Assembly: GCF_019083995.1 (NCBI RefSeq)
Contig: NZ_JAHRCU010000002.1
Location: 186,001-250,000, forward strand
Direction: 5' to 3'
DNA length: 64,000 nt
Source of the DNA: Roseococcus sp. SDR
GTDB taxonomy: Bacteria > Pseudomonadota > Alphaproteobacteria > Acetobacterales > Acetobacteraceae
The number at the start of each line of letters is the position of its first letter. The stretch's first letter is position 1. The notes below the pieces were generated by a model, which saw only the letters and a list, made by a program, of their open reading frames with translations, had not been told where the DNA came from and ran no database searches. Positions 1-64,000 of this stretch are shown here, piece by piece. Both the position numbers and the translations under genes were made by a program.

Positions 1-196
1 CGTGGAGCCCGGCCAACGCGTGATCCTGCTCGATGACCTGCTCGCCACCGGCGGCACCATGAAGGCAGGGCTCGACCTGCTGCGCCAGGCCGGCGCCGTG
101 GTGCCGGCCGTCGCCACCATGATCGAGCTCAGCTTCCTGGGCGGAAGGAAACGCCTCGATGTCCCCGTCGAAACTCTCCTCACCTATGACGAGTAG
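1..196 (+). CDS. apt: Adenine phosphoribosyltransferase, C-terminal part (cut by window edge)
   Basis: This is the 3' end of a purine-salvage enzyme that makes AMP from adenine and PRPP in the cytoplasm. The visible 64 residues contain the PRPP-binding loop of type I phosphoribosyltransferases, [13 protein letters not shown], with the paired acidic residues followed by the TGGT turn. After it come the helix and the [12 protein letters not shown] stretch expected near the C terminus of Apt. The N-terminal two thirds lie outside the window. The last codons overlap the likely ATG of the downstream histidine kinase, so the two genes may be translationally coupled, although no functional link is known. 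Other type I phosphoribosyltransferases share the PRPP loop, but the C-terminal tail fits Apt best. Confidence 0.82.
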
Positions 197-2231
197 GGCT
201 CCGCCCGTCGAAAAGGCCCGCATCATCCGTGATGCGGGCGGCAATGCCTATCTGGAGGGGGGGGATGGCGCGGTCTCCGCCGCCGGGCTGAACGGTGTGC
301 TGGCGCTTGCCATCGCCTCGGCCCCCACCGGCATCACGGTCGCCGACCCCTCGCTGCCCGATTGCCCTCTGGTCTTCATCAACCCGGCCTTCACGCAGCT
401 CACCGGCTACCCGCCCGAGGAGGTGTTGGGTCGCAATTGCCGCTTCCTCCAGGGCCGCGGCACCGAGAAGGAATCCGTCCGCGCGCTCCGCTTGGCCATC
501 GCCGCCGGCAAGCCCATCACCCTCGAATTCACCAACCACCGCCGCGACGGCCGCCGCTTCGTGAACGAACTGCGCATGGCCCCGGTGATGGATGAGAAGG
601 GGCAGCTCGTCGCGTATATCGGCATCCAGCACGACGTGACCGCCCGCAAGCGCGCCGAGCGCGAGGCCATCAAGGCCCGCCGCGCCGCCGAGCGCGCCAA
701 CCAGGAAAAGAGCGACTTCCTGGCCTTCATGTCGCATGAGGTGCGCACGCCGCTGCATGGCGTGATGGGCACGCTGGCCCTGCTGCTCGACACCGCGCTC
801 GACGCCGAGCAGCGCGCTTATGCCGAGACGGCCCAGCGCTGCGGCGCGACCCTGCTGCACACCGTGAACGAACTGCTGGACCTCAGCCGCATCGAGGCCG
901 GCAAGCTCGACGTCCATTCCGACCCCTTCTCGCTGGCCGACATCGTGAAGGACGTGCTCGACCTGCTGGCGCCGGCCGCGGCCGAGAAGGGCATCGAGCT
1001 CTCCGCGAGCCTCGATCACCTGCTGCCAGGACAGCTCGTTGGCGACCCGAGCCGCATCCGCCAGGTGCTGATCAACCTGACCGACAATGCGGTGAAGTTC
1101 ACCCATCGCGGCAGCGTGGAATTGCGCATCGCGGCCCTGCCCGACGGGCATGTGGGCTTCGCCGTGACCGATACCGGCATCGGCATCCCGCCCAAGCTGC
1201 GCCAGAGCCTCTTCACCCGCTTCGCCCAGGCCGACCAGGCGGGCGAGCAGACCGGCTCGGGCCTCGGCCTCGCCATCTGCAAGCGGCTGGTGGCGCTCAT
1301 GGGCGGGCAGATCGCGGTGGACAGCACGCCCGGGCGCGGCAGCACCTTCTTCTTCGACCTGCCGCTGGCGCATGTGCCGGAATCCGGCACGCCGCCGCCC
1401 CGCATCGCGCCGCAACCCGTTCTGGTGCAGCCCCTTGCCGGAGCGCATGGCCGCATCCTGCTGGCCGAGGACGGCAAGGCGAACCAGCTCGTCGCCGCCG
1501 CCATCCTGCGCAAGGCCGGCTACACGGTCGAGCTGGCGCGCGACGGCGCCGAAGCGGCCGCCGCGGCCGAATCCTCCGACTACGACCTGATCCTGATGGA
1601 TGTGCGCATGCCGCTGATGGACGGCTATGCCGCCACCCGCGCCATCCGCGCCGTGCCGGGTCCGCGCGGCCGCGTGCCCATCATCGCGATGACGGCGAGC
1701 GTGATGCCCGGCGACACCGAGCGCTGCACCGCCGCCGGCATGGACGGCCACCTGCCCAAGCCGCTCGGCAAGGCCGAGCTGCTGGCCGCCGTGCAACGCG
1801 TGCTCGACGCGCGCCCGCGCCGCCCGCGCGTGCCGATCCCCGAGGCGGAGCCCGGCGCAACGGCCCCGCTGCTCGACCGCGAGACGCTCGAGGAATTGCG
1901 CGCCGCCGTCGGCCCCGGCCGCCTGCCACGCCTGATCAGCGTCTTCACCGCCGAAACGAAGGAGCGCGTGCGGCGCATGCACGCGATGACCGACCCGGTC
2001 CGCATCGAGGACGAGGCGCACAGCCTGAAGGCCGCCGCCGCCACCTTCGGCGCCATCGCGCTCAGGGACGCCGCCCGCGCGCTGGAGGATGCCTGCCAGG
2101 GCGGACAGCCGGAGGAATGGCGCCGCATCCTGGACCTGCTGCCCGGCCTCGCCGATCGCAGCATCGCCGCCTTCCCGCTTGCCCGCGCCGAGGCGCGCGC
2201 CAAGCAGGACCGGGAACAGAAGGGACGTTGA
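186..2231 (+). CDS. LOV-domain hybrid sensor histidine kinase (LOV-HisKA-HATPase-REC-Hpt)
   Basis: A soluble multi-domain sensor of 681 residues when started at ATG 186; an in-frame ATG at 159 is also possible. A PAS domain near residues 45-155 carries the flavin-binding LOV motif GRNCRFLQG, with the photoactive Cys at about residue 85, and ends with the LOV-type GIQHDVT strand including its Gln. A kinase core follows: H-box SHEVRTP (His about 184), N-box around [13 protein letters not shown], and G-boxes DTGIGIP and [12 protein letters not shown]. Next is a receiver domain with the phospho-accepting Asp in LMDVRMP (about 472), then a C-terminal Hpt domain with HSLKAAA (His about 612). LOV kinases are known to autophosphorylate in response to blue light. 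No membrane segment is seen. No output regulator is adjacent, so the phosphorelay partner is unknown. A run of eight G lies early in the gene, at 257-264. Confidence 0.88.
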
Positions 2232-2234
2232 GGC

Positions 2235-2609
2235 TCAGAGCCGCCGCAGCGCTACGGCGATCGCGTCGAGCTCCGCCAGGATCTGCGCCAGCGCGCTTTC
2301 CTCCGGCTGTGCTTCGCCCAGCGGCAATTCGGGCTCACCCTCGTCCAACAGGCGCTGCACGCCCTTGATCGTGTAGCCCTGCGTGTAGAGCAGATCGGAG
2401 ATGCGCTTGAGAAGCGCGAGATCCTCCGGCCGGTAGTAGCGGCGCCCGCCGGCGCGCTTCAAAGGCTTGAGTTGCGGGAATTTCGTCTCCCAGAAGCGGA
2501 GCACGTGCTGTGGCACGTTCAACTGCTCCGCCGCCTCGCTGATGGTCCGGAAGGCTTGCGCCGATTTGCGCAGCCGAGGGCGTTCCTCTAGATCAGCGTG
2601 CTCGCTCAC
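2235..2609 (-). CDS. MerR-family transcriptional regulator encoded downstream of ihfA
   Basis: A 124-residue DNA-binding protein with an N-terminal MerR winged helix-turn-helix at about residues 18-90. The motifs are [20 protein letters not shown] and [17 protein letters not shown], followed by the dimerisation helix. It has no C-terminal metal-binding or drug-binding domain, so it belongs to the small MerR proteins that accompany ihfA in many Alphaproteobacteria; its ligand and targets are not known to me. The start is GTG and overlaps the ihfA stop codon by four bases (GTGA), so the two genes are almost certainly co-transcribed and coupled. It ends 3 nt from the converging histidine kinase gene. 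Confidence 0.86.
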
Positions 2610-2917
2610 TCCTTGCCGCCCTTGGCGAGAGTGGTGCCATTGATCCGCGCCTTCAGCACCTGGCTTGGCCGAAAGGTCAGCACGCGGCGGGGCAGGATCG
2701 GAACTTCAACGCCCGTCTTGGGGTTGCGCCCGATGCGCTGCCCCTTCTGACGGATGAGAAAGGTGCCAAAACCAGAGATCTTCACGGATTCCCCGGTCTC
2801 CAGCACGCTGGAGATGCGCTCGAGCACAGCCTCCAGCAAGGCGGCTGATTCGTTGCGGGAGAGCCCGACCTCCGCATAGATGGCCTCAGCGAGGCCGGAC
2901 CGCGTCAGCGTATCCAT
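2606..2917 (-). CDS. ihfA: Integration host factor alpha subunit
   Basis: IHF-alpha is one half of the heterodimeric DNA-bending protein that organises promoters, replication origins and recombination sites. The 103-residue protein begins at ATG 2917 ([20 protein letters not shown]). It carries the HU/IHF hallmarks: helices 1 and 2, the GFGTF turn, and the DNA-binding arm containing RIGRNPKTG with its intercalating Pro. The C-terminal residues [13 protein letters not shown] fit IhfA. An upstream in-frame extension to 3010 is open but has no family similarity, so I reject it. In many Alphaproteobacteria ihfA and merR follow fabH; here fabH lies about 50 kb away and is followed by a repeat array instead. 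Confidence 0.9.
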
Positions 2918-3107
2918 CGTCGACTCTCCGTCATGGCCGGCCTCGCATCTCATGTGCGGCCCGCAAGTCTCTGAACCGGCAAGAAAGCCGGGAAGAGCAG
3001 GCCACGTCAACCATGTTTCGCAGCGCTCCCCCGAAAACCGCGTTTACCGCCCCTTCACCCCGGGTCTGGCACCTCGCGCGCCGACCCCAGGACGGAGTCC
3101 CTTGCCC

Positions 3108-3710
3108 ATGCCGCCTCGCCGCTGGCCTTTCCTGGCCCTTCTGGCCGCCCTCGCCCTGCCCGCCGCCCCGGCGCGCGCGGAGACCGCCTGCCCCGACATC
3201 CTGCTGGGCGACAGCCTGGCCGTGGGCATGGCGCCGCATGCCCGCGCCCTCGGCTTTACCGTCATCGCGCAATCAGGGGCAGGAATCGCCTGGCTGCGCC
3301 AGCAGGAACCGCGCTGCGCCCGGCGCCTCATCCTGGTCTTCGGCACGAATGACCTCCGCGGCATGACCGCAGCCGAGGCCGAGGCCTATCCGCTGCGCAT
3401 CGCCGCCGTGATGGAGGGGTGGGAGGCCCAGCAGGCCATCTGGGCCACGCCCGGCTGCTTCCAGGATGCGGCGCTCGAGCGTGGCAGTGCCGCTCTGGAC
3501 GCGGCCCTCACCCGCCATCTGCGCCGTGCGAGCGACCGCCTGCGAGACCTGCCGGCCATCCATAGCGGCCGCGTGGCCCGCTGCGTCTATCCCTCGCATG
3601 ACGGCATCCACCCCACCGGCCTCGGCTATCAGGCCTGGTGGGCGGGGCTGTCGCAATGGATGGAGCGCGCCGCGGTGGCGGGCCTGCAGCCGGCCAGCAT
3701 GGTGCGCTGA
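3108..3710 (+). CDS. Secreted SGNH/GDSL hydrolase
   Basis: A 200-residue exported esterase-like protein. From ATG 3108 it opens with a classical signal peptide (positive MPPRRW, then an Ala/Leu-rich core ending near APARA). All catalytic blocks of the SGNH family can be read: block I LLGDSLAVG with the Ser nucleophile, block III GTNDLRG with the oxyanion Asn, and block V DGIHPTGLGY with the Asp-x-x-His pair. There are several cysteines for periplasmic disulphides. It converges on the small membrane-protein gene of the O-acetylation locus with only 4 nt between stops. Removal or transfer of acetyl groups on a cell-wall or extracellular polysaccharide is a reasonable role, but the substrate is inferred only from context. 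Confidence 0.74.
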   Translation: MPPRRWPFLALLAALALPAAPARAETACPDILLGDSLAVGMAPHARALGFTVIAQSGAGIAWLRQQEPRCARRLILVFGTNDLRGMTAAEAEAYPLRIAAVMEGWEAQQAIWATPGCFQDAALERGSAALDAALTRHLRRASDRLRDLPAIHSGRVARCVYPSHDGIHPTGLGYQAWWAGLSQWMERAAVAGLQPASMVR

Positions 3711-3714
3711 CGGC

Positions 3715-4014
3715 CTATCCGCGCCCCCAGGAAAGAACGGAGCGCAACGTCTGCGTGATGGTGGGGACGCCGATCGCTTCCATGGCGCCGTGCCAGGCCT
3801 CAGCCATGGCAATGAGTTCCTCCGTGCCCGGCAGGATGGGCAGTCCATAGGCGGCGTCCAGGATGGCGCCGGAGCGGCCCATCAGCAGCAGCAGCCAGAC
3901 CATGGCCAGCACAGCAAGCGCACGGCCAAAGGGCAGCACGGCCGTCGAGCGGGAAAAATCGTCCGGCACGCCGCGGGGCGGCGGCGGGGCATCGGGCATC
4001 CAGGGTTGCTGCAT
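3715..4014 (-). CDS. Small single-helix membrane protein linked to the MBOAT acyltransferase
   Basis: I do not recognise a named family. Starting at ATG 4014 it has 99 residues: a Pro-rich cytoplasmic N terminus, one strong hydrophobic segment at about residues 32-47 (LAVLAMVWLLLLMG), and an amphipathic tail. It follows the MBOAT gene on the same strand with 11 nt between stop and start, so it is probably the last gene of the same transcript. Small one-helix partners of MBOAT acyltransferases are known in other O-acylation systems (DltX beside DltB, for example), which makes an accessory role plausible. That comparison is an analogy, not sequence similarity that I can show. Confidence 0.6.
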   Translation of the reverse strand: MQQPWMPDAPPPPRGVPDDFSRSTAVLPFGRALAVLAMVWLLLLMGRSGAILDAAYGLPILPGTEELIAMAEAWHGAMEAIGVPTITQTLRSVLSWGRG

Positions 4015-4025
4015 GGCGCGGTCCC

Positions 4026-5414
4026 TCAGAACTGGAAGTAGATGAAGGGCGCGACGCCCTCCGGCCCGGCGAACAGGATCAGCAGCAGCGCCACGCCACA
4101 CAGCGCGCCCAGCGCCAGCGCCGGCAGGCGGCGCAGCGTGGCCTCGATCCGCTCGCGCAGATCGGCCGGCCAGAAATGGAAGGACAGGCCGAGCAGCGTC
4201 AGCGCCAGCAGCCGCCAGGTGACGCTCTCATTCGGCAGGTCGAACTGCACCAGGCCCGCCAGCATCGCCCAGAAGCCCGCCATGTCATGCGCGCGGAACA
4301 GCACGAAGGCGAAGACCACGACATGGAAGGTGATGAACCAGCGCAGCATGCGCCCGCGCGTCGTCACGGGCGCCGCATTGCCGCCCAGGGCGCGCTCCAC
4401 GCCGAGGGCGGCGCCATGGATCACGCCCCAGAGCACGAAGGTCCAGGCCGCGCCGTGCCAGATTCCGCCCAGCACCATGGTCGCCATCAAGGCGATGCCG
4501 ACATTCCAGCGGTTGCCGCCGAAGCAGCGGATATAGACGTAGTCGCGCAGCCAGGTGGAGAGCGAGATGTGCCAGCGCCGCCAGAACTCCGAGAGGGTCA
4601 CGGCGCGGAAGGGCTGGTCGAAATTCTTCGGGAAGTGATAGCCGAGCAGCGCCGCGAAGCCGATCGCCATGTCGGAATAGGCCGAGAAGTCACAGAAGAT
4701 CTGGATCGTGTACCCGTAGCTCGCGAGCCAGATATCGAGCGCGCCATGCGCCGAAGGGTCGCGGAAGACCGGATCCACGATGCCCGTCGCGAGTTCACTC
4801 GCGATCACGACCTTCTTGAAGAGCCCGCCCAGGATGAGGATGCAGGCCATCACCACGGGGATGCGGAACCGGTCCGGCGGCGCGTGCAGCTGCGGGAGGA
4901 AACGCGCCGCGCGCACGATGGGCCCAGCCGCGAGATGCGGGAAGAAGGTCAGGTAGACCAGGACATTGAGCGGTGAGGGCTCGGGCTCGGCTTCACCTTC
5001 ATAGGCATCCACCATGTAGGAGATCGCCTGGAAGACGTAGAAGGAGATGCCGACCGGCAGCACGATGTCGAGCAGCGGCATGGGGCCGATGCCCAGCCAG
5101 TCGAGCCGCGCCACCACCTCCTGCAGGAAGAAGTTCGCGTATTTGAAATAGAACAGCCAGCCGAGCGTGCCGGCGATGCCGAGCCAGAGCCAGGGGCGGG
5201 AGCGACCGCGCCCCGCCAGCAGGCCGATGCCCCAGGTCCAGAAGCCCACCAGCAATAGGGCCGCACAGAACTCCACGCTCCAGAAGGCGTAGAAGGCGAG
5301 GTTCGCGGCCAGCAGGAAGGGCCTGTGCCAGGCCGGACGGAACCGCACGAGCGACCAATGGCCCAGAAAGACCACCGCGAAGAAGATGGCGAAGATGCCG
5401 GTCGGAAACAGCAT
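4026..5414 (-). CDS. MBOAT-family polysaccharide O-acetyltransferase (AlgI/PatA type)
   Basis: An integral membrane acyltransferase of 462 residues. It is thought to move acetyl groups across the inner membrane for O-acetylation of a polysaccharide or peptidoglycan by a periplasmic SGNH partner. The sequence has many hydrophobic helices and the family signatures: a conserved block around SEFWRRWHISLSTWLRDYVYI and the catalytic His in GGIWHGAAWTFVLWG. The length matches the AlgI family. The start ATG (5414) directly abuts the stop codon of the upstream SGNH lipoprotein gene, with no spacer. The three genes on this strand (SGNH lipoprotein, MBOAT, small membrane protein) therefore look like one operon. 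No alginate or cellulose synthase gene is nearby, so the acetylated polymer cannot be named. Confidence 0.88.
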   Translation of the reverse strand: MLFPTGIFAIFFAVVFLGHWSLVRFRPAWHRPFLLAANLAFYAFWSVEFCAALLLVGFWTWGIGLLAGRGRSRPWLWLGIAGTLGWLFYFKYANFFLQEVVARLDWLGIGPMPLLDIVLPVGISFYVFQAISYMVDAYEGEAEPEPSPLNVLVYLTFFPHLAAGPIVRAARFLPQLHAPPDRFRIPVVMACILILGGLFKKVVIASELATGIVDPVFRDPSAHGALDIWLASYGYTIQIFCDFSAYSDMAIGFAALLGYHFPKNFDQPFRAVTLSEFWRRWHISLSTWLRDYVYIRCFGGNRWNVGIALMATMVLGGIWHGAAWTFVLWGVIHGAALGVERALGGNAAPVTTRGRMLRWFITFHVVVFAFVLFRAHDMAGFWAMLAGLVQFDLPNESVTWRLLALTLLGLSFHFWPADLRERIEATLRRLPALALGALCGVALLLILFAGPEGVAPFIYFQF

Positions 5415-6719
5415 TCAGGTGGCGGTGGTACGCGTGGCGAGGCCCATGCCGCGCAGCAGATGCGCCTGCAGGCGCTCGGCCGTCAGGCGATAGCCGTCGG
5501 GCGTGAAGTGCACGAGGTCTGGCCGCATCAGCGGCGCATCGCCGCGCGCGAGTTCGGGCAGTCGGCAGGGACTGCGCGTGACCTCGGCACTCCAGTCGAA
5601 AAAACCCACGCGTTGCGCCTGCGCCACGCTGCGCTGGGCCGCGCGCACGCGCAGCAGGGCCGGCAGGGGCGATACGGCGGCGCAACCCTGCGGCGGCCGT
5701 CCGCGGCGCGTGGCGCGCACGGGGCGACCGGCATCAGGCACGCCCATGATCATGATGCCACTGCGCGGCAGCGTCTGGCGCAGGCGCTGGATCTGGCGCG
5801 TGAGCTGCGCCGCGTAGGCGGCTTCGTCGAAGTCGGAATCCACCGCCTCATTTGTCCCAAAGGCCAGGATGATGAGCGCGGGCGGCTGGTTGGTCAGCTC
5901 GCGCGCCATGACCAGCGGATCGCGGTTGTCGAGCGAGGCCAGGGTCGCGCCGTTGATGCCGAAACCCTCGACCAGCACGCCGCGCCCCCGGCGATCCATG
6001 CCCCAGCCGAGCAGCTCGACCGGGCCGTCGCCGGAGAGCTCGATCGCGAGTTCCCGGCTGCGGGAGGGGGCGTCGAGGCTGAGTGGGCGGAATTCCGTGA
6101 CCGGGTTGTTCAGGCTGACCGGACCGACCGAGAGGTCATCCACCCGCAGGCGGAAGCTGCCAGCACCCGGGCCTGCCATGAGGCTCAGATGGATGCGGTC
6201 GAAGCCGGCGGCTTCAGTGGAGCGGAGCGTGATGACATCGCCCGCGCGCTCGCCGGTCAGGCGAAAGCCCGTAAGGCCGAAGGGGCCGGGGTTGCTGGCC
6301 CGGAGCGCGCTGCGAACCGTCCATTCGCCGCTTTGCGAGGCCTCCGCGATCTGGTTCGCGTTGATCGGGCGCTGCGCGCGGCCGGGCGGCAGGCGGCCCG
6401 GGCCGAGGGCTCCGAAGCGCGCCTGCATCAGTTCGCGCAGGTGGCCCACCATGACGGGGCCGGCGGTGTGGCTGTCGCCAAGGACGAGAATCAAGGCGCG
6501 CGACGACGCGTTGCGTCCACCCCCACGCAGCGCGGCCGCGAGCGGTTCATAGGGATTGTCGCCCACGCGCGCCGGCAGCACGGATTCGAGTCCGGCATCG
6601 GGCCGCGCCTGGGCCAGCACGAGCGGCGCCCCGCCCTCGCCGGCCAGGGGCTCCGGCCTTGCGCCGCAGCCACCGAGCAGAGCGGCGGAGCCCAGGAAAA
6701 ACGCGCGGCGGTTCAGCAT
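5415..6719 (-). CDS. SGNH-fold lipoprotein, probable O-acetyltransferase partner
   Basis: A 434-residue exported protein beginning at ATG 6719. The N terminus MLNRRAFFLGSAALLGGCG combines a twin-arginine-like motif with a lipobox (LGGC), so a lipid-anchored periplasmic protein is likely. An SGNH domain follows. Block I is VLGDSHTAG (GDSH rather than GDSL), block III is LAFGTNEAVD, and block V is DLVHFTPDGY with the Asp-x-x-His pair. A beta-rich insert occupies roughly residues 110-230, as in two-domain PatB- or AlgJ-like acetyltransferases. It is the first gene of the MBOAT operon, and its stop codon touches the MBOAT start. The likely job is transfer of acetyl groups from the MBOAT protein to a polymer outside the cytoplasm. 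An open frame extends upstream to 7115 but overlaps the divergent gene and has no signal sequence. Confidence 0.78.
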   Translation of the reverse strand: MLNRRAFFLGSAALLGGCGARPEPLAGEGGAPLVLAQARPDAGLESVLPARVGDNPYEPLAAALRGGGRNASSRALILVLGDSHTAGPVMVGHLRELMQARFGALGPGRLPPGRAQRPINANQIAEASQSGEWTVRSALRASNPGPFGLTGFRLTGERAGDVITLRSTEAAGFDRIHLSLMAGPGAGSFRLRVDDLSVGPVSLNNPVTEFRPLSLDAPSRSRELAIELSGDGPVELLGWGMDRRGRGVLVEGFGINGATLASLDNRDPLVMARELTNQPPALIILAFGTNEAVDSDFDEAAYAAQLTRQIQRLRQTLPRSGIMIMGVPDAGRPVRATRRGRPPQGCAAVSPLPALLRVRAAQRSVAQAQRVGFFDWSAEVTRSPCRLPELARGDAPLMRPDLVHFTPDGYRLTAERLQAHLLRGMGLATRTTAT

Positions 6720-6799
6720 TTCGTGCGGGCCGGGGACTTCATTGTGACAACTCGCATGATATAAATCCCCATTCCCCCTGCTGTCCCGGAGAAACCCGC

Positions 6800-7597
6800 G
6801 TGGCGTTCCGCGCCCACCCCGCATCTTTCTCGCGGCGAAGCCTTCTGTATGGCGCAATGGCGCTGCTGTCATCGGGCAGCCTTGCGCTGGCGCAGCCCGC
6901 CATCCTGCCCAGCCCGCTCCCCGAACGCCCGGCACCCGAGCGCGTGAACCTTCTCTTTTGCGGGGATTCGCTCGCCCAGGGCATGTTTCTGGCGCTGAAC
7001 GGTCAGCTCCGCCGGCGAGAGACGGTGCGCGTGACCAACGGCACGCTGCACGCGACCGGCGTGACCCGCAGCGACGAACATGACTGGCCCACCGTCTCGC
7101 GCGATCTCGTCGCACGCCACCGGCCCAACCTCACCCTCTTCTGGGTGGGCGCGAATGATTTCCGCCCGCTTGTGGTTCGCGAGACGCGGTCGCGCTTCGC
7201 CTTCGGCACCCAGGGCTTCGCAGACGGCTATGGCCGCCGCGTTGGCGAGATGGTGACAGCCGCGGTCCAGGCGGGCTCGCGCGCCGTGTGGTTCGGCCTG
7301 CCCAACGTCCGGGACGCGCAATTCGCCAATGCCGTGCGCCAGCTCAACGAGATCCAGCAGAGTGCCGCGCTTGCCGCCGGCGCGGTCTGGATCCCGACCT
7401 GGGAGGCGACGAGCGACCCGCAGGGCCGCTTCAAGTCCAGCATCGCGCTCGAGCGCGGCCCGCGCGGCTTCCGTGCCGAAGACGGCGTACACTTCACCGA
7501 ATGGGGCTACCGCAGGATCGCGGCGCTCTTCTTCGATGAGGTTGAGAACATCTTCCCCGAACTCGCCGAAGGGCTGGGGCGACTGACCGATACGTAA
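6800..7597 (+). CDS. Exported SGNH/GDSL-type protein
   Basis: A 265-residue protein divergent from the MBOAT operon. I chose GTG 6800 because GGAGA lies about 7 nt upstream and the N terminus then reads as a twin-arginine-like signal (SFSRRSLLYGAMALL) ending near ALAQP. The SGNH blocks are CGDSLAQGM (Ser), WVGANDFRPL (Asn) and DGVHFTEWGY (Asp/His), so the catalytic triad is complete. The overall pattern resembles the DUF459-type periplasmic SGNH proteins. With two other SGNH genes within 4 kb and the MBOAT protein alongside, it probably takes part in O-acetyl turnover of the same glycan. The 80-bp gap to the divergent lipoprotein gene is relatively AT-rich and should hold both promoters, but I find no convincing -35/-10 pair. 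Confidence 0.72.
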   Translation: MAFRAHPASFSRRSLLYGAMALLSSGSLALAQPAILPSPLPERPAPERVNLLFCGDSLAQGMFLALNGQLRRRETVRVTNGTLHATGVTRSDEHDWPTVSRDLVARHRPNLTLFWVGANDFRPLVVRETRSRFAFGTQGFADGYGRRVGEMVTAAVQAGSRAVWFGLPNVRDAQFANAVRQLNEIQQSAALAAGAVWIPTWEATSDPQGRFKSSIALERGPRGFRAEDGVHFTEWGYRRIAALFFDEVENIFPELAEGLGRLTDT

Positions 7598-7622
7598 CGC
7601 GCGAGGGCCAATTCCTCGCGCG
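7598..7622 (+). terminator. Perfect 9-bp hairpin after the SGNH gene
   Basis: The arms CGCGCGAGG and CCTCGCGCG enclose a 7-nt loop and begin on the first base after the TAA stop. There is only a weak pyrimidine tract (ending in CTTT) downstream, so it is a likely but not classical intrinsic terminator. It may serve both this gene and the converging Bug gene. Confidence 0.6.
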
Positions 7623-7659
7623 CCCGACTTTCCCAGCCGCGATGCGAGACCGCGCCCCG

Positions 7660-8619
7660 TCAGGAATCCGCGGTGATGTTCGCGCGCCGGATCACCTCCC
7701 GCCAGCGATCCAGCTCGGCGCGCTGGAAGCTCGCCAGATCCTCTGGGCTGCCGCCCATGCCCTCCACGCCGTTGCGTGCGAAAGCGGCGCGCGTCTCGGG
7801 CTCCATCAGCGCCGCGTTGAAGATGCCGTTGAGCCGCTGCGTGAGCGGCGCGGGCAGCCGCGGCGGCGCGTAGAGCGCCCACCAGGCCTCGATGTTGATG
7901 ACCGGCAAGCCGACCTCGGCAAAGGTGGGGACGCCGGGCAGCACGTCGCTGCGCGTGGTGCCGGTGATGCCAAGGCCCAGCATCGTGCCTGACTCGATAT
8001 GCGAGCGCACGAACTGCGTGTGGTAGAACATGGAATCGATCTGCCCGCTCAGCAGATCCGTCACCGCGCGGGCGCCGTCGCGGTAGGGCACATGCGTGGT
8101 GGTGATGCCCGTCGCCTCGCCCAGCAGCGCCTGGGCCAGATGCCCCGTGGTGCCGGTGCCGGAGGAAGCGACCGACAGCGGACGCGTGCGCGCGAGGGCC
8201 ACGAAATCGGCCATGCTGCGCACGCCGAGCTGAGGCCGCACGACCAGCAGGATCTTCGTCTTGGAATGCGCGATGATGGGCGTGAAGTCGCGCATCGGAT
8301 CATAGGGAAGGTTCGGCATCAGGTGCGGGTTCACGGTGTGCGTGCCGATGGTGCCGAGCAGCAGCGTCAGCCCGTCCGGCGCCGCCTGTGCCACATATTG
8401 CGAACCGATCGTCCCGCCCGCGCCCGCGCGGTTGTCGACAACCACCGTGGCCCCGTTCAACCCGCGGGAGAGCTGCTGAGCCGCGATGCGGCCCAGAATG
8501 TCCGTGCTCGAACCGCCCGGGAAGGGCACGACGAGCCGAATGGGCCGGTCAGGCCAGGCCTGGCCGAGCGCGAGACTGGGGGTGAGCAGGCTGGCAGCCA
8601 GCAAGGCGCGGCGCTTCAT
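7660..8619 (-). CDS. Bug/TctC-family tripartite tricarboxylate transporter solute-binding protein
   Basis: A 319-residue periplasmic binding protein with a signal peptide (MKRRALLAASLLTPSLALGQA). Then come the family signatures PIRLVVPFPGGSSTDILGR and VVVDNRAGAGGTIGSQYVAQA, which line the pocket that grips a carboxylate through backbone amides, and DGLTLLLG. An AAGGGAGG ribosome site precedes ATG 8619. The start overlaps the upstream deacetylase stop (ATGA), so it ends a gamma-glutamyltransferase / deacetylase / Bug operon. No TctA or TctB membrane subunits are in the window, so the ligand and transporter partners are unknown. The operon context suggests a peptide- or amino-acid-derived carboxylate, as an inference only. 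Confidence 0.85.
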   Translation of the reverse strand: MKRRALLAASLLTPSLALGQAWPDRPIRLVVPFPGGSSTDILGRIAAQQLSRGLNGATVVVDNRAGAGGTIGSQYVAQAAPDGLTLLLGTIGTHTVNPHLMPNLPYDPMRDFTPIIAHSKTKILLVVRPQLGVRSMADFVALARTRPLSVASSGTGTTGHLAQALLGEATGITTTHVPYRDGARAVTDLLSGQIDSMFYHTQFVRSHIESGTMLGLGITGTTRSDVLPGVPTFAEVGLPVINIEAWWALYAPPRLPAPLTQRLNGIFNAALMEPETRAAFARNGVEGMGGSPEDLASFQRAELDRWREVIRRANITADS

Positions 8620-9266
8620 GGCGCGATATCCTCCCTTGAGATGGCGGAAAGTTCGCACAGGGGATGACCCTGCCGCAATGCGAGGCAGCTCTGCGGAAGC
8701 GTCGGCGTGAACCTTGCGCCCTCCCCTTCGAGCCGGTCGAGGAAGCCCTCGAGGTGCCGCATCGCGCCGTTGGGAAGGTCGTGCAGCACCAGCAGCACCG
8801 GCCCCGTGGCCGTGCGGCATTGCGCGAGGGCCGTGGCGGGCCAGCCCTCAGGGTCGCGGAAGTCGCCCGGCACGGCGTTCCACAGGACCACCGTATAGGC
8901 CTCCGAGCGCAGATGCCGCATCGCGCTGGCGTTCAGCAGGTGGTCCCCCAGCGCCCCGCCGCCACCATTGGGGCGGAACAGGCGATGCGGGTTGAGCGGG
9001 CCGAGCAGCGCCTCGGCCGCCGTGATCTCGGCCACCGCTTCGCTGCCCCCGCGCAGGCCCAGCGGCACGCCGTGGGTCAGTGTGTGGTTGCCGATGCGGT
9101 GGCCCTCGGCCAGGGCGCGCTCCGCCAACATCCGCCGCGCCGGGTCACGCAGCTTCTGTCCGATCGGGAAGAAGGTCGCCGTCAGGCCGCGGCGCGCCAG
9201 GGCGTCGAGCACCAGCGGCGTGACCTCGGGCTCAGGCCCGTTGTCGAAGCTGAGACAGATCTCCAA
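8616..9266 (-). CDS. Polysaccharide-deacetylase (NodB/CE4) family protein with altered metal site
   Basis: A 216-residue protein with the NodB homology fold. Motif 1 reads SFDNGPEP instead of the canonical TFDDGP: the presumed catalytic-base Asp is kept, but the second, metal-coordinating Asp is Asn. Motif 2 HTLTH has both His ligands, and LHD near residue 166 resembles the late motif. No signal peptide is visible, so a cytoplasmic place is likely unless the start is wrong. The start is a TTG 3 nt after the gamma-glutamyltransferase stop, and the gene ends overlapping the Bug start. Family members remove N-acetyl or formyl groups from glycans or act on small amides; the substitution makes the activity uncertain. 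Confidence 0.74.
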   Translation of the reverse strand: MEICLSFDNGPEPEVTPLVLDALARRGLTATFFPIGQKLRDPARRMLAERALAEGHRIGNHTLTHGVPLGLRGGSEAVAEITAAEALLGPLNPHRLFRPNGGGGALGDHLLNASAMRHLRSEAYTVVLWNAVPGDFRDPEGWPATALAQCRTATGPVLLVLHDLPNGAMRHLEGFLDRLEGEGARFTPTLPQSCLALRQGHPLCELSAISREDIAP

Positions 9267-9269
9267 GCC

Positions 9270-11003
9270 TTACCAGCCCACGGCATAGCTGGCGCGGCGC
9301 GGATCGGCGCCCGCCGTCAGGATGCCGCTGCGCTGGTCGGCCTGCACGAGGCAGACGGCGCCGGCGCGCCAGATGCGGTCGGGCCACCAAGCCACCTGGT
9401 GGCCACGCGCCTCCAGCGCCTCGCCCGTCGCACGGTCGATCCGCCCTTCCAGGCACAGCCGGCCAGGATAGCTCACATGGGGCTCGAAACTGTCCGGAAA
9501 GCTATAGGTGGCGGCGCGCGGATGCTCGACGGCGTCCTGCGGGTCCATGCCGAAGAGCAGCATGTTGAGAAGGACCTGCAGCATCGCCTGGGATTGCACG
9601 TCGCCGCCGGGCGTGCCGAGCGGCATGACGAATTCGCCGGGACGCTCGATCATGATGGGGTTGGGCGTCAGGCGCGGCCGCTTGCCCGGCGCCACGCGGC
9701 TCGGATGCCCCGGCGTGACGAAGGATTGCGATCCGCGCGACGAGGGGCAGAGGCCGGTGCCCGGAATGACCGGCGTGTCGCTCGAGACATCGCTCGGCGT
9801 GGCTGAGACGGCGTTCCCCCAGCGATCCACGACCGAGATGTAGGAGGTGTCGCGCGGCGGGCCGGATGGAACGCCCGGCAGGCTCAGCGCAGCGGCGGGG
9901 CCGGGTCTGGCCCCTGCTGGCCGGCCCGGTGGCGGCATGTCGGGCCAGGCACGGGCCGGGTCGATCATCCGCGCCCGCTCCGCCGCATAGCCGGGGTCGA
10001 GCAGCGCATCGAGAGGCACATCCACGAAATCCGGGTCGCCATAGAAGCCCTCGCGATCGGCGAAGGCGAGCTTCAACGCCTCGATGACGGCGTGCAGGTA
10101 GTCGGGGCTGTTATGGCCGGCGGCCCTCAGTGCGGATGCATCCAGCAGGGCCAGCGCCTGATGCAGCACCGGCCCCTGGCACCAGGCGCCGCAGGTGTGG
10201 ACGTCCACGCCCGCGAAGCGTCGGGTCACGGCGCGCGCCACGGGCGATCGGTATTCCGCGAGGTCCTCGGCGGCGAGCCAGCCGCCCTCCTCACGGTGGT
10301 GGCGCAGGATGGCCTGGGCGATGTCGCCCACATAGAAGGCGGCCCGCGCCGCCTCCAGCCCGGCCGCGCGGTCACCGCCGCGGGCGAGCGTCGCGCGCTC
10401 CTCATCGGCCATGTGGCGCAGCGTGCGCGCGAGGTCGCTCTGCACAAAGATCTCGCCGACGCGGGGCGGCCGGCCGCCCGGCAGGAAGATCGCGGCGTTC
10501 GACGGCCAGCGGGCGTATTTCTCGGCATAGCCCGCGATGGTGTCCGCCATCAGCGGATGCACCGGGAAGCCCTCGGCGAAGCGGATCGCGGCCTGCACCA
10601 CCTCTGAGAAGGGCATGGTGCCGAAGCGGGCCAGCGCCGTGATCCAGGCATCGGGCGCGGCAGGCACCACCGTGCGCAGCAGCCCATCCGGGATGGTGCC
10701 GCCGCACGCCTTGAGGAAATGCTCCGGGTCGGTCGCGCGCGGCCATGGGCCGAGGCCCGCGATGGTCCAGACCGCGCCATTGGCCATGCGGATCATGATG
10801 GGCGCCACACCCGCGACGTTCACGATGTCCGGCTGCACGACGCCAAGCGCGATGCCCCCGGCCACCGCCGCATCCACCGCATTGCCGCCCGCCTCCAGCA
10901 CGGCGAAGGCAGCATGCGCGGCGCCGTAATGCCCCGCGGAGACCATGTGCCGCGTGCCGCGCAAGGCGGGGCGTTGGGCATAGGGCTCGATGGGGTCGGG
11001 CAT
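9270..11003 (-). CDS. Gamma-glutamyltransferase-family Ntn hydrolase
   Basis: A 577-residue member of the gamma-glutamyltranspeptidase family, which cleaves gamma-glutamyl amides such as glutathione after autocatalytic splitting of the precursor. The N-terminal AAFAVLEAGGNAVDAAVA block is typical. The processing and nucleophile region reads RDTSYISVVDRWGNAVSATPS, where Thr (about residue 385) replaces the first Thr of the usual TTHxS motif. The downstream LTPNPIMI and GTPGGDVQ stretches line the small subunit. From ATG 11003 no clear signal peptide is seen, so it is probably cytoplasmic. It heads an operon with the deacetylase and Bug genes. The family also includes acylases and hydrolases of other amides, so the real substrate may not be glutathione. 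Confidence 0.8.
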   Translation of the reverse strand: MPDPIEPYAQRPALRGTRHMVSAGHYGAAHAAFAVLEAGGNAVDAAVAGGIALGVVQPDIVNVAGVAPIMIRMANGAVWTIAGLGPWPRATDPEHFLKACGGTIPDGLLRTVVPAAPDAWITALARFGTMPFSEVVQAAIRFAEGFPVHPLMADTIAGYAEKYARWPSNAAIFLPGGRPPRVGEIFVQSDLARTLRHMADEERATLARGGDRAAGLEAARAAFYVGDIAQAILRHHREEGGWLAAEDLAEYRSPVARAVTRRFAGVDVHTCGAWCQGPVLHQALALLDASALRAAGHNSPDYLHAVIEALKLAFADREGFYGDPDFVDVPLDALLDPGYAAERARMIDPARAWPDMPPPGRPAGARPGPAAALSLPGVPSGPPRDTSYISVVDRWGNAVSATPSDVSSDTPVIPGTGLCPSSRGSQSFVTPGHPSRVAPGKRPRLTPNPIMIERPGEFVMPLGTPGGDVQSQAMLQVLLNMLLFGMDPQDAVEHPRAATYSFPDSFEPHVSYPGRLCLEGRIDRATGEALEARGHQVAWWPDRIWRAGAVCLVQADQRSGILTAGADPRRASYAVGW

Positions 11004-11343
11004 CACGGCTCTCCAGTCTTGGCACGGGGATGATGTTCGAGGCATGGCCTCGATCTCGTGTCCAGGCGCGGCCAGGATGGGGCAAGTCTCGCCGGCAGGC
11101 GAGCCAACAGGACGGACCGGTGACCGCGCAACCGGGTTGACGGTCTGGCGCGCCCTCTGTCGAGCCAGGGTCCCTATGCGGTTGGCATCGCGTCCTTGCG
11201 GGCGAGAGCGCGCATCCTTGCCGCCCGCTTCGCATGCCCTGATCCGCTCCCGGCCAGGACGACCGACCTTTCCGCCGCCCAGGTGCTCCCGCAAGATCGA
11301 TGCGCTCCGCGACAGGCAAGCCACCCTTGCCGCCGCGGCGACG
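11004..11343. other. 340-bp gap without a recognisable gene
   Basis: Between the gamma-glutamyltransferase start and the end of the first sulfotransferase gene (both on the minus strand) I see no credible reading frame. The only structure is a 6-bp hairpin, CTCGCC-GGCA-GGCGAG at 11088-11103, with no T-run. Promoter elements for the gamma-glutamyltransferase operon must lie here, but no convincing hexamers are visible. Confidence 0.6.
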
Positions 11344-12420
11344 TCACTCCTGGCCCGATACCGGCTCCGCCTTCTCCGCCGCCCGCCGGCGCTGCTTGGC
11401 CGTGGCCTCGGGGCGGGGTCGTGCGGCCCGCGCCGTGGGCGCGACCAATTGCGGCAGCAGGTCGATCAGATGTTCGAGGAGGGCCCGATCACCGAGATCC
11501 TGGGGCGCTGCATCGCCGACGGCGGGCAACGGATCGCGGAACAGCACGCCATCGGGGTCCTTCAGGAACTCGCGTGCAACGCGCGCGTCACCTTCCGCGT
11601 ATTGCGCCAGCAATTCCGCCGCCCCTTCGCTCGAGAGGTATCGGAGCGGCGCGAAGAGCGGGCGTGCAGGGCTGCACCCCATGATCCGCCGGCGCAGCCG
11701 GTTCGCCAGTTCCGGATCGGCGATGCGCTGGTTGATGGCACGCAACAGTTCGACGGTCGTCATGTCGGGCGCGGTGTTGACCGCGCGGTTCTCCGGTGGA
11801 ACCGGAACCGCCGCCTCCTCGCCGATCGCCTTGAGGAAATCGGCGCGGATGTCGCTTTCGAGTCTGCCCTTCTCATACACGCGAACAACCACGCTGGCCC
11901 CGGCGGAAGCCCAGGATTGCAGGACGCCGTTGAAGTCAAATCCGGCATTGCGCCCCGCCTTCGCGCGCTCCAGCCAGGTGGGAAACTCCACCGTGGCACC
12001 GCCCTTGATCGCCTGGACATAGAGCGATTGCGCCAGCAGGTCCTGCCGGCGCAGATATGCGACGATGCGCGGCGTCCAACCGGGGAAGGCATCCAGCAGC
12101 CGCCGAACCTGCCGCGGGGGAATGGCGCCCCAGAGATACTCGGTCGACAGCACCAACACGCGAGGGCGCCTCGCCTCGATCTCCCGCCCGATGCCGTGAA
12201 CAGCCTCGGACAGGGCAGTGTCGCGCGACACGTCACCCAGTCGCCCAGCGCGGCCCGGAAAGATCGCGGCGCCGATGACGTGATGCGCCTTGCCCATCGT
12301 TCCGGCGGAGGGGTAGAGGATGCCGCGGGCGGCCAGGGCCTCGCGGTTCTCCGCGAGAAAGTGCTGGATGGCCGTCGTGCCGGTCTTGGGCGACCCGATG
12401 TGGATGTAAAGGTCGGGCAT
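11344..12420 (-). CDS. Sulfotransferase-like P-loop protein (first of three)
   Basis: A 358-residue cytoplasmic protein. The first strand and loop, YIHIGSPKTGTTAIQHFL, form the phosphosulfate-binding P-loop of PAPS-dependent sulfotransferases. Farther on, VLVLSTEYLW and IVAYLRRQDLLAQSLYVQ match the strand and Arg-rich segment that bind the 3'-phosphate of PAPS. The C-terminal 30 residues are basic and Ala-rich, a low-complexity tail. The reaction would move sulfate from PAPS to a hydroxyl of a sugar or protein. It lies 3 nt after the two-methyltransferase gene on the same strand, at the end of the glycan gene group. PAPS could come from cysD-cysNC encoded 17 kb away. Confidence 0.74.
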   Translation of the reverse strand: MPDLYIHIGSPKTGTTAIQHFLAENREALAARGILYPSAGTMGKAHHVIGAAIFPGRAGRLGDVSRDTALSEAVHGIGREIEARRPRVLVLSTEYLWGAIPPRQVRRLLDAFPGWTPRIVAYLRRQDLLAQSLYVQAIKGGATVEFPTWLERAKAGRNAGFDFNGVLQSWASAGASVVVRVYEKGRLESDIRADFLKAIGEEAAVPVPPENRAVNTAPDMTTVELLRAINQRIADPELANRLRRRIMGCSPARPLFAPLRYLSSEGAAELLAQYAEGDARVAREFLKDPDGVLFRDPLPAVGDAAPQDLGDRALLEHLIDLLPQLVAPTARAARPRPEATAKQRRRAAEKAEPVSGQE

Positions 12421-12423
12421 TCG

Positions 12424-14301
12424 TCAATTCCCCTGCTTCACCGCAGCGAGCCGACCGACGACCGTCACGCTGCTCGTCGTGAGGTCAGCGAGTGTGAGGT
12501 CGGGATTGGCGGCCAGCACCTTGTCGCGCAGGCGCATGACGACAGCCGGATCCTCCGCCTGCGGACGCCACTCCTGGATGCTCATGACGGCCTCCAACTG
12601 CTCGCGGAGCGCGGTCAGGGTCAGCGGCCGCGGCCGCAGGTGGCGAATGTGTCGCCAGTCCAGCAGGGTGGCCTGGGAGGGATCATTGCGGTCGATCTCC
12701 GAGGCACGCTGCGGGCGTCGTCCATGACCGGACCACGCATAGGCATTCTGCCAGCGGACGCAGAGCACGCCGTCCGGGCGCAGAAGGCGCGCCGCCGTAG
12801 CCAGCATCGAATCCAGCGAGATCTCCGGGGAGGGAGCGTCGATGATCGCGAGGTCGAACCGGGTCCCGCGGAGCGCATCGGCATCGCGGCTATAGGTCAA
12901 GAAGGGGATCATGTCCTCGACGTCGCCGAGCCGGATCGCGGACCGATGGCGCAGGCCCGCGATACCGCCGGTATAGGTGCGCTGCGCCGGGTCGTGGCGC
13001 GGGTTGACCGCGGCGTAGCTCCGCGCGCCCAGTGCCCGCAACGCGACGCCGTGCAGCGTCATCGTCCCGGTGAGTTCCACGACGTCACGCCCCAGGGCGA
13101 GATCGGCCACTCCGGCCGCCTGCAGCACGGCGCCCGACCGCACGGCAGCATCGAAGAGCGGAACGAGGCGGGAGATGTCCTGCCGGGTGGCGCGGGCATG
13201 GATCGCGTAGCGCGTTGCCAGGTCACGGCCCGTCTTTGGGAGCCGCAGCGCCTTCGCCAGGCCCGCCAGCGCCTCGCTTGAGAGACCGCGCAGGGTCACG
13301 TTCTCCTGGTTGCCGCCGATGGTGGCGTCCTCTTCCGCCATCACCTCAAGGGCCGCGCGGGATGCCCTGGGCCGGACCCCACCGCGCAGGTAGGCGCCCG
13401 CCATCGTCAGCGCCCGGCCGATCTGGCGATCGCTGTACCGGGCGAGCCGCTCCACCTCGTCCGCGAGGACGCCATTGGCTTCGGCCGCCTGCGCATGGGC
13501 GAGGACGTCTTCGGCCGCATCATCGGCCTGCAGGTTCAGCAGGTCGAGTGCCATGCCGACCGACAGTTCACCGCTGCGGGCGGCAGGGAAGACATCGCAG
13601 GCATGGCGCCAGATGCGCAGGAGTTCCTCGACACCAAGGCTGGAGATGCTGCGCGGGACCGTCTGATCACGCAAATTCACCGGCGCTTCGACGCGGAACA
13701 CGGCGGCCGTGCCGCTCTCCACCAGCCGGACGGGCCGCAGCTCGGGAATCGAGGCCAGGAGCCAGACGAGCTGACGCGACGTGATGTGAAGGAAATCCTG
13801 GAAGACCACGCTGCCCCCCGGCAGGAGCCGCGGGCCGAGGTGCTCGAGGACGCTCCGCAGCATGCTCCAGGATTTCGGGGCATCGACGAAGAGCAGCTCG
13901 ATCTTGGCCGGTGGTTCGAAAACCTTCGGAAGGTCCTGCAGTTCCGCCTGCAGGCACGTCATCCTGGCAGCGTGTTCGCCCATATTGGCCTGGAACATCT
14001 CCAGGAAGCTCGCCCCCTCGGTGAGCGGGACTTCCGGATACCGGGTCATGTAGAGCTTGCTCCAGCGGAAGCGGTCAATGACCGTCAGCCGCCAATCCTC
14101 GCCGGTCTCCTCAAGACCACGGCAGATCTCGATCGTGCCCGAGCCGAGCCAGGAGCCGATCTCGATCACCTCGCCCTCGCCGCGGTACTGCCGGGCCACA
14201 TCCCGATAGAGCGCCTTCTCGTCCAGGCTCAGCATGGAGGGCATGGACGAGTCAGCCTCGAAGTTCGCGGCCTTCGCGCTAAATATTTCGATCTTGGACA
14301 T
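12424..14301 (-). CDS. Protein with two methyltransferase-like domains
   Basis: A 625-residue fusion. The N-terminal half has a class I SAM-dependent methyltransferase fold, with motif I VIEIGSWLGSGT at about residues 45-56, an acidic residue in LTVIDRF, and LLFVDAPKSW and GSVVFQDFLH for later strands. The middle (about 230-400) is helical and unassigned. The C-terminal part (about 410-625) looks like a second, degenerate methyltransferase domain: it lacks a clear glycine-rich motif I but keeps FDLAIIDAPS and LLRPDGVLCVRW. It resembles the separate methyltransferase at 16311-17222 in its LALGA-type stretch, its N-x-YAW-x-GH stretch and its DWRH box. It begins the two-gene unit with the sulfotransferase. 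A role in decorating a glycan or its lipid carrier is inferred from neighbours. Confidence 0.7.
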   Translation of the reverse strand: MSKIEIFSAKAANFEADSSMPSMLSLDEKALYRDVARQYRGEGEVIEIGSWLGSGTIEICRGLEETGEDWRLTVIDRFRWSKLYMTRYPEVPLTEGASFLEMFQANMGEHAARMTCLQAELQDLPKVFEPPAKIELLFVDAPKSWSMLRSVLEHLGPRLLPGGSVVFQDFLHITSRQLVWLLASIPELRPVRLVESGTAAVFRVEAPVNLRDQTVPRSISSLGVEELLRIWRHACDVFPAARSGELSVGMALDLLNLQADDAAEDVLAHAQAAEANGVLADEVERLARYSDRQIGRALTMAGAYLRGGVRPRASRAALEVMAEEDATIGGNQENVTLRGLSSEALAGLAKALRLPKTGRDLATRYAIHARATRQDISRLVPLFDAAVRSGAVLQAAGVADLALGRDVVELTGTMTLHGVALRALGARSYAAVNPRHDPAQRTYTGGIAGLRHRSAIRLGDVEDMIPFLTYSRDADALRGTRFDLAIIDAPSPEISLDSMLATAARLLRPDGVLCVRWQNAYAWSGHGRRPQRASEIDRNDPSQATLLDWRHIRHLRPRPLTLTALREQLEAVMSIQEWRPQAEDPAVVMRLRDKVLAANPDLTLADLTTSSVTVVGRLAAVKQGN

Positions 14302-14427
14302 CGATGCTCCAACATGGACGGAAGGCGGGCTGGAAAGGCCGGTGGGACGGTGGAGACAACCGGCGGCAAGGCGCTTCGCGCCATGTTCGAGTGATACCCG
14401 AGATCACGAGGCGCATCAAAGCTCCGC

Positions 14428-16299
14428 TCACGACGCGCGTCTCTCGATCTTGGCGAGCAGGGCCAGGATCTTCGGATGATCGGGCTTCGCCGTCAGTCCA
14501 GCGCGCAGCACCTTCGCCGCGAGATCCTTGCGGCCGATGCCGATCTCAAGGCGGGCCAGCCCCATCACCGCCTCCACCAGGGACGGCTGCCGCGCGATCA
14601 CGGCCTGGAAGGCGGCCCGCGCTTCCTCGGTCTCGCCCGCCTCGCCCGCGGCCCGCGCCTGCAGCAGCAGAAGGCCCAGTCTGCCGGGCGCCAAGGCCAC
14701 GGCCCGCCGCGCCAGACGGAGCGCATGGGCGGGCTCGCCGGCCGCCAGGGCAGCTCTGGCACGGTCGGTGAGCAGCATCGGATCGGTGATATCCGCCTCT
14801 TGTTCTGCGTCGAGCAGGCGCTCCGCCTCCTCGCGCCGGCCCAGGCTCAGGTAGATCCGGCCAAGCCGGGCCGCGTGGCGCGCGGCGGGCGTGATGTCGA
14901 GCAACGCCTCGAGGGCCGCCGCGGCGCCTGTCAGGTCGCCCTGCGCTTCACGAAGCTGCGCGTTCATCGCATGGATGGCGGCGCCCCGAGGCTCCAGCTC
15001 CAAGGCCTGCCGCACGGCCCCTTCGGCGGTGGCGAGCGCACCCTCCTGCAGGGCACGGGCGGCAAGGGCCAGTTGCATCGCGACGCTGTTCGGCGCGAGG
15101 GCCGCGGCCCGACCTGCATGCTGCAGGGCAGCCGCCCCATCTCCGGCCTGGCCGGCGAGTTCGCTCGCGCGCCAAGGCCAGGTCGGATCGGCCGGCGCAA
15201 GCCGTGCAGCATCCTCGGCGGCGAGGAGCGCTGCACGGGTGTCCCCCGCCTGCTCCGCCGCGGCCAATCGTGCCTCGGCCGCGGGAAGCGGTGGCAGGAT
15301 GGCCGCCAGCGCCAGGAGCGCAGCTCCGTCACGCCGGCGGCGTGCGCGCAGCAGCGCAGTCTCCTCCGCTGCCATGAGCGGCAGGCAAGCGGACGGATCG
15401 AGCTCCACGAGGTCGTAGATCTCATCGCAGATATCGCTGGTGTCGAGGGCGGCGGCAGCCTGTCCATCGGGTGCCAGCACGTAGATCGCTGACCGCTCGC
15501 TCTCCTCATGCATTCCAGCCAGGAGGCTGACCGGCAGGCTGCGCTCCGGCCCCAGGGAAGCGGATTTGGCCCGGAAGCCGCTCCGTCCGACGAAAAGCGC
15601 CTCCGGCGTGACGAGCAGACCGCGCACCCAGCCGAACAAGCTGCGCAGAACGTCGTGCGAGCCGCCCGGCCGGGTGCGCAGGAGCTGACCCGAGCCTGAT
15701 TCGAGCACCAGCACCTCGTCACCCCGCATCACGACACTGTGAGGCGTGTGCAGGCGGTCCACCAGCGCCTGGCCGCTCCGCAAGTCTCGCACCTCGCCGA
15801 AGCGGCGTGAGTCGCCGGGCAATGCCGGTCCGAACATCGCAACCAGGGGCTGACCGTCCCGCATGGCGATCCCGTTCAGGTGCAGCGTGTCGTGCTCGGC
15901 CGGGTCCAGCACATGGGCCGGGGTTTCGGTGCCATCCTGCCGGTTGCGGTGGATGATGCGGTTGGTTCCCGTTGAGACCAGCAGGAGGCCCTGCTCCGCC
16001 GTGCAGATCGAATGCAGCTTGCGCACCTGCGTGAGTTCGACCGCGGCGGCGGTGCCATTCGTCAGGTCGAATGTGGCCAAGGCGGAGGGTGTGCGCTGCA
16101 GGCCCGCATGCAGGCGGCCATTCTCGACGCACAGACCCGTGATCCCCGTGAACCCGAGGCGCCGGTGCAGCCCGCCCAGGTCGACAAACCCCTCAAAGAC
16201 GGGCGCGCCAGCGGACCAAGTGAACATGCCGAGCGAGAAGCGCCCGTCGGCGTGGCCGGTGTTGCAGAAGCTGGCCAGGAACCGCACCGCTCGCTCCAC
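14428..16299 (-). CDS. Beta-propeller plus TPR protein
   Basis: A 623-residue two-part protein. Residues 1 to about 330 have the repeated strand pattern of a propeller and resemble the TIGR03032/DUF4915 family (GFTGITGLCVENGRLHAG, then HLNGIAMRDGQP and LHTPHSVVMRGDEVLVLESG). From about 335 to the end it is Ala-rich helical, with tetratricopeptide-type repeats (WASELAGQAGDGAAALQHAG and EAERLLDAEQEADI are examples). No signal peptide or membrane segment is visible. Start GTG 16299 lies just after the upstream methyltransferase stop and has no obvious ribosome site. Propeller-TPR proteins of this kind occur in glycan clusters as likely scaffolds; no enzymatic motif is seen. Confidence 0.66.
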   Translation of the reverse strand: MERAVRFLASFCNTGHADGRFSLGMFTWSAGAPVFEGFVDLGGLHRRLGFTGITGLCVENGRLHAGLQRTPSALATFDLTNGTAAAVELTQVRKLHSICTAEQGLLLVSTGTNRIIHRNRQDGTETPAHVLDPAEHDTLHLNGIAMRDGQPLVAMFGPALPGDSRRFGEVRDLRSGQALVDRLHTPHSVVMRGDEVLVLESGSGQLLRTRPGGSHDVLRSLFGWVRGLLVTPEALFVGRSGFRAKSASLGPERSLPVSLLAGMHEESERSAIYVLAPDGQAAAALDTSDICDEIYDLVELDPSACLPLMAAEETALLRARRRRDGAALLALAAILPPLPAAEARLAAAEQAGDTRAALLAAEDAARLAPADPTWPWRASELAGQAGDGAAALQHAGRAAALAPNSVAMQLALAARALQEGALATAEGAVRQALELEPRGAAIHAMNAQLREAQGDLTGAAAALEALLDITPAARHAARLGRIYLSLGRREEAERLLDAEQEADITDPMLLTDRARAALAAGEPAHALRLARRAVALAPGRLGLLLLQARAAGEAGETEEARAAFQAVIARQPSLVEAVMGLARLEIGIGRKDLAAKVLRAGLTAKPDHPKILALLAKIERRAS

Positions 16300-16310
16300 G
16301 CCAGGGAAGA

Positions 16311-17222
16311 TCAGTCGAAATCGACGGAGCGTTTCCGCGCGGTCAGGACGACCTGCTTGGTCAGCAACTCCTGGTCGGCATATCCGGCAAGCCGTGCGCG
16401 CACTTCCGGAGTCAGGCGCGGCCGGATCACGCTGCGGTCAGGCACCTCCTCCCACTTGCCGATCTCGAAATGCGCCGAGACCAGTTCGCGCAATTGCGGC
16501 AGGCGCAGCGGCATGACGACAGGCTCGGCCGGCCGCTGGTCGGGCACGACATGGCGCCAATCGGCGAACTTCATGTGGTCCGCGTTCGCAGGATCGAAGG
16601 CGGCCGGGCTGCGCGGCTCCTTCTGGTGACCGCCCCAGGCGTAGTAGTTCTCGTGCAGGATCCAGACCTGCCCGCCCGGCCGCAGGGCCCGGCTGATCTG
16701 GGCCATGGTCGCCGCCGGATTCTCGAGCAGATGGGTGACCGACTGCATGATGACGACGTCCCAGGCCTCACGCGAGTTGACGGCGTTCGCGCGGATGTAG
16801 CTGACGCCCGGCATCATGTGCGCGACATCGGCCAGGGAGAAGGGCAGGTCCACCGTCTTCTTCTGGAGGCGGCTGCGGAATTTCTTGCGCTTCATGTCGA
16901 GCGCCTGGTCCACGCCCGTATAGGTGTTGGCGCCGAGCGCGCGTAAGGCGGGGCCGTACAAGGTGGCGCCGCAGCCGAAGTCGAGCACGTCCTTGCCGTG
17001 GCACAGCGCACGCACCTGCAACGGCATCGCCACATGGCCAAGCGCGATGACCTGCTCGAAGATTCGCGTCAGCGAGGGCACATGGCGCGGCTTCAGGCTG
17101 GCGCCGTGGAAGACGTAGTTGAACAGCAGCGCCGCCGCATCCGCGGGCTGGCGCATGCGCAGCGCAAGAGCCGCGAGATCAGCCGGCGCGATCTGGTTTG
17201 CGCTCTCGGAAGCGTCGCTCAT
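16311..17222 (-). CDS. Class I SAM-dependent methyltransferase
   Basis: A 303-residue cytoplasmic enzyme. Motif I is VLDFGCGATLYGPALRALGA at about residues 80-99, with the acidic ribose ligand in TYTGVDQ, and later strands in WDVVIMQSVTHLL and ALRPGGQVWILHENY. The C-terminal portion contains YAWGGH and FADWRHVVPD, shared in pattern with the C-terminal half of the two-domain protein at 12424-14301. It lies between the glycosyltransferase (6-nt gap) and the propeller-TPR gene (11-nt gap) on the same strand, so all appear co-transcribed. The acceptor is unknown; a sugar O-methyltransferase is the most natural reading in this setting. Confidence 0.76.
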   Translation of the reverse strand: MSDASESANQIAPADLAALALRMRQPADAAALLFNYVFHGASLKPRHVPSLTRIFEQVIALGHVAMPLQVRALCHGKDVLDFGCGATLYGPALRALGANTYTGVDQALDMKRKKFRSRLQKKTVDLPFSLADVAHMMPGVSYIRANAVNSREAWDVVIMQSVTHLLENPAATMAQISRALRPGGQVWILHENYYAWGGHQKEPRSPAAFDPANADHMKFADWRHVVPDQRPAEPVVMPLRLPQLRELVSAHFEIGKWEEVPDRSVIRPRLTPEVRARLAGYADQELLTKQVVLTARKRSVDFD

Positions 17223-17228
17223 GGTACA

Positions 17229-20200
17229 TCAGCCTATCATGCGGGAGAGAATGCTCTTGTACGCGAGGAGCATTTCCTGGTGCCCGGTGAGCTTCCAGAA
17301 GGCGCGCCGCGCCTGATGCGCCATGGCCTCGCGCCGCGCGTCATCCGTCACGAGTTCGACGAAGCGCCGCTTCCACGTCTGCATGTCGTTGAAGTCGTAA
17401 AGATAGCCGGACTCACCGTCGGTGACCTGCTCGTTCACGCCGAAGACCTTGGTCGAGAGCACGGGCAGCGAGGAATAGAGCGCCTCGACGACGCTGCGCG
17501 GATAGGCCTCGGAGCTGGAGTTCATCAGGAACATGTCGGCGGCGCGGTAATAGGGCGCCACATCCTCCGTCGCGTCGACGACGACCAGCCGCCTGCGCAC
17601 CTCTTCGGGAAGCTGCGTGAATTCGCGCATGAAGTCGTTGAGGCCGCTGCCCTCGACGGCGCCGAGGAAGACGATGGCGCAGGCCTCCCGCACCTCGGCC
17701 GGCAGCTCCGCGAAGGCCTGGGCCAGTTCACGCTGCCCCTTGCGAAGGTTCACCGTGCCGACGCACAGAGCGATCAGCCCCTCGGCCGGGAGATTGAGGC
17801 GGGCGCGCGCCGTCGCCTTGTCCATCTCCGCGACGCCTTCGAAGCGATCACCGGAAATGCCGTTGGGGATCACATGGACCTGCCCGCGCATGGCCTGGTC
17901 GGCCCAGGTGTCGCGGCTTGTCTGGGCGACGAAGACCACATTGGAGGCCTGCGTCAGGCCCCGGATCGCGGCGAGGCGCGCATCGCCCGTGAAGTGCGAG
18001 AAGCGCTCCTCCGCGGTGTAGGATTCCCGGACGATGACCATGCTCGGGATGCCGATGCTGGCCGCGAAATCGGCCATCGGCGCGGACTTCACCGTGTTGC
18101 AGACCAGCGCCTCGATCTCGTGCTTCTTGAGGAAGCTGATGACAGTGTCTCGCATCGCGGCGAAGCGCGTGTTCAGCGACTTCACCATGTGCCGGGCGTA
18201 GGGATCGAAGATCTCGAGCGCGGCGCCGGCCTTGGCGTATTGCTGTGCGAGCGGACCCGGGCCAGGCGCGAAGACGAAGGGCGTGATGCCCTGGCTCGAC
18301 AGGCCGGAGGCGAGCTCGAACAGGCTCCAGGGCGCCCCCTCGCCGAGCGAGAGATTGTGCGAGACGAAACCGACGCGGCGCGGGCGTTCCTTGAACAGGG
18401 CGGGCGCGTAGGTATGGTTCTCGATCAGCGTGGTGTAATTCTGCGTCGTCGCCTCGCGGCCGCAGGTCGCGGCGATGAAGCGCTGCACGCGGCGGACGTA
18501 GAGGTGGCGGAACGGATCGGCCTCGAGCTTCGCCATCGCGCGGTCCAGACCACGTTCGCCCTGGATGTCGGCGACCTCGTGCCCCGTGGCCCGCAATATC
18601 TCGCGGCAAGCCGGCGAGTTCGAGACGAGCGTGGGGATGCCCTGCATCATGGCCGCGATGAAGCGGTTGGGGCTCTTGGCCTGTTCCGCGTCGTCATAGG
18701 CGACGACGCAGAGCGTCGCTTCCGCGAAGCCCGCCTCCATCGCCTCCAGCGACCAGTCCTGGCAGAAGGGCAGGTAGTCCGGATGCGCCTTGAAGAAGCT
18801 GCGGCGGGAGATGACCAGCGGCTCGTAGCCGAAGCGACGGCGCAGCCGGTCCAGCATCCAGCGCGCGCTCTCGAAGTTGCCGCGATCCGGGTTGCCGAAC
18901 CACAGCACAACCTTCTTGCCGTTGAGGCGCGGCGGACGCGCGACGGCGCCGTAGTCCACCGGCTCGGGCACGTAGCGCACGGGGCGGTGCGGTGCGCGGG
19001 AGGCGACCTCCGCCTTCAATTCCCTGCTCGGAACCGTGACGAGGTTCGCGCGCTCGATCAGTTCGGCATAGCGGTCGATCGAAGAGACCGGCGGATCGAG
19101 ATGACGAAAAAGGCGCGGGTTCTCGTAGTACTTGTCGCAGACGTCGTAGATCAGGAACTGATCCGGATTGGCGCGCAGCTTCGCCATCACCACGTCGTCG
19201 CACATCTGGACGACGATGACGATGTCCGCATCCTCGTGGTAGCCCTGCACCACATCGAAGCGGCCGCCCTCAGCCAGAAACTCCGAAGGGTATTTGGCAC
19301 GCAGGCGGGACGAGCCGAACTTCTCCGGCGGTTCCCAGAAAGGCACGAAGGCGACCTTGGGCCGCCGCGCCGTGGCACGCCGCGACTGCGAGAAGAGCGA
19401 GCGGAAGACCTCGCCATACTCGCGCGCCGCCTGGGCGATGTTGTGGTGCCGCTCTGCGAAGGCCCGCGCCTCGGCGCCGATCCGTCGCCGGAAGCGGTCG
19501 TCGCGCTGCAGCCGGGAGATGGTCTCGGCGATCATCATCTCGTCGCGATCGGCGATCAGGATGCTCTTGCCGTTGACCATGAACTCGCTGTGGTAGCCGG
19601 CGTGAGGCGTCGTGATCACGGGGACGCCGAGCGAGATGGCCTCCATGATGACATTGGAGGTGCCCTCCCGACCGGGCGCAACCGGCTGCAGCAGCACATC
19701 GATCTTCGAATAGAAATCCGGGATCATCCGGTCATGCGGGATCTGGTGCGTTCCCTTCGAGGCCAGCAGAAGCTGCACGCCCGCACGCTCCGTCGCGGCC
19801 TTGACGAGGGGATAGCCCTTGATCTCCGCCTCAGCCGAGGATTTCAGGCTGGCCGCGAAGCCAACCGTGAAGGGACGCTCGCCCACCACGCGCTTGGCGG
19901 GTGACCACTCCTCGAGGTCGAGTGCATTCGGAATGAGGTGGACATTTCCATGCGCGCGGCTGACGCGCAGGTAGAGCTCGGCGTTCAGCGCGACGATCGC
20001 GTCGAAGCGCTTGAGGCCCTTGCGCATCGCCTCGACATCATCGCCGAAGAGGCGATCAAGCGGACGCGGGCCGCCGATGCGAAGGACCGAGCGCCGGGCC
20101 TCCGCAGGGTAGCGCTCAGCGACGATTGCATCGAAATAGACCGCGATGGCGGCCGGGTCGCTGCCGGCGATGGAGTGCTCGAAGTTCGGGAGCCGCTCAG

Positions 20201-20546
20201 CCAGGCGCTTGGCGTTGTTGCCATAGGCCCAGCCGGCATTGTCCGCCGGACCGATGATCCAGTTGACGGCCCGCTTGTTCGATCGCGCCTTGGCCGCGCC
20301 ATCCGACGCAGCGGGCACTGTCGCGATCGCGGGGGCGGATGGCGTCCGGCCTTCGTTCGGCCGGCCCTGAACAGTCTCGGCGCGGTTCGCGAGCAGCTGC
20401 AAGGCCGCCTCGACAGCGGCGGCAAGGCGGGCGATGTGTGCATTGGAACGGTCAACCGACGCACGCAGGGCCGCCAGTGCCGCAGCAGTATCGTTCGACA
20501 CGTCGGCGTCGCTTACGCTGACACTGCGCGGAAGATCCTTGCTCAT
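17229..20546 (-). CDS. Giant glycosyltransferase with three GT-B-like modules
   Basis: A cytoplasmic protein of 1105 residues. A helical N-terminal stretch of about 92 residues may form a coiled coil. Three glycosyltransferase-like modules follow at roughly 94-385, 395-710 and 722-1105. Modules 1 and 3 carry the GT4 donor-site EX7E motif (EGTSNVIME and EAYPRSVVE), and module 3 also has the VGTVNLRKGQ loop and an IPNG turn. Module 2 keeps the fold pattern (VLWFGNPDRGNF, SPNRFIAAMMQGIPTLVS) but lacks the EX7E glutamates, so it may be inactive or use another donor. Such chains usually build repeating oligosaccharides on a surface glycan. It is the first gene of the minus-strand methyltransferase and propeller operon. 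Confidence 0.82.
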   Translation of the reverse strand: MSKDLPRSVSVSDADVSNDTAAALAALRASVDRSNAHIARLAAAVEAALQLLANRAETVQGRPNEGRTPSAPAIATVPAASDGAAKARSNKRAVNWIIGPADNAGWAYGNNAKRLAERLPNFEHSIAGSDPAAIAVYFDAIVAERYPAEARRSVLRIGGPRPLDRLFGDDVEAMRKGLKRFDAIVALNAELYLRVSRAHGNVHLIPNALDLEEWSPAKRVVGERPFTVGFAASLKSSAEAEIKGYPLVKAATERAGVQLLLASKGTHQIPHDRMIPDFYSKIDVLLQPVAPGREGTSNVIMEAISLGVPVITTPHAGYHSEFMVNGKSILIADRDEMMIAETISRLQRDDRFRRRIGAEARAFAERHHNIAQAAREYGEVFRSLFSQSRRATARRPKVAFVPFWEPPEKFGSSRLRAKYPSEFLAEGGRFDVVQGYHEDADIVIVVQMCDDVVMAKLRANPDQFLIYDVCDKYYENPRLFRHLDPPVSSIDRYAELIERANLVTVPSRELKAEVASRAPHRPVRYVPEPVDYGAVARPPRLNGKKVVLWFGNPDRGNFESARWMLDRLRRRFGYEPLVISRRSFFKAHPDYLPFCQDWSLEAMEAGFAEATLCVVAYDDAEQAKSPNRFIAAMMQGIPTLVSNSPACREILRATGHEVADIQGERGLDRAMAKLEADPFRHLYVRRVQRFIAATCGREATTQNYTTLIENHTYAPALFKERPRRVGFVSHNLSLGEGAPWSLFELASGLSSQGITPFVFAPGPGPLAQQYAKAGAALEIFDPYARHMVKSLNTRFAAMRDTVISFLKKHEIEALVCNTVKSAPMADFAASIGIPSMVIVRESYTAEERFSHFTGDARLAAIRGLTQASNVVFVAQTSRDTWADQAMRGQVHVIPNGISGDRFEGVAEMDKATARARLNLPAEGLIALCVGTVNLRKGQRELAQAFAELPAEVREACAIVFLGAVEGSGLNDFMREFTQLPEEVRRRLVVVDATEDVAPYYRAADMFLMNSSSEAYPRSVVEALYSSLPVLSTKVFGVNEQVTDGESGYLYDFNDMQTWKRRFVELVTDDARREAMAHQARRAFWKLTGHQEMLLAYKSILSRMIG

Positions 20547-20635
20547 GATCGCGTTCTATCGGAAAAATTGAGCGCAACAAGGGTGAGAGGCCGCACCTCG
20601 CGACAAAGTCATACTTTCTCTTTTTTGACTTCCGT

Positions 20636-22165
20636 TCAGGCGCCGGAGACGGCACTCCGAACCGCAGAACGCACCTCCCTGACGATCATGTGGGGATCAT
20701 CGGACCAGACACGCTCTTCACCAAAAGCCGTAATGATGTCGCAAGCTTTATTGTATTTGGCATGTAAATTTGCGGTCGACACGGCCAACGCCCCGCTGCC
20801 TCCACTTTCGAGGAGCAGGACTGCTTCGCGTGCAAGACGGGGGCTGACGATCGGGGCGGAAAGAAGAGGCCTGAGCTGCACCTCTGCCGCGTCCGGGCGG
20901 CCGGTCCGCGCCCAGCATCGCGCCAGCAGCACCCGCGCCTCTGCGTCCCTGCCTTCCAGGCGGCAGAAGCGTCGGAGGGTCGTCTTTGCGTCCTCCCATT
21001 GCTCCGCCGCGACCTGAAGGCGAGCGCGCGCGAGCAGCACGGGCGGTGCCCCCTGAAGCTTCGGCGGCAGCCGATCCAGGATGGCAATGGCCTGCTCAGT
21101 ACGCCCCAGCTCCGTCAATATGCTGGCGAGTCCGACCATCGCCGCGAGGTCGTTGGGGTGACTGTTTGCCGCCGTCTCCGCCAGGCGATGGGCATCCTCC
21201 ATGCGGCCGATGGCCCGCGCGACAGCGGCTTGGGCGTTAAGGCTGCGCGCGCTGGCTGCGTCCAGCTTCGTGGCCAGTTCGAGCATCGCCTGCGCCAGAT
21301 CGAGTCGGCCAAGTTCCAGCGCCGCAGCGAGACCGGAGTGCAGGATATCCAGGCGCAGCGTGCGGTCATGCATACGGTCCAGCTTGAGCAGGAGCCTTAC
21401 GGAGGCCAGTGCCGCCAGCACCGCGGCGCCCGGACGGCGATGCGCACGGAGCGTCTCCGCCAACCCATGCCAGAACAGGGCCCCGGTGCACCGTTCGCGC
21501 CGATAGAGCCCGGTAAACTGCCGGCAATCGAAGCCGCCCTGGATCAGAGAACCCGTTACCGCAGTGATGATGCCGACCTCGCTGAGAAGACGGGCGGTGT
21601 TATGTCCGGCAAAGGGAATGATGACACGTTCCACCGGGCGCAGTGCTTCGAACAGCGCGACATGTTTGGCGTCGGGTCTGAACATGGGATCAAACAGGAC
21701 CAGCATCCGGCTCTTCGGATCGATCCCTTCGGCCATATTATCCGCAGCGAAATCGAGCTTCGCCGCATAGTTGCGCCAACGAGTCTCGAACGGGACCTTG
21801 GCGGCGTCGATCGAGAACTGGGGCGAGAAGACGACCACCTGGTAGGGCTGCAGCAGGCGCGAGAAACGCATGGCGGCATATCCGCCCATGCTGGAACCAT
21901 AGAGCGTCAGACGTCGCCCCTCGAAGACCCCGGAGGCCCGGAGGCTCTCAAGCGCCTCGACGGTCTCGGGCGTCTGCCACCAATGATTTTTCTTGCTGAT
22001 GAAATGGATCGCGGAAATGCCCCGCTTCTCCAGGTAGGTCTCGCCAAAGCCCTTCTCGACCGGCGGGTTGGCGGCGCGGCCGGTGAAGGTGATGACCAGA
22101 TCCCCCCCGGTCGCCTGGAACTGCCGACCGACGACCTTGATATCGTTCCCGTCAAAGAGAATCAT
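20636..22165 (-). CDS. Alpha/beta-hydrolase with C-terminal TPR-like repeats
   Basis: A 509-residue protein from ATG 22165, preceded by an AAGGTG ribosome site. The first 230 residues read as an alpha/beta hydrolase: nucleophile elbow LYGSSMGGYAAMR (Ser), an Asp after strand 7 in LVLFDPMFRPD, and the catalytic His in IPFAGHNTARLL. The remaining 270 residues are helical repeats of TPR type (LNAQAAVARAIGRMEDAHRL and following). No signal peptide is seen. It precedes the giant glycosyltransferase on the same strand by 89 nt. In a glycan cluster it could deacylate a glycan or carrier, or act as an assembly scaffold; the actual substrate cannot be read from sequence. Confidence 0.7.
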   Translation of the reverse strand: MILFDGNDIKVVGRQFQATGGDLVITFTGRAANPPVEKGFGETYLEKRGISAIHFISKKNHWWQTPETVEALESLRASGVFEGRRLTLYGSSMGGYAAMRFSRLLQPYQVVVFSPQFSIDAAKVPFETRWRNYAAKLDFAADNMAEGIDPKSRMLVLFDPMFRPDAKHVALFEALRPVERVIIPFAGHNTARLLSEVGIITAVTGSLIQGGFDCRQFTGLYRRERCTGALFWHGLAETLRAHRRPGAAVLAALASVRLLLKLDRMHDRTLRLDILHSGLAAALELGRLDLAQAMLELATKLDAASARSLNAQAAVARAIGRMEDAHRLAETAANSHPNDLAAMVGLASILTELGRTEQAIAILDRLPPKLQGAPPVLLARARLQVAAEQWEDAKTTLRRFCRLEGRDAEARVLLARCWARTGRPDAAEVQLRPLLSAPIVSPRLAREAVLLLESGGSGALAVSTANLHAKYNKACDIITAFGEERVWSDDPHMIVREVRSAVRSAVSGA

Positions 22166-22581
22166 CCTAGCACCTTGGTTGTTACATGGCGTCGTTGTCA
22201 ACGCGTTGCGCCCTCGGCCGCGGCGATGCGGCGGCGCGGTGATGCAGGCACACCCAATTTGTCCCGCCCCCACGGACCAGGCGGCCCTGCCTTCAACTTG
22301 CCCGCTGGCCTCGCGGCTGGACGCGGACCGGCACATCCGGCGCGGCACGATCCTGCGAACACTCGGCCATCACGTGTCATGCGCGCGGACCCGAAGACCG
22401 TGGGTGGCACCAAGAACTGGTTTATGGGGCGGGCTGGAGTGCTTCCGGGGCATGCGCGCGGCGGCGTCACACGCCGCACGAAGCAGCGCGCACCCTGGTT
22501 TAACAGCCTGTATCAATTGACAGTCAGGGTGATAGGCGATATCCCCGCCAAGGTTCCGAGCTACGTCTCAAGGAGAACACG
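22166..22581. other. 416-bp divergent intergenic region
   Basis: This region separates the hydrolase-TPR gene from the HU-like gene and has no convincing coding frame. It should hold promoters in both directions. A perfect TTGACA-type hexamer for the minus strand (TGTCAA at 22196-22201 on the plus strand) lies about 30 nt before the hydrolase start, but no matching -10 box is clear. The plus-strand promoter is listed separately. Confidence 0.5.
22517..22545 (+). promoter_or_regulatory. Candidate sigma-70 promoter of the HU-like gene
   Basis: A perfect -35 hexamer TTGACA (22517-22522) is followed after 17 bp by TATCCC (22540-22545), a partial -10 box. It lies about 36 bp upstream of the HU start and is followed by AAGGAGA as ribosome site. 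The -35 match is strong; the -10 match is weak. Confidence 0.4.
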
Positions 22582-22872
22582 ATGAAGATCGATGACATGC
22601 TGCCCGCGATCGCCGAAAGCACGCAGGTCTCCCGCCGGGACGTGAAGAAGGTCGTGTCGGCGCTTTTTTCCTCGATCAAGGAAGCGGTTGAGGCCGGCCA
22701 GAAGGTCAACGTCCCCGGGCTTGGCGCGTTTCAGCTCAAGGAGCGTGCGGCCGGTGAGAAGGTGAACCCGAAGACTGGTGAGACGAAGGCTGTGACGGCT
22801 GCGCGCTTCACCGTGCTGAAGCCGTCGGCCAAGGCAACCGGCCGGCCGAAGAAGTCGAAGGCCGCCGACTGA
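22582..22872 (+). CDS. HU-family DNA-binding protein, divergent paralogue
   Basis: A 96-residue histone-like protein. The HU fold is visible: an N-terminal helix pair (MLPAIAESTQVSRRDVKKVV), the VPGLGAFQLKER turn (HU/IHF usually has GFG-x-F here), and the basic arm with KVNPKTGET carrying the Pro that kinks DNA. A lysine-rich tail (GRPKKSK) extends past the usual end. It has a strong ribosome site AAGGAGA and its own candidate promoter. It lies 6 nt before a sulfotransferase gene, so the two may be co-transcribed. It differs clearly from ihfA at 2606-2917. It could compact DNA locally or regulate the glycan island; neither role is shown by the sequence. Confidence 0.82.
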   Translation: MKIDDMLPAIAESTQVSRRDVKKVVSALFSSIKEAVEAGQKVNVPGLGAFQLKERAAGEKVNPKTGETKAVTAARFTVLKPSAKATGRPKKSKAAD

Positions 22873-22878
22873 GGCAGC

Positions 22879-23805
22879 GTGGACCGGCTTGTGATGGGCA
22901 TGGAGAAGACCGCTTTGTCACTGCCGGGCAGCATTCTTATCCTCGGTCCCGCCAAGGGCGGTACTACGGCACTTTTCTACGCCATTCGGGCGGCGTTGAG
23001 AGGGCGGCCCGGCCTGCAGGTCGAGGGGCTGTTCGAACCGACCGAGCTTCCCGCTATCACGAACTATCTGCGCGACAGCACAGACGAGGTTCGGCTGGTC
23101 AAGGGCCTACTCGGCCCGTTGCTGCGACGCCCGGGAGCTTTTTCCGAGTTTGAGCGGTTTGAGCGGCGGATCGTGATTTTCCGCGACCCACGCGACAATA
23201 TCGTGAGCCGGCTGGTCTTCATGTTGACCAACCTGTTCCACCCCCGGGAACGCGACAAGATCGAGCAGGTCATCGCGCTGTTTCGCGCAAAGGAGCAGCG
23301 CCCGGAAGCCATGAGCATCATGGCCATTGTCCGTCGGCTGGGTGAATTGTCAGGGCGCGACGAATTGGCGCTGAAGCTGCGGGAAAACTCCGTCCTCGCG
23401 GCGAAGATGAAGCGGGATCATGGCGATAAGTACTTCATGATGCCTTATGAGGACATGGTAGCGGGGCAGTTCGACGCACTGAGCCATTACCTTGGCTTCC
23501 CGGTGAGCGGCGATTTCGAGGTTGACAAGAAGCACGGCTACGTCGCGCGCCGAAAGGCCGCGAAGGATTGGGTCAACTGGTTCCTCGAAGAGGATATCGA
23601 GTTCTTCGTGAGGCCGGTGGCCGATGATTTCCGCCTGCTCGGCTTTGACCCGGAGGAACGCCCAACGGGTCCGCGGGACATCGCGCCGGCCGTCTGCAGC
23701 GAATATGTCACCGCGCAGTTCGAGCGGATCCGCGCAAAGCGGCAGCAGCAGCGCTTGGCGCGCCGCGAACGCGAAAAGAGCGCGGGCACGCCAGACGCAG
23801 CCTGA
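22879..23805 (+). CDS. Sulfotransferase-family protein (second)
   Basis: A 308-residue protein with a PAPS-binding P-loop near the N terminus (ILILGPAKGGTTALFYAI) and, about 80 residues later, the 3'-phosphate-binding segment IVIFRDPRDNIVSRLV with the Arg-Asp-Pro-Arg pattern and downstream Ser typical of sulfotransferases. The C terminus is strongly basic (KRQQQRLARREREKS). Start GTG 22879 is 6 nt after the HU stop; GTG 22891, ATG 22894 and ATG 22900 are alternatives. Its base composition is lower in G+C than its neighbours (28 of 60 at 23401-23460), suggesting acquisition from elsewhere. The acceptor is unknown, but a surface glycan is most likely from context. Confidence 0.78.
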   Translation: MDRLVMGMEKTALSLPGSILILGPAKGGTTALFYAIRAALRGRPGLQVEGLFEPTELPAITNYLRDSTDEVRLVKGLLGPLLRRPGAFSEFERFERRIVIFRDPRDNIVSRLVFMLTNLFHPRERDKIEQVIALFRAKEQRPEAMSIMAIVRRLGELSGRDELALKLRENSVLAAKMKRDHGDKYFMMPYEDMVAGQFDALSHYLGFPVSGDFEVDKKHGYVARRKAAKDWVNWFLEEDIEFFVRPVADDFRLLGFDPEERPTGPRDIAPAVCSEYVTAQFERIRAKRQQQRLARREREKSAGTPDAA

Positions 23806-24010
23806 CGCCGTTCGGCATCGTCCTGCCCGCATGCTTGGGCGCGGCCTTGTGCTGCCCCCGAACGCGCGCAAACCTCATATTGCCATATGCCAATCGGAGA
23901 TCGGACGTCTGAGCGCCCAGCCGCCATTGGGTTTGATCCGGCCTCGGTGGTATAGTATTCGCGTTTTTTGATTGCGCCCCTTCGGTCGTCTCAAGCCCGG
24001 GATTAGTCTC

Positions 24011-24958
24011 ATGCAAGTCATTCAGGTTGCGGGTCTCGCTCACAGCGGGACCACCGTCACGGACCGGATCCTCTCCTGCTTTCCTGGGGTCGTGGGTCTG
24101 GGCGAGGTCGGGCAGCTCTGGATCAAGGCGGAGAACGGGACCTTCGACAATTCGCGCTGCCCCTGCGGCGAGACGGCGCCCGGCTGCCCCTATTGGGGCC
24201 GGATCCTGAGTCGTCGCCATCCGACGCAGGAGCAGTTCTTTCGTGCCGTCGTTGAATCGGCCGCGCATGGAGGCCAGAAGACGCTGGTGGATACCTCGAA
24301 GGCCATGGCCGGTGTGTCCCATTACGCACGGCTGCGCGACCGCGGCGAGGTAGACCGCGTCGTCATGCTCCGCCTCGTGCGCGATCCGCGCGGCTGGGTG
24401 CATTCCATGATGCGCCGGAACGAGATCGCGGCCGATGACACCACGGCGATCCGGGGCCTGTTCTATCGCTGGCTGCTGGGCGCAATCCGGCTCGATCGTC
24501 GCGCCCACCGTCCCGATGTGGAGAAGATCTATCTCTGGTACGACAAGCTTGTCCTTGAGCGGCAGGAAGCGCAGCTCGGCAAGCAACTCGGGCTGCCGGA
24601 GGTCGAGGGGGAGTTCTCGCTCCTCAACGCCAACCAGCATGCGATCGCGGGCAACAAGTTCGTCTTCTCGGAGCGGCGCGCGACGCTCTCCTATGATGGT
24701 CGATGGCTGTCCAACCGCCATATCGAGGACGTCTACGCCACGCTGCCGACCGTGCGACACTATTATCACGAGGTGCAGAAGCTCCATCTCCTGACGACCG
24801 GCCAACTGCGGCAATTGCCTGGGACCGAGATGGTGCGGGGCCACCTGAAGAACGTGGAGAACCCGGCGCACCACGCCGAGATCGAGGCTGCGATCGCCAG
24901 GATCGCGGTCGTTGCCGATACCGCCGGCGACGCGCCGGTGGCGGCCCAGGCAGCGTAG
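24011..24958 (+). CDS. Sulfotransferase-family protein (third)
   Basis: A 315-residue protein beginning at ATG 24011 (MQVIQVAGLAHSGTT); an in-frame TTG at 23972 would add 13 residues before the fold. The first strand and P-loop VAGLAHSGTTVTDRIL fit the sulfotransferase superfamily, and VVMLRLVRDPRGWVHSMM gives the conserved Arg-Asp-Pro-Arg and later Ser that bind the PAPS 3'-phosphate. The cysteines in RCPCGETAPGCPYWG are reminiscent of eukaryotic-like carbohydrate sulfotransferases or a small metal knuckle. About 200 bp of low-GC spacer separates it from the previous sulfotransferase. It is followed in the same direction by the GNSH/GSCFA/epimerase genes. Confidence 0.74.
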   Translation: MQVIQVAGLAHSGTTVTDRILSCFPGVVGLGEVGQLWIKAENGTFDNSRCPCGETAPGCPYWGRILSRRHPTQEQFFRAVVESAAHGGQKTLVDTSKAMAGVSHYARLRDRGEVDRVVMLRLVRDPRGWVHSMMRRNEIAADDTTAIRGLFYRWLLGAIRLDRRAHRPDVEKIYLWYDKLVLERQEAQLGKQLGLPEVEGEFSLLNANQHAIAGNKFVFSERRATLSYDGRWLSNRHIEDVYATLPTVRHYYHEVQKLHLLTTGQLRQLPGTEMVRGHLKNVENPAHHAEIEAAIARIAVVADTAGDAPVAAQAA

Positions 24959-25024
24959 GGTGGGGCGCGCCCTGTGCATTCATGGAGCACGGCGGCGCCT
25001 GGAAACCGTGCTGGAGGTATGCTC

Positions 25025-25726
25025 GTGACCACCATGTTCTGCGTCGGCAACAGCCATCTCGCCGCCGTGGCCAAGGGTGCTTCCATCGCCGATATCCCGG
25101 TGCTGGCCCTTGCGATGAGGCACAAGTTGGCGAAGCACAAAGAGGGCGAATTGGGCGAGGCCTTCTGGGCCAAGATCTCCGAAGAAGTCGCCACCCGAAA
25201 GCCAACACGCATCTTCGCCTTCATCGGGGGCGGAACGCCGGCCATGCTCGGCCTGTTGCGCCACTCCGAGCCCTTCGACTTCGTCCTGCCCGATGCGCCA
25301 ACGCTGCCGCTCTCAGAGGGGAGCACCGTGCTGCCCTATGACGCCGTGCGAGCCATTGCCAGCGCGCATATGCGGCGGCATTTCCGCCGCCTGAACCGTC
25401 TCGCGGCGCTCGGCGTCCCCGTCGTGCAATGCGAGACGCCTCCCCCGGTACCGGACAATGGCTTCCTCGCCCGGCACGTCGCGCAGACCCATCCGGAGGT
25501 CGACGTAGCGAGCATCTCGCCGCCCGCCATGCGTTACAAGATCTGGCGGCTGCACAGCCAGCTCTTCGAGCAGTTCTGCAAGAGCCGACAGATCGGCTAC
25601 GCTCGCAATCCACCCGAGGTTGCTGATGCGGATGGCTTCCTGAAGCAGGAGTATTGGGGCGACATCGTCCACGGCAACGCGCGCTACGGCGCGGCAGTGC
25701 TGCGGCAACTCAAGGAGCTCGCGTGA
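25025..25726 (+). CDS. Unnamed SGNH-like protein with GNSH block, paired with GSCFA gene
   Basis: I do not recognise a named family. From GTG 25025, placed 7 nt after a GGAGG site (ATG 25019 is too close to that site), it has 233 residues. The N terminus reads MFCVGNSHLAAVAKG, an SGNH block-I-like turn with Ser-His, and the C terminus has GDIVHGNARYG, like the Asp-x-x-His block V. A middle strand ends in FIGGGTPA. Together these suggest an SGNH-fold esterase or acyltransferase acting in the cytoplasm, since no signal peptide is present. The stop overlaps the GSCFA gene start (TGATG), which implies tight coupling and perhaps a protein complex. Confidence 0.6.
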   Translation: MTTMFCVGNSHLAAVAKGASIADIPVLALAMRHKLAKHKEGELGEAFWAKISEEVATRKPTRIFAFIGGGTPAMLGLLRHSEPFDFVLPDAPTLPLSEGSTVLPYDAVRAIASAHMRRHFRRLNRLAALGVPVVQCETPPPVPDNGFLARHVAQTHPEVDVASISPPAMRYKIWRLHSQLFEQFCKSRQIGYARNPPEVADADGFLKQEYWGDIVHGNARYGAAVLRQLKELA

Positions 25727-26817
25727 TGGCCGACCATCCCTACGCCTCCATGCCGCCCTATGCCTCCTGGCGGCGCAGCTTCCAGGACATCCCGATGACG
25801 GAGGTGGACCCGGTCGCGAAGTTCCCGATGACCGTGAGCCCAACGGACAAGGTCGCGACGGCCGGCAGCTGCTTCGCCCAGCACATCGCCCGCCGCCTGC
25901 GTGCGAGCGGCTTCACCTATTTCGTGACCGAGCCGGGCCACCCGCTGCTGAGCGAGAAATTGCGGGCCGAGTTCGGCTACGGCGTCTTCTCCGCACGCTT
26001 CGGCAACATCTATACCACGCGCCAGCTGCGCCAGCTCTTCGACCGCTGCTACGGCCGGTTCAGCCCGGTCGAGGACATGTGGCGCAAGGGTGCTCGCTTC
26101 CTCGATCCGTTCCGCCCGACCATCCAGCCCGACGGCTTCGCTTCCGAGGCGGAGTTCCGAGCGGACCGCGCCCAGCACCTCGCCGCCGTGCGCCGCATGT
26201 TCGAGGAGCTCGACATCTTCGTCTTCACCCTTGGCCTGACCGAGGGCTTCGTCAGCCGGGAGGACGGCGCCGCCTTTCCGGTCTGCCCTGGCGTCGCCGG
26301 CGGCACCTTCGATCCGGAGCGCCACATCTTCGTCAATGAGCGCGCTGCCGAGGTGGTGGAGAACATGTCGGTCTTCATCGCCGGCTTGCGGCGCGTGAAT
26401 CCCCGCGCGCGCGTCATCCTCACCGTATCGCCGGTGCCGCTGAAGGCGACGGCGGAGGACCGCCACGTGCTGCAATCCACCGTCTATTCGAAGTCCGTGC
26501 TGCGCGTCGCAGCGCAGGAAATCGCCGACAGCCACGCCGACGTCGCCTATTTCCCCTCCTACGAGATCATCACCGGCGCCTACAACCGCGGCGCCTATTT
26601 CGGCCCCGACCTGCGCGAAGTGGAGGAGGCGGGCGTGGAGCATGTGATGCGGCTCTTCTTCCGCCACGCCACGGCGACGGCGGGCGAGGCACCGCCACCC
26701 GCACCCGCGCCGCCCCGCAAGAAGGACCGCAGCATCGCCCGCGCCAGGGCCGCCACCGCCGTGGTCTGCGACGAGGAGCTGCTCGACATAGAACCGGTCG
26801 GCGGAGCGGAGGACTGA
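25726..26817 (+). CDS. GSCFA-domain protein
   Basis: A 363-residue protein with the family-naming motif in VATAGSCFAQHIARRL at about residues 42-57. A central segment IFVFTLGLTEGFVSREDG and VILTVSPVPLKAT match the strand pattern of this SGNH-related family. The late segment YFPSYEIITGAYNRGAYFGPDLREV with VEHVMRLFF completes the domain. The C-terminal 50 residues are Pro/Ala-rich and then basic, likely disordered. GSCFA proteins occur in glycan and lipopolysaccharide clusters, where they are suspected acyl-modifying enzymes, but no biochemical role is established to my knowledge. The gene is coupled by TGATG overlaps on both sides, to the GNSH gene and the epimerase. Confidence 0.8.
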   Translation: MADHPYASMPPYASWRRSFQDIPMTEVDPVAKFPMTVSPTDKVATAGSCFAQHIARRLRASGFTYFVTEPGHPLLSEKLRAEFGYGVFSARFGNIYTTRQLRQLFDRCYGRFSPVEDMWRKGARFLDPFRPTIQPDGFASEAEFRADRAQHLAAVRRMFEELDIFVFTLGLTEGFVSREDGAAFPVCPGVAGGTFDPERHIFVNERAAEVVENMSVFIAGLRRVNPRARVILTVSPVPLKATAEDRHVLQSTVYSKSVLRVAAQEIADSHADVAYFPSYEIITGAYNRGAYFGPDLREVEEAGVEHVMRLFFRHATATAGEAPPPAPAPPRKKDRSIARARAATAVVCDEELLDIEPVGGAED

Positions 26818-27830
26818 TGGCAGGGGCGATGGAGGGCCAGCGCGTCCTCGTCACGGGCGCGGCCGGCTTCATCGGCTTCCACCTGACGCAGCGCCTCCTC
26901 ACCGAGGGCGCGACCGTGCTCGGCGTGGACAACCTGAACACGTACTACGACCCTGCGCTGAAACAGGCGCGGCTGCGCGCCCTCACCCATCCGCGCTTCA
27001 CCTTCGAAGCGCTCGACATCGCGACGCAAGGCTCGCTCGCCGCGGCGTGGCAGAGCTTCGCGCCGGATTCCGTGGCCCACCTCGCCGCGCAGGCCGGCGT
27101 GCGCTATTCGCTGAAGGAACCGCGGGCCTACGGCCATTCCAACCTCGACGGCTTCCTCGAGGTGCTGGAGGCTTCCCGCGCCGATCCCGCGACGCCGGTG
27201 CTCTATGCCTCCTCCTCCTCGGTCTATGGCGCCAACACCAAGGTGCCTTTCCACGAGACCGATCCGGTGGACCGCCCCGTCTCCCTCTACGCCGCGACCA
27301 AGCGCGCCAATGAGGTGATGGCGCAATCCTACGCCGCGCTCTTCGGCCTGCGCCTGACGGGGCTGCGCTTCTTCACCGTCTACGGGCCCTGGGGCCGGCC
27401 CGACATGGCCTATTGGGGCTTCACCGAGGCCCTGCTCGACGGGCGGGAGATCAACGTCTTCAACCACGGCCGCGTCTGGCGCGACTTCACCTATGTGGAC
27501 GAGGTGACGGAGGCGATCTCGCGCCTGCTGCGCACACCCGGCGGCGGGCCGGACGAACCCGGCCGCGTGGTGCCGGAGGTGCCGCATCGCCTGTTCAACA
27601 TCGGCAACCACACGCCGGTCGCCGTGGGCGATTTCCTCGCCATCCTCGAACGCCTGACCGGCCGAACCGCGCTGCGCCGGGACCTGCCGATGCAGCCTGG
27701 CGATGTCGAGCGCACCTGGGCCGATGTCTCCGCCCTGCAGGCCGCCACCGGCTTCAGCCCGACCACGCCGCTGGATGTCGGGCTCGCGCGCTTCGTGGAG
27801 TGGTACCGCGGCTGGCGCGCGGGCGGCTGA
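26817..27830 (+). CDS. NAD-dependent epimerase, UDP-glucuronate 4-epimerase type
   Basis: A 337-residue extended short-chain dehydrogenase. The N-terminal Rossmann motif is VLVTGAAGFIGFHL. SSSSVYGANTKVPFHE supplies the catalytic Ser/Thr, and SLYAATKRANEVMAQ gives the Tyr-x-x-x-Lys pair. The TVYGPWGRPDMAYWGF block is diagnostic of UDP-glucuronate 4-epimerases (CapI-like), which interconvert UDP-glucuronate and UDP-galacturonate for capsule or lipopolysaccharide. It is coupled to the GSCFA gene. A uronic-acid donor would suit an acidic, possibly sulfated surface polymer. Confidence 0.83.
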   Translation: MAGAMEGQRVLVTGAAGFIGFHLTQRLLTEGATVLGVDNLNTYYDPALKQARLRALTHPRFTFEALDIATQGSLAAAWQSFAPDSVAHLAAQAGVRYSLKEPRAYGHSNLDGFLEVLEASRADPATPVLYASSSSVYGANTKVPFHETDPVDRPVSLYAATKRANEVMAQSYAALFGLRLTGLRFFTVYGPWGRPDMAYWGFTEALLDGREINVFNHGRVWRDFTYVDEVTEAISRLLRTPGGGPDEPGRVVPEVPHRLFNIGNHTPVAVGDFLAILERLTGRTALRRDLPMQPGDVERTWADVSALQAATGFSPTTPLDVGLARFVEWYRGWRAGG

Positions 27831-27848
27831 GGCGCCACCCCGCCCGCT

Positions 27849-29435
27849 TCAGGGCACCGCGCCCCCCCGCTCCACCGGGCGATGCGTGTCGCGCCGCCGC
27901 TCACGCGGTGTGCGTGCCTCCGGCTCCTCCGGCGGGTCACGGCGCCGGTCGGCATCGATCTCAGGCGCGCCGGGCGGACCGCCGCTGGCCGAAGCCTGTG
28001 CGAGGCGCGGTAAGGCGCCGCCACTCGCGCGCGGGCGCAGGCGGATGCCGGCCGGCACGTGCCGCCCCTCCGCCCGACCGAAACCGCGCACGGTGATGCC
28101 GGTGAGCGAGAGTTGCGAGCCGGCGATGGCGATCACGCCCGAGTGACTGGCATTGCGGATCTCGACGTCGGAGACCTGTCCGGTGACGGCACCGCCCGCC
28201 TCCGGCGGCGCCTCGCGCAGCACCAGCGCCGCCCCCGCCTCGCCGTCGTTCAGGCTCTGCGTGCCTGACATCCGCAAGCGGCGGATCGTGAGGCCTTCGC
28301 AATCGTTCACGATGACCGACCCACCGCCCTGAAGCTCCCAATCCTCAAGCGTGATGTTGCGCGGGCCGGCGCCTCCCGGCTGCCGGCGGACCCAGGCACG
28401 GTTGCGGTAGGTGCCCACGCGCACCGCCTCGCCCTTCAGACCATCCCAGCCGGCATTGCGTCCACGCACGCCGCGGATTGTGATGTCCGAGGGCGGGACG
28501 TGGTCAGGCGTGAAGCGCTCGCCGCTGCGCAGCCAGCTGTCGTAGCTCGGCCAGCCATTGCCCTTGATGTAGAGATAGGCGATCGGCCCGGTGTTCTCGG
28601 CCGTGACGTTGGTCACCTGCCAGCGCGCTCCGCCGCCGAAATCGATGCATTGCGCCTCACGGAAGCCTTCGCGGAACTGCAGGTCGTCAAGCACGACGTC
28701 CCAACACGGGCCGTCGAAGTCCAGCGCCTCGTTGAAACGCTCGAAACGGATGCCGCGCATCGAGACGCCCTGCTCGTAGCGCGTGTAGCTGCCCTGGACG
28801 ATATTGGTGTGCGTGATCCCACGGTCGGTGCGCTCGCGCGCATTCTCGGAGAGCAGGCCGCGCCCCGCCTGCGCGCCCGTGGAGCGGATGCGCATGTCGC
28901 GTCGCGTGAAGCGGTCCACCCCGATGACGCCGCAGGCATATGTGAACGGATACGGGCGGCCGAACTCCTCCCGGAAATCGAAGGTCACGCCGTCCAGCGT
29001 GATGTTGCGCAGCGTACCCGGGCGCTCGTTCAGGGCGGTGCCGAAAAGGAAGTGGCGCTCCAGCCGATGCGCGGCAGGGCGTTCGGGCGGGGCGACGACG
29101 AATTCAGCGGCACCCTGGACCGTCACGTTGCTGCGCAATTGGACGGCCACGCGGATCGGCGCATCCGGCTTGCCGCCCCATTGCCCATGTGTCTCGGCGC
29201 CCACGCGCAGCAGGTAGGTACCCCGCCCGACCACGGGCCGGCCGGTGCGGCTCGCCTCCTCGATGGCGCGGTTCCAGCCGAGCGTGTCGGCGGCCGCGTC
29301 GCCCCCGCGGGCGCCGAAGCGCTGCGGCGTCAGTTCGGCCTGCGTCAGCGCCGGGCTGGGCAGCAGCGACGCGGCCAATGCGCTGGAACCCAGGGCCATG
29401 AAGCGGCGCCGGCTCGGCGGGGCATGCTCAGACAA
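27849..29435 (-). CDS. Tat-exported right-handed beta-helix protein
   Basis: About 528 residues. The N terminus SRRRFMALGSSALAASLLPSPALTQA is a twin-arginine signal with a clear cleavage region. Just after it, FGARGGDAAADTLGWNRAIEEA matches the start of pectate-lyase-type beta-helix domains (the phage-tail-spike / Pectate_lyase_3 pattern). The remainder is a long series of short strands ending in Asn or Gly, as in a parallel beta-helix. The upstream GTG 29453 precedes a GGGAGG site, so TTG 29435, six nt after that site, is the better start. A polysaccharide lyase, hydrolase or epimerase for the glycan made nearby is the natural guess. No catalytic residues can be assigned. It converges on the epimerase gene with an 18-bp gap. 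Confidence 0.7.
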   Translation of the reverse strand: MSEHAPPSRRRFMALGSSALAASLLPSPALTQAELTPQRFGARGGDAAADTLGWNRAIEEASRTGRPVVGRGTYLLRVGAETHGQWGGKPDAPIRVAVQLRSNVTVQGAAEFVVAPPERPAAHRLERHFLFGTALNERPGTLRNITLDGVTFDFREEFGRPYPFTYACGVIGVDRFTRRDMRIRSTGAQAGRGLLSENARERTDRGITHTNIVQGSYTRYEQGVSMRGIRFERFNEALDFDGPCWDVVLDDLQFREGFREAQCIDFGGGARWQVTNVTAENTGPIAYLYIKGNGWPSYDSWLRSGERFTPDHVPPSDITIRGVRGRNAGWDGLKGEAVRVGTYRNRAWVRRQPGGAGPRNITLEDWELQGGGSVIVNDCEGLTIRRLRMSGTQSLNDGEAGAALVLREAPPEAGGAVTGQVSDVEIRNASHSGVIAIAGSQLSLTGITVRGFGRAEGRHVPAGIRLRPRASGGALPRLAQASASGGPPGAPEIDADRRRDPPEEPEARTPRERRRDTHRPVERGGAVP

Positions 29436-29724
29436 CTCGATCCTCCCTCGCACCGCCTACGGGCGATCGAACGTTAGCCGAGCAGGTGCCGGGGGCCAAG
29501 CGCAGCCGACCTCCCGCGCGGCGCGCGTTCTTTGACGCGCGAAGGCTGTTCGGCTATCCCTCGGCGTGCAATTGACGCGCCTTCTGTAGCTGAGGCGACA
29601 CGATGCCTGAGAAGGTACCGGCGACCAAACTGCGGGCGTCAGTTGCGGCCAGCACAGCGCTGAGCGGCATCGGGCCGCCGGCGCAGGCGAGGCCTCTGGG
29701 GTCAGTACAGCCAAGGATATCTTC

Positions 29725-30645
29725 GTGCAGCCGGACCAGCCTCGCTCCCTGAGCCCCCATCTCCGGCGTCTAGAAGCTGAGGGGATCGCCATCCTGCGGG
29801 AGACGGCAGCGAGCTTCCGGAATCCGGTCCTGCTCTATTCGATCGGCAAGGACAGCAGCGTGGTGCTGCACCTGGCCATGAAGGCCTTCGCACCCGGCCG
29901 CATCCCCTTCCCGCTGCTGCACATCGCGACCGGCTGGGATTTCCGCGCAATGCTCGAGTTCCGGGACCGTCGCGCCGCCGAGCTGAATGCGAAGCTGATC
30001 GTACACACCAATCCCGACGGCCTTGCGCGCGGCATCGGGCCCATCACGCATGGCAGCCAGGTGCATATGGATGTGATGGGCACCCAGGCGCTGCGCCAGG
30101 CGCTCGACATGGGCGGCTATGACGCGGCCATCGGTGGCGCCCGGCGGGACGAGGAAAAAGCCCGCGCGAAAGAGCGCGTCTTTTCCCACCGCGCGCCTGG
30201 CTATGTTTGGGAGCCGCGCGGCCAGCGCCCGGAATTGTGGGGCCTGTACAACACACGCATCGCCGCGGGCGAGTCCATGCGCGTCTTCCCGATCTCCAAC
30301 TGGACCGAGTTCGACGTGTGGGACTACATCGCCGCCGAGCAGATCCCCGTGGTCCCGCTCTATTTCGCAGCCAAGCGCCCGATGCTGCGTCGCTCCGGCG
30401 CGCTCATCATGCGCGATGACGAGCGCATGCCGCTGGAGCCGGGCGAGCAAGTCGAGGAGATGTGGGTCCGGTTCCGCACCATGGGCGACTGGCCACTGAC
30501 CGGCGCGCATGAGAGCCGCGCCGAGACGATGGAGCAGGTGCTTGACGAGTTGCGCCTCTCCCGCGTCTCGGAACGGCATGGGCGCCTGATCGACAACGAT
30601 CAGGAGGCCTCGATGGAACGCAAGAAGCGCGAGGGCTATTTCTGA
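29725..30645 (+). CDS. cysD: Sulfate adenylyltransferase subunit 2
   Basis: CysD makes adenosine 5'-phosphosulfate (APS) from ATP and sulfate, with the GTPase CysN supplying energy. The 306-residue protein has the PP-loop pyrophosphatase motif [20 protein letters not shown] near residue 35, and the family blocks [19 protein letters not shown] and [15 protein letters not shown]. The length and C terminus (ERKKREGYF) are standard for CysD. The start is GTG with an AAGGA site 7 nt upstream. The stop overlaps the cysNC start (TGATG). Placed directly beside a region with three sulfotransferases, it probably feeds PAPS to them as well as, or instead of, cysteine synthesis. No cysH, cysI or cysJ is in the window. 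Confidence 0.95.
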
Positions 30646-32504
30646 TGGACGGCACGACGCTCTCGCGAGGCCTGCTGCGCCTGCTGACCTGCGGTTCGGT
30701 CGATGACGGCAAGTCCACGCTGATCGGACGGCTGCTCTATGACAGCCAGATGATCATGGAGGACACGCTCGCCGCGATCACGCGCGACAGCCGCAAGCAC
30801 GGCACGGTCGGCGAGGATGTCGATCTCGCGCTGCTGGTGGATGGGCTCGAGGCGGAGCGCCAGCAGGGCATCACGATCGATGTCGCCTACCGCTTCTTCA
30901 CGACACCCAAGCGCAGCTTCATCGTCGCCGACTGCCCGGGGCACGAGCAGTACACTCGCAACATGGCGACCGGCGCCTCGAACTGCGAGCTCGCGATCAT
31001 CCTGGTGGATGCGCGCAAGGGCCTGCTGACCCAGACGCGGCGCCACTCCTACATCTGCTCCCTGCTCGGCATCCGCCATGTCGTGCTGGCGGTGAACAAG
31101 ATCGACCTGGTGAATTTCGACCAACAGGTCTTCGATCGCATCGTGGGTGAATACGCGACCTTCGCGGCCGGCCTCGGCTTCCACACCATGGTGCCGATCC
31201 CCGTCTCCGGCCGCTTCGGCGACAATGTGAGCGCGCGCTCGGGCAACACGCCCTGGTACCGCGGCGAGACACTGCTCGAGCACCTGGAGAGTGTGAGCGT
31301 CGAGGAGGAACTCACGCAGATCCCCTTCCGTTTCCCGGTGCAGTGGGTCAATCGCCCGAACCAGGATTTCCGGGGCTTCTCCGGCACGGTGGCGAGCGGC
31401 GCTGTCGCGCTCGGCGAAAAGCTCGTCGTCGCGGCCTCGGGCGTGACGAGCCAGGTGACCCGCATCCTCGGTCCGGCCGGCGAGCAGGAACGCGCTACCG
31501 CGGGTGACGCCATCACCATCTGCCTCGCCGATGAGGTGGACGTGGCCCGTGGCGACGTGCTGGCACCCATGGCCGACCGGCCAGCGGTGGCCGACCAGTT
31601 TGCCGCCCATGTGCTCTGGATGGATGAGGAGCCGCTGCTCCCCGGCCGCCAGTACATGATGCGCATCGGAAACCTGTGGACCACAGCGTCGGTCACCACG
31701 CTGAAGCACCGCGTGGACGTCACGACGCTCGATCACCAGTCGGCCACGCGCCTCTCGCTGAACGAGATCGGCTTGTGCAATCTCAGCACGGCGCAGCGCG
31801 TGCCCATGGATCCCTATGCGCAGAACCGGTTGACCGGCGCCTTCATCCTGGTGGACCGCTTCACCAACCGCACCGCCGGCTGCGGCATGATCAACTTCGC
31901 GCTGCACCGCGCGACCAACGTCCATCACGAGCATTTCCTGGTGGACAAGGCGGCGCGCGCGGCGGCCCTCGGCCAGAAGCCGATGGTGCTGTGGTTCACC
32001 GGCCTCTCGGGCTCGGGCAAGTCCACGGTGGCGAAGCTGGTGGAGCAGGCGCTGCATCGCGCCGGCCGCCACACCTATTCGCTCGACGGAGACAACCTGC
32101 GCCACGGCCTGAACAGGGACCTGGGCTTCACCGACCAGGACCGCGTCGAGAACATCCGCCGCGTCGGCGAGGTGGCGAAGCTGATGGTGGATGCGGGGCT
32201 TATCGTCCTCGCCTCCTTCATCTCGCCCTTCCGGGCCGAGCGGCAGATGGTGCGGGAGATGCTGGGCGAAGGTGAGTTCCTGGAGGTCTTCGTGGACACG
32301 CCGATCGAGGTCTGCATGGAGCGCGACGTGAAGGGGCTCTACGCCAAGGCCAAGCGTGGCGAGATCGCGAATTTTACCGGCGTCACCAGCCCTTATGAGC
32401 CGCCCGAGGCGGCGGATGTCGTGCTGGATGGCAGCGGCCCGTCGGCCGAAGCTCTGGCGCAGCAGGTGCTGGAATTGATCGAACGACGGATGTCGTCCAC
32501 CTGA
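30645..32504 (+). CDS. cysNC: Sulfate adenylyltransferase subunit 1 / APS kinase fusion
   Basis: A bifunctional 619-residue enzyme. The CysN part (about 1-435) is an EF-Tu-like GTPase with P-loop [16 protein letters not shown] and the NKID nucleotide-specificity box, which drives APS formation with CysD. The CysC part (about 440-619) is APS kinase, with its own P-loop GLSGSGKST at about residue 453, [16 protein letters not shown] and the [10 protein letters not shown] block. It converts APS to PAPS, the donor for sulfotransferases. A fused CysN-CysC is common in Alphaproteobacteria that make sulfated molecules. It is coupled to cysD by overlap and lies 16 nt before the transporter gene. Confidence 0.95.
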
Positions 32505-32520
32505 CCCCGCGAGGAACGCC

Positions 32521-34269
32521 GTGACAGGCATGGGGATCGACCTGATCCTGGTGGGCGTGCTGCTGGTGGCGCTCATCAGCGGCCGGGTACCCATGGCCGG
32601 CGCTTTCCTGGCCTTCATCCTGGCCGTACTGCTGCTGGAGCGTGTGCCCAGCCGCACGGTGCTGGAGTCCCTCGGCGAACCCACCCTGGTCGCGGTGCTG
32701 TGCCTCGTCGTGTTCTCAAGCGTGCTGGGCCGGCTCACCTGGCTGCGCCGGCTGCTGTTCAGCCGGAAGCCGGCGTCAGAGGGCGCCATCCGCCGACGCT
32801 TCCTCGGGATGGCCACGCTCGTCTCCGCCGTCATGCCGAATACAGCGGTGGTGGGCGCGCTGATGGGACCTGCCGCGCGCAACCCGCGCATCGCACCGCG
32901 ACAATTGCTCCTGCCGCTCTCCTACGTCGCCCTCGCTGGGGGCATGATCACGCATTTCGGCACCTCGGCCAATCTGATGACCGTGGGCCAGGCGGCCCGC
33001 GCTGGGGTCGAGATCGGCTTCATGGATTTCGTGCTGGCAGGCTCGGTCACGGCCTTCGCCGTCTATCTGGCGGTGCTGGTGGCGGCACCGCGCCTGATGC
33101 GCGCCCCCAAGGGGAACGAGGCCGCCCGCCTGCCCGAGCTGTTCCATGTCGAAGCGCGCGTGATCGATGCCTCGCCGCTGGTGGGCCGATCGCTTGCCGA
33201 AAACCACCTGCGCAGCCTCGGCCATTTCTATGTCGCGGAACTGATCCGCGGCGACGCGCTGCTCTCGCCGGTCAGGCCGGACGAAATCCTGCAGTCGGGC
33301 GACGTGCTGATCTTTGTGGGTGATGTGCGCTTCCTCGACGAGCTCATGGCGATCCCGGGCCTGGGCGTGATGGAGGAGGTGCGGCAACGATCCGGCCTGC
33401 AGGTGCACCACGCGGTGGTGGCACAGGATTCCGCACTGGTCGGGCTGACACTGAAAAGCAGCAATTTCCGCGCGGCGTTCAGCGCCTCGGTCTTCGCCAT
33501 CCGCCGCGGCGATGAGCGCCTCTCGGGCAAGCTCGGCGAGGTCGAGCTGAAGGCGGGTGATCTGCTGGCCATCGCCGGTGGCAGTGATTTCTTCGCGCAC
33601 CCGGAGGTGCAGTCCAACTTCCACCTGATCGCGCGCGACGGCACGCCCACGACGGCGCTGTCACCGCGAGAGGCGATCATCGCCACCGTCATGTTCGGCC
33701 TCTTCGTGGTGCTCGCCATCTTCGAGCTCACGGAGTTCGCGCTGCTCACCCTGCTGCTGGTCGGCGGCGCCATGGCCTTCGGGTTGCTGAACGGGCGCGA
33801 CTTCCGCGCGCTCTTTCCGTTCGACCTCATGATGGCGCTATGGGGCTCGCTGGTCCTGGCCAGATTGGTGACGCAGGCAGGGCTGGACGGGGTCGTGGCA
33901 GGGATGGTGGTCGATGTCTTCGGCGTGGCTGGCAATCTGGCCACTCTGGCGGTGATCTTCGTTCTCGCCTGGCTCCTGACCGAACTTCTCTCCAACGTGG
34001 CGGCGGCGGTGACAGCGCTGCCCATCGCGCTGCAATTCGCGTCGCTGACCGGCCTGCCGCCCGAGGCCGCAGCGGTGATGGCCGCATTCGGTGCCTCCGC
34101 CTCCTTCCTGGTGCCTTATGGCTACCAGACGCACCTGATGGTGATGTCGCCCGGGAATTACCGCTTCAGCGATTTCCTGAAGCTCGGCTCCGTTGTCCTG
34201 GTCGTCTATGGGTTGGCCAGCGTCGTCTCGCTCTGGGTCCTGAGCGGTCCCCTGCACTGGTGGGGTTGA
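32521..34269 (+). CDS. SLC13/DASS-type transporter with two RCK_C (TrkA-C) domains, likely sulfate importer
   Basis: A 582-residue inner-membrane transporter. Hydrophobic helices occupy residues 1-200 and 380-582. Between them lie two regulatory TrkA-C domains: one around ARVIDASPLVGRSLAE and GDVLIFVGD, and one around GLTLKSSNFRAAFSASVFAI and GDLLAIAGG. The motif NTAVVGALMGPAARNPRI and the final TLVVM-type helices fit the DASS fold. This architecture is known from SLC13-like sulfate permeases adjacent to cysDNC. The start is GTG 32521, 16 nt after cysNC, so it forms part of the sulfate-activation operon and probably supplies sulfate. Another divalent anion as substrate cannot be excluded. Confidence 0.86.
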   Translation: MTGMGIDLILVGVLLVALISGRVPMAGAFLAFILAVLLLERVPSRTVLESLGEPTLVAVLCLVVFSSVLGRLTWLRRLLFSRKPASEGAIRRRFLGMATLVSAVMPNTAVVGALMGPAARNPRIAPRQLLLPLSYVALAGGMITHFGTSANLMTVGQAARAGVEIGFMDFVLAGSVTAFAVYLAVLVAAPRLMRAPKGNEAARLPELFHVEARVIDASPLVGRSLAENHLRSLGHFYVAELIRGDALLSPVRPDEILQSGDVLIFVGDVRFLDELMAIPGLGVMEEVRQRSGLQVHHAVVAQDSALVGLTLKSSNFRAAFSASVFAIRRGDERLSGKLGEVELKAGDLLAIAGGSDFFAHPEVQSNFHLIARDGTPTTALSPREAIIATVMFGLFVVLAIFELTEFALLTLLLVGGAMAFGLLNGRDFRALFPFDLMMALWGSLVLARLVTQAGLDGVVAGMVVDVFGVAGNLATLAVIFVLAWLLTELLSNVAAAVTALPIALQFASLTGLPPEAAAVMAAFGASASFLVPYGYQTHLMVMSPGNYRFSDFLKLGSVVLVVYGLASVVSLWVLSGPLHWWG

Positions 34270-34312
34270 TCGCCGGCGTATCGGCAAGGCCGCGCAGGGG
34301 TCGGCAACCAGC

Positions 34313-34334
34313 CCGGCCAGGATCGGCTGGCCGG
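34313..34334. terminator. Bidirectional hairpin between the transporter and Bug genes
   Basis: The 8-bp perfect arms CCGGCCAG and CTGGCCGG enclose a 6-nt loop in the short gap between two converging genes. No T-tract flanks it, so any termination activity is assumed from place and shape. Confidence 0.45.
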
Positions 34335-34358
34335 ACCAACGCCGCCGCGTACCGCGCT

Positions 34359-35345
34359 TTACTCCGCGCGGATATTCGCGGCCCGGATCACCGCCTCCAG
34401 CGCGGCCGTCTGCGCAGCGATGAAGCTGGCAAAGGCCTCGGGCGTGCCGCCGCCCAGCACGGCGCCCTGCTCGCTGAGGCGCCCCCCGATCTCGGCCTCG
34501 CGTAGGGCGGCATCCACCGCGCCTGCCATGCGGGCCACGATCTCAGGCGGCGTGCGCGCCGGCGCGGCCAGGCCGAACCAGGTGCCGAAGACGAAGTTGG
34601 GCAACCCAGCCTCCGCCGTGGTCGGCACGTCGGGCAATTGCGGCAGGCGCTGGGGCGTCGCCACCGCCAGCGCGCGCACCGTGCCCTCGCGGATCTGCGG
34701 CAGGATGTTGGGCAGGTTGTCCACCATGAGATCGATCTGACCGGAGACGAGGTCCGTCACCGCTGGCGCCGCACCGCGATAGGGGATATGGAGGATGGGC
34801 GCCGCGCCCTGCTGCTTCAGCAATTCCAGCGCGATGTGGAGCGAGGACCCATTGCCGGCGGAGCCCGCGCGGACGGAATCCGGCCGCGCACGCGCCGCCT
34901 CCAGCATCTGCTGCACGCTCTGCCATGGCCGGTTGCGCGCGACGACGATGACCTTCGGCGTGTTCACCAGAAGCGCGGCGGGCGCGAAGGCGGTGCGCGT
35001 GTCATAGGGCATGGACGCGAACAGGAACTGGTTGGCCGCGAGCGGGCCGATCGAACCCAGCAGCCAAGTATAGCCATCGGCCGCTGCCTTCGCGACGAGA
35101 TCCGCCCCGATATTCCCGCCCGCGCCCGGCCGGTTCTCCACCACCACCGGCTGGCCCAGCGTTGTCTGCAACCTGGCGGCCAGCGGTCGGGCCAGCAGGT
35201 CAGCCAGGCCGCCCGGCGGGAAGGGCACGATGATCCGCATCGGCCGGCTGGGCCAGGCGGCCTGCGCGGAGGCGGCGGCCGGAAGGAGCGTGGCGGCGGC
35301 CGGCAGGAGCGTGGCGGCGGCGAGCAGCGTACGGCGATCCATCAT
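34359..35345 (-). CDS. Bug/TctC-family solute-binding protein next to a TPP decarboxylase
   Basis: A 328-residue periplasmic protein. The signal peptide contains a tandem TLLPAAA repeat and ends near ASAQA. The binding-site signatures follow: MRIIVPFPPGGLADLLARP and VVVENRPGAGGNIGADLVAKA, and later YRGAAPAVTDLVSGQIDLMVD. Its ATG directly abuts the stop of the benzoylformate-decarboxylase-like gene, so both are probably one transcript. The ligand may be an aromatic 2-oxo acid or a related carboxylate because of that neighbour, but this is inference. No membrane transport subunits are nearby. Confidence 0.84.
   Translation of the reverse strand: MMDRRTLLAAATLLPAAATLLPAAASAQAAWPSRPMRIIVPFPPGGLADLLARPLAARLQTTLGQPVVVENRPGAGGNIGADLVAKAAADGYTWLLGSIGPLAANQFLFASMPYDTRTAFAPAALLVNTPKVIVVARNRPWQSVQQMLEAARARPDSVRAGSAGNGSSLHIALELLKQQGAAPILHIPYRGAAPAVTDLVSGQIDLMVDNLPNILPQIREGTVRALAVATPQRLPQLPDVPTTAEAGLPNFVFGTWFGLAAPARTPPEIVARMAGAVDAALREAEIGGRLSEQGAVLGGGTPEAFASFIAAQTAALEAVIRAANIRAE
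35272..35330. repeat. 21-bp tandem repeat inside a signal-peptide region
   Basis: Two full 21-bp units (35272-35292 and 35293-35313), differing at one base, are followed by a partial third copy. On the coding (minus) strand they encode the repeated TLLPAAA hydrophobic core of the Bug signal peptide. The repeat is in frame, so copy-number change would alter only the core length. Confidence 0.8.
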
Positions 35346-36965
35346 CTACTTGGCCTTGTGGTAGAGGTGGGGGATGGCGTGATCCACGACGACGTCGAGC
35401 AGCATGGGCCCCTCGGCGGCGAAAGCGTCGGACAGGCCGGCATGCAGCGCCTCGGCGGTCTCCACGCGGCGCCCAGGGCAGCCCTGGCCGGCCGCCAGGC
35501 TTACGAAATCCAGGCCCGGCAGCTCGATCCCCGGCGCGCCCTCCACGCCCAGCACACGGGAAAAGCTGCGCATCGCGCCATAGCCGGCATTGTTCACGAC
35601 GATGATGGTGAGCGGCAGCCGCGCCTGGACGGCGTTCCAGATGGCCTGGATGGAATACATCATCGAGCCGTCGCCGATGACCGCCACCACGCGCGTGCCG
35701 GGGTTGGCCATGGCGACGCCGACTGCGGCGGGCAGCGAATAGCCCAGGCCGCCCGAGGCCATGGTGTAGAAGCCGCCCCAGCGCGTGACGGGCAGGTGAC
35801 GTTGCAGCGCCGGGCGGTGCGACGGCGCCTCCTCCACCAGGATCGCGTCGCGCGGCATGGCGGCGCGCAGCGCGGCGAAGAGATATTCGGCCGGCAGCGG
35901 GATCGCCGCCGCGGGCTCGGGCGCGGGCGGGCGCGGCGCCGGCCTGGCGCGCTGGGGCATCGGCAGCCGCGCCTGCAGCGCCGGCAAGGCGAGGCGCATG
36001 CTGCCCAGGATCGCTGTGCCGGAGGCCGCCGCCGCCGCCGCCTCGCCATCCGAGGTGAGCTGGAAGATCGGCGTGCCGTCATGGAACACGGCGCATTCGC
36101 CCGCCACATGGAAGGTGAAGGCCGGCGCGCCGATCACGACGATCAGGTCATATCCCGCAAGTCCCGCCGCCACCGCATTGGGCGCGGCCGCGAGAAAGCC
36201 CTGAAAAAGCGGATGATCCTCCAGACAGGCGACGCGGCTGGCGAAGGGACTGGCCAGAATGGGCGCGCGCGCGTGCTCGGCCAGGGCCAGCAGCGCTGGG
36301 CCTGCGCCCTCCTGATCCACTTCGGGCCCGACGACGAAGACCGGGCGTTCCGCGCGCGTCAGTGCCACGGCAAGTTGCTCCAGCAGGGCCGGATCGGGCG
36401 CCACGTCCACACTCACCCTGCGCGCCGGAAGCGGGCGGGTGGGCGCGCCCCAGTCGTCCATCGGGATGCTGACGAGGGTCGGCCCCCAGGGGCGCTGCAT
36501 GGCGATCCGATGGGCATGGGCGATGGCGGCGGGCACATCCTCGGCCCGCGCCGGCTCGATGCTCCATTTCACATAGGGGCGCGGGAAGTTCGCGGCCTCG
36601 GTGGCGCCGAGGAAGGGATTGCCCGGCAGCAGCGAGCGCGCCTGCTGGCCCACGGTGATCACCAGCGGTGCCTGGTTTCTGAAGGCGGTGAAGATGTTGC
36701 CCGCGGCGTGGCCGACGCCCACCGCCGAATGCAGGTTGCAGAAGGCGGCGCGGCCGGTGGCGCGCGCATAGCCGTCCGCCATGCCCACCACGACGGATTC
36801 CTGCAGCCCGAGCACATAGTTGAAATCATCCGGCCAGCGGTCGAGGAAGGGCAGTTCCGTCGAGCCGGGATTGCCGAAGACCGTCGTCATGCCGAGTTCG
36901 CGCATCAGCGCGTAGGTCGCCTCGCGCACGGTGACGAGGCCGGTCTCCATCGGGCCATGCGGCAT
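35346..36965 (-). CDS. Thiamine-diphosphate enzyme, benzoylformate-decarboxylase-like
   Basis: A 539-residue cytoplasmic enzyme of the TPP-dependent decarboxylase family. It resembles MdlC: VFGNPGSTELPFL holds the active-site Ser, LQESVVVGMADGYARATG the cofactor Glu, and NLHSAVGVGHAAGN the His equivalent to His70. A second His lies in GAPAFTFHVAG. The TPP/Mg motif is VIGDGSMMYSIQAIW with VVNNAGYGAM. It would remove CO2 from an aryl or alkyl 2-oxo acid such as phenylglyoxylate. It heads a two-gene operon with a Bug protein. Related acetolactate-synthase-like enzymes share the fold, but the His pair favours decarboxylase activity. Confidence 0.8.
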   Translation of the reverse strand: MPHGPMETGLVTVREATYALMRELGMTTVFGNPGSTELPFLDRWPDDFNYVLGLQESVVVGMADGYARATGRAAFCNLHSAVGVGHAAGNIFTAFRNQAPLVITVGQQARSLLPGNPFLGATEAANFPRPYVKWSIEPARAEDVPAAIAHAHRIAMQRPWGPTLVSIPMDDWGAPTRPLPARRVSVDVAPDPALLEQLAVALTRAERPVFVVGPEVDQEGAGPALLALAEHARAPILASPFASRVACLEDHPLFQGFLAAAPNAVAAGLAGYDLIVVIGAPAFTFHVAGECAVFHDGTPIFQLTSDGEAAAAAASGTAILGSMRLALPALQARLPMPQRARPAPRPPAPEPAAAIPLPAEYLFAALRAAMPRDAILVEEAPSHRPALQRHLPVTRWGGFYTMASGGLGYSLPAAVGVAMANPGTRVVAVIGDGSMMYSIQAIWNAVQARLPLTIIVVNNAGYGAMRSFSRVLGVEGAPGIELPGLDFVSLAAGQGCPGRRVETAEALHAGLSDAFAAEGPMLLDVVVDHAIPHLYHKAK

Positions 36966-37039
36966 GTTCGCGTTTCCCCTGCGTGTCTTGTCCGCAAGGG
37001 TTACGGCCTGGGGCCCCCTGCCCGCAAGCGGGACCTGAT

Positions 37040-37594
37040 TCAGTCCCCGCTGGTGGCGACGAGGCGCATCAGCCGCTCCAGCCGGCGGTCAGCAAGACCC
37101 AGAGAGGCGAGTTGCCGGGCGGTGTTTTCCAGATACTCGCGGTTGGTGCCGGTCTTGCCCGCGCCGCGTGCGATGGTGGCGGCCGTGCTTTGCTCGCAAG
37201 GGCGGCAATAGGCGGGGTGGCTGCGATCGGCCACGTAGCTGATGCCGCGGACCTCCCGCCCCGCTGCAAGGCGCAGCTTCAGCAGGCGGCGGTGATAGAC
37301 ATTCTCGCCATTCGGGTTCTCGCGCGATTCCAGATAGTCGAGCACGGCCGGCGCCTCGGCGGCCGCCACGCGGAAGGCGACGCCGCGGCAGGCGCCGCCG
37401 CGATCCAGGCCGAGCACCAGGCCCGGCCGCTCCGGCGTGCCGCGATAATGCCGGGACCAGAGGCAGAAGCGCCGATGATAGCCGCGCAGCAGCGCCGGCT
37501 CATGGCCCAGATGCGGAAAGCCCGGACGCCAGATAAGCGAGCCATAGGCGAAGACGTAGAGATGCCCGTCGGCATCGAGAGGAAGTTCCTGCAC
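37040..37594 (-). CDS. ChaC-like gamma-glutamylcyclotransferase
   Basis: A 184-residue cytoplasmic enzyme that likely cleaves glutathione or another gamma-glutamyl peptide to release 5-oxoproline. The family motif LYVFAYGSLIWRPGF forms the substrate-binding loop, and the catalytic Glu is in LDYLESRENP. Later GISYVADRSHPAYCRP and REYLENTARQLASLG match ChaC proteins. Start GTG 37594 gives a compact protein; a far longer open frame upstream runs antisense to the DUF2125 gene and is not believable as coding. It is divergent from DUF2125 with only 30 bp between the starts. Confidence 0.82.
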   Translation of the reverse strand: MQELPLDADGHLYVFAYGSLIWRPGFPHLGHEPALLRGYHRRFCLWSRHYRGTPERPGLVLGLDRGGACRGVAFRVAAAEAPAVLDYLESRENPNGENVYHRRLLKLRLAAGREVRGISYVADRSHPAYCRPCEQSTAATIARGAGKTGTNREYLENTARQLASLGLADRRLERLMRLVATSGD

Positions 37595-37624
37595 GCGGCC
37601 TGAACCTTTGCGAAATCGGCGCGG

Positions 37625-38581
37625 ATGTTTAACCCTGCCCGGATGGCAAGAAAATGGTGGGCGTTCCTCCTCCTCGCCCTGATCCTGGCCGGCGGCGGCC
37701 TTTACTGGACCTGGCAGGAGGCGACGAGCCGTCTGGAGGTGGAACTGGCGCGCTGGAGCGAGGCGCGCCGGGCCGAGGGCTGGCAGGTGAGCCACGCATC
37801 GCCTGAGCGTGCCGGCTTCCCGTTCGGCGCCGTGCTGAACCTCTCCGGCCTGTCGGTCCGCGCCCCCAATGGCGTGGGCTGGCAATCGGAGGGCGCCAAG
37901 CTGGGGCTCTTCCCGCAGGATCACCGGCAATTGCGGCTGGAATTGACCGGTGCGCAGCGCCTCCTGCAGCCGAGCGGGGCGATGCCGGTTCAAAGCCGCT
38001 CGCTCATCGCGCGGCTGCGCCTCGACGGCCAGGGCCTCACGCTGGAAGGGGACGGGCTGCGCTTCGGCGAGGAAGTCGCCGTGCAGGGCCTGGCTGTGAA
38101 CCTCTTCGGCCTGGATTTCGACATCCGCGCCGCCGGGCTCGCGGCGTCCCGGCTGCCGCGCCTGGACAGCTTCCAGATCGCCGGCAAGCTGAACACTCCA
38201 CCGGGCACGAGTGCCAGCGCCTGGCGCGCGGCCGGCGGGGCGCTCAGCATCGGCCTGGCCGAGGCCCGTGCGGGCGAGGCGGTGATTCAGCTTCGCGCCA
38301 CCCTCACGCTCGACGCACAGCTCCAGCCTGAGGGGCGGGGCACGCTTACCCTCGTGGGCGTGCAGGAAGGGCTGAACGCCGTGGTGGCGGCCGGTCTGGT
38401 TGCGCCCAACATGGTGGGAGCGCTGCGCGCGGGCCTGATGCTCAGCGCCCGCGTGCCGCCTGAGGGCGGGCCGCCGCGCGTGGAATTGCCGCTGGAACTG
38501 CGCGGCCGTCGCCTGACCATGGCGCGCATTCCGCTGGGCGTCATGCCGCCCATCGAATGGCCAGGTGCGCCCCGCCGCTGA
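37625..38581 (+). CDS. DUF2125-family membrane-anchored periplasmic protein
   Basis: A 318-residue protein with one N-terminal membrane segment (WWAFLLLALILAGGGLYWTW). A long beta-rich domain follows, matching the DUF2125 family of Alphaproteobacteria: GWQVSHASPERAGFPFGAVLNLSGLS is the typical opening, and the rest is a run of amphipathic strands like AsmA-type lipid-bridge proteins. The function is unknown; a role in the cell envelope is likely from the topology. ATG 37625 or ATG 37643 could be the start. The next gene starts 65 bp downstream but is probably separate, since it has its own strong ribosome site. Confidence 0.76.
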   Translation: MFNPARMARKWWAFLLLALILAGGGLYWTWQEATSRLEVELARWSEARRAEGWQVSHASPERAGFPFGAVLNLSGLSVRAPNGVGWQSEGAKLGLFPQDHRQLRLELTGAQRLLQPSGAMPVQSRSLIARLRLDGQGLTLEGDGLRFGEEVAVQGLAVNLFGLDFDIRAAGLAASRLPRLDSFQIAGKLNTPPGTSASAWRAAGGALSIGLAEARAGEAVIQLRATLTLDAQLQPEGRGTLTLVGVQEGLNAVVAAGLVAPNMVGALRAGLMLSARVPPEGGPPRVELPLELRGRRLTMARIPLGVMPPIEWPGAPRR

Positions 38582-38646
38582 CCGGGTTGTCCTGAGCTGA
38601 ACCCGGCCGCATGCTGCCCGCCAAGAAATCACCTTGGAGGAACAGC

Positions 38647-39648
38647 ATGGCGTCCGTCCCCATCGCCGGCTCGCGTTTTGTCATCATCGGCGGCGGCAGC
38701 CTCGTCGGCTCGGCCACGGCGGGCGAATTGCTCGATGCGGGCGCGGCCGAAGTCCGGCTCTTCGACAATTTCTCCATGGGGGCTGAAAGCGCGGTCGCGC
38801 ATCTGAAGGACCATCCCCGTCTCACGATCATCCGCGGCGACGTGATGCGGATGAGCGACCTGCTGGCAGCGCTGGAGGGTGCCGATGGCGCCTTGCTTCT
38901 GGCCGCCTACATGACGCTGAACATGGACCGTGACGCCTGGGGCGGCCTGGATGTGAACATCCGCGGCGTGCAGAACGCGCTGGAAGCCAGCGCGGCGCGC
39001 GGCGTGAAGAAGGTCGTCTTCGCCTCTTCCAACGCGGTCTATGGCTATGGGCCCGGCATCAAGGGCGACCTAGTGGAGGGCACGCCCTTCTACAGCGAGG
39101 GCGCGCCGCCGGCCGCCATCATCTATGGCGCCACCAAGATCATCGGCGAGCAGCTCTGCCGCACCTACACCGCCAAGCGCGGCCTGCCCCATGTCGTGCT
39201 GCGCTATTCGACCGTCTATGGCGAGCGGCAGCACCACCGCGCGGCCAATGCGCTCTACATCATCGAGACGCTGGAGAAGCTGGCGCGTGGCGAGCCGCCG
39301 GAGATCTTCGGTGATGGCAGCGAGACGAAGCACTTCGTCTATGTGGGCGACCTCGCGCGCGCCAACCGCATGGCCTTCGAGAGTGCGGCCAGCAATGTTG
39401 CGGTCAACACCTCCGGCCCCGCGCCGATCACGACGCTGGAGCTGGTGCAGCTGGTGACGGAGCTCGCCGGCGGCGGCCCGGCGCCGACCTTCGTGGGCGA
39501 GACCGCGGGCAAGGTGCGCCTCACCTCGGGCGGCGCCTTCCGCATCGCGCATGAGAAGGCCTTCTCTGCCATCGGCTGGAAGCCGCAGGTGGAGATGCGC
39601 GAGGGGCTCTCGCGCCTCATCAAGTGGCTCAAGGAAGGAAACGGCTGA
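38647..39648 (+). CDS. NAD-dependent epimerase/dehydratase
   Basis: A 333-residue extended SDR beginning at ATG 38647 after a GGAGGAACAGC ribosome site. The NAD motif is FVIIGGGSLVGSATAG, GGGSLVG replacing the more common GxxGxxG. The active site has ASSNAVYGYGPG and IIYGATKIIGEQLC with the Tyr-x-x-x-Lys pair. It is the first of three coupled genes (epimerase, Bug protein, SDR). Most enzymes of this type act on nucleotide sugars, but this context with an uptake protein and an oxidoreductase suggests catabolism of an imported sugar-like or hydroxy acid. Confidence 0.78.
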   Translation: MASVPIAGSRFVIIGGGSLVGSATAGELLDAGAAEVRLFDNFSMGAESAVAHLKDHPRLTIIRGDVMRMSDLLAALEGADGALLLAAYMTLNMDRDAWGGLDVNIRGVQNALEASAARGVKKVVFASSNAVYGYGPGIKGDLVEGTPFYSEGAPPAAIIYGATKIIGEQLCRTYTAKRGLPHVVLRYSTVYGERQHHRAANALYIIETLEKLARGEPPEIFGDGSETKHFVYVGDLARANRMAFESAASNVAVNTSGPAPITTLELVQLVTELAGGGPAPTFVGETAGKVRLTSGGAFRIAHEKAFSAIGWKPQVEMREGLSRLIKWLKEGNG

Positions 39649-40610
39649 TGCTTCGTCGCACGCTTCTCGGCGCCACCCCGGCGCTTCTCGCCTCGCCTGC
39701 CCTCGCCCAAGGGGGGGCTGGTTCCTGGCGGCCGGACAGGCCCATCGAGATCATCGTGGGCTTCGTCGCGGGGGGCGCCACCGACGTTGATGCGCGGCTC
39801 TATGCCCGCTTCCTGGAGCCGCGGATCGGCGGGAACGTCGTCGTGGTGAACCGGCCCGGCGCAGGCGGCGAGGTGGCACTGGCCGCCATCGCCCGCGGGC
39901 GGGCGGATGGCACGGTCATCGGCACCACCAACATGCCCGGCCTGCTCACCATCCCGATCGAGCGGACGGCGCAGTTCAAGCTCGACGACTTCGCGCCCAT
40001 CGGGAACCTCGTGGGCGATCCCTCGGCCATCTCGGTGGCGGCCGACAGCCCCTATCGCACGCTGGAGGACCTCTTCGCCGCGGCACGGCGCGATCCGGGG
40101 GGCATCACCTTCGGCTCGCCGGGCATCGGCACGGATGACCACCTGCTGATGGTGCTGATGCAGCAGGCCACGGGGCTGCGTTTCAACCATGTGGCCTTCC
40201 AGGGCGACCCGCAGATCCGCACCGCCATCCTTGGCAAGCAGATCGTCTCGACCGGCCTGAACCTGGGTTATGTTCTGAGCAACAACGAGGGCATGCGCCT
40301 GCTGGCCTTGGCCGCCAACGAGCGCAGCCGCTTCGCGCCCGAGCTGCCGACGCTGAAGGAGAAGGGCGTGGATGTGACCATGGCCTCCGAGCGCGGCCTG
40401 GTCATGCCCGTCGGCACGCCGGCGCATATCGTCTCGCGCTTCCGGGAAGCAACGGACGACATTGCGAAGGACCCGGAGTTCATTCGCGCGATCGAGGCGC
40501 GCTCGCTGCTCGTGCGGCACGAATCCGGCGAGGCCTGGTTCGCGCGCCTGCGCGAGGATGAGCGCCGCTACCGCGCGCTGTGGCAAACCACGCCCTGGGC
40601 GCAGCGATGA
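39648..40610 (+). CDS. Bug/TctC-family solute-binding protein in an epimerase/SDR operon
   Basis: A 320-residue periplasmic binding protein with signal peptide MLRRTLLGATPALLASPALAQ, followed by the pocket motifs PIEIIVGFVAGGATDVDARL and VVVNRPGAGGEVALAAIARG. The expected second Gly-rich loop and the GSPGIGTDDHLL stretch are present. The start overlaps the epimerase stop (TGATG) and the stop overlaps the SDR start (ATGA), so synthesis of all three is coupled. A run of seven G follows the signal-peptide codons at 39711-39717. The ligand is unknown. Confidence 0.82.
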   Translation: MLRRTLLGATPALLASPALAQGGAGSWRPDRPIEIIVGFVAGGATDVDARLYARFLEPRIGGNVVVVNRPGAGGEVALAAIARGRADGTVIGTTNMPGLLTIPIERTAQFKLDDFAPIGNLVGDPSAISVAADSPYRTLEDLFAAARRDPGGITFGSPGIGTDDHLLMVLMQQATGLRFNHVAFQGDPQIRTAILGKQIVSTGLNLGYVLSNNEGMRLLALAANERSRFAPELPTLKEKGVDVTMASERGLVMPVGTPAHIVSRFREATDDIAKDPEFIRAIEARSLLVRHESGEAWFARLREDERRYRALWQTTPWAQR

Positions 40611-41443
40611 GCGTCGCCTCGCTCGAAGCGCTGCCTCCGCGCGGCACGCCGCGCCTCGCCGGCAAGCGCGTGCTGCTGCTGGGCGCCGGTTCGGTTGGCG
40701 AAGGGATCGGCAATGGCCGCGCCATGGCGATCCTTTTCGCCCGCGAGGGCGCGCAGGTGGCCTGCGTGGACCTCCACCAGGCCGCCGCCGAGGAAACCAC
40801 CGCGATGATCGCGGCCGAGGGCGGCCAGGCCCTCGCCCTCAGCGCGGACGTCACGCAGGAGAGCGAGATCGCGCGCATCGTGGCCAGCACCATGGCCGCC
40901 TTCGGGCGCATCGACATCCTGGTGAACAATGTGGGCGGCAGCGTGCCAGGCGGGCCGGAGGAAATGTCGCCGGAGATCTGGCACAGGCAGTTCCACCATA
41001 ATCTGCACTACGTTCACCTCAGCACGCGTGCCGTGCTGCCCATCATGGTGAAGCAGGGCGGGGGCGCCATCGTGAACCTCTCCTCCGTCGCGGCGCTGCG
41101 CAACATCGGTCCGGACCTCATGGCCTATGCGGCGTCGAAGTCAGGCGTCATGGCCCTCTCGCGGATGATCGCGGTGCGCTACGCGCCACAGGGCATCCGC
41201 TGCAACGTGGTGATCCCGGGGCTCATGCACACGCCACTGGTGGAGGCGCGCCTGGCTGGCCAGCGCAGCGGCGGCGATGTCGCGGCCATCGTGGCAAAGC
41301 GCAACGCCCAGCCGCCCATGGGCAGGATGGGCGATGCCTGGGATGTGGCCTACGCCGCGCTGTACCTCGCCTCGGATGAGGCGAAATACGTCACCGGCGC
41401 CGAGATCGTTGTGGATGGCGGGCTCACTCTGAAGACGCCGTGA
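40607..41443 (+). CDS. Short-chain dehydrogenase/reductase
   Basis: A 278-residue NAD(P)-dependent oxidoreductase. The cofactor loop VLLLGAGSVGEGIGNGRA is an unusual variant of TGxxxGxG, with a longer glycine stretch. The NNVGG strand, catalytic Ser in VNLSSVAALRN, and YAASKSGVMAL with Tyr and Lys are all in place. The C terminus EIVVDGGLTLKTP is typical of SDRs that oxidise hydroxy acids or sugars. It ends the epimerase/Bug/SDR operon and converges on lpdA across a repeat-bearing gap. Confidence 0.84.
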   Translation: MSVASLEALPPRGTPRLAGKRVLLLGAGSVGEGIGNGRAMAILFAREGAQVACVDLHQAAAEETTAMIAAEGGQALALSADVTQESEIARIVASTMAAFGRIDILVNNVGGSVPGGPEEMSPEIWHRQFHHNLHYVHLSTRAVLPIMVKQGGGAIVNLSSVAALRNIGPDLMAYAASKSGVMALSRMIAVRYAPQGIRCNVVIPGLMHTPLVEARLAGQRSGGDVAAIVAKRNAQPPMGRMGDAWDVAYAALYLASDEAKYVTGAEIVVDGGLTLKTP

Positions 41444-41467
41444 CGCCGGCGGCGACGGTTCCCAGGC

Positions 41468-41588
41468 AGGACGCGGCCGCCCCGCGCTCAGGGGCCGCCA
41501 ACGACGAATCCGGCCGCACCTGCGGCCGGCGCAATGCTTCGGCATTCCGAAGCCAAGCGCGCGGCTGCGCGCGCCCGGCGCCTGAGGG
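41468..41588 (-). repeat. Hairpin repeat array behind lpdA (one full unit plus a partial second)
   Basis: Read on the minus strand, a unit starts 2 nt after the lpdA stop with GCCCTCAGGCGCCGGGCG. It contains three successive hairpins: GCGCGC arms; AATGC-CGAA-GCATT; and CCGGCCGC-AGGT-GCGGCCGG. It ends in GGATTCGTCGTTG. A second, truncated unit begins CCCCTGAGCGCGGGGCGGCC about 93 bp later. The same arrangement is found behind fabH (54266-54452). In hairpin 2 the change C to T on one arm is matched by G to A on the other relative to the fabH copy, which supports a selected structure. Confidence 0.8.
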
Positions 41589-41590
41589 CA

Positions 41591-42982
41591 TCAGATATGC
41601 AAAGCCCTGCCGTCCACGGCCAGCGCAGCTTCCTTCACCGCCTCGCTCAGGGTCGGATGCGCATGGCAGGTGCGGGCCACGTCCTCCGCACTCGCACCGA
41701 ACTCGATGGCCATGGCGATCTCGGCGATCAGAGTGCCTGCATCGGGCCCCATGATGTGCGCGCCCAGCACCGCATCCGTCTTGGCATCGGCCAGGATCTT
41801 CACGAAGCCGTCCATGTCGCCCATGGCGCGCGCGCGGCCATTCGCCGTGAAGGGGAATTTTCCGACCTTGTAGGCCTGCCCGCGGGCCTTCAGCTGCTCC
41901 TCGGTCTCGCCCACGGAAGCGAGTTCGGGCCAAGTGTACACCACGCTCGGGATGGCGTTGTAGTTGATGTGCGGCTTCTGGCCGGCCAACTGCTCGGCCA
42001 GGGCGACGCCCTCATCCTCGGCCTTGTGCGCCAGCATCGCACCGGCAATGGCATCGCCGATGGCGTAGATGCCGGGCACGTTGGTGGCGTAATGCGCGTC
42101 GGTCTTCACCCGGCCGCGCTCGTCCAGGGCAACGCCCAGTTCGGCGAGGCCCAGCCCCTCCACATGGGGGCGCCGGCCGATGGCCAGCAGCACGACATCG
42201 GCGCGAATCTTCTCGGCATCGCCGCCGGCGGCCGGCTCGATCGTCACATCCACGCCCGTCGCATCGGCGACGGCAGCGGTCACCTTGCTCTTCAGCTTGA
42301 AGGTGAAGCCCTGCTTGGTCAGCACCCGCTCGAATGCCTTGGAGAGTTCGTTGTCCATGCCAGGCGTGATGCGGTCGAGATACTCGATCACCGTCACCTT
42401 GGCGCCGAGGCGGCCCCAGACGCTGCCCAGCTCGAGCCCGATCACGCCGCCGCCGATCACGACCAGGTGCTCCGGCACCTTCGCCAGTTCCAGCGCACCG
42501 GTGGAGGTGACGATGCGCGCCTCGTCCACCTCGATGCCCTTGAGCGGGATGCTCTCGCTGCCCGTCGCGATCACGATGTTCTTCGTGGTGTAGCTCTGGC
42601 CCGCGACCTCGACGGTGGTGGGGTTCACGATGCGCCCCGCGCCCTTCAGCCAGGTCACCTTGTTCTTCTTGAAGAGGAACTCGACGCCCTTGGTGTTCGC
42701 GCCCACCACCTCGGCCTTGCGGGCCTGCATGCGCGCGAGGTCGAAGGAGACGCCGGTCACGTTCACGCCGTGATCGGCCAGCTTGTGCTTGGCTTCCTCG
42801 AAATGCTCGGAGGATTGCAGCAGCGCCTTGGAGGGGATGCAGCCGACATTGAGGCAGGTGCCGCCCAGGGTCGCGCGCTTCTCCACGCAGGCGACCTTCA
42901 TGCCGAGCTGGGCCGCGCGGATCGCGCAGACATAGCCGCCGGGGCCGGCGCCGATGACGATGACGTCGAAGCTGTCAGACAT
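41591..42982 (-). CDS. lpdA: Dihydrolipoyl dehydrogenase (E3)
   Basis: The 463-residue flavoprotein reoxidises dihydrolipoamide of 2-oxo acid dehydrogenase complexes or the glycine cleavage system. It has the FAD motif [19 protein letters not shown], the redox disulphide [13 protein letters not shown] at about residues 39-51, the NAD motif [19 protein letters not shown], the second FAD motif [11 protein letters not shown], and the C-terminal [10 protein letters not shown] containing the base His. Length and motifs are canonical. No E1 or E2 subunit is adjacent in the window, so this is either a shared E3 or an isolated copy. A hairpin repeat follows its stop codon. Confidence 0.95.
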
Positions 42983-43126
42983 GGGTGATCCTCAACCGTA
43001 TTTGGCCGCAAACTGGCGCGGGCGGGGGCGCGGCGCAAGGTGCGGCCGATCGGCGCCATGCGCAGCCCCGATTGGCGCAGGGCGCGGGGCCGGGGCAAGC
43101 TCACCTCATCAGGAGGGAAGACGACC

Positions 43127-43465
43127 ATGCGCAAGATGATCCTGGCGGCCGCCTTGCTGGCGCTGCCGCTGGCCGGAGCCCAGGCCCAGGCGATCCCGAC
43201 CAATTGCAGCGGTGTCGTGGAGGCGGTGGGCTGGCAGAGCCAGTCCGAGCGTGGCTACTGGGCCAGTTCGGTGGATCTGCGCAACGTCTCGGGCCGGGCG
43301 GTCCAGGTGACGGTGCAGTACAACGGCGCCGGCGCCTTCAACCAGCCCGCCTTCCGCATGGAGCCCGGCGCCTGGATCCGGCGCTGGCTGGCCCGGACGA
43401 GCAGCGGCGTGCCCGAGGCGACCTTGCGCGCCTCCACCACCCTGATCTGCGCCGAGCCTCGCTGA
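43127..43465 (+). CDS. Small secreted two-cysteine protein, copy 1 of 3
   Basis: I do not recognise a named family. The 112-residue protein has a signal peptide (MRKMILAAALLALPLAGAQAQA) and an AGGAGG ribosome site. The mature part of about 90 residues starts with NCSGVVEAVG, has a strand-rich centre (DLRNVSGRAVQVTVQYNG), and ends with STTLICAEPR. Only two Cys remain in the mature chain, near each end, and they may form a disulphide closing the domain. It is followed in the same direction by two more genes of the same plan. The function is unknown; the periplasm or outside is the likely place. Confidence 0.68.
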   Translation: MRKMILAAALLALPLAGAQAQAIPTNCSGVVEAVGWQSQSERGYWASSVDLRNVSGRAVQVTVQYNGAGAFNQPAFRMEPGAWIRRWLARTSSGVPEATLRASTTLICAEPR

Positions 43466-43523
43466 GCCTCGCCATTGGGCCGCCCGCGTGGCAGTTCTCA
43501 CGGCGCGACGGAAAGGATGCGGC

Positions 43524-43853
43524 ATGCGCGGGGCGGGATGGATGGGGGTGGCGGCGCTGTTGCTCGGGACGCTGCCGGCGGCTGCCCAGGATTGCGCGGG
43601 CCAGGTGATCGTCCTGGGCGCCGGCAGCCAGGCGGAGGGCGCGGGCTTCGCCTATTGGGCCACGCTCTCCAATCCGGGCATGCGCGGCGTGCAGGTGGAG
43701 CCCCGTTGGGCCGAGGCCACCCTGCCGGCCCTGCGCATCGAAGCCGGCCGCATGCAGCGGGTGCGGCTCGGCTTGGGCGCCACCCGGCTCACGGCCGAAG
43801 AGATCGAGGCGGCGACGCGGCTGCGCTGCCAGCCGATCCCCCGCCAACCCTGA
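43524..43853 (+). CDS. Small secreted two-cysteine protein, copy 2 of 3
   Basis: A 109-residue protein with a signal peptide ending near PAAAQ and a mature domain starting DCAGQVIVLGAG. It contains strands like QVEPRWAEATLPALRI and ends with AATRLRCQPIP. The spacing of the two cysteines and the closing (T)xLxC element match its neighbours on both sides, while overall identity looks low, so an old duplication is likely. GGA at 43514-43516 may serve as ribosome site. It lies 58 bp after copy 1 and is probably co-transcribed. No function can be read. Confidence 0.65.
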   Translation: MRGAGWMGVAALLLGTLPAAAQDCAGQVIVLGAGSQAEGAGFAYWATLSNPGMRGVQVEPRWAEATLPALRIEAGRMQRVRLGLGATRLTAEEIEAATRLRCQPIPRQP

Positions 43854-43906
43854 TGGACCGGGCTTGGCGCGGCGTTGCATGCTGCGCCGCCCGCAACGAG
43901 GTTCCC

Positions 43907-44260
43907 ATGCGCCGTCTTCTCCTCCTGGCCCTCCCCATGCTGCTGCCCGCCGGCGCGCTGGCGCAGCTTCCGGGCGTCGAGCGCGACTGCGCGGCCCTCG
44001 GCCTGGCGCCCCCGCGCTTCGCGAGCGTCGCGCTTGGGGATGGCAGCTACATCTACCGGATGGACCTGGCCGACCACGGCCGGACGGGCATCCGCTACAG
44101 CTACAGCTTCACCCTGCCCGGCAGCAGTCGCCCGGCCGAGGCGCTGAACGGCTACCTGCCGCCCGGCGGGCGCATCGAGCATGCGCTGGGGACGAGCGAT
44201 CGCAACCTCGACGCCCGGGCGCTGCAGGCCGCGACCACGCTGCGGTGCTTCGCGCCCTGA
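43907..44260 (+). CDS. Small secreted two-cysteine protein, copy 3 of 3
   Basis: A 117-residue protein from ATG 43907 with a strong signal peptide (MRRLLLLALPMLLPAGALAQ). The mature part begins near the first Cys (VERDCAALG), includes DGSYIYRMDLADHGRTGI and a GYLPPGGRIEHALGT loop, and ends in QAATTLRCFAP. The ending TTLRC is nearly the same as TTLIC in copy 1. It is separated from copy 2 by 53 bp. An imperfect hairpin (AAGGGG / CCCCTT, 44271-44295) shortly after the stop may end the transcript. The function is unknown; a periplasmic or secreted binding protein is possible. Confidence 0.65.
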   Translation: MRRLLLLALPMLLPAGALAQLPGVERDCAALGLAPPRFASVALGDGSYIYRMDLADHGRTGIRYSYSFTLPGSSRPAEALNGYLPPGGRIEHALGTSDRNLDARALQAATTLRCFAP

Positions 44261-44356
44261 GCGCAGGCGAAAGGGGCTTGGCAAGCGGCCCCCTTCCATG
44301 CCCCAATCCGAGGATGACGGCGCCGTAAGATGCGCCGATGTCTTGGGAGATACGCC

Positions 44357-45334
44357 ATGGGCCACTCGCTTTCACGCCGCCACGCGCTCCTGGCCGGCGG
44401 CACCGTGCTCGCGGCACCGCATGTCGCCAGCGGCCAGGGCCGGTACCCGGAGCGTCCCATCCGCCTCATCATCCCCTGGGCGCCGGGCGGCAGCGCAGAT
44501 GCGCAGCTCCGCAGCCTGGGCGAGCAGGCCGGCCGCCTGCTGGGCCAGCCGGTCGTGGCCGAGAACCGGGGCGGCGCCGGCGGCACGCTGCACGCCGTGC
44601 ACATCGCGCGCGAGGCGCGGCCGGATGGCTACACCATCGGCCAGATGCACCTCTCGGTGATCCGCCGCCCCTTCCTGGTGCGCAATCCGCAATGGGACGC
44701 AACGACCGACTTCACCAATTTCATCGGGCTGAGCGGCTGGCTCTTCGGCGTGGCGGTCGCCACCAACAGCCGCTTCCAGACCTGGCAGGACATGATCGCC
44801 TATGCCCGCGCCAACCCCGGCAAGCTGAGCTTCGCGACCTCGGGCATCGCCACGACGAACCATCTGACGATGGAAGACATCATGGCGCGCGAGCGGATCG
44901 AGATGACGCATGTCACCTTCCGCGGCGCCTCCGAGGCGGTACCCCAGGTGCTGGGCGGGCAGATCGACATGATCGCCGACAGCAGCGTCTGGGCCGGGCC
45001 GGTGGAGGCGGGGCAGATGCGCCTGCTCAGCGTCTGGACGGCCGAGCGCGTGTCACGCTTTCCGAATGCGCCGACGCTGCGCGAGCTGGGCTATGACCTG
45101 GTGGTGACGTCCAACTACGGCCTTTGCGCGCCCCCGCGCATGGACCCGGGCATCGTCCGCCTGCTGCATGACGCCTTCCACACGGCGCTGATGAGCCCGG
45201 AGAACACGCGCGTGCGCAATCAGTTCGACATGCCGCTCGTCTACTACAACTCGGCCGACTACCAGGAATTCGTCGTGCAACGCGCCGCCTATGAGCGCGA
45301 AATGGTCACGAGGCTCGGCATCCGCATGGAATAG
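44357..45334 (+). CDS. Bug/TctC-family solute-binding protein, tandem copy A
   Basis: A 325-residue periplasmic protein with a twin-arginine-like start (SLSRRHALLAGG) and a GGGAGA site before ATG 44357. The pocket motifs are PIRLIIPWAPGGSADAQLRS and VVAENRGGAGGTLHAVHIAR, with ATSGIATTNHLTMEDIMARE later. The IPW-type first loop (Trp in place of Phe) is shared with the next gene, and the two clearly stem from a duplication, since SGIATTNHL and MEDI recur at matching places. No transporter membrane subunits are near. Two different but related carboxylate ligands are likely for the pair. Confidence 0.83.
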   Translation: MGHSLSRRHALLAGGTVLAAPHVASGQGRYPERPIRLIIPWAPGGSADAQLRSLGEQAGRLLGQPVVAENRGGAGGTLHAVHIAREARPDGYTIGQMHLSVIRRPFLVRNPQWDATTDFTNFIGLSGWLFGVAVATNSRFQTWQDMIAYARANPGKLSFATSGIATTNHLTMEDIMARERIEMTHVTFRGASEAVPQVLGGQIDMIADSSVWAGPVEAGQMRLLSVWTAERVSRFPNAPTLRELGYDLVVTSNYGLCAPPRMDPGIVRLLHDAFHTALMSPENTRVRNQFDMPLVYYNSADYQEFVVQRAAYEREMVTRLGIRME

Positions 45335-45367
45335 CGTGGCTTCGCGTTCAGGGAGGAAACGATAAGA

Positions 45368-46336
45368 ATGACGATCCAACGCCGCGCGCTGCTCGGCGCG
45401 CTCGCCGCATCCCCGCTCGCCGCCCCGGCGCTGGCCCAGGGGCGCTACCCGAACCGCAGCATCCGCTTCCTCATCCCCTGGCCGCCCGGCGGCAGCCTGG
45501 ACGCGCTGCACCGGCAGATGTTCGAGATCTTCCAGCGCGACACCGGGCAGAGCATCGTCATCGAGAACATGCCCGGCGCGCGCGGCACCCGCGCCGCCTT
45601 CTTCCTGACGCAGCAGGCGCGGCCCGATGGCTACACGCTGGCGCATCACCACCTCTCCATCCTGCGCCATCCCTTCCTGACGCGGCAGCCGACCTGGGAT
45701 CCGGTGACGGATTTCAGCTACATCATGCAGGTCACCGGCTTCGTCTTCGGCACCGCCGTGCGCGCCGATCGCGGCTGGAACACGTTTGACGACATGATCG
45801 CCGAGGCCCGCCGCCGCCCGGGCGAGCTGACCTATTCCACCTCCGGGATCGCCACCACCAACCACCTGGCGATGGAGGACATCCTGGCCCGGCGCGGCGT
45901 GCGGATGGAGCACATCCCGACGCGCGGCGCGCAGGAGGGGGTGACCATGCTGCTCGGCCGGCAGATCGACATCGTGGCCGATGCGCAATCCTGGCGGCCG
46001 CAGGTGGAGAGCGGCGAGTTCAAGCTGCTGAGCGCCTGGACGCCGACGCGCCTCGCCTCTGCGCCCAATGCGCCGACGCTGGTCGAACTGGGCCTCGGGC
46101 CGAGCGTGACCTCGCCCTACGGCATCGTCGGGCCCAAGGGTCTCGACCCGGAGATCGTGGACATCGTCCATCGCAGCCTCAAGAAGGCCTTCGAGGATGA
46201 GGCCAGCCAGGCGATCATGCGGCGCTGGGAAAACCCGAACGAGTATCTAGGCCCGCAGGCCTATCTCGAATTCGCGCGCGAGCGCGTGGCCTATGAGCGG
46301 GATACGGTCCGCCGCCTGAACCTCAGCATCGACTGA
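45368..46336 (+). CDS. Bug/TctC-family solute-binding protein, tandem copy B
   Basis: A 322-residue paralogue of the gene before it, starting 33 bp after it with a GGGAGGAAA ribosome site. Signal peptide MTIQRRALLGALAASPLAAPALAQ. Binding motifs IRFLIPWPPGGSLDALHRQ and VIENMPGARGTRAAFF; the Asn/Glu-rich second loop differs from copy A (RGTRAAF against GGTLHAV), pointing to a changed ligand. SGIATTNHLAMEDI is nearly identical to copy A. It precedes the D-aminopeptidase-like gene by 28 bp and may share its transcript, which would hint at a D-amino acid or peptide ligand; that is only inference. Confidence 0.83.
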   Translation: MTIQRRALLGALAASPLAAPALAQGRYPNRSIRFLIPWPPGGSLDALHRQMFEIFQRDTGQSIVIENMPGARGTRAAFFLTQQARPDGYTLAHHHLSILRHPFLTRQPTWDPVTDFSYIMQVTGFVFGTAVRADRGWNTFDDMIAEARRRPGELTYSTSGIATTNHLAMEDILARRGVRMEHIPTRGAQEGVTMLLGRQIDIVADAQSWRPQVESGEFKLLSAWTPTRLASAPNAPTLVELGLGPSVTSPYGIVGPKGLDPEIVDIVHRSLKKAFEDEASQAIMRRWENPNEYLGPQAYLEFARERVAYERDTVRRLNLSID

Positions 46337-46364
46337 AGCCCGCATCGGCGCGAGACTGCGCCCC

Positions 46365-47900
46365 ATGACGGACCGCCTCGACTCCTTGCTTGCAACGCTG
46401 CCCCGGGCCTATCCGGGCCCGGGCGGCGCCATCGCCGTGCTGCGCGCGGGCGAGGTGCTGACGCGCCACGCCTGGGGCTATGCCAATGCCGAACGTCGCA
46501 TCCCCTTCACCCCCGCCAGCCTGTTCCGCATGTGCTCCATCACCAAGCAGTTCACCTGCGGGGCGATGCTGGCGAGCGGAGCCGCGCTGGACGGGGCGGT
46601 GCGCGCGCGGCTGCGGTTGCTGGAGGGGGCTGCACCCGGCGCGCTCCACCTCGCGCACAACCAGTCCGGCCTGCGCGACTATTGGGCCGTCGCCATGCTG
46701 CTCGGCTCGCCGGCCGAGGCGCCCTTCGGCGATGCGGAGGCGACGCGCCTGATCGGTGCCACGCGGAGCCTGCAATTCACGCCGGGCACGCGCTTCTCCT
46801 ACTGCAACCAGAATTTCCGCCTCCTCTCCGATGCGCTGGAGTCGGAGACCGGCCGCTCCTTTGCGGAACTGCTGACGCAGCACCTGTTCCAACCGGCCGG
46901 CATGGCGACGGCCTTCCTCGCCGCCGACACGCGCGCCATGCCCGACGGCACGGAAGGCTATGAGGGCAGCGTCGCCACCGGCTTCCGCGCGGCGGAGAAC
47001 CGCATCCTCTGGACCGGCGATGCTGGGCTTGGCGCCAGCCTGGACGACATGATCGCCTGGGAACGCCATGTGGATGCCACGCGCGATGATCCGGCGGCGC
47101 TCTACACGCGGCTTTCAGCGCCCGTGACCTTCGCCGATGGCGCGCCGGCGCCCTACGGCTTTGGTCTCGCGCGCGGCCAGGAATTCGGCCGGGCCATCAC
47201 CGGCCATGGCGGCGCGCTGCGCGGCTGGCGCAGCCACCGCCTGCATGTGGCATCCGAGCGGATTTCCGTGGTGGTGCTGTTCAACCACATGGGCGATGCG
47301 GCCGGCGCCGCGCTGGACGCGCTCGCCGCCGTGCTGGGCGAGGAACGCCCGCAGCCCGACCCGGATCTGCCCGCGCCCGCTTGGCTCGGCAGCTATCGCG
47401 AGCCGGAGACGGGGCTGTCAGCCCGCATTGACCTCGCTGCCCCCGGCCAGATCCGGTTGCGCTTCGGCCAAGGGCCGGAGCGGCTGGACCTCCAGCCCAA
47501 TGGCTCGGCCGGCAGTGCCCGCACCCGGCTGCATATGGCGCCGGACGGGCTCTGGATGGAGCGCCCGCAGGAGAATTTCCGCTCGCGCCTCATCCCCTGC
47601 GAAGGAACGCCCGGCCTGGACATCGCCGGGCGCTATCACTGCGCGGAACTGGAGGCGGAGCTGCTCGTCACCACCGCGGGCGGCGTCGCCTATGGGGGAT
47701 TCTCGGGCGCGCTCGGCCAGGGACGGATGGAAATGCTGGAGCCGATCGGTCCCGACCTCTGGGCCCTGCCCTGCCCGCGCGCGCTGGACCATGCGCCGCC
47801 GGGTGACTGGACGCTGGCCTTTCGGCGCGAGGGTGGCGCGATCACCGGCTTGCGGGTCGGCTGCTGGCTGGCGCGCGGGCTGGACTATGCCCGTGCCTGA
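46365..47900 (+). CDS. Serine hydrolase of the D-aminopeptidase / class C beta-lactamase family
   Basis: A 511-residue enzyme close in length and pattern to the three-domain D-aminopeptidase DAP. The catalytic domain has the Ser-x-x-Lys motif in CSITKQFTCG, Tyr-x-Asn in FSYCNQNFRL, and the His-x-Gly motif in GHGGALRGW. After about residue 330 come two beta-barrel-like domains with strands such as IRLRFGQGPERLDL and WTLAFRREGG. No signal peptide is visible. DAP removes N-terminal D-residues from peptides, as in peptidoglycan recycling or D-peptide use. It converges on argF with a 6-bp gap. An esterase function is an alternative for this serine-hydrolase fold. Confidence 0.78.
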   Translation: MTDRLDSLLATLPRAYPGPGGAIAVLRAGEVLTRHAWGYANAERRIPFTPASLFRMCSITKQFTCGAMLASGAALDGAVRARLRLLEGAAPGALHLAHNQSGLRDYWAVAMLLGSPAEAPFGDAEATRLIGATRSLQFTPGTRFSYCNQNFRLLSDALESETGRSFAELLTQHLFQPAGMATAFLAADTRAMPDGTEGYEGSVATGFRAAENRILWTGDAGLGASLDDMIAWERHVDATRDDPAALYTRLSAPVTFADGAPAPYGFGLARGQEFGRAITGHGGALRGWRSHRLHVASERISVVVLFNHMGDAAGAALDALAAVLGEERPQPDPDLPAPAWLGSYREPETGLSARIDLAAPGQIRLRFGQGPERLDLQPNGSAGSARTRLHMAPDGLWMERPQENFRSRLIPCEGTPGLDIAGRYHCAELEAELLVTTAGGVAYGGFSGALGQGRMEMLEPIGPDLWALPCPRALDHAPPGDWTLAFRREGGAITGLRVGCWLARGLDYARA

Positions 47901-47906
47901 GCGGGT

Positions 47907-48853
<947 letters not shown>

Positions 48854-48857
<4 letters not shown>

Positions 48858-50056
48858 TTTGCGGCTGCCAGGGCTTCCGCGGGCGTGAGCGCCGTGCAGG
48901 CGCGGTCCAGCATGGCCAGGGCCTCATCGGCCTCGGCCTCGGTGATGATGAGCGGCGGCGCCACGCGCAGCACATTCATCCCCGCCGCCACCGTCAGCAG
49001 GCCTTCCTCGACGCATTGGGCCTGCATGGCGCCGTTGCTCACCTCGGGCACGAGGCGCAGGCCCAGCAGCAGGCCGGCGCCCTGCACGCCCTGGATGACG
49101 CGCGGATGGCGTTCGGCCAGCGCCAGCATGCCGCGCCAGAGATGGCGCGCCACGCGGTCCACCTGCTCCAGGAAGCCGGGCGCCAGCACCACGTCGAGCA
49201 CCGCATTGCCGGCGGCGCAGGCCAGCGGCCCGCCGCCATAGGTGGTGCCATGCGTGCCGGGCTTGAGGTGCTTGGCCACCGCTTCCTTGGCCATCACGGC
49301 ACCGAGCGGGAAGCCGCCGCCAATGCCCTTGGCCGAGGACATGACGTCAGGCTCGATGCCGGCCCATTGATGCGCCCAGAGCTTGCCCGAGCGGCCCATG
49401 CCGGTCTGCACCTCGTCCAGCGCCAGCAGCAGGCCGAACTCGTCGCAGACCGCGCGCAGATCGCGCAGGAAACGCAGATCAGCCGGGCGGACGCCGCCCT
49501 CGCCCTGCACCGGCTCGATCATGATGCCGGCGGTTTCGGGGGTGATGGCATCGCGCACGGCGTTCATGTTGCCGAAGGGCACGTGATCGAAGCCCTCGAC
49601 GGCCGGGCCGAAACCCGCCAGGTACTTCTCATTGCCCGTGGCGCTCAGCATCGCCAGCGTGCGGCCGTGGAAGGCACCCTCGAAGCAGATCATCCGGAAC
49701 TTCTCCGGATGGCCGTTCTCGGCGTGGTACTTCCGCACCGCCTTGACCATGCCCTCATTCGCCTCGGCGCCCGAGTTGCAGAAGAACACGCTGTCGGCGA
49801 AGGAGGCCGCGACGTGGCGCGCAGCCAGCTTCTCGGCCTGTGGCACGCGATAGAGGTTGCTGACGTGCATCACCCGCGCCGCCTGCTCGGCGATGGCCTT
49901 GACCAGATGCGGGTGGCCGTGGCCGAGCGAGGAGGTGGCGATGCCGGAGCCGAAATCGAGGAATCGTCGCCCCGCATCCGTCCACACATAGGCGCCTTCG
50001 CCCCGCTCGAAAGCGAGGTCGGCACGGTTGTAGGTCGGCATCAGGGCGGGGATCAC
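48854..50056 (-). CDS. argD: Acetylornithine aminotransferase
   Basis: A 400-residue PLP-dependent enzyme in the arginine pathway. It converts N-acetylglutamate semialdehyde to N-acetylornithine and may also act in lysine synthesis. The start is GTG 50056 ([13 protein letters not shown], as in homologues); ATG 50041 is the alternative. [13 protein letters not shown] opens the fold, [11 protein letters not shown] binds the cofactor phosphate, [14 protein letters not shown] contains the Asp near the pyridine nitrogen, and [14 protein letters not shown] holds the Schiff-base Lys. It is coupled to argF. Confidence 0.94.
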
Positions 50057-50078
50057 GCGGCAGCGCTCCTCTGGAGTG

Positions 50079-50103
50079 TTCCGCCTGCGACATGCGGGCG
50101 GAA
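50079..50103 (-). terminator. Hairpin between bamE and argD
   Basis: The 7-bp arms TTCCGCC and GGCGGAA face each other across an 11-nt loop in the argD leader, after the bamE stop. Without a T-run the role is uncertain: it could end bamE transcription or be part of the argD leader. Confidence 0.4.
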
Positions 50104-50159
50104 ACGGCCAGTGTGACGGAAAACCGCCAGGAATCAACCCTTGGCTGGCGAAAGCGACC

Positions 50160-50711
50160 TCAGCGGCCGCCGCCGGCCACGGGTCCGCCCGCGGGCAGGA
50201 TGCCCGCATTGCCGGCCGGGTTGGGGCCGATCCGGCCGACATTGCCGAACAGCGCCTGCATCAGCGTGCGCTCATTGCCCGGGCTCGGCGTCTCGCGCTC
50301 GACGAAGTTCACGCGGGGCATGTCGCCCTGCGTAAAGTCGAGCTGGCGGATCTCGGCGACGGTGCCGGCGGGATTGAAGTCGATGGCGACGACCCGCTGC
50401 GAGCGCAGCGCCATGCTGCGGGCGGGGCGCAGCTGCGTCACACCACTGATGTAGTACCAGCTGTTGTCCGAGAAGGTGCTGGTCTGGCTCGGGCTGCCCA
50501 GCAGGGCCTGCACATCGGCGCGCGTGGAAACGCCGGTGGTGATCTGCGCGATCTGGTCCTCCGTCACCGGGTGGCCACGGTTGACGATGGGCGTGGTGAA
50601 CACGTCGCGCGGCCGCTCGGGCATCGGCGGCAGATAGGAGCAGCCGGCCAGCGCCGGCAGCGCCAGGAGGGCCAGGATTCGGATGTTGACCAAGGCTGGG
50701 TGACGGGCCAT
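50160..50711 (-). CDS. bamE: Outer membrane assembly lipoprotein BamE
   Basis: The 183-residue lipoprotein is a small subunit of the BAM complex that inserts beta-barrel proteins into the outer membrane. The signal peptide ends in a lipobox (LPALAGCSYLP). The family core QIAQITTGVSTRADVQALLGSP, then FSDNSWYYISG and VVAIDFNPAGTVAEIRQLD, are characteristic. A Pro/Gly-rich tail of about 20 residues (ending PVAGGGR) extends beyond the domain. It is divergent from the bc1 chaperone gene, the usual arrangement in this group of bacteria. Confidence 0.9.
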   Translation of the reverse strand: MARHPALVNIRILALLALPALAGCSYLPPMPERPRDVFTTPIVNRGHPVTEDQIAQITTGVSTRADVQALLGSPSQTSTFSDNSWYYISGVTQLRPARSMALRSQRVVAIDFNPAGTVAEIRQLDFTQGDMPRVNFVERETPSPGNERTLMQALFGNVGRIGPNPAGNAGILPAGGPVAGGGR

Positions 50712-50800
50712 GTCCCGGGCTTAACGCCACCCTGCCCCCGTGGTCAATGCGCCTCGACGGCGCGCCGCGCCCGGAGGCTCTTGTCAGGATTTTCTGCATC

Positions 50801-51331
50801 ATGGGCCTTTTCGGCCTGTTCCGGCGCCGCCCGCATGAGCGGACCGGCTTCGAGCTCTACACGGCCGCGGTCGGCGCCGCCCGGACGCCCCGATTCTACG
50901 CCGAACTCGGCGTCCCCGACACGACAGCGGGGCGCTTCGAGCTGGTCTGCCTGCATGTGGGCCTGCTGATCCGCCGCCTGCGTGCCGCCACCGACAAGAC
51001 CGCCGATGCCCTGGGCCAGGCCGTGTTCGACGCGATGTTCGCCGACATGGACGTGAACCTGCGCGAGATGGGAATCGGTGACCTCAGCGTGGGCAAGCGC
51101 GTGAAGATGCTGTGGGAGGGCTTTCATGGCCGCGCCACGGCTTATGGCGAGGCGCTCGACGAGGCGGACATCGCCGCGCTGGCCGCCGCGCTGGAGCGCA
51201 ATATCTGGGTGAAGGAGCCGGCACCCGAGGGCGCCGCGCTGGAGTTGGCCCGCCATGCCGAGCGGCTCTCCACCCTGCTGGCCGGGCAGGATCTGGAGGC
51301 GATGCTGCGTGGCCAGGTGCGTTTCGCATGA
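50801..51331 (+). CDS. Ubiquinol-cytochrome c chaperone family protein (CBP3-like)
   Basis: A 176-residue protein from ATG 50801. The family sequence includes FYAELGVPDTTAGRFELVCLHVGLLIRRLR and the segment LGQAVFDAMFADMDVNLREMGIGDLSVGKRVK, which match bacterial relatives of mitochondrial Cbp3. Such proteins help assemble cytochrome b in complex III. The position between bamE and the DUF177 gene is conserved in Alphaproteobacteria. The stop overlaps the next start (ATGA), so the two genes are coupled. No membrane segment or signal is visible. Confidence 0.88.
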   Translation: MGLFGLFRRRPHERTGFELYTAAVGAARTPRFYAELGVPDTTAGRFELVCLHVGLLIRRLRAATDKTADALGQAVFDAMFADMDVNLREMGIGDLSVGKRVKMLWEGFHGRATAYGEALDEADIAALAAALERNIWVKEPAPEGAALELARHAERLSTLLAGQDLEAMLRGQVRFA

Positions 51332-51822
51332 GCACAGAGTTCAGCCACCGCCTGCCGCTCGCCCATGTGCCCGCCGCCGGCCAGCACCTCCGTCTCGAGG
51401 CCGGCCCGGCCGAGCGCGCGGCCCTGGCCCGCCGCTTCGACCTGATCAGCCTCGACAGCCTCATGGCCGATCTGCACCTCACCCCGGCGGATGAGGGCGC
51501 GGTCCAGGTCCGGGGCGAGCTGACGGCCGAGCTCGAGCAGGCTTGCGGCATCACCCTGGTACCCATCCGGCAATCCGTGCGCGAGGCGATCGCCTGGCGC
51601 CTGCTGCCCGAGGGCATGGAGCCCGCCGATGGCGAGGACGACCCGGACGATATCGAGACGGAGCAAGGCGTGGCCGACCTCGGCGAGGCGCTGGCGCAGC
51701 AGCTCTCGCTGGCGCTCGACCCCTATCCGCGGGCGCCCGGCGCCACCATGCCCGACACGGCGGAGGACGACGCTGCGCATAGCCCCTTTGCAAAGCTGTT
51801 GCGTCTGAAGCCGCAAGGGTAG
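51328..51822 (+). CDS. YceD/DUF177 family protein
   Basis: A 164-residue protein that is the usual neighbour of rpmF. The core has LRLEAGPAERAALARRFDL, followed by GAVQVRGELTAELEQACG with its single Cys, a stretch of acidic residues (DGEDDPDDIETEQG), and the GEALAQQLSLALDPYPRAPG block. DUF177 proteins have been linked to 23S rRNA maturation in some bacteria and plants. It is coupled to the chaperone gene by an ATGA overlap and precedes rpmF by about 156 bp. Confidence 0.88.
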   Translation: MSTEFSHRLPLAHVPAAGQHLRLEAGPAERAALARRFDLISLDSLMADLHLTPADEGAVQVRGELTAELEQACGITLVPIRQSVREAIAWRLLPEGMEPADGEDDPDDIETEQGVADLGEALAQQLSLALDPYPRAPGATMPDTAEDDAAHSPFAKLLRLKPQG

Positions 51823-51978
51823 GTTGCGCGAGGGGAAGAATGGGTGCTAATCGCGCTCCCTCCCTGCTGCCGCTTGCCCGCAGCGGCCGTACCTCCTTGG
51901 GCGCACCCCGCCCCCTCTCCTGCCAGGGCTGACCGGCACTCGTCCGGACGGCCCCCTATCTGTTGAAAGGCTGGCTCC

Positions 51979-52179
51979 ATGGCCGTCCCGAAGAAGAAAG
52001 TCTCCCCCTCCCGGCGCGGCATGCGCCGCAGCCACCTGGCGCTGGCGAAGGAAGGGCATGTCGAGTGCTCCAACTGCGGCGAGCTGAAGCGCCCGCACCA
52101 TGTCTGCCCCTCCTGCGGCCATTACGACGGCCGTGAGGTTGCGGCGGCCGATGCGCTGAAGGGCGTGGTTCGCGGCTAA
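51979..52179 (+). CDS. rpmF: 50S ribosomal protein L32
   Basis: A 66-residue ribosomal protein of the large subunit. [19 protein letters not shown] is the classical N terminus. The zinc-ribbon cysteines are all present (CSNCG and CPSCG), so it is the zinc-binding form. It lies ahead of plsX by 27 bp, matching the standard rpmF-plsX-fabH order. Confidence 0.96.
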
Positions 52180-52206
52180 GCCGATGACGGGTGGGGCGAT
52201 CCGCGC

Positions 52207-53310
52207 GTGAACATGGCGGCACCCTCCGAGGGGGCTTTGCGGCGATTTTCCCTCGCCGTTGACGCCATGGGCGGCGACCACGCCCCCGACAGCGTCCTCG
52301 ACGGCCTGGAACTCGCGGCCGAACGGCACCCCAAGGCCCAGTTTCTGTTGGTGGGTGATGAAGCACGCCTGCGCGAGGCGCTGAAAAGCCGACCGCGCGC
52401 GGCCAAGCTCTGCGTCATCCGTCACGCACCAGACGCCATCCCGGGCGACATGAAGCCGACCATGGCGCTGCGCCAGGGTCGCAACTCCTCCATGCGCCTG
52501 GCCATTGACGCCGTGTCCAAGGGCGAGGCTGCGGGCGTCGTCTCCGCCGGCAACACCGGCGCGCTGATGGCGCTCGCCAAGATCGTCATCAAGACGATGC
52601 CCGAGATCGGCCGGCCCGCGCTCGCCGCCATCACGCCCTCGGCGCGGGGTGACGTGGTCATGTTGGACCTCGGCGCGAACATCCAGTGCGATGCCCGCAA
52701 CCTGGTCGAATTCGCCATCATGGGCGATGCCTTCGCCCGCGCCGTGCTCGGCCTCCCCAACCCCACCATCGGCCTTCTCAATGTCGGCTCCGAGGAGCTT
52801 AAGGGCGATGACCGCGTGCGCCAGGCGGCCGAGGTGCTCCGCGAGGGGCATGCCGGGATCAACTTCCACGGCTTCGTCGAAGGCCATGACATCGCCGCCG
52901 GCACGGTGGATGTCGTGGTGACGGACGGCTTCACCGGCAACGTGGCTCTCAAGACCGGCGAGGGCGCGCTGAAGCTGATGCGCGACCTGCTGCGCCAGGT
53001 CTTCACCTCCTCCATCCCGGCCCGCGCCGGCTACCTGCTCGCGCGCCCCGCGCTGGAGCGCCTGCGCGAATGGATGGACCCGCGCCGCTACAACGGCGCC
53101 ATCCTGCTCGGCCTCAACGGCGTCGTCGTGAAGTCGCATGGCGGAACGGACGCCACCGGCTTCGCCCATGCCATGGATGTGGCGATGGACATGGTGACGC
53201 ACGGCTTCACGCAGAATATCCGCGAGGGCCTCTCCCGCCTCGCCACCCATGCGCCGCCCATGACCAGCTCCGAGGCCGATGCGCCGGCCGTGACCGCCCA
53301 GCAGGACTGA
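52207..53310 (+). CDS. plsX: Phosphate acyltransferase PlsX
   Basis: The 367-residue peripheral membrane enzyme forms acyl-phosphate from acyl-ACP for phospholipid synthesis. Starting at GTG 52207, it has the family opening SLAVDAMGGDHAP, the SAGNTGALMALAK block, LDLGANIQCDARNLVEFA, VVVTDGFTGNVALKTGEG, and LLGLNGVVVKSHGG. Length and motifs are standard. It is followed by fabH after 6 nt. Confidence 0.95.
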   Translation: MNMAAPSEGALRRFSLAVDAMGGDHAPDSVLDGLELAAERHPKAQFLLVGDEARLREALKSRPRAAKLCVIRHAPDAIPGDMKPTMALRQGRNSSMRLAIDAVSKGEAAGVVSAGNTGALMALAKIVIKTMPEIGRPALAAITPSARGDVVMLDLGANIQCDARNLVEFAIMGDAFARAVLGLPNPTIGLLNVGSEELKGDDRVRQAAEVLREGHAGINFHGFVEGHDIAAGTVDVVVTDGFTGNVALKTGEGALKLMRDLLRQVFTSSIPARAGYLLARPALERLREWMDPRRYNGAILLGLNGVVVKSHGGTDATGFAHAMDVAMDMVTHGFTQNIREGLSRLATHAPPMTSSEADAPAVTAQQD

Positions 53311-53316
53311 TCCGCC

Positions 53317-54264
53317 TTGACGCTTCGTTCCGTGATCGCCGGTTGCGGCGGCTACCTGCCCCCGACCGTGCTCGACAACGCGGCGCTGGCCGCGCGCTAC
53401 GGCCTCGACACCAGCGACGAATGGATCCGCGAACGCAGCGGCATCACCCAGCGGCACCTCGCCGGCCCTGACGAGACCTGCGCCTCCCTCGGCGCGGCCG
53501 CTGCCCGCCAGGCGCTGGCCCATGCCGGGGCCGATGTGGCGGAGGTGGACGGCATCATCGTCGCCACCGCCACGCCCGACCACGCCTTCCCCTCCACCGC
53601 CGTCCGCATCCAGGCGCTGCTCGGCATGACGCGCGGCTTCGGCTTCGACGTCTCGGCCGCCTGCACCGGCTTCGTCTACGCGCTCTCCATCGCCGATGCG
53701 ATGATCCGCGCGGGCCAGGCGAAGTCCCTGCTCGTCATCGGCAGCGAGGTCTATTCGCGCATCCTCGACTGGACGGATCGCGGCACCTGCGTGCTCTTCG
53801 GCGATGGCGCGGGCGCCGTCCTGCTGCGCGCGGAGGAGGGCGAGCGCGGCGTGCTCTCCACCCACCTGCACGCCGATGGGCGGCATGGCGACATCCTGCT
53901 GGTCGAGGGCACGGCCGGCCCGCTGCGCATGGCGGGGCGCGAGGTGTTCAAGCACGCGGTGAACAAGCTCTCCAGCGTGGTGGACGAAGCTCTGGCGGCC
54001 AATGGGATCAGCCGCGAGGATGTGCAGTGGCTGGTGCCGCACCAGGCCAACATCCGCATCATCGAGGCGATGGGCAAGAAGCTCGGCCTGCCGCGCGAGC
54101 GCGTGGTGGTGACGGTGGATCGCCACGCCAATACCTCCGCCGCTTCCGTGCCGCTGGCCCTGGCCGAGGCGGTGCATGACGGCCGCATCCAGCGCGGCGA
54201 CCTCGTGCTGCTGGAAGCCATCGGTGGCGGCCTCACCTGGGGCGGGGCCTTGATCAGGTTTTGA
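53317..54264 (+). CDS. fabH: 3-oxoacyl-ACP synthase III
   Basis: The 315-residue enzyme begins fatty acid chains by condensing acetyl-CoA with malonyl-ACP. The start is a TTG at 53317. The catalytic Cys is at about residue 116 in DVSAACTGFVYAL, the His in VPHQANIRI and the Asn in RHANTSAASVPLAL complete the triad. The stop is followed within 1-2 nt by a hairpin repeat array, where ihfA would be expected in many relatives. Confidence 0.95.
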   Translation: MTLRSVIAGCGGYLPPTVLDNAALAARYGLDTSDEWIRERSGITQRHLAGPDETCASLGAAAARQALAHAGADVAEVDGIIVATATPDHAFPSTAVRIQALLGMTRGFGFDVSAACTGFVYALSIADAMIRAGQAKSLLVIGSEVYSRILDWTDRGTCVLFGDGAGAVLLRAEEGERGVLSTHLHADGRHGDILLVEGTAGPLRMAGREVFKHAVNKLSSVVDEALAANGISREDVQWLVPHQANIRIIEAMGKKLGLPRERVVVTVDRHANTSAASVPLALAEAVHDGRIQRGDLVLLEAIGGGLTWGGALIRF

Positions 54265-54265
54265 C

Positions 54266-54357
54266 GCCCTCAGGCGCCGGGCGCGCGCATCCGCGCGCGC
54301 TTGGCTTCGGAACGCTGAAGCGTTCCGGCTCGGCTATTCGCCTCGCATTCGTCGTTG
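54266..54357 (+). repeat. Hairpin repeat unit A behind fabH
   Basis: About 92 bp starting just after the fabH stop with GCCCTCAGGCGCCGGGCG. Hairpin 1 is GCGCGCGC-ATCC-GCGCGCGC (54281-54300, perfect 8 bp). Hairpin 2 is CGGAACGC-TGAA-GCGTTCCG (54308-54327, perfect 8 bp with tetraloop). A shorter third stem surrounds TATTC. The unit closes with GCATTCGTCGTTG, nearly the same as the copy behind lpdA. It is likely to act as a terminator or mRNA-end stabiliser. Confidence 0.82.
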
Positions 54358-54361
54358 TTGT

Positions 54362-54452
54362 CCCCTCAAGCGCCGGGCGGCCGCGTCCGCGGCCTCGGCT
54401 TCGGAACGCTGAAGCGTCCCGCCGGGCCTATTCGGTCCGGATTCTCGGATGG
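54362..54452 (+). repeat. Hairpin repeat unit B, directly following unit A
   Basis: A second unit starts CCCCTCAAGCGCCGGGCG. Hairpin 1 is GGCCGC-GTCC-GCGGCC, hairpin 2 is CGGAACGC-TGAA-GCGTCCCG with one mismatch, and the third is CCGGGCC-TATTC-GGTCCGG with a wobble pair. The order of stems matches unit A and the copy behind lpdA, while arm sequences vary, as expected when structure is what matters. Confidence 0.78.
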
Positions 54453-54496
54453 CGGCCGCAATCCGCTTGGGTCACTCTCCGGCGGGGCCCACGCCC

Positions 54497-55456
54497 CTAC
54501 TCCGCGCGCAGATTCGCCCGCTGGACGATCGCGCCCCAGCGCTCGCGCTCGGTGGTCAGGAAGCGGCCGAAATCGGCGGGCGTTGGGCTCGTCTCCAACT
54601 CCACGCCGTTCTCCGTCAGGCGTGAGCGCACCACAGGGTCGGCCAGCGTCGCATTCATCGCCGCGTGCAGGCGTGCCGTCGCTTCGGCAGGCGTGCCGGC
54701 GGGTGCGACCAGCCCATACCAGGTGGCGCTGTCGATCTGCGGAAAGCCCTGCTCGAAGGAGGTGCTGAGCTCCGGCAGGATGGAGGCGCGCTGGCGCCCG
54801 GCGATGGCGATGGCGCGCAGCGTCCCGGCCGAAAGGAAGGGCAGGAAGGGCGCGGCCGCATTGGTGATCATCTGCACGCGGCCGGCAACCACGTCCGTCA
54901 GGGCCGGCGCCGTTCCGCGGTAGTGGATGTGATCGATCTCGAAGCCGAGCGTGAGCGCGATCATCGCTCCCAGCGCATGCGCCGTGGTGCCGGCGCCCGG
55001 CGTACCGAAGGTCAGAGGTGGATTCCTGCCGCGCGCGAAAGCACCCAGTTCCGAGAGGTTGCGCGCCGGCACCGAAGGGTGCACCGCAATGACGTTGGGC
55101 GCCGCCCCCAGCAGCCCGATGGGCGCGAAGCCATTGGCGACGTCATTGGGCACGCGCGGATGCACCAGGCTCGAAATCACGAAGGAGCCGCTGCCGGCGA
55201 GCAGGATGGTCAGCCCATCCGGCGCCGCCTTGGCCACCACGTCATTGCCCAGGATCCCGCCAGCGCCCCCGCGATTCTCGATCACGATGGGCTGGCCGAG
55301 CCGCGCCGACATGCCCTCGACCAGGATGCGGCCCACGATGTCGTTGCTGCCGCCTGCGGTGAACGGAATGATAAGCCGGATCGGCCGCGCCTGTCCCTGG
55401 GCGCGCGCGACGGCCGGCAGGGCCAGCAGGCCGAGCGTGGCGCGGCGCGCGATCAT
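54497..55456 (-). CDS. Bug/TctC-family solute-binding protein of the tcu operon
   Basis: A 319-residue periplasmic protein with signal MIARRATLGLLALPAVARAQ. The binding loops are PIRLIIPFTAGGSNDIVGRI and IVIENRGGAGGILGNDVVAKA, with GNDVVAKAAPDGLTILLAG close behind. Its start overlaps the tcuB stop (ATGA), so it is the last gene of tcuA-tcuB-Bug. The natural reading is a binding protein for tricarballylate, citrate or aconitate, supplying the Tcu enzymes. TctA and TctB are not in the window, so it must use transporter subunits encoded elsewhere. Confidence 0.86.
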   Translation of the reverse strand: MIARRATLGLLALPAVARAQGQARPIRLIIPFTAGGSNDIVGRILVEGMSARLGQPIVIENRGGAGGILGNDVVAKAAPDGLTILLAGSGSFVISSLVHPRVPNDVANGFAPIGLLGAAPNVIAVHPSVPARNLSELGAFARGRNPPLTFGTPGAGTTAHALGAMIALTLGFEIDHIHYRGTAPALTDVVAGRVQMITNAAAPFLPFLSAGTLRAIAIAGRQRASILPELSTSFEQGFPQIDSATWYGLVAPAGTPAEATARLHAAMNATLADPVVRSRLTENGVELETSPTPADFGRFLTTERERWGAIVQRANLRAE

Positions 55457-56592
55457 TTGCGCTTCTCCTGCGCGTTCCGCAGAAGCGCCAGGCCGCGATA
55501 CACGCCATGCACCATCTTCGAGTAGGGCATGACCAGGAAGAAGGCGAGCACCAGGCCCAGATGGATGGCCAGCATCACGCCCATCGCCCCGGTGTGGCGG
55601 ATCGCCAGAAGCAGCAGGCCGGTGACCGAAATCAGGAACAGCAGCGCCAGCATGGCGTATTCGCCGCCCAGGAGGCGCTTCGCGACCGGTCCAGGGTCCG
55701 TCACGGTCTTCACCCAGAGCAGCCCGGCCGTTCCGATGCAGAGCAGCACGCCGCCCCAGGTGCCGAGCTGCACGGGCAGGCTGAAGAAGGCGTGCGGCGA
55801 CTTCCAGCCCATGACGTGATGGTAGAAGGCGCCCACGCTGGTGGCGGCGAAGCACATCATGAAGCCGTAGAACATGGCGTGGTGCAGGTGCCGCCGCGCC
55901 TGGGCGAAGCTGTCATCCAGGTCGTTGCAGCCATGCCCGCCGCCGCCCAGGTTGCGCAGCGTCAGGATGTCCACCGCCGCTTCGGCCACCGGAGCCACGG
56001 TGATGGGCTTCTGCCCCGCGCCCGGCGCCGTGCCGCGCCAATAGCGCACCGCCCCCATACCCATGGCGAAGAGCGCGTAGCCGAAGCTGAGCGAGGCCAT
56101 GCCCACCATCAGCCAATAAGGGATCACCCGGAAGAAGGCGCCCGTGCCGGTCTGCGCCGTGTAGAGGATGGCGGGGTCCTGCAGCGCCATGGTCAGCAGC
56201 AGCACCAGCGTCACCGAGAGGAAGGCGGCCAGCGAGACCAGCGTGCCGTTGCGCTCGAAGGCGCGGCCCATGCCCTGTGGCCAGGCGTATTCCGCGTAGG
56301 ATTCCGCGCGGATCGTCGCGAAGGTCTGCGGGATGTTGATGCCGAAGGGATGCGGCGGCGCGTATTGGCAGGCGTGGTAGCACCCCTTGCAGGAATGGCA
56401 GAGGTTGGCGAGGTGCGTGAGATCGCCGGTGGAGAATTCCCGCCGCAGCGTCATCGCGGGGAAGACGGCGCAATAGCCCTCGCAATAGCGGCAGGCGTTG
56501 CAGATCTCCATCTGCCGGCGCGCTTCGATGGTGGCTTCGCTCTCCGGGCCCGTCGCGCTGGCCGGTGCGGGCGGGCGGTTAATTCCTTCCAA
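55453..56592 (-). CDS. tcuB: Tricarballylate utilisation protein B (Fe-S / cytochrome-like electron carrier)
   Basis: TcuB takes electrons from the FAD of TcuA and passes them to the membrane quinone pool. From TTG 56592 (an AGGAGG site lies 8 nt upstream) it has 379 residues. The N-terminal part carries two Fe-S cysteine clusters, ICNACRYCEGYC and LCHSCKGCYHACQ. The C-terminal two thirds have several membrane helices (for example LVSLAAFLSVTLVLLL). A more upstream TTG at 56625 is open too. It overlaps the end of tcuA slightly and the Bug start. Confidence 0.88.
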   Translation of the reverse strand: MEGINRPPAPASATGPESEATIEARRQMEICNACRYCEGYCAVFPAMTLRREFSTGDLTHLANLCHSCKGCYHACQYAPPHPFGINIPQTFATIRAESYAEYAWPQGMGRAFERNGTLVSLAAFLSVTLVLLLTMALQDPAILYTAQTGTGAFFRVIPYWLMVGMASLSFGYALFAMGMGAVRYWRGTAPGAGQKPITVAPVAEAAVDILTLRNLGGGGHGCNDLDDSFAQARRHLHHAMFYGFMMCFAATSVGAFYHHVMGWKSPHAFFSLPVQLGTWGGVLLCIGTAGLLWVKTVTDPGPVAKRLLGGEYAMLALLFLISVTGLLLLAIRHTGAMGVMLAIHLGLVLAFFLVMPYSKMVHGVYRGLALLRNAQEKRK

Positions 56593-57976
56593 TTTTCGCG
56601 GCCTCCTCGCCTGCGATGCGGCCAAACACGGTGCCGATGGTCATGCCGAAGCCGGCGAGATAGCCCTGGCCCAGGATATTGCCGGCCATGATCTCGCCGC
56701 TGGCGAAGATGTTTCCGGAGGGCTTGCCGTCGGCCATCATCACCCGCGCGCGGTCATTCACCTTCACGCCCAGGAAGGTGAAGGTGATGCCCGGCGCCAG
56801 CGGGTGGCCGTAGAAGGGCGGCTGATCAATGCGCCGCGCCCAGTGGCTTTTCGGGATCGCCAGCCCCTCGGTGCGGCAATCATCCAGCTTGTTGCCGTGG
56901 AAGGTGCCGGGCTGTACGGCCGCGTTGTACTCCGCCACCACGCGTTCGAGCTTCACGGGATCGAGATCCAGCATCACGGCGAGCTCGGCGATGCTGTCCG
57001 CCTTCATGGGCGGGAAGACGCTCGGCAGGTAGTTGTGCAGCGCCTGGCTGTCGGTGATGGCAAAGGCGCGCTGGTCGCGCTGCTGGGCGATCAGCCGGCC
57101 CCAGATGGCGTAGCGCTTGGGCCAGACATCCTCGCCCTCATCATAGAAGCGCTCCACATCCTTGTTCACGACGATGGAGAAGGGCACGCAATCGAGCCGC
57201 ATGGCGAGGCCGCCATCGGCCATGGGCGCGCGGGCATCATTCGCGACCGCGTGGAACTGCGTGGGGTCGCCCACCTCCTGCACGCCGCTCGCCAGCATGT
57301 CGCGCAGCACGCGGCCCTGGGCATAGGGCGTGCCGCGGATCTGGAAATTGTCCGCCGCATCGCCCCAGTATTCGCGCAGCCATTCCCGGTTCGCCTGGAA
57401 ACCGCCGGCCGAGGCGATGACGGCCTTGGCACGGATGCGCTGCGGGAAGCCCCGCCAGGAGACGATCGCCTCCCGCGCGAAGCCCTCCTCGATCGCGATG
57501 TGCTGCACCTCGGTGTCATAGAGGATGGTGATGCCGAGCTTCTCGGCGGTGCGGTACAGCGCGTTCACCAGCGCCTTGCCGCCGCCCAGGAAGAAGGCGT
57601 TGGTGCGGCTGAGGCTCAGCGTGCCCGAGAGGCTCGGCTGGAACACCACGCCGCAATCGCGCAGGAAGCCTGGCGCATGCTCGCTCGCGCGGATGCACAT
57701 GCGGGCCAGCGCCTCATCGGTGCGGCCGCCGGTCACGCGCAGGAGGTCGTCCCAGTATTCCTCCTCGAGGTAGCTCTCGGTGAGCACGTCGGTCGGCTTG
57801 GGATGCAGGGCGCGCAGGTTGCGGGTGTGGCGGGAATTGCCGCCGCGCATGGCTTTTGGCGCGTGCTCGGCCACGATGACGCTGGCGCCCGCCCGCGCCG
57901 CGGTGATCGCCGCCGACAGCGCCGCGTTGCCGCCGCCCACCACCAGAACATCCCAGAGGCGTGTGAAATCAACCAT
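56579..57976 (-). CDS. tcuA: FAD-dependent tricarballylate dehydrogenase
   Basis: TcuA oxidises tricarballylate to cis-aconitate, which enters the citric acid cycle. The 465-residue flavoprotein has FAD motif VLVVGGGNAALSAAITAARAG at the N terminus, GGNSRHTRNLRALHP, the AVIASAGGFQANREWLREYW block, and the C-terminal FASGEIMAGNILGQGYLAG with the FAD contact. Start ATG 57976 is embedded in a CATATG palindrome. It is first in the tcuA-tcuB-Bug operon and divergent from the EAL gene. A related fumarate-reductase-type substrate is possible. Confidence 0.88.
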   Translation of the reverse strand: MVDFTRLWDVLVVGGGNAALSAAITAARAGASVIVAEHAPKAMRGGNSRHTRNLRALHPKPTDVLTESYLEEEYWDDLLRVTGGRTDEALARMCIRASEHAPGFLRDCGVVFQPSLSGTLSLSRTNAFFLGGGKALVNALYRTAEKLGITILYDTEVQHIAIEEGFAREAIVSWRGFPQRIRAKAVIASAGGFQANREWLREYWGDAADNFQIRGTPYAQGRVLRDMLASGVQEVGDPTQFHAVANDARAPMADGGLAMRLDCVPFSIVVNKDVERFYDEGEDVWPKRYAIWGRLIAQQRDQRAFAITDSQALHNYLPSVFPPMKADSIAELAVMLDLDPVKLERVVAEYNAAVQPGTFHGNKLDDCRTEGLAIPKSHWARRIDQPPFYGHPLAPGITFTFLGVKVNDRARVMMADGKPSGNIFASGEIMAGNILGQGYLAGFGMTIGTVFGRIAGEEAAKIGRN

Positions 57977-57989
57977 ATGTCTGCATATG
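57974..57989. promoter_or_regulatory. Paired CATATG palindromes at the tcuA start
   Basis: Two CATATG hexamers (57974-57979 and 57984-57989) are separated by 4 bp, the first including the tcuA start codon. The symmetric pair could be an operator in the tcuA/EAL divergent gap. The same gap holds an imperfect inverted repeat, CCCCGCG at 58045-58051 and CGCGGGG at 58064-58070. No regulator gene is adjacent. Confidence 0.25.
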
Positions 57990-58115
57990 CGCGGCGGGGC
58001 GCGCCTGTCCAGCGGGGGGAGGACGGGCCTTAAGCGCGGATTCACCCCGCGCGCGCATATACCCGCGGGGCCGATGAGGACACCACGTCGTGCCGGATCA
58101 CCGGGAGACCAGCGC

Positions 58116-59717
58116 ATGAACATCGCCGCCCGCCGCCCCCTGGGCGACCGCGAACGCTTCGTCGCCTTCGCCTTCGCCGGCGCGGACATGCTGGTAGAGA
58201 CCAATCTGGAGGGGCAGATCGCCTTCACGGCCGGGGCGTTCCGGCACCGCTTCGGCGCGGCGCCCGAGAGCTTCATGGGCCAGGACCTCGCCACGCTCAT
58301 CGCGCCCTCCGATCGCGGCAGCTTCGCGGCGGCGCTGGCGATGATGCCCGAGCGGGGACGCCTTTCCCCCACGGTCATCCGCCTCGCGAATGCGGAGCAG
58401 ACGCCCTTCGTGGTGGCTGGCCTGCACCTGGCCCTTCCCGGGGAGCCCGCGCGCCTTTGCCTCTCCATGGGTCCGGTGCCGATCCCGCTTGATCCGGCGG
58501 CGGATGCCCCGCCCACCGCCGTGGCGCTGCTCCGCGAAGCGGAGACGCGGCTGCGCCGGCCGGGTGCCGGCGCGGGCGGACTGAGCCTGATCGAAGTGTC
58601 CGGTCCGATGACGGAGGAGATGCGAGCCGCCCTCACCAGCCAGTCCGGGAACATGGCGGCGGAGCTGGCACCAGGCCGCTACGGCCTGCTCTCCGCCTGC
58701 GGCGCCAGCGCCCGCGACCTCGCCGCCGTGACCGAGCGCCTCGAGGCGGTGCTTCGGCAGCAGGGCCAGGGCGGCAGCGTGAGCGGAGGCCTGCTGCCCC
58801 TTGATGGAGGAGCCCTCTCGCCCGTCCAGGCGGTGCGGGCGCTGCGCCATGGCCTCGCCACCTTCACCCGCGCCGGCGCCGCCGGGCTGCGCGAGGAAGG
58901 GTTCAACAATGGCCTCTCAGGCTTCGTCGAGCAGATCACGGCACGCGCCGGCACCATCCGCCGCGCCATCGCCCAGCGACGCTTCCATCTGGACTACCAG
59001 CCGATCATGGGGCTCGGCGACCGGGCCCTGCATCATTACGAGGCGCTGCTGCGGCCCGAAAAAGGACTGCTGGGCACCGAGGCCGGCCCTCAGGACTTCG
59101 TCACCCTGGCCGAGACGGTGGGCCTCACGGAGGAGCTCGATCTCGCCGTGACCGAGGTCGCGCTGCAGGCGGCGCATGCGCTGAGCGGCGCGCAGCGGAT
59201 CGCGGTGAACATCTCCGGCCTCTCCCTGCAGAGCACGGCCTTCCGCAAGAGCCTGGACGCGCTGCTCGACGCACATCCGGCCGCCGGGCAGCGCCTGATG
59301 GTGGAGCTGACCGAGAGCGCCGAGATCGAGGAGGAAGCGGCCGCCGCCGCTACGCTCGAAAGCCTCCGCGGCCGGGGCATTCCGGTCTGCCTCGATGATT
59401 TCGGCGCGGGTTCGGCTGCCTTCCGCTACCTGAAGGCCTTCCCGGTGGATTACGTGAAGGTGGATGGCAGCTTCGTCGAGGCGGCGATGCGCAGCGAGCG
59501 GGACCGCAGCTTCGTCGCTTCCATGGTGGATCTCTCGGTCGCGGTCGGCGCCCGGGTGGTGGCCGAGCGGATCGAGACGGAGGAGATGGCGCTCATGATG
59601 CGCGGCCTCGGCGTCCATCTCGGCCAGGGCTGGCATTTCGGCCGGCCTGGCCCGCTGCCCAAGCTGCAGCCGGTGGCGGTGGCGCGGCGCAGCGGCGCGC
59701 AGGAAAGCTGGGGCTGA
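58116..59717 (+). CDS. PAS-like plus EAL domain cyclic-di-GMP phosphodiesterase
   Basis: A 533-residue soluble signalling protein from ATG 58116 (GGGAGA upstream). Residues about 15-110 resemble a PAS sensor (MLVETNLEGQIAFTAGAFRHRFGA). The central 150 residues are unassigned. The EAL domain (about 285-520) keeps the residues for metal binding and catalysis: HYEALLRP (EAL box), the Asn in RIAVNISGLS, ELTESAEI, the DDFGAGSAAF pair, Lys in DYVKVDGSF, Glu in VAERIETEE and QGWHFGRP at the end. It should therefore be active and lower c-di-GMP, which often controls surface polysaccharides. No GGDEF domain is present. Confidence 0.85.
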   Translation: MNIAARRPLGDRERFVAFAFAGADMLVETNLEGQIAFTAGAFRHRFGAAPESFMGQDLATLIAPSDRGSFAAALAMMPERGRLSPTVIRLANAEQTPFVVAGLHLALPGEPARLCLSMGPVPIPLDPAADAPPTAVALLREAETRLRRPGAGAGGLSLIEVSGPMTEEMRAALTSQSGNMAAELAPGRYGLLSACGASARDLAAVTERLEAVLRQQGQGGSVSGGLLPLDGGALSPVQAVRALRHGLATFTRAGAAGLREEGFNNGLSGFVEQITARAGTIRRAIAQRRFHLDYQPIMGLGDRALHHYEALLRPEKGLLGTEAGPQDFVTLAETVGLTEELDLAVTEVALQAAHALSGAQRIAVNISGLSLQSTAFRKSLDALLDAHPAAGQRLMVELTESAEIEEEAAAAATLESLRGRGIPVCLDDFGAGSAAFRYLKAFPVDYVKVDGSFVEAAMRSERDRSFVASMVDLSVAVGARVVAERIETEEMALMMRGLGVHLGQGWHFGRPGPLPKLQPVAVARRSGAQESWG

Positions 59718-59745
59718 CGGGCTTCCCAGCCGCGGGCGCCTGGCC

Positions 59746-59841
59746 CTAGATCGTGATCCGCTATCGCTGGATCACGCTCCAGCCATGTTGCGAGGATGAT
59801 TCACCGCTTCGGTGATTCCACCTCAGCGGATCATGCTCTAG
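59746..59841. repeat. 96-bp palindromic element with terminal inverted repeats
   Basis: It begins CTAGATCGTGATCCGCT and ends AGCGGATCATGCTCTAG, arms that match at 15 of 17 positions when one is reversed and complemented. Inside lie GTGATCC-9-GGATCAC and TCACCG-CTT-CGGTGA hairpins. The element ends 9 nt before the ATG of the FAD monooxygenase, leaving no clear ribosome site. From memory, similar palindromes are scattered between genes of Alphaproteobacteria, but I cannot verify the family here. Confidence 0.8.
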
Positions 59842-59850
59842 GCTCTGCCC

Positions 59851-61047
59851 ATGATTCGTGATCGTGTCCTTATCGTGGGGGCCGGGCCGGTGGGGCTGGT
59901 CGCCGCTGCCGCGCTGGCCGCCGAAGCCATTCCCGTCGCCGTCATCGAAGCCGAGCGTGACCTGCCCGATGGCATGCGTGCCAGCACCTTCCATCCGCCC
60001 ACGCTCGACATGCTGGACCGTTTCGGCGTGGTGGAGAGCCTGATCGCCGATGGGCTGATCTGCCCCACCTGGCAGTTCCGCGACCGCGCCGAGGGGCCGA
60101 TCGCCACTTTTGACCATGCGATGATCGCGGACGACACGCGCCACCCCTATCGCCTGCAATGCGAGCAATGGCGCCTGACGCGCCTGCTGCGCGAGCGCCT
60201 GGCCGCCAACCCGGATGTGGAATTCATCTACGACGCGCGTGCGCTGGGCGTGGCGCAGGATGAGCGGGGCGTCCGCCTCTCGATCGAGCGGCCCGACGGG
60301 CATCGCGAGGAGCTGGCCGGGCGCTATCTGATCGGCGCCGACGGCGCGCGCAGCGCCATCCGCAAGAGCCTCGGCATCGGCTTCGAGGGGCAGACCATCC
60401 CCGAGATCTACCTGACGCTCTCCACACCCTTCGCTTATCACGATGCGATCGAGGACCTGACCAATATCGCCTATATCAGCGACCCGGATGAGTGGTTCGT
60501 GCTGCTGCGCAACCGCAATCTCTGGCGCCTTCTGCTGCCGACCGACCCGGCGGAGCCCGAGGAGGTGATGCTGTCCGATGCGCGGATCGAGAGCCGCATG
60601 CAGCAGGTGCTGCCCAAGGCCGGCGCCTATGAGATCACCCATCGCACGGCGTATCGCGTGCATGAGCGGGTGGCCGAGCGCTATGTGGCGGGGCGCGTCT
60701 TCCTGGCCGGCGATGCGGCGCATGTGAACAATCCGCTGGGCGGCATGGGCATGAATGGCGGCATCCATGACGCGCTGAACCTCGCGGAGAAACTCGCCGC
60801 CGTCTGGCGCGGCGCGCCGCTCGAAGCGATGGGGCGCTACGAACGCCAGCGCCGCAAGGTGGCGCTGGAGGTGGTGCAGCAGCAGGCGCTGCGCAACCGC
60901 AGCATCCTCAATCAGAAGGACCCCGCGGTGCGGCAGGCCTTCCTGGATGATCTGCGCGCGACGGTGGCCGACCCGGCGCGGCATCGGGCGCATCTGCTGC
61001 GCACCAGCATGATCCAAAGCCTGCGGGACCTGGAGGCGGTTCAATGA
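59851..61047 (+). CDS. FAD-dependent aromatic-ring monooxygenase-like protein
   Basis: A 398-residue flavoprotein of the PheA/TfdB/MhpA hydroxylase superfamily. It has the N-terminal FAD motif VLIVGAGPVGLVAAAALA, the central YLIGADGARSAIRKSLG (DG motif), and FLAGDAAHVNNPLGGMGMNGG (GD motif). It is somewhat short because it lacks the C-terminal thioredoxin-like domain of the larger members. The start is 9 nt after a palindromic element. The stop overlaps the next gene (ATGA), so the enzyme works with the isochorismatase-like and crotonase proteins, probably in an aromatic or heteroaromatic degradation route. The substrate is unknown. Confidence 0.82.
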   Translation: MIRDRVLIVGAGPVGLVAAAALAAEAIPVAVIEAERDLPDGMRASTFHPPTLDMLDRFGVVESLIADGLICPTWQFRDRAEGPIATFDHAMIADDTRHPYRLQCEQWRLTRLLRERLAANPDVEFIYDARALGVAQDERGVRLSIERPDGHREELAGRYLIGADGARSAIRKSLGIGFEGQTIPEIYLTLSTPFAYHDAIEDLTNIAYISDPDEWFVLLRNRNLWRLLLPTDPAEPEEVMLSDARIESRMQQVLPKAGAYEITHRTAYRVHERVAERYVAGRVFLAGDAAHVNNPLGGMGMNGGIHDALNLAEKLAAVWRGAPLEAMGRYERQRRKVALEVVQQQALRNRSILNQKDPAVRQAFLDDLRATVADPARHRAHLLRTSMIQSLRDLEAVQ

Positions 61048-61712
61048 CAGCGTCTGATCGACCGAGCGTCAGCGAGGGCGTGAATCAGCCGCCTAACGGC
61101 GAAACGGATGAAGAGATCTACGCCCGCCAGGGCCTGGGCCGCCGCGCCGGCTTCGGCGTGGCGCCGGCGCTGGTCATCGTGGACTACGTCGTGGGCTTCG
61201 CCGACCCCTCGCAATTCGGCGGCGGCAATATCGGCCCCGCGATCGAGCAGACCGTGCATCTGCTGGCCCATGCGCGGCGGAAGGGCTGGCCGGTCGCGCA
61301 TACCCGGGTGGTCTATGCGGAGGATGGCTCGGATGCCGGGGTCTTCACGCTGAAGGCGCCATCGCTGCTGAAGCTGACGGAGCATTCGCCGCTCTCGCAG
61401 ATCATCCCGGAACTCACGCCCGCGCCGGGCGAGCTGGTGGTGCGCAAGCGCGGCGCCTCAGCCTTCTTCGACACCAACCTCGCCGGCTTCCTGACCATGC
61501 GCCGCGTGGACACGCTCATCGTGACGGGCTGCACCACCTCGGGCTGCGTACGCGCCACCGTGGTGGATTCGCTGCAGCATGATTTCCGCACCATCGTCGC
61601 GACCGATTGCGTGGGCGACCGCGCCATCGCGCCGCATGAGGCGAACCTCTTCGACATGGGCCAGAAATACGCGGATCTGATGACGCGCGCGGAGATCGAG
61701 GCGCTGGGGTGA
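61044..61712 (+). CDS. Isochorismatase-fold amidohydrolase
   Basis: A 222-residue cysteine hydrolase. The catalytic triad can be read: Asp in LVIVDYVVGF (about 47), Lys in VVRKRGASAFF, and Cys in VTGCTTSGCVRAT. The GCTTSGCVRAT pattern resembles N-carbamoylsarcosine amidase and the maleamate amidohydrolase NicF, rather than true isochorismatase. It therefore probably splits an amide or carbamoyl bond. It is coupled at both ends (ATGA and GTGA) to the monooxygenase and crotonase genes. No ring-opening dioxygenase is adjacent, so the full pathway is not visible. Confidence 0.82.
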   Translation: MTASDRPSVSEGVNQPPNGETDEEIYARQGLGRRAGFGVAPALVIVDYVVGFADPSQFGGGNIGPAIEQTVHLLAHARRKGWPVAHTRVVYAEDGSDAGVFTLKAPSLLKLTEHSPLSQIIPELTPAPGELVVRKRGASAFFDTNLAGFLTMRRVDTLIVTGCTTSGCVRATVVDSLQHDFRTIVATDCVGDRAIAPHEANLFDMGQKYADLMTRAEIEALG

Positions 61713-62500
61713 GCGAAGCGCGCGTCACGCTCGAGGTCGCGGGCGGCATCGCGCGCCTCACCTTCGACCATCCGCGCCGGATGAACGCCATCACCGCCAC
61801 GATGTGGCAGGCGCTGCCCGGACTGCTGGACCAGGTGCAGGACGACCCCGCCATCCGCGTGCTGCTGCTGCAAGGCGCCGGTGAGCGCGCCTTCTGCACC
61901 GGCAATGACATCTCCGAGTTCGAGGCGATCCGCGCCGACGCGGCACAATCCGCCGCCTATAACGCGCTGCAGCGCGCGGTGGCGGAGCGTATGGCGATGC
62001 TGGAGAAGCCCGCCATCGCCGCCATCCACGGCCATTGCCTGGGCGCCGGGCTGGAACTCGCTTTGCAATGCGATCTGCGCTTCGCGAGCCCGGAGGCGCG
62101 GATGGGCGTGCCCGCCGTCCGCCTCGGCCTGCCCTACCGGCTGGAGGATATCGTGAAACTGGCGGATGTGGCCGGCCTCGCCACCGCGCGCCTGATGGTG
62201 CTGACCGGGCGCAGCTTCGCGGGCGCAGAGCTGGAGCGGATGGGCCTCGTCACGCAGCTGCTGCCGGACCGGGCGGCGATGCTGGCCGCGGCCGAGGTGG
62301 CGGCGACGGAGATGGCGGCGGCCGCACCACTCGCACTGCGCGCCGCCAAGGCCGCCTTCCGCGAACTGACCCGCCGCGATGGCGGGCCGGACCTGGCGCG
62401 CGCCCAGGCATTGGCCGATGCCTGCTACGACAGCGCCGACTATGCCGAGGGCCGCGCCGCGCGGCGCGAGGGCCGCCCGCCGCGCTTCACCGGAAGCTAG
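61709..62500 (+). CDS. Crotonase-family protein lacking both usual catalytic glutamates
   Basis: A 263-residue member of the enoyl-CoA hydratase/isomerase superfamily. The fold motifs are there: LTFDHPRRMNAIT, CTGNDISEF and the oxyanion GHCLGAGLELALQCDL. Where hydratases have the Glu of PEILLG it has PAVRLGLPYRL, and where they have the second Glu before MVLTG it reads ARLMVLTG. So neither hydratase Glu is kept, and another chemistry is likely. The start is GTG overlapping the previous stop. It closes the monooxygenase operon and converges with a small membrane-protein gene, overlapping it by 4 bp. Confidence 0.8.
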   Translation: MSEARVTLEVAGGIARLTFDHPRRMNAITATMWQALPGLLDQVQDDPAIRVLLLQGAGERAFCTGNDISEFEAIRADAAQSAAYNALQRAVAERMAMLEKPAIAAIHGHCLGAGLELALQCDLRFASPEARMGVPAVRLGLPYRLEDIVKLADVAGLATARLMVLTGRSFAGAELERMGLVTQLLPDRAAMLAAAEVAATEMAAAAPLALRAAKAAFRELTRRDGGPDLARAQALADACYDSADYAEGRAARREGRPPRFTGS

Positions 62501-62715
62501 TCGCGGCGTTCCAATTTGCGCTTGGTCATCACCATGCTGAGCACGAAGACGCCCATGCCGCCCAGCAGCGCCATCAGGATGAAGCCCCATTTCAGGCCCG
62601 CGGTACGGGCCTTGGGGTCGTCCATCACCTGCATCAGCAGCAGGCCGAAGATGATGACGCCAACGCTCCCGATGGCCGTGCCCCAGATGCCGAACAGGCG
62701 CATCCTGCGATCCAT
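62497..62715 (-). CDS. Small two-helix membrane protein
   Basis: I do not recognise a family. The 72-residue protein from ATG 62715, behind a strong GGAGGAAGGA site, has two hydrophobic segments (about 6-27, IWGTAIGSVGVIIFGLLLMQ, and 42-60, ILMALLGGMGVFVLSMVM) and a charged C terminus. It is 23 nt downstream of the NADH dehydrogenase gene on the same strand, so it may be an accessory of that enzyme. Its last codons overlap the converging crotonase stop by 4 bp. Confidence 0.66.
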   Translation of the reverse strand: MDRRMRLFGIWGTAIGSVGVIIFGLLLMQVMDDPKARTAGLKWGFILMALLGGMGVFVLSMVMTKRKLERRD

Positions 62716-62738
62716 GTCCTTCCTCCACTCCTTATGGT

Positions 62739-64000
62739 TCAGTGGAGTTTGACACCGGGCTCCGCCCTTTGCGAGACGAGACTGGCGAGGCTGCGCCAGG
62801 CGGTGGGTGCGCTGCCATGCAGCGCCGTCTGGTGCATCTTGTAGAGCGAACGGTACATCAGCCGGGCGAAATACCCTTCGATGAACATGGATTTGCCGAC
62901 CAGGAAGCCCATCAGGCTGCCCACCGTGCTGTATTTGCCGAGCGAGACGAGCGAGCCGAAGTCGCGATAGACGAAGGGCTCCAGCGGCTTGCCGTCCAGG
63001 ATCCGCTCGATCTGGTTGTACATGTGGCTCGCCTGCTGGTGCGCGGCCTGGGCGCGCGGCGGGATGGGCTGCTCCGAGCCCTCGCGCGGGCAGGAGGCAC
63101 AATCGCCGAGCGCGAAGACGCTTGGGTCGCGCGTCGTCTGCAACGTGGGCAGCACCTTGAGCTGGTTGATCCGGTTGGTCTCCAGCCCGCCGATCTCCTT
63201 CAGGAAATCCGCGCCCTTCACGCCCGCCGCCCAGACCGTCAGCTCGGCCGGCAGGAAGCCGCCATCGGCCAGCACCACGCCATCGGCGCGAACCTCGGCC
63301 ACGCGCGTGCCGACATGTACCTCGACGCCCATCTTGGCCAGCAAGTCGCTCGTCGCCGCGGAAATCCGCTCGGGCAGCGCGGGCAGGATGCGGGGGGCCG
63401 CCTCCACCAGCATGATGCGGATGTCGCGCTCCGGCTCGATGCGGTCCAGGCCATAGGCCACCACGGCGCGCACCGTGCGGTGCAGCTCGGCCGCGAGCTC
63501 GGTGCCCGTCGCACCCGCGCCGATGATCGCGACATGCAATTGCCCGGGCCGCACCGGCTCGGGCTGGGCATTGGCGCGCAGGCAGGCATTGACCAGGCGG
63601 CGGTTGAAGCGGCTCGCCTGGTCCAGCGTCTCCAGCGGGATGGCGTGCTGCGCCGCACCCGGCGTGCCGAAATCATTGGTAACGGAGCCCACCGAGATGA
63701 CCAGCGTGTCGTAGCCCACGCGGCTCGCCGGCGTGATCTCGCGCCCCTCCTCATCCAGCATGGCGCCGAGCAGGACCTCTTTCGCCTCCCGGTCCAGGCC
63801 CACCATCTCGCCATAGCGATAGGTGAAGTGGTGCCAATGCGCCTGGGCCAGGTAGTTCAGCTCATGCTGCGCGCGATCCAGGCTGCCCGCCGCCACCGCA
63901 TGCAGCAGCGGCTTCCAGAGATGGGTGCGGCTGCGCTCCACCAGCGTCACCCGCGCGCGCTGGCCCTTGCCGTAGCGGTTGCCGAGGCGGGTGGCGAGCT
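62739..64000 (-). CDS. ndh: Type II NADH dehydrogenase (NDH-2 family), N terminus cut by window edge
   Basis: A flavoprotein that passes electrons from NADH to quinones without pumping protons, at the inner face of the cytoplasmic membrane. The frame runs open to the window end and reads LATRLGNRYGKGQ before TLVERSRTHLWKPLLHAVAAG, so about the first 15 residues, with the FAD motif, lie outside. Visible are the NAD site VAIIGAGATGTELAAEL, the FAD contact VFALGDCASCPREG, the quinone-side QAAHQQASHMYNQI, and a C-terminal amphipathic region that may anchor it. A second FAD enzyme family is less likely because of these blocks. Confidence 0.88.
   Translation of the reverse strand, partial: LATRLGNRYGKGQRARVTLVERSRTHLWKPLLHAVAAGSLDRAQHELNYLAQAHWHHFTYRYGEMVGLDREAKEVLLGAMLDEEGREITPASRVGYDTLVISVGSVTNDFGTPGAAQHAIPLETLDQASRFNRRLVNACLRANAQPEPVRPGQLHVAIIGAGATGTELAAELHRTVRAVVAYGLDRIEPERDIRIMLVEAAPRILPALPERISAATSDLLAKMGVEVHVGTRVAEVRADGVVLADGGFLPAELTVWAAGVKGADFLKEIGGLETNRINQLKVLPTLQTTRDPSVFALGDCASCPREGSEQPIPPRAQAAHQQASHMYNQIERILDGKPLEPFVYRDFGSLVSLGKYSTVGSLMGFLVGKSMFIEGYFARLMYRSLYKMHQTALHGSAPTAWRSLASLVSQRAEPGVKLH

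Follow-up and report, generated by a model that had tools for sequence, protein, structure and literature searches.

Genes for the synthesis of PAPS are already known to occur together with sulfotransferase genes in the capsule loci of Vibrio and Cobetia. In Cobetia marina KMM 1449, the capsule locus includes an operon made up of cysD, a cysN/C fusion and the gene of a sulfate permease; according to the accessible part of the report, this locus also holds sulfotransferase and glycosyltransferase genes, kps export genes, kpsSC and cysQ, and its sulfated product has been solved (PMC11766843). The polysaccharide locus of Vibrio sp. KMM 8419 carries cysD, cysN and cysC, as second copies, together with three sulfotransferase genes, and in the accessible part of that work a sulfated polysaccharide locus is recognised by its combining sulfotransferases with genes for the synthesis of PAPS (PMC11641403). 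In engineered Escherichia coli K4, as far as the available text of the report goes, chondroitin sulfation was seen only after cysH had been repressed or deleted (PMC7925653).

Here we describe a locus of Roseococcus sp. SDR, lying in a window of 64,000 nucleotides (the whole stretch of DNA analyzed, to which all positions refer), in which PAPS synthesis genes and candidate sulfotransferase genes share one polysaccharide locus. It resembles the available description of the C. marina locus in its cysNC fusion, cysD and permease gene and in the sulfotransferase-type and glycosyltransferase genes nearby, but its permease is of the SLC13 type, export genes and cysQ lie elsewhere, searches of the genome yielded neither KpsC/S nor a PAPS reductase, and the product is predicted from the genes, whereas that of C. 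marina has been solved (PMC11766843). Three sulfotransferase-type genes accompany cysDNC as in the Vibrio locus, the cysC/N/D genes of which are described as second copies, whereas the CysD encoded here is the sole one found in the genome (PMC11641403). As in the cysH-deleted E. coli of the engineering report, PAPS would be left for sulfotransferases when PAPS reductase is missing; that deletion is a laboratory construct, whereas the comparable gene state found here is natural (PMC7925653). What appears unusual is a reductive branch that is apparently missing around a retained activation cassette. No report of a sulfated product was found for Roseococcus or Roseomonas among the matches listed by a literature search that covered mainly work outside subscription journals.

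Gene Content of the Locus

The left arm of the locus lies on the reverse strand. It comprises ST1, a P-loop sulfotransferase-like gene with the motifs HIGSPKTGTT and LRRQDLLAQS (11344..12420), a gene for a 625-residue protein with a Methyltransf_24 domain (12424..14301; PF13578, E 6.8e-16), a gene combining a DUF4915/TIGR03032 domain with TPR repeats (14428..16299; PF16261, E 1.7e-16, and TPR_19; TIGR03032, E 2.4e-13, below cut-off), a SAM-dependent methyltransferase gene (16311..17222; PF13489, E 2.5e-11), a gene for a multi-module glycosyltransferase of 1105 residues that is of the GT4 type at both ends (17229..20546; PF00534, E 2.8e-39; PF13524, E 1.6e-12), and a gene joining an alpha/beta-hydrolase-like domain to TPR repeats (20636..22165; TPR_19, E 8e-16; Hydrolase_4, weak and below cut-off at E 0.005). 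Partial matches were all that plasmid records returned for the glycosyltransferase (seven) and the Methyltransf_24 protein (four).

The right arm, on the forward strand except for one gene, begins with an HU/IHF-like DNA-binding protein (22582..22872; IHF-alpha model, 57 bits against a cut-off of 111). It continues with ST2, a Sulfotransfer_1 protein with KGGTT and R97-x7-S motifs (22894..23805; PF00685), ST3, a sulfotransferase-like protein with a CPCGE motif whose own Sulfotransfer_3 match is sub-threshold (24011..24958; E 0.037) and which was assigned by its family profile, a putative SGNH-like (GNSH) protein (25019..25726), a GSCFA family protein (25726..26817; PF08885, E 7.4e-52, 177 bits) and an SDR epimerase resembling UDP-glucuronate 4-epimerase, with its substrate putative (26829..27830; PF01370, E 3.6e-55). 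A secreted-type protein, possibly a beta-helix, is encoded on the reverse strand (27849..29399). There follow, again on the forward strand, cysD for the small subunit of ATP sulfurylase (29725..30645; TIGR02039, 465 bits, with CysD profiles at 465-479 bits), cysNC for its GTPase subunit fused to APS kinase (30645..32504; NF004035, 992 bits; apsK domain, 249 bits) and a permease of the SLC13/DASS type (CitMHS) with TrkA_C domains, putatively taking up sulfate (32530..34269; PF03600, E 4.5e-33). The CysNC protein, which makes PAPS, retains its G-box and Walker motifs in a motif scan.

All genes named in the initial annotation correspond to open frames at or near their assigned positions. Profiles bore out its methyltransferases, glycosyltransferase, GSCFA protein, epimerase, CysD, CysNC and SLC13 permease, but the SGNH-like and beta-helix names, given from a reading of the sequence, found no significant Pfam match, and of the three modules ascribed to the glycosyltransferase the middle one lacks a separate match. 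No Rfam element was matched near the operons, between positions 9000 and 36000.

Of the genes in the block that were searched with profiles, none was an exporter. Export genes had been expected outside the window, and the genome does carry KpsE-type, ABC-2, ABC and Poly_export genes on contig C9 and Wzx/Wzy-type genes on contig C18. A canonical KDO-linked group 2 capsule was rejected, as KpsC/KpsS (PF05159) have no match in the genome; the same profile matches E. coli and Bacillus subtilis among 14 control genomes.

Neighbourhoods of cysDNC and CysI in Relatives

The surroundings of cysDNC were compared in Roseococcus and Rubritepida (21 genomes, hereafter the genus set). In five of the ten cysDNC loci of this set, the window excluded, the neighbours of cysDNC include genes for UDP-glucose dehydrogenase, an epimerase, KDO synthesis or a sulfotransferase; four others (G161, G153, G154 and G162) have neither recognised glycan genes nor SLC13 beside cysDNC, which speaks against a strict linkage, and the glycan genes of relatives are mostly different from those of the window. 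One of these four, G161, has the CysD nearest to that of the window (94%), and the G157 locus, on a 6.7-kb contig, shows SLC13 only. The epimerase of the window is 55-57% identical to epimerases that adjoin cysD in four genomes of the set, and SLC13 copies 79-83% identical to its permease directly follow cysNC in three. Sulfotransferase-type genes lie inside the cysDNC neighbourhoods L064, L065 and L082; with the L082 gene as query, none was found in the SDR genome and 4 of 60 genomes matched, one very weakly. The window cluster itself is not a demonstrated conserved partner of cysDNC, because ST2 matches none of 149 other genomes of the family (two of them from the genus), and ST1 and, distantly, ST3 match 13 and 3 of 288 other genomes of the class.

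A count with gene models found glycan genes at five of 10 genus cysDNC loci and 9 of 27 other loci, and at none of 18 CysI loci, 3 CysH-CysD loci or 10 orphan-CysD loci, a contrast that is circular because the cysDNC loci were also the source of the models. The loci counted were 43 of the 80 in one collection (the 37 left out being distant, short or duplicate), 7 and 17 from two others, and L010; the reading of neighbourhoods covered L051 and L052 in part. Pfam tallies, reaching seven genes per side in one set and four in the other, provided an independent test. Among 97 proteins around cysDNC in ten genus genomes there were eight epimerases, four UDP-sugar dehydrogenases, four SIS, three KdsB-type, two KdsA-type and three CitMHS proteins, whereas the 127 proteins around CysI at 17 loci (18 less L222, which had no anchor) included 14 tetrapyrrole methylases and 13 AhpC proteins, CysI loci sitting with siroheme genes. 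No epimerase or UDP-sugar dehydrogenase appears near CysI in the 25 of 108 families listed, and no sulfotransferase family near cysDNC in the 25 of 100 listed; since the tallies give the 25 commonest families only, a family represented once or twice may be missing from them. Three glycosyltransferases (Glyco_tranf_2_3) do occur among the CysI neighbours.

These neighbourhoods bear on the possibility that PAPS sulfates something other than a polysaccharide, such as a lipid, a carotenoid, an exported protein or a small molecule, with the glycan genes being unrelated or partly related neighbours. The substrates of sulfotransferases are unreadable from sequence, the best solved relatives of ST3 are sulfotransferases of polyketide pathways, and sulfated carotenoids occur in Erythrobacter, as stated in the accessible part of one report (PMC6627997). 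However, three sulfotransferase-type genes share one block with the glycan genes, cysDNC of relatives lies next to genes for UDP-sugar dehydrogenases, epimerases and KDO, and the genes in the block that were searched with profiles included none for carotenoids or lipids, which makes a target of this kind unlikely.

Sulfate Activation and the Reductive Branch

In the genome, which is 99.5% complete, a single PF01507 protein was found, and this is the CysD of the window; a PF01507 profile search therefore found no PAPS reductase CysH. The annotation of the window as lacking cysH, cysI and cysJ thus extends to the entire genome for cysH, but not for the other two, as CysI is encoded on contig C16 (NF010029, 601 bits) and a CysJ-type flavoprotein adjoins NirA on contig C2. 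Sulfite reduction remains, because the genome has CysI; a siroheme-synthase gene is also present. Note also that a genome profile search loses weak matches, PF00685 having missed ST2 itself. A CysQ-type gene is encoded elsewhere in the genome, and CysQ was discarded as a discriminating marker, since it matches in 60 of 60 genomes (32 over cut-off).

CysD without detected CysH is found in 11 of the 21 genus genomes, that of strain SDR included. Five of the 11 have a CysI orthologue and six do not, four of the latter being at least 99% complete (G044, G124, G152 and G157) and one of these, G152, consisting of one contig. CysH occurs in three genomes (G155, G159 and G167; about 120 bits to PF01507), fused to a distant CysD, and these fusions form a separate clade far from the CysD of the window. 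The remaining seven have no PF01507 match, and all seven have a CysI match, so that CysI is here independent of sulfate activation. A weak second PF01507 match in Rubritepida (G157) was rejected as CysH, as it is DndC; by eye, G165 carries a similar gene.

We therefore reject cysDNC as the front end of a CysH-dependent synthesis of cysteine. An APS/PAPS reductase that is undetected or non-homologous could still link cysDNC to the CysI on C16, with the glycan neighbourhood being accidental, and the CysI and siroheme-synthase genes, the five CysI orthologues in CysD-only genomes, the four cysDNC loci without recognised glycan neighbours or SLC13 and the loss of weak matches would all fit such a route. 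It is nevertheless improbable, given that no second PF01507 protein was found although the CysH proteins of three relatives were detected, that six of the 11 CysD-only genomes have no CysI orthologue either, and that CysI accompanies seven of seven genomes devoid of PF01507. Linkage of cysDNC to cysteine synthesis in relatives, which would have spoken for this route, was looked for in the genus set and not seen.

The Candidate Sulfotransferases

Sulfotransferases bind PAPS through a 5' P-loop of the KxGTT type and a 3' R-x7-S motif. In a motif scan both occur in ST1, ST2 and ST3, and among 442 proteins of 250-450 residues from cysD loci and the window they occur together in seven, three of which are ST1-3; in CysI loci the count is one of 111, and this protein is, by its start sequence, no sulfotransferase. 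All eight aligned members of the ST1 family conserve R124 and S132. Against PDB sequences, the profile of these eight matches 3rnl, annotated 'Sulfotransferase', at E 1.4e-4 (next best 0.17), and that of the ST3 family matches 4gox (E 6e-9) and the CurM sulfotransferase 4gbm (E 4e-6); two distant relatives of ST3 match Sulfotransfer_3 at E 2e-11 and 9.5e-14. ST1 alone has no Pfam sulfotransferase match, one of its six scanned relatives has a sub-threshold match to Sulfotransfer_1 and five have none, and single-sequence PDB searches with ST1, ST2 and ST3 gave no significant match. The predicted structure of ST1 is poor (pLDDT 53) and found no Foldseek match at E <= 0.001. ST2 was not found in plasmid records, and 73 stretches of viral contigs fit a pattern for ST3 relatives, none of which was confirmed.

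The three genes initially annotated as P-loop sulfotransferase-like thus all carry the PAPS-sulfotransferase signature, ST2 by Pfam and ST1 and ST3 by family profiles, and the concern that they might lack PAPS binding finds no support in their motifs; they are likely PAPS-dependent sulfotransferases, as judged from sequence. That they are kinase-like or degenerate P-loop proteins without such activity, in a locus making an unsulfated glycan, is very improbable, for although ST2 alone passes the Pfam cut-off, and barely (22.8 against 22 bits), and adenylate kinases tie with sulfotransferases in a second look at the ST1 model, both motifs are present in all three, the arginine and serine of the ST1 family are invariant, and sulfotransferases are the best PDB-sequence matches of the ST1 and ST3 profiles.

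Proposed Pathway and Its Meaning for the Genus

We consider it probable that cysDNC supplies PAPS for the sulfation of a surface glycan, a product that is predicted from the genes. The SLC13 permease would take up sulfate, which CysD and CysNC would convert to PAPS, and ST1, ST2 and ST3 would transfer the sulfuryl group to a glycan, presumably at the cell surface, which may be built by the glycosyltransferase, the methyltransferases and the UDP-sugar epimerase encoded nearby. The by-product PAP could be cleared by the CysQ encoded elsewhere, and the glycan may leave the cell by an export route encoded on other contigs. As no PAPS reductase was found, PAPS does not appear to be en route to cysteine; sulfate-activation genes lie beside glycan and sulfotransferase-type genes while the enzyme of the cysteine route is apparently absent, and therefore sulfate probably decorates the surface. 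The early proposal that PAPS is meant for transfer and not for reduction is supported by the lack of a detected CysH, by the sulfotransferase signatures of ST1-3 and by CysD-only relatives without CysI.

Most members of Roseococcus and Rubritepida in the 21 genomes are without detected PAPS reductase, and several are also without CysI. The chances seem to us evenly balanced that in this group sulfate is no longer a sulfur nutrient and only a building block of the cell surface, with cysDNC and SLC13 serving exchangeable glycan and sulfotransferase modules and the sulfur of cysteine coming from reduced or organic sources. If so, these bacteria would fail to grow when sulfate is their only source of sulfur, yet would consume it for their surface coat, a prediction that concerns the cultured R. 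thiosulfatophilus, R. suduntuyensis and Rubritepida flocculans. They would be natural hosts for the use of PAPS in transfer, a gene state that, by the available account, engineers had to make in E. coli (PMC7925653). The presence of cysD, cysN and cysC in a genome would then not be taken as a sign of cysteine synthesis.

Gene content of the block

The gene content claimed in the initial annotation for the block at 11344-34269 was borne out when its families were assigned with Pfam and NCBIfam. The left arm, on the minus strand, comprises ST1 (11344-12420), a Methyltransf_24 protein, a TIGR03032-TPR protein, a methyltransferase, a multi-module glycosyltransferase and a hydrolase-like-TPR protein; the right arm, on the plus strand, encodes an HU-like protein, ST2 (22894-23805), ST3 (24011-24958), SGNH-like and GSCFA proteins and an epimerase. 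A minus-strand gene for a secreted-type protein lies between the right arm and a tight operon at the right end, formed by cysD (29725-30645), cysNC (30645-32504) and an SLC13 permease gene (32530-34269), where cysD and cysNC share a single base and 25 bases separate cysNC from the permease gene. The G+C content falls to about 64% across 20.6-25 kb of the window, against 70% in both flanks, which hints at a foreign origin of the ST2/ST3 part. The HU/IHF-like gene adjoining ST2 (22582-22872) scores far under the IHF-alpha cut-off, unlike a gene at 2606-2917, which passes it. Just upstream of the block are found an MBOAT acyltransferase and a GDSL protein (4026-6719) and a polysaccharide deacetylase (8616-9266).

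Sulfotransferase candidates

ST2 narrowly passes the Pfam Sulfotransfer_1 cut-off (22.8 bits, cut-off 22). ST3 itself scores under the Pfam cut-off; two of its distant relatives match Sulfotransfer_3 (E 2e-11 and 9.5e-14) and a third, in locus L145, gave no match. The profile built from ST3 and the two scoring relatives matches the solved sulfotransferases 4gox (E 6e-9) and 4gbm (E 4e-6). ST1 has no Pfam sulfotransferase match, and among six relatives scanned one gave a sub-threshold match and five none; the sole significant match of its eight-sequence profile to PDB sequences is 3rnl, annotated 'Sulfotransferase' (E 1.4e-4), and R124 and S132 are invariant across these eight sequences. The predicted ST1 model is poor, and in the fold comparison heparan sulfate sulfotransferases tie with adenylate kinases. 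In all three proteins a KxGTT-type P-loop close to the N-terminus is followed, at a distance of 76 to 113 residues, by an R-x7-S motif. Both motifs occur in seven of 442 proteins of 250-450 residues from the cysD loci and the window, and in one of 111 from control CysI loci, judged by its start sequence not to be a sulfotransferase. Elsewhere in the genome there are two further Sulfotransfer_1 matches, L001 (C35:27829) and L002 (C2:291080), of which one exceeds the cut-off and the other falls short of it.

Fate of PAPS in the genus

In the SDR genome (5.0 Mb, 62 contigs, 99.5% complete), the PF01507 search returned one protein, the CysD of the window. A CysI sulfite reductase is encoded on contig C16 (601 bits to NF010029), and NirA and a CysJ-type flavoprotein on C2. 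The PF01507 and CysI protein searches, run on the same 60 relatives, sorted the 21 genus genomes of the set into three groups. CysH, CysD and CysI occur together in three (G155, G159, G167), the CysH of the genus scoring about 120 bits with PF01507. CysD was found and CysH was not in 11 (G000, the SDR genome; G044, R. thiosulfatophilus; G124, R. suduntuyensis; G157, Rubritepida flocculans; G152, G153, G154, G160, G161, G162, G165), by a genome profile search that is not exhaustive, a PF00685 run having missed ST2. The remaining seven (G150, G151, G156, G158, G163, G164, G166) have CysI and no PF01507 match; the less complete genomes are G160 (74%), G165 (91%) and several of these seven. A CysI orthologue is present in five of the 11 (G000, G153, G154, G161, G162), another five gave no match in the CysI search (G044, G124, G152, G157, G160), and G165 gave only a 36% match, NirA-like in kind. 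Three of the seven, G156 (L210), G163 (L212) and G158 (L213), are nearly complete and have CysI but no match to PF01507, apparently a case of sulfite reductase without sulfate activation.

The weak second PF01507 match in R. flocculans was ruled out as CysH, being DndC (351 bits); that in G165 looks like a close copy of it. At L239:4822-8255 of R. flocculans, DndC is followed by an ATPase, DndD-like by eye, and L240 holds a similar pair.

In the three genomes with CysH, the two proteins are fused, CysD making up the C-terminal half (G155, 516 residues, L052:9161-10711; G159, 509, L053:8953-10482; G167, 496, L054:9377-10867), and adjoin a different, divergent CysNC; the CysH half in G159 gives 294 bits to NF002537. 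These fusions form a very long, fully supported branch of the CysD tree, apart from the window CysD, which groups with those of G161, R. thiosulfatophilus, R. suduntuyensis and G152 (100/99) and is therefore not of the reductive type of the genus. Because the CysD proteins of G154 and G162 fall on other branches, the history of the cassette is, by this tree, mixed. A CysD of the type seen in the window also occurs on its own, in conserved surroundings, in Falsiroseomonas/Roseomonas-type genomes, where CysNC was not detected in the locus (L073, L075, L078, L079, L085, L086, L087, L091, L094, L101; cysD near the locus middle, near 2449 in L087).

Neighbours of cysDNC and CysI

Pfam neighbour tallies, independent of the gene models built in this analysis, gave for 97 cysDNC neighbours from 10 genus genomes 8 epimerases, 4 UDP-sugar dehydrogenases, 4 SIS proteins, 3 cytidylyltransferases (KdsB type), 2 DAHP-synthetase-like proteins (KdsA type), 3 CitMHS proteins and, as glycosyltransferases, 3 GT2 and 2 GT61; the 25 most frequent of the 100 families include no sulfotransferase family. 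The 127 CysI neighbours from 17 loci include 14 tetrapyrrole methylases, 13 AhpC, 8 NAD_binding_7 (siroheme type) and, in addition, 3 glycosyltransferases, with no epimerase or UDP-sugar dehydrogenase among the 25 most frequent of 108 families. In R. thiosulfatophilus (L064) genes for UDP-glucose dehydrogenase and an epimerase lead a row that continues with cysD, cysNC and SLC13, then two other genes, and ends with a glycosyltransferase gene and one resembling ST1. The row in Roseococcus sp. SKW89 (L065) starts with a sulfotransferase-type gene, followed by genes for UDP-glucose dehydrogenase and an epimerase and then by cysD, cysNC and SLC13. In R. flocculans a 6.7-kb contig carries cysD-cysNC-SLC13; a related gene of sulfotransferase type is found with dehydrogenase and epimerase genes close to the beginning of a second contig. 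Counting against linkage, cysDNC of G161, G153, G154 and G162 has neither SLC13 nor recognised glycan genes beside it.

Among the matches listed, the window's glycan genes have counterparts next to relatives' cysDNC only in the epimerase (55-57%), a gene resembling ST1 (31%) and one resembling the hydrolase-TPR gene (35%). This pattern suggests that the relatives share the activation cassette and have exchanged the glycan genes. Exchange of glycan genes resembles capsule and O-antigen loci. ST2 was found in one of 150 family genomes, its own, just two others of the 150 belonging to the genus; of 289 class genomes, the SDR genome among them, four gave a match to ST3 and 14 to ST1, at low identity outside the SDR genome.

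Comparison with known systems and proposed pathway

The direction of the initial reading, a candidate sulfated surface-glycan system with its own sulfate supply, is judged right. The pairing of PAPS genes with sulfotransferases in a glycan locus is of an already known kind: the block resembles in this the capsule loci of Vibrio sp. KMM 8419, with PAPS genes and sulfotransferases (PMC11641403), and of Cobetia marina KMM 1449, with cysN/C, cysD, cysQ, a sulfate permease and sulfotransferases (PMC11766843). In a study on E. coli K4, chondroitin sulfation was seen only once cysH was repressed or deleted (PMC7925653). A study of aerobic phototrophs with Microcystis assigned more than 98% of cysJI to the latter, and sulfur oxidation to the bacteria associated with it, which fits bacteria that do not reduce sulfate; the available portion of that source is silent on cysDNC (PMC11089705).

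We propose that sulfate would be imported by SLC13 and converted to PAPS by CysD and CysNC, as their profile matches predict, and that ST1-3 would move the sulfuryl group onto a glycan made by the surrounding genes. PAP would be removed by CysQ, which is over the cut-off at C2:132.5 kb. For export, the glycan might use either of two gene sets that lie on contigs other than that of the window: the ABC-2, ABC, KpsE-type and Poly_export genes of C9, or the Wzx, Wzy and sugar-transferase set of C18. The upstream MBOAT/GDSL genes and polysaccharide deacetylase may add acetyl changes. What is unusual is that the reductive branch appears to be missing from this genome and from several relatives that retain sulfate activation.
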